Translations under genes and position numbers: made by a program | Source of the DNA: Alphaproteobacteria bacterium | GTDB taxonomy: Bacteria; Pseudomonadota; Alphaproteobacteria; Rs-D84; SZUA-605 | Assembly (NCBI GenBank): GCA_003250835.1 | Contig: QKJL01000014.1 | Span: 1-33,756, forward strand | Direction of reading: 5' to 3' | DNA: 33,756 nucleotides | Notes under the pieces: generated by a model | Databases searched by the model: none | What the model was told of the DNA's origin: nothing | Seen by the model: the letters and a program-made list of their open reading frames with translations, nothing else | Shown: positions 1 through 33,756 of the stretch, piece after piece | Layout: each line of letters starts with the position of its first letter | Position numbering within the stretch: the stretch's first letter is position 1

Positions 1-1
1 A

Positions 2-127
2 CAAAAGGGAAATGGGACAATTTCAGTCACTTTTACTGAATCAAATCGGCGATATTTTACATCTTTTAAAGGACGAGCAACTCAGACCTGTCTGATTGGA
101 GATGAAGATATGATTTTTAAAAATTAA
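2..127 (+). CDS. 3' part of a hypothetical protein, tail-to-tail paralogue of the 168-497 gene (5' end outside window)
   Basis: Reads QKGNGTISVTFTESNRRYFTSFKGRATQTCLIGDEDMIFKN*, identical to the C-terminus of the 168..497 ORF except R for Q. Confidence 0.8.
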   Translation, partial: QKGNGTISVTFTESNRRYFTSFKGRATQTCLIGDEDMIFKN

Positions 128-170
128 CATACCCTGGCTAACACAAAAATGTGTTAGCCTGGGGATGTTA
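125..170. terminator. Shared bidirectional terminator-like hairpin between the convergent duplicated genes
   Basis: taacataccctggctaacac-aaaaat-gtgttagcctggggatgtta flanked by A/T runs (ttttaaaaa, atttttaaaa). Confidence 0.7.
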
Positions 171-497
171 ATTTTTAAAAATCATATCTTCATCTCCAAT
201 CAGACAGGTCTGAGTTGCTCGTCCTTTGAAAGATGTAAAATATTGCCGATTTGATTCAGTAAAAGTGACTGAAATTGTCCCATTTCCCTTTTGTTGATTA
301 TTTAATTTGATTTCCGGAAGGTAAAATTTTCGTTTCTCAAATTGAATAAGTACTTTTTGAAGCTCAACTTTTTGTATACCATCATACTTAGTTTCTACTT
401 CAAGACAGATATCTGCTTTAACTTCTGTCGGGAATGCTTTTGTGTTTACATGCTCTGGGAATAAAATAATGGGTTTAACGTTATTATTATCCTTCAT
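168..497 (-). CDS. Hypothetical protein, 109 aa
   Basis: Complete ORF with a diverged second copy at 2-127; TTGACA-like box on the minus strand at 552-557. Confidence 0.7.
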   Translation of the reverse strand: MKDNNNVKPIILFPEHVNTKAFPTEVKADICLEVETKYDGIQKVELQKVLIQFEKRKFYLPEIKLNNQQKGNGTISVTFTESNRQYFTSFKGRATQTCLIGDEDMIFKN

Positions 498-564
498 AAT
501 ATATAATTTTAAGGTACTACATAAAATAAAGTTAGGATAAAAGTCTCAATCTGTCAAGGGGTGT

Positions 565-588
565 AAAAAAAACAGGCACAAAGGCCGG
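565..588 (-). terminator. Possible weak terminator of the 595-840 gene
   Basis: Minus strand GGCctttgtGCC followed by TGTTTTTTTT. Confidence 0.35.
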
Positions 589-594
589 TATATT

Positions 595-840
595 TTAATT
601 GCAGGGAATTCTCAATTTTCCCCAACGGGTGGTGATCTCGGTATCTTTTTTAATAAAGATGGTTCGATCATCAGCAAGTTGGATGTGATAATCATGCATG
701 ACGATGGGTTTCAGTTTAAATTTGGACAGTAATTGTCCTTTGTCATCAATAATTAAATTGTTAGATTTTACAGTAATAGCGCTTGTATTTAAATACAAGG
801 TTCCTGCATCTGTATAAATTTCAATGTTAGGGTTGTTCAT
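595..840 (-). CDS. Hypothetical protein, about 81 aa (shorter start MNNPNIEIYTD preferred over the 921 start)
   Basis: ORF track 595..921; the upstream start is a GTG inside the terminator at 908-933, and a good minus-strand promoter at 875-902 lies downstream of it. Confidence 0.55.
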   Translation of the reverse strand: MNNPNIEIYTDAGTLYLNTSAITVKSNNLIIDDKGQLLSKFKLKPIVMHDYHIQLADDRTIFIKKDTEITTRWGKLRIPCN

Positions 841-874
841 AATAATTTGTTTGATTAATAATAAGGTGCAGATG

Positions 875-902
875 AGAATAACAGATAAATAAAATCTGTC
901 AA
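875..902 (-). promoter_or_regulatory. Promoter for the 595-840 gene
   Basis: Minus strand TTGACA (897-902), 16-nt spacer, TATTCT (875-880). Confidence 0.65.
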
Positions 903-907
903 GTTGA

Positions 908-933
908 CGAAAATAAGGCACCCGAAGGTGCCT
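908..933 (-). terminator. Terminator of the 948-1241 gene with UUCG tetraloop
   Basis: Minus strand AGGCACC-TTCG-GGTGCCT-TATTTTC. Confidence 0.75.
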
Positions 934-947
934 AATGAGTTAATAAC

Positions 948-1241
948 TTAAACCAATAATAAAACATTTACATGTGGTTTACTGTTAACAATTTTAATTT
1001 CTTCATTTTTCTCTATCAAAGCATTCATACCAGGTAAAAGGCATCCAAGGCTTACAATCAGAGGAAATGAAAATTTTTCCAGATTAGCAAAAGAAATGGT
1101 CGCCACCCCAGTAGAAGTATCAGTGCATTTTGAAACAATTTCTAAATGTGAAATTGCCAATCTGCCAACATTACTGTCAATATGAAACAGAGTAGGGTCA
1201 GGCTGTGTGTTCTTTTGCTTTTTTCTTTTTCGCAAAAGCAT
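948..1241 (-). CDS. Hypothetical protein, 97 aa
   Basis: Complete ORF followed by a good terminator; no family recognised. Confidence 0.55.
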   Translation of the reverse strand: MLLRKRKKQKNTQPDPTLFHIDSNVGRLAISHLEIVSKCTDTSTGVATISFANLEKFSFPLIVSLGCLLPGMNALIEKNEEIKIVNSKPHVNVLLLV

Positions 1242-1302
1242 ATATAGTATATTTAACGGTTTCGAAATATACAGTTGAAATTAAATGAATTTAATCCCAT
1301 TG

Positions 1303-1351
1303 TCAAGCGATGTTGAAAGCGCTTGATAAATGAAAAAGGTGTTGTTATACT
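1303..1351 (+). promoter_or_regulatory. gltX promoter with an inverted repeat overlapping the -35 box
   Basis: TTGATA (1323-1328), N17, TATACT (1346-1351); TCAAGCG (1303-1309) and CGCTTGA (1320-1326). Confidence 0.7.
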
Positions 1352-1378
1352 GTCGACAAAACCAAAGGATTGATAAAC

Positions 1379-2818
1379 ATGAAAAAAGTAAAAACACGAT
1401 TTGCGCCGTCACCAACAGGATACCTACATATCGGTGGTGTACGTACGGCTTTGTTTAATTATTTGTATGCAAAACACTGTGGTGGAGAATTTGTATTACG
1501 TATTGAAGACACAGATCGTGAACGCTATACACCAGAAGCAATTGAACTAATCTATCGTGATTTAAAATGGATGGGATTGGCTTGGGATGAAATCATGGAA
1601 AGCCAATTTGCGCGTCGTGATCGTCATATGGAAGTTGCAAATGAATTATTGGTAAAAGGTGCAGCATATAAATGTTTTACAACAAAAGAAGAATTAGCTG
1701 AATTGCGTGAAAAAGCAACAGAAGAAAAACGTGCATTTCGTTTTGAAAGCAAGTGGCGTGATGTTGATCCAGCAGATTATCCAATAGATCAAGAATATGT
1801 AGTACGTTTAAAAACGCCATTAGATGGTGAAACAATCGTAAACGATGATATTCGTGGAACGGTATCTTTCCCAAATAAAGATATTGATGATTTAATATTG
1901 GTGCGTTCAGATAACACACCTGTATATCAATTATCAGTAGTAGTGGATGATCATGATATGGGAATTACACATGTGATTCGTGGGGAAGAACACTTAAATA
2001 ATGCCCCTAAACAAGTATTAATTATGAAGGCAATGGGATGGGATGAACCTACATATGGACATATTCCATTGATCTTAGCTCCAGCAGGACAACAAGGAAA
2101 ATTGTCAAAACGTCACGGAGCAACAGCAGTAGGCGATTACATTAATGCTGGATTCTTACCAGAAGGATTATTTAATTACTTATTGCGTCTGGGTTGGGGA
2201 CATGGGGATGATGAAATTATCTCACGTGAACAAGCAATTGAATGGTTTGATTTATCAGGCGTAGTAAAAGCAGGTGCACGATTTGATATGCAAAAAGCAA
2301 TTTCAGTAAATGGATATTATATACGTGAAGCGGATACAGCGCGTGTAACAGAACTCACAATTCCATTCCTTGAAAAGAAATTGGACCGTATATTAACAGA
2401 TGCCGAAAAAGAATTGTTATCAAAAGCAATGCCAGAGGTGCAAGAACGAGTGAAAACATTGGTTGAAGCTGCCGATTTAGCATCATTTTATTTTATCTCA
2501 GAAATGCCAGAATTAGATGAAAAAACGAAAAAGGTATTAGATAAACCAATTCCAGTAAATGATTCAGAAGAATCAAAGCATCCAAAAGAAATTTTCTGTG
2601 ATTCTTTCGCGAAATTAGAAGAATTGGATTGGACAGTAGATTCATTAAACGATTACTTTAATGCGCTGGCGGAAAAACATAATGTAAAATTGGGTAAAAT
2701 GTTGCAACCACTCCGCGTGGCAATTGCATATTCAACAATTACACCACCATTATACGAAGCGATGGTATTATTGGGAAAAGAAGAATGTCTGAAAAGAATG
2801 AACAACGCGTGCGATTAA
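1379..2818 (+). CDS. gltX: Glutamyl-tRNA synthetase
   Basis: RFAPSPTGYLHIGGVRTALFNYLYA and KLSKRHG class I synthetase signatures. ORF track start 1370 also possible. Confidence 0.95.
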   Translation: MKKVKTRFAPSPTGYLHIGGVRTALFNYLYAKHCGGEFVLRIEDTDRERYTPEAIELIYRDLKWMGLAWDEIMESQFARRDRHMEVANELLVKGAAYKCFTTKEELAELREKATEEKRAFRFESKWRDVDPADYPIDQEYVVRLKTPLDGETIVNDDIRGTVSFPNKDIDDLILVRSDNTPVYQLSVVVDDHDMGITHVIRGEEHLNNAPKQVLIMKAMGWDEPTYGHIPLILAPAGQQGKLSKRHGATAVGDYINAGFLPEGLFNYLLRLGWGHGDDEIISREQAIEWFDLSGVVKAGARFDMQKAISVNGYYIREADTARVTELTIPFLEKKLDRILTDAEKELLSKAMPEVQERVKTLVEAADLASFYFISEMPELDEKTKKVLDKPIPVNDSEESKHPKEIFCDSFAKLEELDWTVDSLNDYFNALAEKHNVKLGKMLQPLRVAIAYSTITPPLYEAMVLLGKEECLKRMNNACD

Positions 2819-3351
2819 TCGTGGGCTTGGGAAATCCAGGCACGCAATACACTGAAACACGTCATAATATTGGGTTCAAAGCAATCGATGCTCTCGCAGA
2901 TGAGTATGGGGCAACGGGCTTTATGTCAAAATTCAAAGGCGAATGTGCTGCGATACAAATTGACGGACAAAAAATCTTATTATTAAAACCACAAACATTC
3001 ATGAATTTATCAGGGCAATCAGTCTTGGCTGCACTTAGTTTTTTAAAGCTAAAACCAGAAGAAGTTTTGGTGATTCATGATGATATTGACTTAAAAGTAG
3101 GTGAGATTAAAACCAAAAAAGGCGGTGGTCACGGTGGGCATAATGGCTTACGTGATATTGATGCTAAAATTGGGAAAGAATATCATCGACTACGTATTGG
3201 GGTGGGGCATCCACGCAATATCCCAGATTGTCCAGTAAAAGACCCAGCAGATTATGTATTAGGGCGCTTTTCAAGTGAAGAACAGGCAATGTTTAAGAAT
3301 AAAATCAATCAAATAGTAAAAGATATAAAATCGTTTATAAGTATTGATTAA
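2785..3351 (+). CDS. pth: Peptidyl-tRNA hydrolase
   Basis: LIVGLGNPGTQYTETRHNIGF, KPQTFMNLSGQSV, HDDIDLKVGEIKTKKGGGHGGHNGLRDI. Confidence 0.95.
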   Translation: MSEKNEQRVRLIVGLGNPGTQYTETRHNIGFKAIDALADEYGATGFMSKFKGECAAIQIDGQKILLLKPQTFMNLSGQSVLAALSFLKLKPEEVLVIHDDIDLKVGEIKTKKGGGHGGHNGLRDIDAKIGKEYHRLRIGVGHPRNIPDCPVKDPADYVLGRFSSEEQAMFKNKINQIVKDIKSFISID

Positions 3352-3388
3352 AACAAGTTTCAGGAATTTATATCAGGAAATAATAAAC

Positions 3389-3416
3389 TTGATTTTAATG
3401 AAAATTTCTGTAAAAT
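3389..3416 (+). promoter_or_regulatory. Putative nifJ promoter
   Basis: TTGATT, N16, TAAAAT upstream of nifJ; SD-like AGAGGAAAT before the ATG. Confidence 0.5.
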
Positions 3417-3452
3417 TAAACAGATCAGATTAACACAAGACAGAGGAAATTA

Positions 3453-6400
3453 ATGTCTAAAAAATATATTTGTGACGGATGCGAGGCCGCAGCCGACATA
3501 GCTTATCGCTTAACGCGATTGTCAGTTATCTATCCAATTACTCCATCATCTCCGATGGGCGAATACTACGAACAATGGTCAGCACAAGGAAAACCAAATA
3601 TATTTGGTGATGTGCCAGAAGTATCAATGATGCAATCAGAAGCTGGTGCAATTGGTGCGGTACACGGAGCATTACAAGTAGGTCAAAATGCAACAACATT
3701 TACAGCATCTCAAGGATTGTTGTTAATGATTCCAAATATGTATAAAATTGCTGGGGAATTACATCCGTTTGTAATGCACGTAGCTGCTCGTTCAGTGGCA
3801 ACACATGCATTATCAATTTTCGGGGATCATTCTGACGTGATGGGTGTGCGTGAAACAGGGTTCGCAATGCTATGTGCAAACTCAGTACAAGAAGCACACG
3901 ATATGGCGGCAATTGCTCATTTAGCAACATATAAAACATCAGTACCATTCTTACATTTCTTTGATGGATTCCGTACATCACACGAAATTGCATCAATCGA
4001 AAAAATTGACGATAAAGTATTATCATCATTAATTGATCCAAAATGGTATGGAAATCAACGTAAAAAAGCATTAACACCTGAAAGTGATGCAATGCGTGGA
4101 ACAGCTCAAAATCCAGACGTATTCTTCCAAGCACGTGAAGCATGTAATCCATATTACGAAGCAGTGCCAGGCGCAGTTGAAGAATTAATGGAAAAATTTG
4201 GTGAAAAAACAGGCCGTAAATATAAACTTGTAGAATATGTTGGATCACCAAAAGCGAAAAAAGTAATCATCATGATGGGTTCAGGGGCTGATGCAACTGA
4301 CGAAGTTGTGGAAGAAATGGTTAAAAAAGAAAAAGTTGGATTAGTAAAAATCCGTTTATATCGTCCATTCCCATTAAAAGCATTTGCAGATGCGTTACCA
4401 AAATCAGTGAAAAAAATTGCTGTATTGGATCGTACAAAAGAACCAGGTGCATTGGGTGAACCATTATACTTAGATATAATCACTGCATTGAAACAAATCG
4501 GACGCGAAGGATTAACAGTAATCGGTGGACGTTACGGTTTATCTTCAAAAGAATTTAACCCAGCATGTATCAAAGCTGTTTACGCTGAATTGGATAAAAA
4601 AGATCCTAAACATAGCTTCACAGTAGGTATCTATGATGATTTATCAAACACATCATTGATGTTAGAAGAATATCACGTGCCATTTAATGGTTTCCGTGCA
4701 ATTATGTTTGGATTGGGATCTGACGGAACGGTTGGAGCTGCTAAAAATTCAGCAAAAATCATTTCTGCAGAAACAGATCAATATGTGCAAAATTACTCAG
4801 TATATGACAGTAAAAAAGCAGGCGGTTTTACAGGATCTCATTTACGTGTATCTGATAAACCAATTCGCTCAACTTATTTGGTTGAACAAGCTGACTTTAT
4901 TTCATGTGCCCATTTCCCATTCTTGGAAACACAAGAAATTTTGGGACAAGCAAAAGATGGCGCAACAGTATTGTTGAATGCACCATACAAAGCAGAAGAA
5001 ATTTGGGACAAATTACCACGCACAGTGGAAGAACAAATTATTTCAAAGAAATTGAACGTATACATCATTGATGCATCACGTACAGCACGTGACCTTGGTT
5101 TAGGTCGTCGTATCAATACATTAATGCAAACATGTTTCTTTGGATTAACACCTGTACTTGAAACTGAACGTGCAAAAGAAATTCTAAAAGGAATTATCGA
5201 AAAAGCATACGGTAAAAAAGGTAAGAAAATTGTTGATCTGAACTGCAAAGCTGTGGATGCTGCATTGGATAAAATGTATAAATTAGACGTGCAAGCAGCC
5301 CCATCAGAAAATGCACCATTCAAAGATGATAGTATTTGGATGAAAGCAGATGAGTTCACCAAAACAGTAACAAAGAAAATGATCGAAGGTAAGGGTGATG
5401 ATATCCCTGTATCAGCATTTGCTGGTAAATATGCTGACGGTACATTCCCAACAGGAACAACAAAACTTGAAAAACGCCGTATCGCGGATCAAGTGCCTGT
5501 ATGGGATCCTGAAACATGTATCCAATGTGGAAAATGTGCATTTGTATGTCCGCACGCTGCAGTACGTTCAAAAGCATTTGATGATAAAGATGCTCCAAAA
5601 GGCGGCGACTTTAAATCAGCTCCATACAAAGGAAAAGAATTGGGCGAAAATATGAATTACACAATCCAGGTATCACCTGCTGACTGTACAGGATGTACAT
5701 TGTGTGTAGAAGCATGTCCAATGAAAGGAAAAACAGATCCAATTAAAATGGCACCGATTGACGAAGTGTATGATGCAGAAGCAAAACGTTTCGAACAATT
5801 CGAAAAAATCCCTGAATTGGATAAATCTAAATTGAATATGAATATGTTAAAACATACTCAGCTATCAACACCATTATTTGAATATTCAGGTGCATGTGCT
5901 GGATGTGGAGAAACACCATACCTTAAATTGTTAACACAATTGTTTGGGGACCACATGGTAATTGCCAATGCAACAGGATGTTCATCAATTTACGGTGGAA
6001 ACTTGCCAACAACACCATATACAAAAAATGAACAAGGATTGGGACCAGCATGGTCAAATTCATTGTTTGAAAATAACGCTGAATATGGTTATGGAATGAA
6101 AATTGCTGAAATTGCATCTGAAAAAACAGCACGTCGTCTATTGATCGACCTAGAAGCAGATGGAAAGCTAGATTCTAAATTAGTAAATGGCTTGTTGAAC
6201 AATTCATTAAAACAAAGCGATGATAAAGAAATCGCAGCACAACGTGCACGTGTAGCTGAATTAAAGCAAATTCTAAAAGGTAATTCTTCAACAAAAGCAA
6301 AAGAATTATTAGATGTAGCTGATACGTTAATAAAACGTAGCACATGGATCGTTGGTGGTGACGGATGGGCATATGACATCGGATATGGTGGATTGGATCA

Positions 6401-7007
6401 CATCTTACACTCTGGTGAAAATATCAACATCTTGATTATGGATACAGAAGCATATTCAAACACTGGTGGACAACAATCTAAGTCAACACCAATGGGGGCT
6501 TCTGCAAAATTCGCATCAAGTGGACGTGAATTACCAAAGAAAGATCTTGGGGCAATTGCAATGTCATCAAAGGCTGTATACGTGGCTAAAATTGCCTTGG
6601 GAGCAAACGAAGCTCAAGCAATCAAAGCATTCCGTGAAGCAGAAGCATTTGATGGTCCATCAATCATCTTGGCGTATTCTCCATGTGTCGCGCACGGAAT
6701 TGATTTATCAAAACAATTGCAACATCAAAAATTAGCTGTAAGTTCAGGGCATTGGGGTCTATACCGCTTTAACCCAGATTTATTAGCTGAAAATAAAAAC
6801 CCATTGTCAATTGACTCAAACTTAACGGAAGTTGAAAAGTTTGATAAATACACAGACAGTGAAAACAGATATCAAATTGTAAAACGCTCTGATCCAAAAC
6901 TTTATAAAAAGTTGATGAAAAAAGCGAAAAGCGATATCTTGCGTCAACACTTTATGTATAAGGCGTTCAGTGAAACTGAGCCAGAAGATAGTGGTGATAA
7001 AGAATAG
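3453..7007 (+). CDS. nifJ: Pyruvate:ferredoxin (flavodoxin) oxidoreductase, single-chain
   Basis: YPITPSSPMGE N-terminus, two ferredoxin motifs (CIQCGKCAFVCPHAA, CTGCTLCVEACPMKG), TPP domain GDGWAYDIGYGGLDH; about 1180 aa. Confidence 0.95.
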   Translation: MSKKYICDGCEAAADIAYRLTRLSVIYPITPSSPMGEYYEQWSAQGKPNIFGDVPEVSMMQSEAGAIGAVHGALQVGQNATTFTASQGLLLMIPNMYKIAGELHPFVMHVAARSVATHALSIFGDHSDVMGVRETGFAMLCANSVQEAHDMAAIAHLATYKTSVPFLHFFDGFRTSHEIASIEKIDDKVLSSLIDPKWYGNQRKKALTPESDAMRGTAQNPDVFFQAREACNPYYEAVPGAVEELMEKFGEKTGRKYKLVEYVGSPKAKKVIIMMGSGADATDEVVEEMVKKEKVGLVKIRLYRPFPLKAFADALPKSVKKIAVLDRTKEPGALGEPLYLDIITALKQIGREGLTVIGGRYGLSSKEFNPACIKAVYAELDKKDPKHSFTVGIYDDLSNTSLMLEEYHVPFNGFRAIMFGLGSDGTVGAAKNSAKIISAETDQYVQNYSVYDSKKAGGFTGSHLRVSDKPIRSTYLVEQADFISCAHFPFLETQEILGQAKDGATVLLNAPYKAEEIWDKLPRTVEEQIISKKLNVYIIDASRTARDLGLGRRINTLMQTCFFGLTPVLETERAKEILKGIIEKAYGKKGKKIVDLNCKAVDAALDKMYKLDVQAAPSENAPFKDDSIWMKADEFTKTVTKKMIEGKGDDIPVSAFAGKYADGTFPTGTTKLEKRRIADQVPVWDPETCIQCGKCAFVCPHAAVRSKAFDDKDAPKGGDFKSAPYKGKELGENMNYTIQVSPADCTGCTLCVEACPMKGKTDPIKMAPIDEVYDAEAKRFEQFEKIPELDKSKLNMNMLKHTQLSTPLFEYSGACAGCGETPYLKLLTQLFGDHMVIANATGCSSIYGGNLPTTPYTKNEQGLGPAWSNSLFENNAEYGYGMKIAEIASEKTARRLLIDLEADGKLDSKLVNGLLNNSLKQSDDKEIAAQRARVAELKQILKGNSSTKAKELLDVADTLIKRSTWIVGGDGWAYDIGYGGLDHILHSGENINILIMDTEAYSNTGGQQSKSTPMGASAKFASSGRELPKKDLGAIAMSSKAVYVAKIALGANEAQAIKAFREAEAFDGPSIILAYSPCVAHGIDLSKQLQHQKLAVSSGHWGLYRFNPDLLAENKNPLSIDSNLTEVEKFDKYTDSENRYQIVKRSDPKLYKKLMKKAKSDILRQHFMYKAFSETEPEDSGDKE

Positions 7008-7035
7008 AAAAAGGCTTCCCTAGGGAAGCCTTTTT
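7008..7035 (+). terminator. nifJ terminator
   Basis: aaggcttccc-tagggaagcctttttc hairpin with T tract. Confidence 0.8.
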
Positions 7036-7062
7036 CATTGAAAAAATGAAAAATTCAGATCA

Positions 7063-7095
7063 AAGAAAAAAAGATAAACCCTGAGCCCAGGGCTC
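7063..7095 (-). terminator. Terminator of the lipoprotein gene (minus strand)
   Basis: Minus strand CCCTG-ggct-CAGGG followed by TTTATCTTTTTTTC. Confidence 0.55.
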
Positions 7096-7109
7096 CTCTA
7101 AAAACATCA

Positions 7110-7544
7110 TTAATGGACGATAACGTACTTATCCATTTCAGGTGTTTTTTCTTTGACGATAAACATCAGTACGAATTGGTTCTTTTGCAAAGACGAAGAG
7201 AGGTCACGAAGTTCTTGATATGAATTGACATGGGTAAGATCCATAGAAAATTCATACACTGGTCTGGAATCAGATGGGCTATCAAAGTACAGAAGATAAC
7301 CGTCCTCATCTAACAGAACTTGTTTGTCACTTGTGGATTGGGTGGCATGAAATTCAATAATTTCATTGCCATTATCCAACGTCTTCAACGTAAAACCGTC
7401 CTGGGCAGTTCCAGAATATTTGCCATTTACGTAAATCACGTGACTATCCACCATTTGCGGTTCAGTTTCTGGTTCCACAAAGACAGTAGTTTCACATCCA
7501 AAAAAGCTGATCACGATCAGCAAAGTAAAAAATGAATTTTTCAT
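7110..7544 (-). CDS. Putative lipoprotein, about 144 aa
   Basis: Internal start MKNSFFTLLIVISFFGC gives a lipoprotein signal peptide with Cys; no family recognised. Confidence 0.65.
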   Translation of the reverse strand: MKNSFFTLLIVISFFGCETTVFVEPETEPQMVDSHVIYVNGKYSGTAQDGFTLKTLDNGNEIIEFHATQSTSDKQVLLDEDGYLLYFDSPSDSRPVYEFSMDLTHVNSYQELRDLSSSLQKNQFVLMFIVKEKTPEMDKYVIVH

Positions 7545-7587
7545 TTTTAATTTAATAATAGGTTTAAAAAAATAAATGTTTATCGCG

Positions 7588-7602
7588 GCTGTTAATAACA
7601 GC
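7588..7602. promoter_or_regulatory. 15-nt perfect palindrome upstream of the lipoprotein gene
   Basis: GCTGTTA-A-TAACAGC. Confidence 0.4.
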
Positions 7603-7657
7603 TCTAAATTTTTAGGCAAGGGGGTGAAATAGTTTTTTTATGATAAAAGTAAATATT

Positions 7658-7684
7658 AAAAAACTTCCTTTTAAGGAAGCTTTT
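7658..7684 (-). terminator. Terminator at the end of the minus-strand miaB-to-HAD gene block
   Basis: aaaaaacttccttttaaggaagctttt; CTTCC/GGAAG stem with T tracts on both sides. Confidence 0.7.
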
Positions 7685-7689
7685 ATAAA

Positions 7690-8370
7690 TTAACGAGTAT
7701 GTATCAGAATGTCTTTAAATGCATCATCCATGGTATAGATAGGAGTGGTTAAAATGCCAGGTTTCCAGCCAGCAGCATTAGATTGTGAAATATTTTTTGT
7801 GCTATCATCTATTAAAAGGCAGTCTGATGAGGTGACAGAATATTCTTGTTCAAAAAGTTGGAAAGTAATCAGTTCTTTTTTTGTATAACATTGACCTGAA
7901 TTAATATCAAATAACCCATCAAAATAAGTATCAAAATCAATATTCCAGTTATCAAAAAAACGACGAATAGTAAATTCAATGTTATCAGTAAAAATAACTT
8001 TTTTACCAGGAAGATCATTTAATAAAGAAAGATCTGTAATAGTATCTTTAACAGCCATTGAAAACTCATGAACTTCAGCATCATTCATAACATAATAATC
8101 ATTAAAAGGTTGTTTGTGTTCAGAAGTTAAAGGATGAATGGAAAAAATTTCATTTTCTAAAGATGTTTGATTAATGACAGTTTGTTCAATACACTGATCA
8201 ACAAGTTGTTTAATATCCAATTCACTTAAATGTGAGCAAACTGTTTTTTTAAGTGCACGACGAAAAGCAGAGTGTCTATTTTTATAAATAATAGATTGAT
8301 TTTCAGGAGTCTTACGATAAAAGCATTCATCAAAATCAATTCCCCAAACAGTATTATCATGAATATGCAT
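7690..8370 (-). CDS. HAD-superfamily hydrolase, pyrimidine 5'-nucleotidase-like
   Basis: GIDFDECFY (motif I), VIFTDN (motif II region), LLIDDSTKNISQSNAAGWKPG (motif IV). Confidence 0.7.
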   Translation of the reverse strand: MHIHDNTVWGIDFDECFYRKTPENQSIIYKNRHSAFRRALKKTVCSHLSELDIKQLVDQCIEQTVINQTSLENEIFSIHPLTSEHKQPFNDYYVMNDAEVHEFSMAVKDTITDLSLLNDLPGKKVIFTDNIEFTIRRFFDNWNIDFDTYFDGLFDINSGQCYTKKELITFQLFEQEYSVTSSDCLLIDDSTKNISQSNAAGWKPGILTTPIYTMDDAFKDILIHTR

Positions 8371-8381
8371 TATTAAATCCT

Positions 8382-9314
8382 TTAGTTTGGTTTTGCATGT
8401 GGTTGTTGTAAAATTTGATGAGCCATTTCAAATCCTTTGTAGATAGATTCTCTTAATTTCATGTTCTGAGAATATCCATAAATAAAACCGCCTGCAAAAG
8501 CATCTCCAGCTCCTAAAGTGCTAACAGGAGTATCAATTTTATCAGGAACAGGAATAAGCTCTGTTTGTCCATGATCTGAAAGTAAAATCCCTTTTGAACC
8601 TTGTGTAGTGATAAAGATTTTATCAGATTGAAGTTTTTTAATACCTGGTAAAGGGAGTGAATTTAAATAATTCACTTCATTTTCATTGCCAATAATAACA
8701 TCACATAAGTTCATAAAATCTACATCGCGTTGAGTAATATCGCGATGAGAATGAAGAGTGTATACAATTTTTAGGTGTGAAGTGTTTTGAATGAGAGTTT
8801 GTAAAGTTGTATTATCAAAAAATGGAAGAATTTCGCCTTCAAAAAATAAAACAGAAGTCTGTTTGAAAAGTGAAAGAGGAAAGTTTGCTGAATGAAAAAC
8901 AGTTGAAACGCCAAGGTCTGAAACCATGGTACGTTCTCCATCAGGAGTAATTAAAATATAACAGCTAGCACTCGCTTGATTGGGAAGAATGTTAGGTTGA
9001 AAATTAATATTATATTTATGTTGTTCATCTTTAAAAAAATGACCAATAAGGTCATCAGAAATAGTGCCAATAAATTTGCTTACTCCACCAAGATAAGCTA
9101 CTGATGCAAGTGAATTAGAAATTGCCCCACCAGAACTAAATTCACAATCACGCATAGCTTCTTTAAATTGAATTTGTTTTTCCGTTGAAAAAGAATGAAG
9201 ACAGTGAACATGTCCAGAATTAAGTCCGAAAAAATGAATAATGTCAAAAGACACATGTTTGTATAAATCTGTGAATGCTAATCCTATACCAAGGACATCA
9301 ATATGTTTTTCCAT
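8382..9314 (-). CDS. PfkB-family carbohydrate/nucleoside kinase (adenosine-kinase-like)
   Basis: SSGGAISNSLASVAYLGG, TPDGERTMVSDLG, and C-terminal TLGAGDAFAGGFIYGY. Confidence 0.85.
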   Translation of the reverse strand: MEKHIDVLGIGLAFTDLYKHVSFDIIHFFGLNSGHVHCLHSFSTEKQIQFKEAMRDCEFSSGGAISNSLASVAYLGGVSKFIGTISDDLIGHFFKDEQHKYNINFQPNILPNQASASCYILITPDGERTMVSDLGVSTVFHSANFPLSLFKQTSVLFFEGEILPFFDNTTLQTLIQNTSHLKIVYTLHSHRDITQRDVDFMNLCDVIIGNENEVNYLNSLPLPGIKKLQSDKIFITTQGSKGILLSDHGQTELIPVPDKIDTPVSTLGAGDAFAGGFIYGYSQNMKLRESIYKGFEMAHQILQQPHAKPN

Positions 9315-9351
9315 AATTAAAAACTAAAGAAAAGTTTAAAAAATGTCAAGA

Positions 9352-10419
9352 TTACAGTTGTGATTGAGAAGATGAGATGTAAAAGTCTAAGCAAGCGCGA
9401 GTTGGTTCTACTTGAGCTTTTAGTGTATTAAAATCTTTCATAAAACCACCACGTGCTTGACGAAGATAATCACCATGAAAGGTGTAGGTCATATGATCTG
9501 TTGCAACAGTATAAGGTTCTGTAACTTGAAAATCAGAGAGAGGTTTCATAAATTTAGAAAGTTCAGCTTTCAATGTATTTATTTGTGAAACATCTGTTAA
9601 AAATGGCAGAATATCAACCATGCCAATCAGTGTTTCACAGTTATTGTTAAGAGGGTTTTTACGATTATTATCTAAGAAACGTTTTACAAGTTTTGAAGAA
9701 AGTGTTAAATCAGATTCATTCGGTTTCACGCGTAAATGATGCGCCAGAACACGAAGCTGGTACGAAGCAAGTGATGGGGTTTGTTTTGCTAAATAATAAC
9801 GATCGGCACGATCTAATGTTTGATATAATTCAGAAAGGTTTGCCATAGAAAGTAAAGACCAAACAATCCCCATATCAGTTGATTTTTTAGTGAGTATTTT
9901 GGGAAAAGAACCATTGGAAAGTTGAATAGAAATAAGAGCATCTTGCCAATCAGAAATTGTTTGATTAAAAGAGGTGTTTCCTGTGGCATCACGATACCAA
10001 ATCGCAGCTGTCAAAGCATATGCCGTTGTCGCAGGATAAATGTTTTTGTCCTTGGGATGATGCACAAGTCCACCATCATAATGTTTGCCATAAAGCGTAT
10101 TACTTTTTAAAAAGGTTAAACCATGTTCGACAGCAGAAAGTAATGAATCATCTTTGGAATGTTGATATGAACGCATCAACGCATAAACAGATTGAGCAGA
10201 GGCAGAAGATTTAATTGCTTTATTTGGACCTTTTAAAAATGAAACAGAATCAGAAAAAGAACCATCAATTTGTTGAGAGCGTAATAAAAATTGAGTGGTA
10301 TCAGAAATAGGTTTAACTGTCGGTTGAAAAAATAAAAATTTTATCCCATAAAATAAAAAGAAAAACAGAATAAGATTGGCTGTCCAAATAATAACGCTGC
10401 GACGATTAAGTGTGATCAT
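9352..10419 (-). CDS. N-terminally membrane-anchored protein with possible alpha/alpha-toroid (prenyltransferase/terpene-cyclase-like) repeats
   Basis: N-terminal hydrophobic helix; FLLRSQQIDGSF and ALISIQLSNGSF resemble QxxDGSF-type repeats. Family call is tentative. Confidence 0.5.
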   Translation of the reverse strand: MITLNRRSVIIWTANLILFFFLFYGIKFLFFQPTVKPISDTTQFLLRSQQIDGSFSDSVSFLKGPNKAIKSSASAQSVYALMRSYQHSKDDSLLSAVEHGLTFLKSNTLYGKHYDGGLVHHPKDKNIYPATTAYALTAAIWYRDATGNTSFNQTISDWQDALISIQLSNGSFPKILTKKSTDMGIVWSLLSMANLSELYQTLDRADRYYLAKQTPSLASYQLRVLAHHLRVKPNESDLTLSSKLVKRFLDNNRKNPLNNNCETLIGMVDILPFLTDVSQINTLKAELSKFMKPLSDFQVTEPYTVATDHMTYTFHGDYLRQARGGFMKDFNTLKAQVEPTRACLDFYISSSQSQL

Positions 10420-11914
10420 AACGACGTCTCCAACAAATCCATCCGATAATCAAAGAAAAAATCAACAGGTGAGCCCATGGATAAAAATAAGAAAATAAAG
10501 TAGCAGGTAAAGCAGTCGGAAGGGCTGAATCGATTACACCAACAACACCCAGCGGAATGAGTTTTAAAATACGTCCATACGGATCAATAACGGTGGATAC
10601 ACCACTATATGCTGAGCGAACAACTGGAAGACCTTCTTCAACCGCACGTAATTGTGCTTCGGCGAGATGTTGATACGGTCCCATTGAATTACCATACCAC
10701 GCATCATTTGTTAAAATAAGGATCCAATTAGGGCGATGGGCACGATCAATAAATGAACCTGCGAAAATAGCTTCATAACAAATGGCAGGAGCAAATGATA
10801 AATCAGTATCAGGTAAAAGAGTAATCGCCCCTTCCCCTTCTTTGAAATCAGTTAATCCTTCGGTAATTTTTTTAATTGGCAGTATACCACGAAGCGGAAC
10901 ATATTCACCAAAAGGAACCAGGTGAGATTTAGCATACGTCGCGACAACACCCTGACGATTAAAAACACCTAGCATATTTTGTGGATTATCTTCAGAACGT
11001 GAAATAAAACCAGTAATTAAATAAGAATCATCTGTTTGTAAAACGTCAACCGCTTCATCACGTAACATTGAATTATGAAGCAAATCAAATGCCACGGCAC
11101 TTTCCGCCCAAATCACAATATCAGTCGCCTTAGGAACAAGAGAAAGCTTCCGATGAAATTCAAAATTATTACGAAGTTCTGAACGTTTCCATTTCATCTT
11201 TTGTGAAAGACCGGTTTGAACAATTTTTAAGGTTGTATCACGGTATGTGGTCGGTTGAAGATGCGAAAATCCAAAAGAGGTCAACCCAACCCAGATGGTC
11301 AGAATGAGGCCGATAAAAATCTTTTCCATATAACTTAAATGAATGCGTAAGGCTGTAAAGCGAGCAAAGATTAAGTAAAAGATTGAAAATAGTAAAAGAG
11401 TTAAAAATGAAAGCCCAAGTGTACCAATGATTGAAATGCTTTGCAAAACAGGAAGGGTATCCACCCAAATCGCGCCCATCTTATTCCATGGTAACCCAGT
11501 AAAGATCCAACCGCGCACCCATTCGAAAACAGCAAAAGAAGAAATAAATAATAAAATACGATTTAATCGTGTCCCGCCATAAAAACTAAAACGAGCAGGT
11601 AAGGCAAAAAAGAGTCCCATTACAAGCCCACTGCCTAAATAGACAAAAGGAATAAGCCATCCAAACATACGAAGCATATAAGCGTCAACCATAAGGGCAT
11701 TGGCAATCCAATAAAGACCAACGATAAAGTGTCCTGCCCCAAATAAATACCCAGAAGTAAAAGCTTGTTTATAAGAAGTCGCATTAAAGAGAAAATAGAA
11801 AAAGCCAATAAAGCAAATCCCACTCAGCCATTGCAAGTAAAAAGGTGCAAACCCAAAGGCAGATAATCCCCCAAGGATAAAGATCAATAATGATGTTAAA
11901 AGTCTCTGTTTCAT
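10406..11914 (-). CDS. lnt: Apolipoprotein N-acyltransferase
   Basis: Multi-TM N-terminus and nitrilase domain: IVIWAESA, YAKSHLVPFGEYVPLR, APAICYEAIF, ILTNDAWYGNSMGPYQHL. Confidence 0.93.
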   Translation of the reverse strand: MKQRLLTSLLIFILGGLSAFGFAPFYLQWLSGICFIGFFYFLFNATSYKQAFTSGYLFGAGHFIVGLYWIANALMVDAYMLRMFGWLIPFVYLGSGLVMGLFFALPARFSFYGGTRLNRILLFISSFAVFEWVRGWIFTGLPWNKMGAIWVDTLPVLQSISIIGTLGLSFLTLLLFSIFYLIFARFTALRIHLSYMEKIFIGLILTIWVGLTSFGFSHLQPTTYRDTTLKIVQTGLSQKMKWKRSELRNNFEFHRKLSLVPKATDIVIWAESAVAFDLLHNSMLRDEAVDVLQTDDSYLITGFISRSEDNPQNMLGVFNRQGVVATYAKSHLVPFGEYVPLRGILPIKKITEGLTDFKEGEGAITLLPDTDLSFAPAICYEAIFAGSFIDRAHRPNWILILTNDAWYGNSMGPYQHLAEAQLRAVEEGLPVVRSAYSGVSTVIDPYGRILKLIPLGVVGVIDSALPTALPATLFSYFYPWAHLLIFSLIIGWICWRRRYDHT

Positions 11915-11954
11915 AAGACTCAGTTATACAGAGGAAGTCTTAAAAGCGCAAGAG

Positions 11955-12407
11955 TTATGATGAATAAGGATTATCAATATCGAATTGTTTAAGAAGGTCG
12001 ATTTCTTCCAATTGCATTTCATCTGCATCTGCGTCATCAATATGATCATGTCCCATAAGGTGTAAGAACCCATGGATCAATAAATGCGTAAAGTGATCGT
12101 GAACAGAAATACCAAGATCTTCTGCTTCACGAACCAGTGTGTCAATCGACAGAACAATATCACCCAGTAATTTATCATCCCCAGTTTCAAAAGAAAGAAC
12201 GTTGGTCGCACTATCTTTACCACGAAATTCTGAATTCAGTTTTTTAATATGAAGGTCATCTGTTAAGACAATTGAAATTTCAGCCAAAGGATGAAGATCA
12301 AATTGAGGTGCAATTTTTTCCAACACAAAACGAACATCTGCCGCTGGCGTTTCAAAATGCTCACTCCATAAAAATTCAGCTTGATTCAGAATGTCGATGT
12401 TTAACAT
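11955..12407 (-). CDS. ybeY: Endoribonuclease YbeY (rRNA maturation factor)
   Basis: HLLIHGFLHLMGHDH metal-binding motif, ATNVLSFE. Confidence 0.93.
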   Translation of the reverse strand: MLNIDILNQAEFLWSEHFETPAADVRFVLEKIAPQFDLHPLAEISIVLTDDLHIKKLNSEFRGKDSATNVLSFETGDDKLLGDIVLSIDTLVREAEDLGISVHDHFTHLLIHGFLHLMGHDHIDDADADEMQLEEIDLLKQFDIDNPYSS

Positions 12408-13690
12408 AGTTGTCCCTTTAGTGTTGTGGTATTGGCTTTGGTAATTTCTACTTCAATAATTTTACCAATCAGGCTTTCATCTTTTGGTAAGACAACTGTT
12501 TGCATGTTTTCAGAACGACAGATAATAATATTTGGATTATCACGTCCAACATGTTCCACTAATACTTTGATTTTTTGCCCAACACAGCTTTCGTTAAATT
12601 CACGTTGAATATCTTTCAATAAAGTTTGTAATTTTTCTAAACGATCTTGCGCAACGTCTGGATCAATTTGATCCGGTAAAAGAGCCGCACCAGTATGTGG
12701 GCGTTTAGAATATTTAAAGCTAAATGATTGGATGGGACGTACACGACGAACCGCATCAAGAGTATCTTCGAAATCAGCATCACTTTCACCAGGGAAGCCA
12801 ACGATAAAATCAGATGAAACTTGGATATTTGGATTCGCTGCTTTCAGTTTATCAATAATTGCAAAATATTGATCACGAGTATAACGACGATTCATGCGTT
12901 TTAATGTTTTATCTCCACCTGCTTGAATAGGCAGATAAATAAATGGGATCAGTTTTGGTTCCGTACGATATAAATCAATCAATTCATCAGTCAGGCAAGT
13001 CGGATAAGATGTCGTAAAGCGAATACGTTGAACATTATCTAACTTAGCGGTTTCACGCACAAGATCAGCCAAATTCTTTCCATTATCATCTTGGTAATTA
13101 TTTACATTTTGCCCAAGGAAATTAATTTCGATTGCTCCAAGTTTAACCAAATGACGAACTTCATCCATAACTTTATCAAAAGGACGAGAAACTTCACGGC
13201 CGCGTGTAAATGGTACGATACAATAAGTACAGAAATGATTACATCCTTCTTGAATAGATACAAACGCAGCAGCAGCGGTATCGGTCGCCATTGGAAGCTC
13301 ATCAAATTTATCAACACCATGCGTATCAACATCAATATCACGGAAATCTTTTGCAAGGTTATGAAGAAGAAGGTGCCAAGCCTGTGGCCCATACACATAA
13401 TCAACATATGGGGCACGACGATAAATTTCTTTACCAGATTCTTTGGCTACACAGCCAATCACGGCAATCTTCGTAGTATCTTTTTTCTTCTTTTTGATAC
13501 GTCCTAATTCAGAGAATACCTTATCCGTTGCTTTTTCACGGACAGAACAGGTGTTCAAAACAACTAAATCAGCGGTATCAGGGGTCGACGATAATGTCCA
13601 TCCATTATGAATAAGGGCATCACGTAATCGATCACTGTCATATACGTTCATCTGACAGCCAAATGTATAAATGTAAAACTGTTTTGTCAT
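12401..13690 (-). CDS. miaB: tRNA-2-methylthio-N6-dimethylallyladenosine synthase
   Basis: FGCQMNVYDSDRL, radical SAM CNHFCTYCIVPFTRGRE, C-terminal TRAM-like region. Confidence 0.93.
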   Translation of the reverse strand: MTKQFYIYTFGCQMNVYDSDRLRDALIHNGWTLSSTPDTADLVVLNTCSVREKATDKVFSELGRIKKKKKDTTKIAVIGCVAKESGKEIYRRAPYVDYVYGPQAWHLLLHNLAKDFRDIDVDTHGVDKFDELPMATDTAAAAFVSIQEGCNHFCTYCIVPFTRGREVSRPFDKVMDEVRHLVKLGAIEINFLGQNVNNYQDDNGKNLADLVRETAKLDNVQRIRFTTSYPTCLTDELIDLYRTEPKLIPFIYLPIQAGGDKTLKRMNRRYTRDQYFAIIDKLKAANPNIQVSSDFIVGFPGESDADFEDTLDAVRRVRPIQSFSFKYSKRPHTGAALLPDQIDPDVAQDRLEKLQTLLKDIQREFNESCVGQKIKVLVEHVGRDNPNIIICRSENMQTVVLPKDESLIGKIIEVEITKANTTTLKGQLC

Positions 13691-13833
13691 TATTTAATTA
13701 CCGCCGGATTTTCAATAATTTTTTCAGCTTTTTTAACAACAGGTGGTAATGTCCAAAACATCAATGTGATGATTGAAATCAAAACGGCCCAAATAATATA
13801 TTTTTTCAAAGGTGATTTTTGACGACGTCGCAT
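13690..13833 (-). CDS. Small single-TM protein, 47 aa, translationally coupled to miaB
   Basis: Reads MRRRQKSPLKKYIIWAVLISIITLMFWTLPPVVKKAEKIIENPAVIK*; stop/start overlap TAATG with miaB; upstream AAAAGGA. Below the ORF-track length cutoff. Confidence 0.65.
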   Translation of the reverse strand: MRRRQKSPLKKYIIWAVLISIITLMFWTLPPVVKKAEKIIENPAVIK

Positions 13834-13874
13834 ATTTAAATCCTTTTAAGTTCCTGTAATTTGAATCATTTCTG

Positions 13875-13902
13875 AGTATAATTAGAATCAGGCAAACTTC
13901 AA
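13875..13902 (-). promoter_or_regulatory. Promoter of the minus-strand small ORF-miaB-ybeY-lnt block
   Basis: Minus strand TTGAAG (13897-13902), N16, TATACT (13875-13880). Confidence 0.55.
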
Positions 13903-13989
13903 GTAAAAATAAAACATAAAAAAGCCTTTTATTTACAATGGTTTTGTGATATAATTGACCCTATTGAGAGATATAACGAAGGAGAAGTT

Positions 13990-16371
13990 ATGAAAAAAAA
14001 GGCCTTTTTTCTAACAATTTTAACACTATTTTCAGGTGCTGTGCTAAGTGCAAACGCTTATACACCGCCAAAAAGAAATCTAGATAATTCAAATACTGCA
14101 TCGCGCGCAGGTCGTTCATCACAGAGTACAGCGCGTCGTGGTCGTGTACGAATTGGAAATGGAATTGTGACAGCAGCCCCAGTATCAAGCACAACAGTAA
14201 CAGTGGGGTCAACAGGTGGCGTAACGTCAGCAACATCAGGTGTAGTAGTAGAAGAAGCAACTGTATCACAAAGTTTAAGCTTGTATGAATGTTCAAAAGA
14301 ATACACATCATGTTTGGAAAAACCTGGTATCTGTGATTATGGACTAAAAAACTGTAAAAAATATCTCGTATCATCAGTGGGCTCAATCACAGCTGATGAC
14401 ATTACAACAACTGATAATGGCTCAACATATACGGTAATTACGACAAATCCTCATAATTTGTACGCAGGCCTTGAAATCCGTATGACTGATGCAGCAGGTT
14501 CTTCAGTGGTAACAAAAGTATCAGCCGCAACATCAGCATTACAATTTACAGTGACAAACCCAGATGTAACAGTTGATTTAGCAGGATATACAACAATCTC
14601 ATTGATATCTTCATCTGTATTGGCATCATCATTCGCAAGTGAAAAGGGTGTATACTGTGAAGATGTGATCACAAACCAATGTGCAGCAGATATCACAGCA
14701 TCAGATGTATATCCATATGTAACACAACAAATGGAACAAGAATTCTTTATTACAGATTACGCATCATGCCGTAATGAATACACACGTTGTGTAAAAGACC
14801 CTCAAGTATGTGGATCTGATTATACAGGATGTGTAGATTTCTTGGTAACAGATACACGTAACGCAACATCAGCATCAGGCGTACATACATGTTCAGTAAG
14901 AAAATTAACATGTGAAGTAGATGAAATGCAAAGTTGTTATGATACATGTACACAAACAAATGCAATTGAAAGAGCAGAATGTATTACAGAATGCCAAGAA
15001 ACAACAGAAGCAATCACAACAATCTGTAAAACAAAATATAAAGCATGTTTACAAGAAGAAGGTGGAGCAATTGCTGGATACTCAAGTATGTCTGACAGTG
15101 ATACAACATCATTCTATAGTGCATTCCAAGAACGCGTACGTAGCTGTGATGATGAAGTATTTACACGTTGTAAGTTAAGTGCACAGGAACAATTAGATAT
15201 TGAAACATATGCATTAAATGATTACTTACGTAATGTGGATCAAGCATTGGTAACATACAATGAAACACATGGAAAAATCAAATGGACACAAGCATTAGAC
15301 TGTGTTGATAAAGTGGATGAATGTATGAAACAACACTGTGGTGAAGACTATAAAAACTGTTTAACAACAACAGGTCAACCAGATGAAATTACATTGAATA
15401 ATTTTAAATCATACTGTCAACGTGATTTAGTAAGTTGTTCTGAATTACGTGTAAGTGCTGGAATGCAAGGATACCAATTCTTAGCAAACCCAGATGTAGA
15501 CGGTGTATCACAAGTATGGGATGACTTTGTTGAAAACAAAATGTTGGCTCATGGTGCAAAAGTAGAAGTAGAACGTCGTGAATTAGATCGTGAATTAGAA
15601 GTATTAATTTCACGTGCTAACAAAAAATGTAACGACTTAGGTGGTCAATTCACATACGAACGTATGGAATTAGAAGTATTTTCTAAGAAATACGGCGATA
15701 GTCACACAACTGCAGATAACTTAGGTGGAAGTGTATTACATGGAACAAATACAAAAGCATTAAAAGAAGATAACTTCTATGAAAAAGCTGTGTGTCAATT
15801 CCCTGTTGAAATGCGTCGTTCTAACGTAGTGCAAGGTGAATCTAAAATGTTTGGCTTTGGTGATAAATTCACATGTGATGAAGCAACATTCGGAGTAGGA
15901 CCAAAAGTAAGTGACCGTAAAAATTCAGAAGCATGGGGTACTGTAATTGGTGCTGTTGTGGGTGCTGCTGGCGGTGGATTTGCTGGAAAGAAATTACAAG
16001 GGGATAATGGTCTATGGAAAGGTAAAAATGGCACAGACGATAAAAAAGCTGGTGGTAAATGGGTAGGAGCTGCAGCTGGTGGAGTTGTTGCTGGTACTCT
16101 TGGTGGTTTGGCTGGAAATGCAATTGGTAAAAGCAATGATGATAAAAAAGAAAAAGAAGCTTTGAAAGAAGAATCTAAAAACTGGGCTTGTTTTACTGGA
16201 TCACATAAATTAGCTGATTTTGCTGGAGAATACCAAGTAAACACACCTCAAGAATTTATTGATCTTGATGAATTCTACACAAAGAACCCTGAATTAGTGG
16301 TGCAACGTGGTGAATTTAGTAACGGATCAAACACAAGCAATAAATCATCATCTAATGGAGACTTTTTCTAA
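13990..16371 (+). CDS. Large exported Cys-rich protein with repeated Cys modules and a C-terminal glycine zipper
   Basis: Signal peptide MKKKAFFLTILTLFSGAVLSANA; about 30 Cys, mostly in CxxxYxxC-type motifs; GTVIGAVVGAAGGGFAG and WVGAAAGGVVAGTLGGLAGNAIG; TATAAT at 13950 and GAAGGAGA SD. Confidence 0.85.
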   Translation: MKKKAFFLTILTLFSGAVLSANAYTPPKRNLDNSNTASRAGRSSQSTARRGRVRIGNGIVTAAPVSSTTVTVGSTGGVTSATSGVVVEEATVSQSLSLYECSKEYTSCLEKPGICDYGLKNCKKYLVSSVGSITADDITTTDNGSTYTVITTNPHNLYAGLEIRMTDAAGSSVVTKVSAATSALQFTVTNPDVTVDLAGYTTISLISSSVLASSFASEKGVYCEDVITNQCAADITASDVYPYVTQQMEQEFFITDYASCRNEYTRCVKDPQVCGSDYTGCVDFLVTDTRNATSASGVHTCSVRKLTCEVDEMQSCYDTCTQTNAIERAECITECQETTEAITTICKTKYKACLQEEGGAIAGYSSMSDSDTTSFYSAFQERVRSCDDEVFTRCKLSAQEQLDIETYALNDYLRNVDQALVTYNETHGKIKWTQALDCVDKVDECMKQHCGEDYKNCLTTTGQPDEITLNNFKSYCQRDLVSCSELRVSAGMQGYQFLANPDVDGVSQVWDDFVENKMLAHGAKVEVERRELDRELEVLISRANKKCNDLGGQFTYERMELEVFSKKYGDSHTTADNLGGSVLHGTNTKALKEDNFYEKAVCQFPVEMRRSNVVQGESKMFGFGDKFTCDEATFGVGPKVSDRKNSEAWGTVIGAVVGAAGGGFAGKKLQGDNGLWKGKNGTDDKKAGGKWVGAAAGGVVAGTLGGLAGNAIGKSNDDKKEKEALKEESKNWACFTGSHKLADFAGEYQVNTPQEFIDLDEFYTKNPELVVQRGEFSNGSNTSNKSSSNGDFF

Positions 16372-16391
16372 AGGATGAATGGTAAAAAGAC

Positions 16392-16419
16392 TTGACTCTG
16401 AGGATCTTTGATCTATAAT
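16392..16419 (+). promoter_or_regulatory. Promoter of rimP-nusA-infB
   Basis: TTGACT, N16, TATAAT. Confidence 0.7.
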
Positions 16420-16440
16420 AGTCTATATTGTTGATATTAT

Positions 16441-16470
16441 GAAAAGAGTGGGGAAACCCGCTCTTTTTAA
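16441..16470 (+). terminator. Intrinsic terminator/attenuator-like hairpin in front of rimP
   Basis: AAAAGAGtGGG-GAAA-CCCgCTCTTTTT. Confidence 0.7.
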
Positions 16471-16490
16471 AAATGATAAAAGGACGATAA

Positions 16491-16982
16491 ATGCTATTAG
16501 AGCAAAAAATTGAACAAATTATTGAACCATCACTAGAAGATATGAATATCGAAGTGGTGCAAATCAATTATTACGGTGCTGGAAAGCGTAATGTGCTACA
16601 AATCTTACTAGATCGCACAGATGATCAAAAAATCTCTGTGAAAGATTGTGAGAAAGCATCTAAAACGGTATCAGCATTACTGGATGTAGAAGATGTGATT
16701 AAAAGTGCATATAATTTGGAAGTGAGTTCTGCTGGAATATCACGCCCATTAAATAAACCTGCGCACTTTAAACGCTTTATCGGAAGTCCAGTAAAGGTAA
16801 CAACAACCGATTTAATTAATGATCGTCGTCGTTTCAGTGGTGAATTAATGAATGCGACAGATAATGAAATTGAATTAAAAACAGAAGATCAAACGCTATC
16901 AATTAGATATATTGATATTGAAAAAGCAAAAATTGATGGCGATAAAATATTTGAAGATATCTTGAAAAAAGGAGCTAAATAA
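16491..16982 (+). CDS. rimP: Ribosome maturation factor RimP
   Basis: Position before nusA; VSSAGISRPLNKPAHFKRFIG matches the RimP core (V-S-SPGxDRPL). Confidence 0.9.
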   Translation: MLLEQKIEQIIEPSLEDMNIEVVQINYYGAGKRNVLQILLDRTDDQKISVKDCEKASKTVSALLDVEDVIKSAYNLEVSSAGISRPLNKPAHFKRFIGSPVKVTTTDLINDRRRFSGELMNATDNEIELKTEDQTLSIRYIDIEKAKIDGDKIFEDILKKGAK

Positions 16983-16983
16983 A

Positions 16984-18567
16984 ATGGATTTTTCACAAAC
17001 TCTACCACGTCCAGAATTACTTGCAATGGTAAATGCTTTATCAGAAGAAAAAGGCATTGAAAAAGAATTAGTATTCACAGCATTAGAAGAATCAATGTTG
17101 AAAGTGGCACGTAACCAATATGGATACGAACATGATTTATTGGTAAATATTGATCGTAAAACAGGCGGAATTGGTGTGCGTCGTCGTTTAACTGTAATTA
17201 AAGATGATAAACCAACAAAAGCGATGGACGAAGAAGGTAATCCAGTATTGGATGAAGAAGGGAACCAAATAATGATCCCATTCAACGAACATACTGAAAT
17301 CACAGTTGAAGATGCTCAAAAGAAAGATAAAAACTTAACAGTGGGTGACACAATCGAAGATTACTTACCACCCCTATACTTAGGACGTATGGCATTCCAA
17401 TCTGCACGTCAAATTGTATTGCAAAAAATCCGTGATGCAGAACGTACACGTCAATTCCAAGAATTTGAAGCTCTAGTAGGTACAGTAGTAAATGGAACAG
17501 TAAAACGTAACGAATATGGAAATGTATATGTTGATATTAATGGCCGTGCGGAAGGATACTTAAAACGTATGGAATTAATCCCAAGAGAAATGTTACACGC
17601 GGGCGACCGTATCCGTGCATTAATTTTGGAAGTAGAACGTACAAATTCAGGTCCACAAATCTTCTTGTCACGTTCACACCCTGATTTCATGGCAAAATTA
17701 TTCGAAGCAGAAGTGCCTGAAGTATACGAAGGAAATATCCAAATCAAAGCAGTGGCACGAGACCCAGGATCACACGCTAAAATCGCTGTATATTCAGAAG
17801 ATCCTTCAATGGATCCTGTTGGAACATGTGTAGGAATGCGTGGAAGCCGTATCCAACCAATTATTAATGAATTGCAAGGTGAAAAAATTGACGTGATCCA
17901 ATGGACACCTGATTTAGGTGAAATGGCAATCCGTGCAATCACACCAGCAAAAGCTGCAAAAGTGGTTGTGGATGAAGAAACAAAGAAAATCGAAATCGCT
18001 GTGGCTGCAGATCAATTATCAATTGCGATTGGACGTCGTGGACAAAACGTACGTTTGGCATCAGATTTGATTGGTTGTCAAATTGACGTGATGAGCGAAG
18101 CAGAAGAAGCAGAAAAACGTAACGTAGAAATTGCAGAACGTTTGGCTCTATTTACATCTGCATTGGATATCGATGAAGTGATTGCGCGTCTATTGTTAAC
18201 AGAAGGTTTCCGTACAATTGAAGAAATTGCATACGTACCAGCTGAAGAATTCATGGCAATCGAAGGTTTTGAACCTGAATTGGTGATCGAATTGCAAACA
18301 CGTGCGGCAACATACGTAGCAAAGAAAGAAAAAGAATTCGAAGATAAAAAAGAAGAATTACATATTGATGAAAGCTTAGTAAACTTCGATGGATTAACAA
18401 AAGAACAAAAAGTGTTATTGGCTGAAAAAGATGTGAAAACATTAGATGATTTAGCTGACTTGGCTGGTGATGAATTGGTTGATATTCTTTCAACAATGTC
18501 TGAAAAAGAAGCAAATGACATCATTATGAAAGCTCGTGAACACTGGTTCGAAGGCGAAGAAAAATAA
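16984..18567 (+). CDS. nusA: Transcription termination/antitermination protein NusA
   Basis: DPGSHAKIAVYSEDPSMDPVGTCVGMRGSRIQPIINEL and IAIGRRGQNVRLASDLIG KH motifs. Confidence 0.95.
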   Translation: MDFSQTLPRPELLAMVNALSEEKGIEKELVFTALEESMLKVARNQYGYEHDLLVNIDRKTGGIGVRRRLTVIKDDKPTKAMDEEGNPVLDEEGNQIMIPFNEHTEITVEDAQKKDKNLTVGDTIEDYLPPLYLGRMAFQSARQIVLQKIRDAERTRQFQEFEALVGTVVNGTVKRNEYGNVYVDINGRAEGYLKRMELIPREMLHAGDRIRALILEVERTNSGPQIFLSRSHPDFMAKLFEAEVPEVYEGNIQIKAVARDPGSHAKIAVYSEDPSMDPVGTCVGMRGSRIQPIINELQGEKIDVIQWTPDLGEMAIRAITPAKAAKVVVDEETKKIEIAVAADQLSIAIGRRGQNVRLASDLIGCQIDVMSEAEEAEKRNVEIAERLALFTSALDIDEVIARLLLTEGFRTIEEIAYVPAEEFMAIEGFEPELVIELQTRAATYVAKKEKEFEDKKEELHIDESLVNFDGLTKEQKVLLAEKDVKTLDDLADLAGDELVDILSTMSEKEANDIIMKAREHWFEGEEK

Positions 18568-18606
18568 ATCTGTAGAAACAGAAGAAAATAATAAAAAGGA
18601 ACATGT

Positions 18607-20997
18607 ATGACTGACGAAAAAAGAAAAACATTAACACTGGGTGGTGGGGTTTTAACTCGCACCCCTAGTGGAACGGGATCGTCGACGGTAAAAATTGAAC
18701 GTCGCCGCCGTATCGTACGTCCAAGTTCAGAACAAGCAGGAACTGCATCTGGAAATACAGATAAATTAAAAGCATTGTTGGAACAAGCAAAGCAACAAGA
18801 AAAAGAAGCTGTTCAAAAAGCAGAAGAACAAGCGAAGTTGAATGAAAAACGTCGTGCGGAAGCTGAAAAAGCTGAAAAAGAAGTTGCAGCAGTACGTGAA
18901 AAATTAGAAACAGTATCAAAAGAAAAAGCTGCTGAAAAAGTAGTGGAAGCTCAAGCTGCTGCGGAAAAGAAAGATCGTCCATCAAAGACATTTAAAAAGC
19001 CAATAACTTCAGAAGCACCAGTAATGGAGCAAAAAGAAGCTGCTAAAAAGACAAAAAAAGATAATCAAGCAGAATTCGGACGTCGTAAATTAACTGTGAA
19101 TGATATTATTTTGCATGGGGATGAAGATGACGAAGCAACAGTGATTACAACACGTCAAAAATCATTGGCTTCATTACAACGTCGTTTGGAAAAGCAAAAA
19201 CAAAAACAACACTCAGCTCAAAAAGGTGATCAAAAAGTTGTACGTGAAGTATCAATTCCAGAAACAATTACAGTGAAGGATTTGGCTGAACGTATGTCTG
19301 AAAAAGGCGCTGACGTAGTGAAAAAATTAATGGCAATGGGTGTAATGGCAACTATTAACCAAGTAATTGACGCGGATACAGCACAATTGATCGTGGAAGA
19401 ATTCGGTCACACATATAAACGTGTGGGTGAAGGTGAAATGATCAAAGCGATGTTGGCATCTAAAAAAGACTCAGCAGAAGATCTTGAGTTCCGTGCACCT
19501 GTTGTAACAATTATGGGACACGTGGATCATGGAAAAACAACATTGTTGGATGCTTTACGTGAAACAGACGTGGCTGGCGGAGAAGCTGGTGGAATCACAC
19601 AGCATATCGGTGCGTACCAAGTAAAATTGAAAAATGGAAAAAAGATTTCATTTATCGATACACCAGGTCACGCAGCTTTCTCATCAATGCGTGCACGTGG
19701 AGCAAATATCACTGACGTTGTGGTACTTGTTGTGGCTGCGAATGATGGAATTATGCCTCAAACAGTTGAAGCGATTTCACACGCAAAATCAGCGGGTGTA
19801 CCAATTATTGTTGCTGTAAATAAAATTGATTTACCAGAAGCAGATCCACACAAAGTGCGTATGGAATTATTGCAACACGAAGTGGTAACAGAAGGTGTAG
19901 GAGGGGATACTCTCTCAATCGATATTTCTGCGAAAAAACGTTTGAACTTGGATGCATTGGAAGAAGCTATTTTGTTACAAGCTGAAATGCTTGAATTAAA
20001 AGCAAATCCAAATAAATCTGCCGAAGGTGTGGTAGTAGAAGCAAAAGTAGAAAAAGGTTTGGGATCAACTGCAACTGTATTGATTCAAAATGGAACATTG
20101 AAAATTGGGGATGTATTTGTATCTGGAATGCAAATGGGACGTGTACGTGCCTTACAAGATTCATATGGAAACCGTATTACTGAAGCACTACCATCAGAAC
20201 CTGTAATGGTATTGGGTCTTCAAGGGACTCCAGAAGCAGGAGATGATTTTGTAGTACTTGAATCAGAATCAAAAGCACGTGAAATTGCTGAATATCGTCA
20301 AAAGAAACGTAAAGAAAAAGAAATGATCTTACGTTCAAAATCACGTATGGAAGCATTAATGGCTGGCGTAAAAGAAGGTGAAGTTGGAAAATTACCAATT
20401 GTAATCAAAGGTGACGTGCAAGGATCAATCGAAGCAATCGTAACATCACTTGAAAAAATGGGTGGTGGAAAAGTGCAAACAGAAGTGGTTCACGCAGGTG
20501 TAGGTGGTATCAATGAATCAGATATCACATTAGCACGCGCAACGAATGCTTTGGTAATTGGATTTAACGTACGTGCAAATCCACAAGCACGTGATGCGGC
20601 AAAGGCTGAAAACATCGATATTCGTTACTACTCAATTATCTATGATCTAACTGATGATATTAAAAAAGCGATGGAAGGAATGTTAGATCCTGAAATCAAA
20701 GAAACATTCATTGGTTATGCTGAAGTAAAAGATCTGTTCAGTGTAGGTAAAGGAACAAAAGTGGCGGGATGTATAGTGACAGAAGGTATCATTAAACGTG
20801 ATGCAAAGATTCGCTTGATCCGCAACGATGTGGTAATGTACACAGGTGACATCGGACAATTGAAACGTTTCAAAGATGACGTGAAAGAAGTGCGTGAAGG
20901 TCAAGAATGTGGATTATCATTCCAAAACTATAATGATCTGTCAGTAGGCGATAGAATCGAATGCTATACAGAAGAAAAAATCGACGTTAAATTATAA
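18607..20997 (+). CDS. infB: Translation initiation factor IF-2
   Basis: VTIMGHVDHGKTTLLDALR, DTPGHAAF, NKIDLPEADPHKV. Confidence 0.96.
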   Translation: MTDEKRKTLTLGGGVLTRTPSGTGSSTVKIERRRRIVRPSSEQAGTASGNTDKLKALLEQAKQQEKEAVQKAEEQAKLNEKRRAEAEKAEKEVAAVREKLETVSKEKAAEKVVEAQAAAEKKDRPSKTFKKPITSEAPVMEQKEAAKKTKKDNQAEFGRRKLTVNDIILHGDEDDEATVITTRQKSLASLQRRLEKQKQKQHSAQKGDQKVVREVSIPETITVKDLAERMSEKGADVVKKLMAMGVMATINQVIDADTAQLIVEEFGHTYKRVGEGEMIKAMLASKKDSAEDLEFRAPVVTIMGHVDHGKTTLLDALRETDVAGGEAGGITQHIGAYQVKLKNGKKISFIDTPGHAAFSSMRARGANITDVVVLVVAANDGIMPQTVEAISHAKSAGVPIIVAVNKIDLPEADPHKVRMELLQHEVVTEGVGGDTLSIDISAKKRLNLDALEEAILLQAEMLELKANPNKSAEGVVVEAKVEKGLGSTATVLIQNGTLKIGDVFVSGMQMGRVRALQDSYGNRITEALPSEPVMVLGLQGTPEAGDDFVVLESESKAREIAEYRQKKRKEKEMILRSKSRMEALMAGVKEGEVGKLPIVIKGDVQGSIEAIVTSLEKMGGGKVQTEVVHAGVGGINESDITLARATNALVIGFNVRANPQARDAAKAENIDIRYYSIIYDLTDDIKKAMEGMLDPEIKETFIGYAEVKDLFSVGKGTKVAGCIVTEGIIKRDAKIRLIRNDVVMYTGDIGQLKRFKDDVKEVREGQECGLSFQNYNDLSVGDRIECYTEEKIDVKL

Positions 20998-21018
20998 TTT
21001 AACCAGATTCAAAATAAT

Positions 21019-21048
21019 AAAAAAGGTGCGTTAATCGTACCTTTTTTA
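21019..21048 (+). terminator. infB terminator
   Basis: aaaaaaGGTgCG-ttaat-CGtACCtttttt. Confidence 0.75.
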
Positions 21049-21147
21049 TTTTTATAAAGATAGGGCTTGCGTTTTGATTTGTGGAGCATTATGATTGGTG
21101 TTCAGTTGAACGATAACATTAACTTATAATCAAGAAGGAGACTCTAA

Positions 21148-21996
21148 ATGTTATATACAATCGGTCTATTTATCTTGGCATTTGTAATCTTGCTAGGATA
21201 TAAATTTTACTACAATATGGTAATCAACTGGAAGAAAGAAAAAAAAGGTAAAACAGATAAACGTTTCGTAGTAGAAGCTTTATTACCAACAATTTTCTTA
21301 TTTGTTGCATCATACTTTATCGCAACAATTGCAATTCGTCCATACTTGATGTCTCATCCTGAAATTCTACGTGAAATGGCGATGGAATTAGCAAACAACC
21401 AACAAAAAGATCAACGCAAAAAAGTATCTTCATATGTAAAAGAACATAAAGATGAATTACAAGCGACTGCTCCTGCTTTTGGTAAAGAAGATGCATCAGT
21501 AACAATTTATGAATTCTATGACTACAGTTGTTCAGCATGTAAAATGGCAAGTAAATTTGTAAAAGAATATATGGAAAAAGATGCTGACGTGAAAATCGTT
21601 TTGAAAAACTATCCAATTCGTCCATTCTCATTCATCGCTGCACAAGCTTCTATCGCTGCTAAAGCTCAAGGCGCTGATAAAGTAAAAGCATTACATGAAG
21701 CAATGTTTGAAGAAGGTATTATCCCTGCGAAATACAACGATATCAAAGATGCTAAAAAACGTGAAGATTCTTTAAAGAAAAAAGTATTTGAAATTGCTAA
21801 AAAAGCCGGATTGGATACAGAAAAATTAGAAGCTGACATGAATGCTGAATCAGTAATGGTTGAATTACGTAAAACACGTGAAGCTGGTTCTGAATTTGGA
21901 ATTGAAGGAACACCTTTCTTCGTAATCGGTGATAACTTCTACCCAGGTGCTATGACAGTTCAAGAAATTGAAAAAGCTGTTAAAGAAGCTCGTTAA
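21148..21996 (+). CDS. DsbA-family (Com1/DsbD-gamma-like) membrane-anchored thiol:disulfide oxidoreductase
   Basis: N-terminal TM helices, YEFYDYSCSACKMASKF (CxxC), cis-Pro region GIEGTPFFVIG. Confidence 0.85.
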   Translation: MLYTIGLFILAFVILLGYKFYYNMVINWKKEKKGKTDKRFVVEALLPTIFLFVASYFIATIAIRPYLMSHPEILREMAMELANNQQKDQRKKVSSYVKEHKDELQATAPAFGKEDASVTIYEFYDYSCSACKMASKFVKEYMEKDADVKIVLKNYPIRPFSFIAAQASIAAKAQGADKVKALHEAMFEEGIIPAKYNDIKDAKKREDSLKKKVFEIAKKAGLDTEKLEADMNAESVMVELRKTREAGSEFGIEGTPFFVIGDNFYPGAMTVQEIEKAVKEAR

Positions 21997-22031
21997 AGAA
22001 TACTTTTCTCTCCTCAAAAAGAAAAGTAATA

Positions 22032-22060
22032 AATCCCCGCTTTGTTGCGGGGATTTTCTT
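22032..22060 (+). terminator. Terminator of the DsbA-like gene
   Basis: aatccccgc-tttgtt-gcggggattttctt. Confidence 0.8.
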
Positions 22061-22062
22061 AT

Positions 22063-22091
22063 TTGACAAAAGATATAAATGGGAATAGGAT
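22063..22091 (+). promoter_or_regulatory. Promoter of an unlisted intergenic transcription unit
   Basis: TTGACA (22063-22068), N17, TAGGAT (22086-22091). Confidence 0.55.
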
Positions 22092-22097
22092 AAAATT

Positions 22098-22272
22098 CAT
22101 AACCTATTATTTTGATATATGTTGTTAAAAACAATCACTGAGCATTTCGACGAAATGACGACGAAAATGCAAGTTAAAAAAAAGAAAGAAAAATGTATTA
22201 AACGAAGAGCATTTCGACGTTGAATACAAGTACAAACCAGGCCGCTTTTTGCGGCCTTTAATTATGTTTTTT
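22098..22272 (+). ncRNA. Candidate small RNA or short mRNA ending at hairpin 22239-22257
   Basis: Promoter upstream; AGGCCGC-ttttt-GCGGCCT then ttaattatgttttttt; also holds a 34-codon ORF (22119-22223). Confidence 0.4.
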
Positions 22273-22344
22273 TGTTTGTATTTAAAAAATCAATTTGGTA
22301 TCATAATTCAAGGTTTATAAAAGTTATGAGAGGGGAAACAAAAA

Positions 22345-24378
22345 ATGTCACATGGTGTATTAGGTACATTAATTTTTATTTTATCAATGACAGTATTAAG
22401 CGTAACATTTCTACGTCGATTGGGATTGGGAACTGTATTTGGATTCTTGGCTGCTGGAATTTTGGTGGGACCTGCTGGATTTGGTTTAATTCATACTTCA
22501 AGTACAATTGAACACTTGGGAGAATTTGGAATTTTATTCATGTTGTTTATTATTGGATTAGATATCCGTCCATCATCGTTATCAGCAATGCGTAAAACAG
22601 TATTTGGTCTGGGTGGAACAGAAGTGTTTATGATGGGAACAATCTTCTCAGTAATCGCATCCGTACTCGGTGTGCCATTCGAACAATCTTTATTAATTGG
22701 ATTGGCGTTATCTTTGTCATCGACTGCACTCGATATGCAAATTTTATCAGAACGTAATGAAATTAATACACAATACGGACGTACATCATTTGGAATTTTA
22801 TTATTTCAAGATTTAATGGCGGTGCCATTATTAGCGTTAATCCCATTACTTGCAATGGGAACTGGAAATGCAGGAATGAGTTTTGGAACAGGTGCGTTAG
22901 AAGCTATCATGTTATTGGGACTTGTGTACTTGTCTGGAAAATATTTGGTATCACCATTTTTACGTGCTATTGCAAAAAGTAAAAGTTCAGAAGCATTTAC
23001 AGTATCAGCGATTATTTTGGTGTTATTAAGTTGCTGGGCAATGGATGTGGTTGGTCTACCATTATCACTGGGTGCGTTCTTGGCGGGAATGATGTTATCT
23101 GAAAGTGAATACAAACATCAAATTCAATCTGATGTAATGCCATTCAAAGCATTATTACTTGGATTATTCTTTATGACAGTTGGAATGGAAATCGACTTTG
23201 CTTTATTCAATGGAAATTTTGAAACTGTAATGAAATTAGTGGGTGGATTAATGTTATTGAAAATCATTTTCATTTACTTAATCACACGTTATTTCGGAGG
23301 ACTGGATTCTCGTGATGCATTCAAAACAGGTTTTTTATTAGGACAAGCAGGAGAATTTGCACTTGTGATCTTTAAAATTGCGGGATCAAGTGCATACAAT
23401 GTATTGCCACAAGATTTAGGACAAATGTTAATCCTAACTGTATTGATTTCAATGTTGTTAACACCATTGATTGTTCAATTCGTATTGTGGTTGGATACAC
23501 GCGGAAAAATCTTTCACGAAAATATTGGGGCTTTTCCAGAAAAAGAATTACCAATTTCAGATCACGTAATTATCGCTGGGTTTGGTCGTGTGGGACAAAC
23601 AGTTGCGTGCTTGTTGGATAAAGCAGGTGTACCATATACTGCAATTGATTTAGAACCAGATCGTGTAGCAGAAGGACGCGAAGCAGGTTTACCAGTATTC
23701 TATGGCGATGCAACACGTTATGACGTATTAAGAACAGTAGGGGCAAACCGTGCAGATATGGCGGTGATTGCATTGGATAATGTTTCAATGGTGAAAAAAA
23801 CAGTGCAAGCATTCCGTGAAAATTTCCCAGATATTAAAATTTTTGCACGTGCACGTAATCATATGGAAAGTGAAGCACTACAATCACATGGGGTAACAGG
23901 AACTGTGCCAGAAACAACAGAATCATCGTTACAGTTGGGACGTGTAATCTTGTCAGAAACAGGAATGGAAAAAGATCGTATCTATCATTTGTTAAGTGAT
24001 ATGCGTCATAATGATTATGAAAAATTACATCATATCGTATGGAAGACAAATACAAAGATCAAAGCACCTGCAAAAAAGGCATCAGAACGTCATAAAAAAA
24101 TTCACGATGCATTGTTGATGTCAATGAAAGGGCATTTGGCGTTAAAAAATAAAATGCCAAAACCAGCTTTAAAAATAACAGAACCTAAAAAGGTTGTTAT
24201 GGAAAAAGAAATCAAAGTTGAAGAGCCTAAAAAAGAAGTGGTTGAAAAGGCACCTGTAAAAAAAGAGGTAGTTAAAAAATCAGCTCCTAAAAAGAAGCTT
24301 GTAAAAAATACTCCAGTAAAAAAGGTTACTCCTAAAAAGGTGTTAAAGAAAAAGCCAGTAATAAAAGGAAAGAAATAG
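22345..24378 (+). CDS. CPA2-family monovalent cation/proton antiporter (Kef-like) with TrkA-N domain and Lys-rich tail
   Basis: Many TM segments, FGFLAAGILVGPAGFGLI, LGAFLAGMMLSESEYKHQI, nucleotide-binding VIIAGFGRVGQTVACLL, then a KKxxPKK-rich tail. Confidence 0.9.
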   Translation: MSHGVLGTLIFILSMTVLSVTFLRRLGLGTVFGFLAAGILVGPAGFGLIHTSSTIEHLGEFGILFMLFIIGLDIRPSSLSAMRKTVFGLGGTEVFMMGTIFSVIASVLGVPFEQSLLIGLALSLSSTALDMQILSERNEINTQYGRTSFGILLFQDLMAVPLLALIPLLAMGTGNAGMSFGTGALEAIMLLGLVYLSGKYLVSPFLRAIAKSKSSEAFTVSAIILVLLSCWAMDVVGLPLSLGAFLAGMMLSESEYKHQIQSDVMPFKALLLGLFFMTVGMEIDFALFNGNFETVMKLVGGLMLLKIIFIYLITRYFGGLDSRDAFKTGFLLGQAGEFALVIFKIAGSSAYNVLPQDLGQMLILTVLISMLLTPLIVQFVLWLDTRGKIFHENIGAFPEKELPISDHVIIAGFGRVGQTVACLLDKAGVPYTAIDLEPDRVAEGREAGLPVFYGDATRYDVLRTVGANRADMAVIALDNVSMVKKTVQAFRENFPDIKIFARARNHMESEALQSHGVTGTVPETTESSLQLGRVILSETGMEKDRIYHLLSDMRHNDYEKLHHIVWKTNTKIKAPAKKASERHKKIHDALLMSMKGHLALKNKMPKPALKITEPKKVVMEKEIKVEEPKKEVVEKAPVKKEVVKKSAPKKKLVKNTPVKKVTPKKVLKKKPVIKGKK

Positions 24379-24381
24379 TAA

Positions 24382-24900
24382 ATGAAAAAGTTTAAAAATG
24401 TTTTATGGGTTGTTGGAATTGCATTTGTATTAGATCAAATCACAAAATGGATAATTTTGAAAAAGATTGTGACATCAATTCCATTTGTGGTCTCAGCAAC
24501 AGATTTAATCCCAACACCAGTATACATAGCAAAGGTAACATCATTTTTTAATATTATTTTCGCATGGAATAAAGGTGTAAGCTTTAGTATTTTATCAGGT
24601 GATAAAATGCAATGGATATTAGTTCTAATTTCATTGGCGATTGTCAGTTTATTAATCCATTGGTTGAAAAGCGAAAAAAATGAAATACGTAAAATCGGTT
24701 TTGGCTTGATTATTGGTGGGGCGCTTGGAAACGTGATTGATCGTATCCGTTTTGGTGCAGTTGTAGATTTTTTGGATGTACATGCTTACGGATATCATTG
24801 GCCAACATTTAATGTGGCGGATATGTGTATCGTATTGGGCGCTGGTCTTTATTTGTGGACCCAGGTGCAGGCTGAAAAAATCAAAAATAAGAAGAAATAA
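24382..24900 (+). CDS. lspA: Lipoprotein signal peptidase (signal peptidase II)
   Basis: FAWNKGVSFSIL, GGALGNVIDRIRFGAVVDFLDVH, WPTFNVADMCIVLG catalytic Asp motifs. Confidence 0.93.
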   Translation: MKKFKNVLWVVGIAFVLDQITKWIILKKIVTSIPFVVSATDLIPTPVYIAKVTSFFNIIFAWNKGVSFSILSGDKMQWILVLISLAIVSLLIHWLKSEKNEIRKIGFGLIIGGALGNVIDRIRFGAVVDFLDVHAYGYHWPTFNVADMCIVLGAGLYLWTQVQAEKIKNKKK

Positions 24901-24907
24901 AAAATAC

Positions 24908-24935
24908 TTGGAATTTCAGATTTTACTGTTATAAT
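24908..24935 (+). promoter_or_regulatory. Promoter of the ferredoxin-NADP reductase gene
   Basis: TTGGAA, N16, TATAAT. Confidence 0.6.
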
Positions 24936-24966
24936 GACGAAACTTAATTAACTTAATAAAGGAAAA

Positions 24967-25704
24967 ATGATGGCGTATAACGCAGTTGTTGAAAAAATTG
25001 TTGATGTAGCACCTGGAATTAAAGAATTCACAGTGGCATACAATGATCGTGAACCAGATTTTACAGCAGGACAATTTTGTGTATTAGGATTGGAAGATGA
25101 AAACGGAAAATTAATTAACCGTGCATACTCAATCTCTTCTGCACCAAAGGAAGGCAAAATGTCTTTCTATATCGTATTAGTAGAAGGTGGTCAATTAACA
25201 CCACGTCTATTCGCATTAAAAGAAGGTGATGATATCTTTATGGGACCTAAATGCGCTGGACATATGACAATTGAAAAAGCAAAAGAAGCAAAACGCTTTA
25301 TCTTTGTGGCATCAGGAACTGGAATTGCATCATTCAGAAGTTTAATCATAGAACATGAAGATTTCTTTAAAAATAAAAAAATTGCATTGTTGCACGGTGT
25401 GCGTAAATCATGTGATTTAGGATATAAAGATGAAATGAATGAACGTATGAAAAAATATCCAGAAAGTTTCCATTATTTCCCAGTGGTATCACGTGCGGAA
25501 GAAGGTGAAAAATGGAATGGTCTTAACGGTCGTGTAAATATGGTGGCTGAAAATGGACTAATTCAAAAAGCATGGGGTGAAGAATTAACACCTGAACATA
25601 CACATGTTTATTTCTGTGGAAATCCTAAAATGGTTGAAGATATGTCTAAATTCTTCGAAGAAAAAGGATTTGCAAAAGAAACACTTCATAAAGAAGCATA
25701 CTAA
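24967..25704 (+). CDS. fpr: Ferredoxin--NADP+ reductase
   Basis: RAYSISSAP FAD motif, FVASGTGIASFRSLI, VYFCGNPKMVEDM. Confidence 0.85.
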   Translation: MMAYNAVVEKIVDVAPGIKEFTVAYNDREPDFTAGQFCVLGLEDENGKLINRAYSISSAPKEGKMSFYIVLVEGGQLTPRLFALKEGDDIFMGPKCAGHMTIEKAKEAKRFIFVASGTGIASFRSLIIEHEDFFKNKKIALLHGVRKSCDLGYKDEMNERMKKYPESFHYFPVVSRAEEGEKWNGLNGRVNMVAENGLIQKAWGEELTPEHTHVYFCGNPKMVEDMSKFFEEKGFAKETLHKEAY

Positions 25705-26111
25705 ATTAAAGAAAGTCGGCAATCGCCGGCTTTTTTTATCAGATATTGATAGAGTTGGTAAGGCGTCAAAATAAAAGGGGCGTAAAGTCCAAGTGTGCGT
25801 TTAACAAAAGAAACGCATGAAAAAAGTTCAATAGAAAGGCGCGGTTCAAAAAAAGAGATATTTGTTTTAATAATATCAAATCCACGAAATGCAAGTTGAG
25901 TTAAGGTGTCAGGGGTATCATCTTTGACGAATAATTGAATATGAAGACGTTGGGATAAGGGGTCAAGTAAAAGAAAATGTGTGTCATTTTCAAGTAAGAC
26001 AGCGCAATGGCGATAAGATGGATGTAATATTTGTAAAATTTTTAAATGCGTATGAGGGTGAAAAAGAACATAAGCAGATGAAAATTCAGAGGTTAATGTT
26101 TGGGTTTGCAT
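25701..26111 (-). CDS. Conserved-looking hypothetical protein, possible permuted NlpC/P60-like fold
   Basis: RHCAVLLENDTHFLLLDP followed by SCVSFVKRTLGLYAPFILTPYQLYQYL. Confidence 0.6.
   Translation of the reverse strand: MQTQTLTSEFSSAYVLFHPHTHLKILQILHPSYRHCAVLLENDTHFLLLDPLSQRLHIQLFVKDDTPDTLTQLAFRGFDIIKTNISFFEPRLSIELFSCVSFVKRTLGLYAPFILTPYQLYQYLIKKAGDCRLSLI
25712..25737 (+). terminator. fpr terminator, lying inside the convergent CDS
   Basis: AAAGtCGGC-aatc-GCCGgCTTTtttt. Confidence 0.75.
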
Positions 26112-26479
26112 TGAACAATTCCTTTCTGAATAAAGATAGTGGTCATTAAATCAATAGCTGTATTCCAAAGTGGATAATCATCAACTTCATCGGCGTGGTG
26201 AATGTCTGGTGTGGTAAAGCGGCTGCCATATTCAATTAAAATATCAACATGACGTTGAGTAATATGTCCAGCAAGACGTAATTTCAACACAACGCGGATA
26301 ATATCATCAAGATCACATGGGCGTTGAATAGTTGAAAAACTAGATTTTCGACAAAAAGATCCAGCTTCATCACGCATGGCTTGATATCGACAAAACCAAA
26401 ACCAGGCTTCTTCCGTATCATTAAAGGGAGTATATTCCTTAGATTCGTCGATTCGATTATTATTTAAATAGGTATTCAT
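26093..26479 (-). CDS. Conserved-looking alphaproteobacterial hypothetical protein
   Basis: EEAWFWFCRYQAMRDEA, QRPCDLDDIIRVVLKL; SD-like aaggagg upstream on the minus strand (ttttcctccttaa). Confidence 0.65.
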   Translation of the reverse strand: MNTYLNNNRIDESKEYTPFNDTEEAWFWFCRYQAMRDEAGSFCRKSSFSTIQRPCDLDDIIRVVLKLRLAGHITQRHVDILIEYGSRFTTPDIHHADEVDDYPLWNTAIDLMTTIFIQKGIVQCKPKH

Positions 26480-26527
26480 TCATTTTCCTCCTTAAATCAT
26501 GAACAAAGAGAGAACAAATGTATCAAA

Positions 26528-26554
26528 AGTTGTATGTAAAGTCAATATACAACT
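26528..26554. promoter_or_regulatory. Operator-like inverted repeat between divergent genes
   Basis: AGTTGTAT (26528-26535) and ATACAACT (26547-26554). Confidence 0.45.
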
Positions 26555-26675
26555 GAAAATATTCCTATAATTGTATTTTACTTGAAATTTGTGTATGATA
26601 TGATTTATAGATAAAGATAGCCTAAATATCTTTTTGATCAAACAAATCATGAAAGACTAAACAAAGGAGGCGTAT

Positions 26676-26936
26676 ATGAACCATACTCAAGTCTGGAATG
26701 CGATTGATAAAATTGCAAAATCAAAAAATCTATCTGTGTCAGGTTTGGCACGTAAAGCTGGATTAGATGCTACAACATTTAATCGTAGTAAACGTGTAAC
26801 TGAAACTGGCAAAAAACGTTGGCCAACAACAGAAAGCTTAGCAAAGGTATTGAACTCAAACGACATGACGTTGAATGATTTCGTTAAATTTGTAAACGAA
26901 GACTCGTTGGCGGAGGTTATGAAGCGTAATTATTAG
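26676..26936 (+). CDS. HTH (Cro/CI-like) regulator, stand-alone DNA-binding domain
   Basis: HTQVWNAIDKIAKSKNLSVSGLARKAGLDATTFNRSKR; SD aaaggagg. Confidence 0.8.
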   Translation: MNHTQVWNAIDKIAKSKNLSVSGLARKAGLDATTFNRSKRVTETGKKRWPTTESLAKVLNSNDMTLNDFVKFVNEDSLAEVMKRNY

Positions 26937-26978
26937 AACCGCTGAATAAAAAACTTTATTTTTGATGAGAATTTTGAT

Positions 26979-27006
26979 AAAAAGATTCCCAAAGGGGGTC
27001 TTTTTT
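26979..27006 (+). terminator. Terminator after the HTH gene, overlapping the yraN ribosome-binding region
   Basis: AAAAAGAttCCC-aaa-GGGggTCTTTTTT. Confidence 0.55.
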
Positions 27007-27009
27007 AGC

Positions 27010-27378
27010 ATGATGAAAAAGAAAACAAATCATCAACGTGGAATTTGGGCTGAAAAAATATCAATTATATATTTGTGGCTCAAAGGATATTCGCTGATTG
27101 CGACACGTTTTGGCGCAGGTCAAAAAGGTGGTGGAAAAGGTGAGATTGATTTGATCATGCGCAAAGGTAAAACGATTGTCTTTATCGAAGTAAAATATCG
27201 TCAATCAGAAGAAGATGCGCTGTTCGCGATTAGTTCGATGCAAAAAAATAGAATTCGTCGAAATGCAGAATTGTTTTTAAAACGTTTCCCACGCTATCAG
27301 TGTATCGATTGTCGTTTTGATGCAATGCTGTTATCAAAAGGAAAATTACTGCCAACACATATCAAAAATGCATTTTAA
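27010..27378 (+). CDS. yraN: UPF0102/YraN family protein (endonuclease-like fold)
   Basis: RGIWAEKISIIYLWLKGY, GEIDLIMRKGKTIVFIEVKYR; MMKKK start preferred over 26962. Confidence 0.88.
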   Translation: MMKKKTNHQRGIWAEKISIIYLWLKGYSLIATRFGAGQKGGGKGEIDLIMRKGKTIVFIEVKYRQSEEDALFAISSMQKNRIRRNAELFLKRFPRYQCIDCRFDAMLLSKGKLLPTHIKNAF

Positions 27379-27408
27379 AAAAGCTACTTTTCAGTAGCTC
27401 TTTTTTTT
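27377..27408. terminator. Bidirectional terminator between yraN and the ABC transporter
   Basis: aaaaaaGCTACT-tttc-AGTAGCtctttttttt. Confidence 0.8.
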
Positions 27409-29188
27409 ATTTTTCCTTTTTAAATTGAAGGTAATATAACTTTGCATACGTACCATCTTTTTTCAAAAGTTCATCATGAGTACCTTGTTCAACAATTTCA
27501 CCATCATTCACAACACAGATAAGATCTGCATTCATAATGGTTGAAAGACGATGGGCGATCACAAGTGTTGTACGTCCTTTCATAAGTTTTTCAAAAGCAT
27601 TTTGAACGATTTTTTCTGATTTAGTATCCAATGCAGATGTTGCTTCATCAAGTAAAAGGATCGGAGCATCTTTTAAGATCGCACGTGCAATTGAAACACG
27701 TTGTTTTTGACCGCCTGATAAACGACTACCACCTTCCCCAACAATAGTTTCGTATTTATCTGGAAGTGCGTCAATAAATTCTGCCGCAGCAGCTTTTTCG
27801 GATGCTTCAACAAGCATCTTTTTTGAAACGTGTTTATGTGTTCCATAAGAAATATTATTTGCAATAGTGTCATCAAATAAAATAACATCTTGTGATACAA
27901 GAGCCATGTTATTACGCAAGCTGTTTTGAGTAACCTGAGAAATATCTTGTCCATCAATTGTAATTTGTCCTTGGTCAAGATCATAAAAACGTGGAAGTAA
28001 ACGCATGATTGTACTTTTTCCACCACCAGATGCGCCAACAAGAGCAACTGTTTTCCCAGCAGGAATAGTAAGGTTTACATTCTTTAAAATCTTTTCATTT
28101 TTATTATAAGAAAAATCAACACCTTTAAATTCAATTTGTCCTTTTGTTACTTTTAAGTCTTTTGCATTTTTCACATCACGTATATCTGACGTAGTATCAA
28201 ATACTTTAAACATACGTTCTGTATTTTTAAATGGTTGTTGTAATTGCATAAATGTATTCGACATAGATTTTAATGGGCGGTAAGAACCAAACAAAGCAGA
28301 AAGGAATGTTACAAATTCACCTGTTGTCATTAATCCTTCTGTAATTTGATAACCACCAATTAAGATTGTACCAGCCATCGCTGCTCCACCAAGAAATTCC
28401 ATAGTTGGACGTGAACGTGAAGTTACACGAAGATTTTTCAATGATAATTTATAAAGTGTATCAAGCATTGAGCGTAAGCGTGTTTTTTCAAAAGTTTCTT
28501 TGCAATAGATTTTTACAATTTCCATACTGTTGAAAACTTGGAACAGGTAAGAGTTTAAACCTTCAGATTCTTTCATTGATTTACCCCAAAGATGACGAAC
28601 CTTTTTTCCAAATAAAGAAAGAGGAATGGCAACAGCAGGTAAAAGAACCAAAATAATAAGTGAAAGTTGTGGTGATTGTAAAACCATTAAAACAACCATT
28701 CCAATAATTGTAAAAACATCTTTCAAAAAAGCAGTAAAGAAAGTTTGCAATACTTGGTTAACAGCAGCGGTGTCAGTACCAAAATGAGTAAGTAATTGCC
28801 CGGTAGTTGTTTTTTTAAAGAAACTATAATCCATATCCATAAAATGATTAAACATGCGTGTTTGAATATCGCGTGTGATTTTGATGCCAGCCATCCCCAT
28901 AATCATCACATGGGCAAATAGAGCAATACTTTTTACAAAAAAGATAGCAATAATTTGAATAGAAATACCTGCGAGGGCATCTTTGTTTTTTGCAATAAAA
29001 GCTTCATCAAAAATACCTTTTAAAAGTGAAAGACTATATGCTTCACCACCAGATGATAAAATCATGAAAAAGACTGCGCCCACTACATACCAAATGTAAT
29101 GCTTCAAAGAAAAGTGCCATAAACGTTTTAAAAGGTTTAAATTAGTATCTGAAAATTCAAATTTTTCTTTTGCCATAAATAATCTCAT
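27407..29188 (-). CDS. ABC transporter, fused TM-ATPase, MsbA-like lipid exporter
   Basis: Walker A GASGGGKSTIMRLLPRFYD, signature LSGGQKQRVSIARAIL, Walker B ILLLDEATSALD. Start may be 29176 (MAKEK). Confidence 0.9.
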   Translation of the reverse strand: MRLFMAKEKFEFSDTNLNLLKRLWHFSLKHYIWYVVGAVFFMILSSGGEAYSLSLLKGIFDEAFIAKNKDALAGISIQIIAIFFVKSIALFAHVMIMGMAGIKITRDIQTRMFNHFMDMDYSFFKKTTTGQLLTHFGTDTAAVNQVLQTFFTAFLKDVFTIIGMVVLMVLQSPQLSLIILVLLPAVAIPLSLFGKKVRHLWGKSMKESEGLNSYLFQVFNSMEIVKIYCKETFEKTRLRSMLDTLYKLSLKNLRVTSRSRPTMEFLGGAAMAGTILIGGYQITEGLMTTGEFVTFLSALFGSYRPLKSMSNTFMQLQQPFKNTERMFKVFDTTSDIRDVKNAKDLKVTKGQIEFKGVDFSYNKNEKILKNVNLTIPAGKTVALVGASGGGKSTIMRLLPRFYDLDQGQITIDGQDISQVTQNSLRNNMALVSQDVILFDDTIANNISYGTHKHVSKKMLVEASEKAAAAEFIDALPDKYETIVGEGGSRLSGGQKQRVSIARAILKDAPILLLDEATSALDTKSEKIVQNAFEKLMKGRTTLVIAHRLSTIMNADLICVVNDGEIVEQGTHDELLKKDGTYAKLYYLQFKKEK

Positions 29189-29333
29189 AATTAGTGTTTA
29201 AAATACCCTTGATAGCATACGCACCAAAACGTTAGAATGCAAGTGAATAAAGGCATTGCTTTTAAAAGAAAAAAAATATAAAATGAAAGTATGATGGAAA
29301 TAAATTTAAGTTTATTTGTTGTGTCTCGTATGT

Positions 29334-29357
29334 CATCCCCTGTGCTGGGGTAATTTT
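29334..29357 (+). promoter_or_regulatory. Hairpin upstream of serS (leader or palindromic intergenic element)
   Basis: gtcatCCCC-tgtgct-GGGGtaattttt. Confidence 0.4.
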
Positions 29358-29422
29358 TAGTTGTGTCAAAAATAATTATTGAAGAAGAAAAATAAGCTTA
29401 ATTTTAAAATAAAGGAAGTAAA

Positions 29423-30706
29423 ATGTTGGATACAAAATTTATTGTAGAAAATCCAGATATCGTAAAAAAAGCAGCGGAAGTAAAAAATATTAAGTGCGAT
29501 GTTGATCAAATTGTTGAATTGTATAATGCTATAAATATGTTAAAAGCAGAATATGAAACATATTTAGCAAAAAAGAATGAAATATCAAAAAAAATTCCAA
29601 GTGCGACAAATGAAGAACGCCCTGCATTGATTGCTGAATCAAAAGAAGCTGGGGAAAAAGCAAAAGAACTTAGCGAGCATTTAGAGCAAAAAGAAATAGT
29701 GTTAAAAGATTTATTAGCACGTGTCCCACAAATTCCAGCAGATAATGTCCCGTTTGGAAAAAGTGATGCAGATAATGTGGTAATTAAAACAGTTGGTGAA
29801 AAACATATATTTGATTTTGAGCCAAAATCACATTATGACTTGTTAATTGAAAATGATTGGGCTGATTTTGAAAAAGTGGCACAAGTAGCTGGTCCACGTT
29901 CTCATGCGTTAAAAGGTGTAATGGCAAGATTGGAAATCGCAGTACATATGTTCGTGATGGATAAGTTAACAGATAATGGTTTTACAATTGTTTCTGTGCC
30001 TGCAATTTGTAAACCTGAATCAGTAATGGCAGCAGGACATTTTCCAGGAAACGATTTAACAATAATGAAAGATGATGTATATCAATTGGGTGATACAGGT
30101 CGTTCATTGGCGGGAACATCTGAAATTACATTAAATGCATTGCATGCGGGTGAAATTTTAAAAGAAGATGATTTGCCAATTTTATATGCGGGATATTCAT
30201 CTTGTTTTCGTAAAGAAGCTGGGTCAGCAGGTAAAGATACACGTGGGTTAATTCGTGTACATCAATTTACAAAAGTGGAACAATTTGTAATTTGCAAAGG
30301 AACAGAAGAAGAAAGTGCAAAATGGCATGCAAAGTTATTATCAATCATTGAAGAGGTGATGACTGATTTAGAATTGCCGTATCAAGTGATTGAAGCATGT
30401 ACAGGTGATATGGGCTTTAATAAAATCCGTATGCATGATGTGGAAGCATGGGTGCCATCAGAAGAAAAATATCGTGAGCTTGGAAGTTGTTCAACAATTC
30501 ATGATTTTCAGGCGCGTCGTACAAATACACGTTACCGTGAAAGTGGAACAAATAAAGTGAAGTTTGTGCATACGTTAAATAATACTGGAATTGCGACCCC
30601 ACGTGCGTTAGCGCCATTAATCGAAAATCATCAAACAAAAGATGGTAATGTGCGAATTCCTGAAAAATTACGCCCATATATGCAAAATAAAGAATTTCTG
30701 AAATAA
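29423..30706 (+). CDS. serS: Seryl-tRNA synthetase
   Basis: N-terminal coiled-coil arm, PAICKPESVMAAGHFPG, SSCFRKEAGSAGKDTRGLIRVHQFTKVE, SCSTIHDFQARRTNTRYR. Confidence 0.95.
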   Translation: MLDTKFIVENPDIVKKAAEVKNIKCDVDQIVELYNAINMLKAEYETYLAKKNEISKKIPSATNEERPALIAESKEAGEKAKELSEHLEQKEIVLKDLLARVPQIPADNVPFGKSDADNVVIKTVGEKHIFDFEPKSHYDLLIENDWADFEKVAQVAGPRSHALKGVMARLEIAVHMFVMDKLTDNGFTIVSVPAICKPESVMAAGHFPGNDLTIMKDDVYQLGDTGRSLAGTSEITLNALHAGEILKEDDLPILYAGYSSCFRKEAGSAGKDTRGLIRVHQFTKVEQFVICKGTEEESAKWHAKLLSIIEEVMTDLELPYQVIEACTGDMGFNKIRMHDVEAWVPSEEKYRELGSCSTIHDFQARRTNTRYRESGTNKVKFVHTLNNTGIATPRALAPLIENHQTKDGNVRIPEKLRPYMQNKEFLK

Positions 30707-30733
30707 GTTATTTTTTGAATCACAGTAAGGAAT

Positions 30734-30768
30734 AGAGAAGATTTTATCGAATCTTCTCTCTTTTTTTT
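30734..30768 (+). terminator. serS terminator
   Basis: AGAGAAGATT-ttatcg-AATCTTCTCTcttttttttt. Confidence 0.85.
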
Positions 30769-30861
30769 ATGTAAAAAGTGATTAAAGCCTTTTTTTTGCT
30801 AGGGTTTTATGATACAATGGGAGGTAACTAGAATTTCTAGAACGAGAATGGAGAGAAGGAA

Positions 30862-33756
30862 ATGAAAAAACTTTCATATATTTTGCTAGCAGTTGCAGCA
30901 TGTTTTGTGGTAACAGATATGGCATCTGCGCAACGTAGTAGATCAAGAGATACAGATACTGAAGGAAGTGCTCGAACATCAACACGTAGTTCACGTGGTG
31001 ATGACGCAACATCAGTGGGTCGCTCAGGACGTAGTGGGCGTTCATCAGGAGAAGTATCAAGTCGTGGTGGGCGTGGAACACGTGGAGGCGATTCAGATTC
31101 AACAGATGAAGATACAAATGGACGTGGAACAGCATCATCAGGTCGTTCAGGCCGTAGTGGACGTTCAGGATCAGGAGAAGTATCAAGTCGTGGTGGACGT
31201 GGAACACGTGGAGGCGATTCAGATTCAACAGATGAAGATACAAATGGACGTGGAACAGCATCATCAGGTCGTTCAGGTGGCCGTAGTGGACGTTCAGGAT
31301 CAGGCGAAACAGCAAGTCGTTCATCAGGTAGTCGTGGAACTCGTGGTGGATCAGACTCTTCAGGTTCAACAAGTGAACGTGGTGGACGTGGAACAGCGTC
31401 ATCAGGTCGTTCAGGCCGTAGTGGACGTTCAGCTTCAGGTGTAGCTCGTGGTAACTCAGCTTCAACAGGTAGTCGTTCTTCAACAGGTGGACGCAATAGT
31501 ACTGCCTCAGCAGGTCAATCAACTGGAAGTACAGGTCGTTCAGGCGGTAATAGCTCAGCAATGATGATGAATACAGCAGCAACAGCAGTAAATGATACAA
31601 GTCGTTCAGGTCGTACACGTATGGCAGTAGGACGTAGTGGTGTAACTGTAGCCGCTGCAACAACAGCAACAACAGCAGCGACAACAACAACTACAACTAC
31701 ATCAACAACGCCAACAATGTTAACTGCAATGCCAACACAAGCTGTTCAAGGAATGACAATTGGTAATCAAGGAATGGTTGTGGATGCTAATGGTCAATAT
31801 GTGGCGCCAAGTGCTGTGAATTACTATGATACAGAAAATCAAGCATATGGTCAGGTATCAACATTATATAGTCAAGAGGAAGCGCAAAGACGTGCAGAAG
31901 CCGAACGAGATATTGCTGATGTGCAAACATGTACAGAACGTTATAAAACATGTATGGATGAAATCTGTTTAGATACAGTAAAAGAAGCTGCTGGTCGAAC
32001 AGTATGTTCATCATCATGGAAAAGTTATAAACCAAAAGAAAAACAAATTGATGAATTGTTTAGACAATTGGTGCAATTGCAAGCTCAAGCAAAAATTTTA
32101 GCTGAATTTGGCGAAAAAGAAGGTGTGGAAGCAAGTTTGCAAGCAGCAACAACAGAAGCAATTGTTACTTTGGTTGGTGATCTCGGAATGGATACAGAAA
32201 AATTAGCAATTGATATGGAAGGTGATGAAGAAAGTAATTTTGATTTTGGTTTTAATCTAGATGATGATAATTTCTCACTTGATAGTTTAGTTGATTATGG
32301 AAACGTTGGTGGACGTAAAGAAGGTGATGCATTGCGTAAAGATGCTGAAAAAGCATGTGAATATGTATTGAAAACATGTCCAAAAGATGAAATTTCAAGT
32401 GCGAAATCATTTTATTCAGCAAAAATTTCAAAGGATGCGCGTGCATATGACGTTTCTTTAGATGAAACATTGAAAAAATCAACATTAGCAATGCAAAAAC
32501 TATATAATGAATATCAAAGAGTAGCTAAAAAACAAGAAGCAAATAAAAATAAATACAGTAAAGCACAGTGTTTAGAAAAAGCAATGGAAGAATTGCAAGA
32601 TAAAGAACGTTGTGATAAAGATTTTGCTGCATGTTATACAGATGAAGCATTTGAACAACAAAAAGCTTTTGTAAGTGGTATTTTAGGACAATGTCAAGCC
32701 GTAGCAGCTGATGTATGGACAAACTTAAAAGAAATTGCATTAGGACGTGGTCAGTTTACAGAATCTGAATGTTCAAAAGCAATTCAAAGTTGTATCCAAG
32801 AATCATGTGGAGAAGGATATAAGATGTGTCCATCATTGGATGATGTGATTTTATATCGTACACAATGTTCAACTAATATTAAACAATGTGGATCAGCTGG
32901 TGAAGAAATTTGGGAACAAATTTTGGTTGTAGCTGAAAATGAAATCCGCTTAAACTGTAAAGAAGTTGATGAAGGTTACTGGGATGCTGAAAAACGTCGT
33001 TGTATTACACAAACAGAACGTGAAATGGACAGCTTGAAAGCAGCTTATGAACTATGTGATGAAGCAGCGGGCGAAATGTTTAATGAAGAAACACGTTTAT
33101 GTGAAACAGCAGAAATTCAAAATCAACGTAAATGTGAAGAACAAGGAATGTCTTGGTATTTCACAGAAAATATGTGTTTGACTCAAGATCAAATTAAAGA
33201 AAAAATTGCAACAATTCAAATCCGTGGTGATGAATTAGATGCAGATCTTGCAAACCATATTAAACAGGCTGATATTGCGGAAGAAGATAAACGTAAAATT
33301 GAAGCAGAAGCTGTAGCACGTGAAAGAGAAGCTGCATCTAAGTTAGAAGCAACAAAAAAATCTCAAATTGAAAAAGATACACGTATGTTAGAGTATCAAT
33401 TGGTTGAAGCTGGAAAACAAGCTGAAATTGCGATGACAAACTTGCAAAGTCAATTAAATATGACTCAAGCACAAGTGGAAGCAACAGCTAAGAAACTCCA
33501 AACTGAATTAGAAGCATACTTGCAACGTCAAGAAACTAAGAAAGATGCATCTAGAAAAGAAGCGTTAGATCAATTGCAATATCAATTGGATGCTGCAAAG
33601 TTAAAAGGCTCTATTTCAGAACAAGAAAATGCACGTAAAATTGCATTGGCAGAAGCTGAAAAACAAATTGCAGAAATTGAACGTAAAGAAGAAGCAGAAC
33701 GTCAAGCAATGTTGGCTGAAAAATCAGCGGCTGAAATCAAGCTCTTAGAAGCTCAA
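30862..33756 (+). CDS. Large exported SR/G-rich, Cys-rich and coiled-coil protein; open at the window end (965 codons visible)
   Basis: SD GAAGGA, signal peptide MKKLSYILLAVAACFVVTDMASAQ, continuous frame with no stop to 33756; omitted from the ORF track because it is unterminated. Confidence 0.9.
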   Translation, partial: MKKLSYILLAVAACFVVTDMASAQRSRSRDTDTEGSARTSTRSSRGDDATSVGRSGRSGRSSGEVSSRGGRGTRGGDSDSTDEDTNGRGTASSGRSGRSGRSGSGEVSSRGGRGTRGGDSDSTDEDTNGRGTASSGRSGGRSGRSGSGETASRSSGSRGTRGGSDSSGSTSERGGRGTASSGRSGRSGRSASGVARGNSASTGSRSSTGGRNSTASAGQSTGSTGRSGGNSSAMMMNTAATAVNDTSRSGRTRMAVGRSGVTVAAATTATTAATTTTTTTSTTPTMLTAMPTQAVQGMTIGNQGMVVDANGQYVAPSAVNYYDTENQAYGQVSTLYSQEEAQRRAEAERDIADVQTCTERYKTCMDEICLDTVKEAAGRTVCSSSWKSYKPKEKQIDELFRQLVQLQAQAKILAEFGEKEGVEASLQAATTEAIVTLVGDLGMDTEKLAIDMEGDEESNFDFGFNLDDDNFSLDSLVDYGNVGGRKEGDALRKDAEKACEYVLKTCPKDEISSAKSFYSAKISKDARAYDVSLDETLKKSTLAMQKLYNEYQRVAKKQEANKNKYSKAQCLEKAMEELQDKERCDKDFAACYTDEAFEQQKAFVSGILGQCQAVAADVWTNLKEIALGRGQFTESECSKAIQSCIQESCGEGYKMCPSLDDVILYRTQCSTNIKQCGSAGEEIWEQILVVAENEIRLNCKEVDEGYWDAEKRRCITQTEREMDSLKAAYELCDEAAGEMFNEETRLCETAEIQNQRKCEEQGMSWYFTENMCLTQDQIKEKIATIQIRGDELDADLANHIKQADIAEEDKRKIEAEAVAREREAASKLEATKKSQIEKDTRMLEYQLVEAGKQAEIAMTNLQSQLNMTQAQVEATAKKLQTELEAYLQRQETKKDASRKEALDQLQYQLDAAKLKGSISEQENARKIALAEAEKQIAEIERKEEAERQAMLAEKSAAEIKLLEAQ
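31045..31296 (+). repeat. 126-bp in-frame tandem repeat, two near-identical copies plus a degenerate third
   Basis: gaagtatcaagtcgtggtgg at 31051 and 31177; gattcagattcaacagatgaagatac at 31090 and 31216; both offsets are 126 bp. Confidence 0.9.

Follow-up and report, generated by a model that had tools for sequence, protein, structure and literature searches.

The window is the entire contig QKJL01000014.1 (33,756 nucleotides; here C22) of a genome of 671 kb in 39 contigs, 84% complete; its relatives by name belong to the Candidatus Enterousia group of uncultured Alphaproteobacteria from the gut, which is the GTDB order Rs-D84 (PMC12306168). Two genes for exported, cysteine-rich proteins, P1 and P2, are located on its forward strand. 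P1 (13990-16371, 793 residues) is transcribed away from miaB-ybeY-lnt and precedes rimP-nusA-infB; P2 (30862-33756) has serS upstream and is open at its 3' end, with gene names read off the translations. P2 is cut by the contig end, its final 156 residues being located on contig C36, and the end of the window and C36 overlap by 144 identical bases. If the two contigs join, P2, C36a and C36b form a tandem. Other families do not share the arrangement of genes that surrounds P1 and P2. The features are as follows.

Immediately upstream of P1 (+): ribosome-binding-like site AAGGAGAA (sequence)
13990-16371 (+): P1, exported Cys-module protein with 30 cysteines after residue 25 (ORF; module HMM)
13990-14058 (+): P1 signal peptide (sequence; heuristic)
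14134-14199 (+): P1 linker RRGRVRIGNGIVTAAPVSSTTV (sequence; R.R[ILMV]..VT also in P2, C36a and one P1 orthologue)
14290-14355 (+): P1 Cys module 1, CSKEYTSC..CDYGLKNC (module HMM, 6.6 bits)
14767-14832 (+): P1 Cys module 2, CRNEYTRCVKDPQVCGSDYTGC (module HMM, 17.8 bits)
15025-15048 (+): P1 partial Cys module, CKTKYKAC (module HMM, 8.4 bits)
15301-15360 (+): P1 Cys module 3, CVDKVDECMKQHCGEDYKNC, residues 438-457 (module HMM, 19.3 bits; hhalign)
15766-15996 (+): P1 C-terminal 'GDkftC....FG' module (held-out HMM, 30.1 bits, 0/1000 shuffles; profile A6)
15934-16143 (+): P1 glycine-zipper pair (PF13488, two stretches over the cut-off)
21148-21996 (+): membrane-anchored DsbA-like oxidoreductase (CSAC), possible oxidant of the Cys modules (PF01323, E = 6e-19)
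30862-33756 (+): P2, exported Cys-module protein, 965 residues in the window and 156 more on C36 (ORF; continuation)
30862-30930 (+): P2 signal peptide (sequence; heuristic)
30931-31602 (+): P2 Arg/Ser/Gly-rich stretch (composition test; tandem repeat)
31018-31439 (+): 126-bp tandem repeat inside that stretch (repeat analysis)
31603-31671 (+): P2 linker RSGRTRMAVGRSGVTVAAATTAT (sequence)
31900-32769 (+): P2 N-terminal Cys domain, CxxxYxxCMDxFC ... G..L...A...C-x6-C ... NKY...C, all-helical in the AF2 model (order-wide profile A5; AF2)
31930-31968 (+): P2 N-module CTERYKTCMDEIC (ORF translation; invariant Cys columns)
32755-32952 (+): P2 Cys unit, containing CSKAIQSCIQESCGEGYKMC (module HMM; profile search)
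32770-32829 (+): CSKAIQSCIQESCGEGYKMC, residues 637-656 of P2 (translation)
33247-33756 (+): P2 long-helix, coiled-coil-like segment, extending onto C36 (AF2 secondary structure, moderate confidence)

It can be observed that both proteins begin with a signal peptide, as judged by a heuristic and as claimed in an earlier note on this DNA. The positions given there for the P1 and P2 motifs at 15301-15360 and 32770-32829 are correct, and the N-module, placed 'near 31928', begins at 31930. An Arg/Ser-rich stretch had also been claimed for both; that of P2 is repetitive (RS 20 against 8.2 expected, with a maximum of 15 over 300 shuffles), whereas that of P1 is short and non-repetitive (RS 1 observed against 1.1 expected). 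P1 scores 27 bits against PF13488 (Gly-zipper_Omp; gathering cut-off 25) and P2 has no match; the PF00691 OmpA domain was found in neither by Pfam scan. The trimmed P2 domain was modelled by AF2 as all-helical with a mean pLDDT of 82.6, the helices of the N-module and the Cys unit being mostly above 85.

Relationship between P1 and P2

Direct comparison of P1 with P2 by BLASTP is weak (E = 0.002). The first unit HMM, built from 19 strict six-Cys units, had no success on P1 at the whole-sequence level; it was too narrow and was replaced, as a post-hoc change, by an HMM from 86 core units. The module HMM built without P1 located four full or partial copies of the module in P1, the best at 19.3 and 17.8 bits, and the sum of the three best copies, 45.5, was reached by none of 2000 shuffles, even when the positions of Cys, or of both Cys and Gly, were kept. 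When P2 was held out, the result was likewise 0 of 2000 shuffles. Moreover, alignment by hhalign of a P2-type profile (A7) with P1 and its two orthologues scored 50.7, compared with maxima of 21.1 for shuffled columns and 29.0 with Cys columns fixed; none of the 150 shuffles of either kind reached the real score. The shared Cys module that the earlier note had described thus exceeds chance in both analyses. That note had named as its own refuter a profile alignment no better than composition-matched shuffles, and since the score lies above even the Cys-fixed maximum, this refutation fails. Both proteins carry the superfamily unit C-x6-C-x(3-7)-C-G-x2-[YF]-x2-C above Cys-fixed shuffles.

Furthermore, a C-terminal module, 'AGd.f.C....FGiDP', is common to P1 and P2, and is followed in P1 by the Gly zipper. 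With both proteins held out, its HMM recovers P1 at 30.1 bits (0 of 1000 shuffles); the P2 tail is marginal, at 11.5 bits against a shuffle maximum of 11.4 (0 of 1000), and the module was missed in one P1 orthologue. The linker pattern R.R[IM]..G..VT recurs in C36a and one P1 orthologue, by pattern match only. The P2-type N-terminal domain (profile A5) matches P2, C37, C7 and C19, and P1 is not among the matches. Strong matches to P1-type proteins came from families f1 and f6 only. The proposal of divergent paralogues is accordingly retained for the modules, which are homologous, but not for the whole length: P1 lacks the N-terminal domain of about 280 residues of P2 and is not a simple full-length paralogue. 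By these profiles, P1 is a separate branch, a modular relative of P2 that shares with it the Cys unit and the C-terminal module only.

Distribution in the genome and the order

At least eight such proteins are encoded in the genome of the window, and the build of signal peptide, Arg/Ser-rich stretch and Cys modules is repeated in C36a, C36b, C36c, C37, C24/C7 and C19. Contigs C24 and C7 (L015:4373-5260 and L014:5278-7074) both end within near-identical GRSGRSGQ repeats and are probably two ends of one gene broken there; repeats of this type break assemblies in the Cys-module family. In C36a (L012:1860-1935, contig C36), a frameshift between the Cys units and the C-terminal module is either a real break or an assembly error. 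The interval between C36a and C36b encodes two further proteins that look exported and have no known family (L012:2917-4158 and L012:4163-4492). Close downstream of a P1 orthologue, another Cys-rich protein (L138:9353-12001; 883 residues in the stretch read) has 49 cysteines, and the Cys-rich neighbour clusters c5, c11, c12, c13 and c16 flank family genes. Translation genes, identified from translations and clusters, repeatedly adjoin family genes (rimP-nusA-infB, serS, EF-Tu, rplI, rpoA-rplQ and infA), namely at window positions 13990 and 30862 and at L134, L138, L139, L114 and L122. This neighbourhood may reflect high expression.

Profile A5, which represents the P2 N-domain, has matches in 113 of the 114 sampled Rs-D84 genomes. 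Across 385 sampled Alphaproteobacteria genomes, it matched the five Rs-D84 members only and none of the approximately 380 genomes outside the order. In a pattern scan of GTDB species genomes, relatives are encoded at 217 of 276 pattern matches, and the best 80 relatives occur in records labelled Alphaproteobacteria, Enterousia, Rickettsiales or uncultured proteobacterium. The single-contig genome G026 contains about 13 distinct frames that match at E ≤ 1e-5, totalling about 10,300 codons or about 3% of approximately 1 Mb. A frame of 24,626 residues with a module match in G036 was discarded as artefactual, being produced by a run of N.

Searches of Pfam, NCBIfam and PDB sequences with P1, P2 and the family returned nothing except the Gly zipper of P1. 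The Foldseek matches of the full-length P2 model were noisy because of its long helices, so the trimmed domain was folded, which also had no match in the PDB or viral libraries. Relatives were found in neither viral contigs nor plasmids, and PHROGs contained nothing for P1, P2 and L114, with one family of unknown function matching the tail of L081 only; a mobile origin of the family is therefore unsupported. In literature searches the family was nowhere described. The earlier suggestion of a new exported family, with several members per genome and common modules in similar order, is borne out by these data, and the family is real and appears to be undescribed and specific to the order.

Cysteine pattern and proposed role

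Family members contain about 4% Cys, and C-x6-C is the dominant spacing (1491 against 202 expected). The Cys scaffold is strictly conserved, though members share only 15-25% identity. An even Cys count is present in 109 of 140 complete members (p = 2e-11, an optimistic value since members are related). Cysteines are also lost jointly: columns 218 and 280 in an Enterousia clade and C19, columns 333 and 348 in the same clade and L111, columns 9 and 148 in two sequences only (L021 and C19), and columns 31 and 167 in P2. These comprise few independent events, most cases arising from one clade of 24 sequences that loses five columns together. There is no clear exception to pairwise loss among the aligned members; column 148 is missing from two sequences in which column 9 is unclear, and in P2 and L021, which have lost column 218, column 280 aligned to a gap. 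If columns 211, 218, 225, 232, 280 and 287 are taken as C1 to C6, loss of 218 with 280 would place C2-C5 in one unit, loss of 333 with 348 would place C3-C4 in the next unit, and C1-C6 would follow by elimination. The Cys units are thus predicted to be disulfide-stapled helical hairpins, both the disulfides and their exact pairing being read from alignments and models.

Regarding location, a signal-peptide-like start is present in 134 of 140 complete members compared with 128 of 461 flanking proteins, by a simple heuristic, and 67 of the 140 have a Gly/Ala-rich membrane-like end. In the relative C8, the C-terminal module (16.0 bits, 0 of 1000 shuffles) is fused to an OmpA domain (PF00691), which is also present in an Enterousia neighbour of the family. 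The 'surface or matrix system' that had been proposed would be consistent with the signal peptides, with the Gly zippers and with the relatives fused to OmpA. The family probably belongs to the cell envelope of bacteria that are suspected of living at the expense of other cells.

Module homology, export signals, order-wide multiplicity, Cys spacing, even Cys counts and joint loss of Cys pairs are computed results, and the following model of location and function was built on them. After Sec export, the Cys units would fold as stapled hairpins, in which one C-x6-C helix pairs with a second through C1-C6 and C2-C5, with C3-C4 as a loop bridge, and DsbA-like proteins would oxidise them. DsbA-like genes are present in the window and near family clusters in L076, L083 and L087, which favours this step, and the failure to find DsbB or VKOR in 15 genomes of the order counts against it. 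The Arg/Ser-rich N-terminal stretch would be flexible. At the C-terminus, the Cys-bearing 'FG' module would be accompanied in P1 and many others by glycine-zipper segments that insert into the membrane or dock to it. Together, the copies may form an envelope coat or adhesive layer, rigid and resistant to proteases, where metabolically dependent bacteria would meet gut or partner cells. We hold with moderate confidence that this exported modular superfamily, apparently specific to Rs-D84, consists of disulfide-stapled hairpins forming an envelope coat or adhesive contact layer, which would be its most likely role.

A second explanation, that the proteins are secreted or surface-displayed adhesins or effectors directed at a eukaryotic or bacterial partner, with the Cys modules as protease-resistant binding repeats rather than a coat, is considered rather unlikely. 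The inferred partner dependence of Rs-D84 and its many hypothetical membrane-bound proteins (PMC12306168), the many divergent copies per genome and the long repetitive Arg/Ser-rich extensions of several members are compatible with it. However, the membrane-like ends of nearly half of the complete members (67 of 140) and a Cys scaffold retained at such low identity are more in keeping with structural parts, and no gene of a known secretion system turned up next to family genes. It is improbable that the cysteines instead coordinate metal or serve as reversible thiols, in metal-binding or redox-buffer proteins. The Cys content and the anaerobic gut habitat would suit such a function, and neither DsbB (0 of 15) nor VKOR was found in 15 Rs-D84 genomes, although DsbA-like proteins are present; the cysteines could then bind metal or remain partly reduced. 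Against this, disulfides agree with C-x6-C spacing along one face of a helix, with the even counts and with loss in pairs, and the spacing table is not dominated by CxxC-type metal sites. An independent origin of signal peptide, low-complexity linker and Cys-rich stretches, alike by composition, deserves very little credence: the marginal BLASTP result and the N-domain missing from P1 would allow it, but it is refuted at the module level by the Cys-fixed shuffles (0/2000 and 0/150), and the C-terminal module is common to both proteins as well.

The envelope coat or contact layer can be compared with known systems. Twin CX9C (CHCH) proteins of mitochondria are helical hairpins with C-x9-C pairs. 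The likeness, an analogy only, would be nested disulfides between two hairpin helices; in contrast, the dominant spacing here is C-x6-C with an extra C3-C4 loop bridge, and Pfam gave no CHCH match. P1 resembles Gly-zipper_Omp proteins in its tail only, and OmpA-family proteins are approached by C8, whereas P1 and P2 lack the OmpA domain. Disulfide-rich envelope proteins are already known from the chlamydial outer membrane complex, in which Cys-rich OmcA and OmcB occur with DsbA/DsbB and disulfide cross-linking is implicated (PMC6752827). Both cases involve exported Cys-rich proteins in a dependent Gram-negative with a reduced genome and DsbA, as read here from sequence; the Rs-D84 family differs in its repeated C-x6-C units, many paralogues and lack of a detected DsbB, and showed no homology to the chlamydial proteins in Pfam, NCBIfam or PDB searches. 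We tentatively suggest an order-specific twin C-x6-C disulfide hairpin fold, exported in about a dozen copies as a cross-linked envelope or contact layer of reduced-genome anaerobes, with a DsbA pathway that operates without DsbB or VKOR. The missing DsbB and VKOR raise the question of how disulfides form in strict anaerobes.

Rs-D84 bacteria are common in the guts of ruminants and other animals, have genomes near or below 1 Mb with key pathways missing, are suspected of depending on other cells, and code for numerous hypothetical membrane-bound proteins with a possible role in contact with other cells (PMC12306168); no Cys-rich family is named there, though the organisms and the proposed cell contact are the same. 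Since the family is kept by nearly the whole order and occupies about 3% of one complete genome, it is a strong candidate for the contact interface of Rs-D84, and offers localisation and structural studies a definite target.
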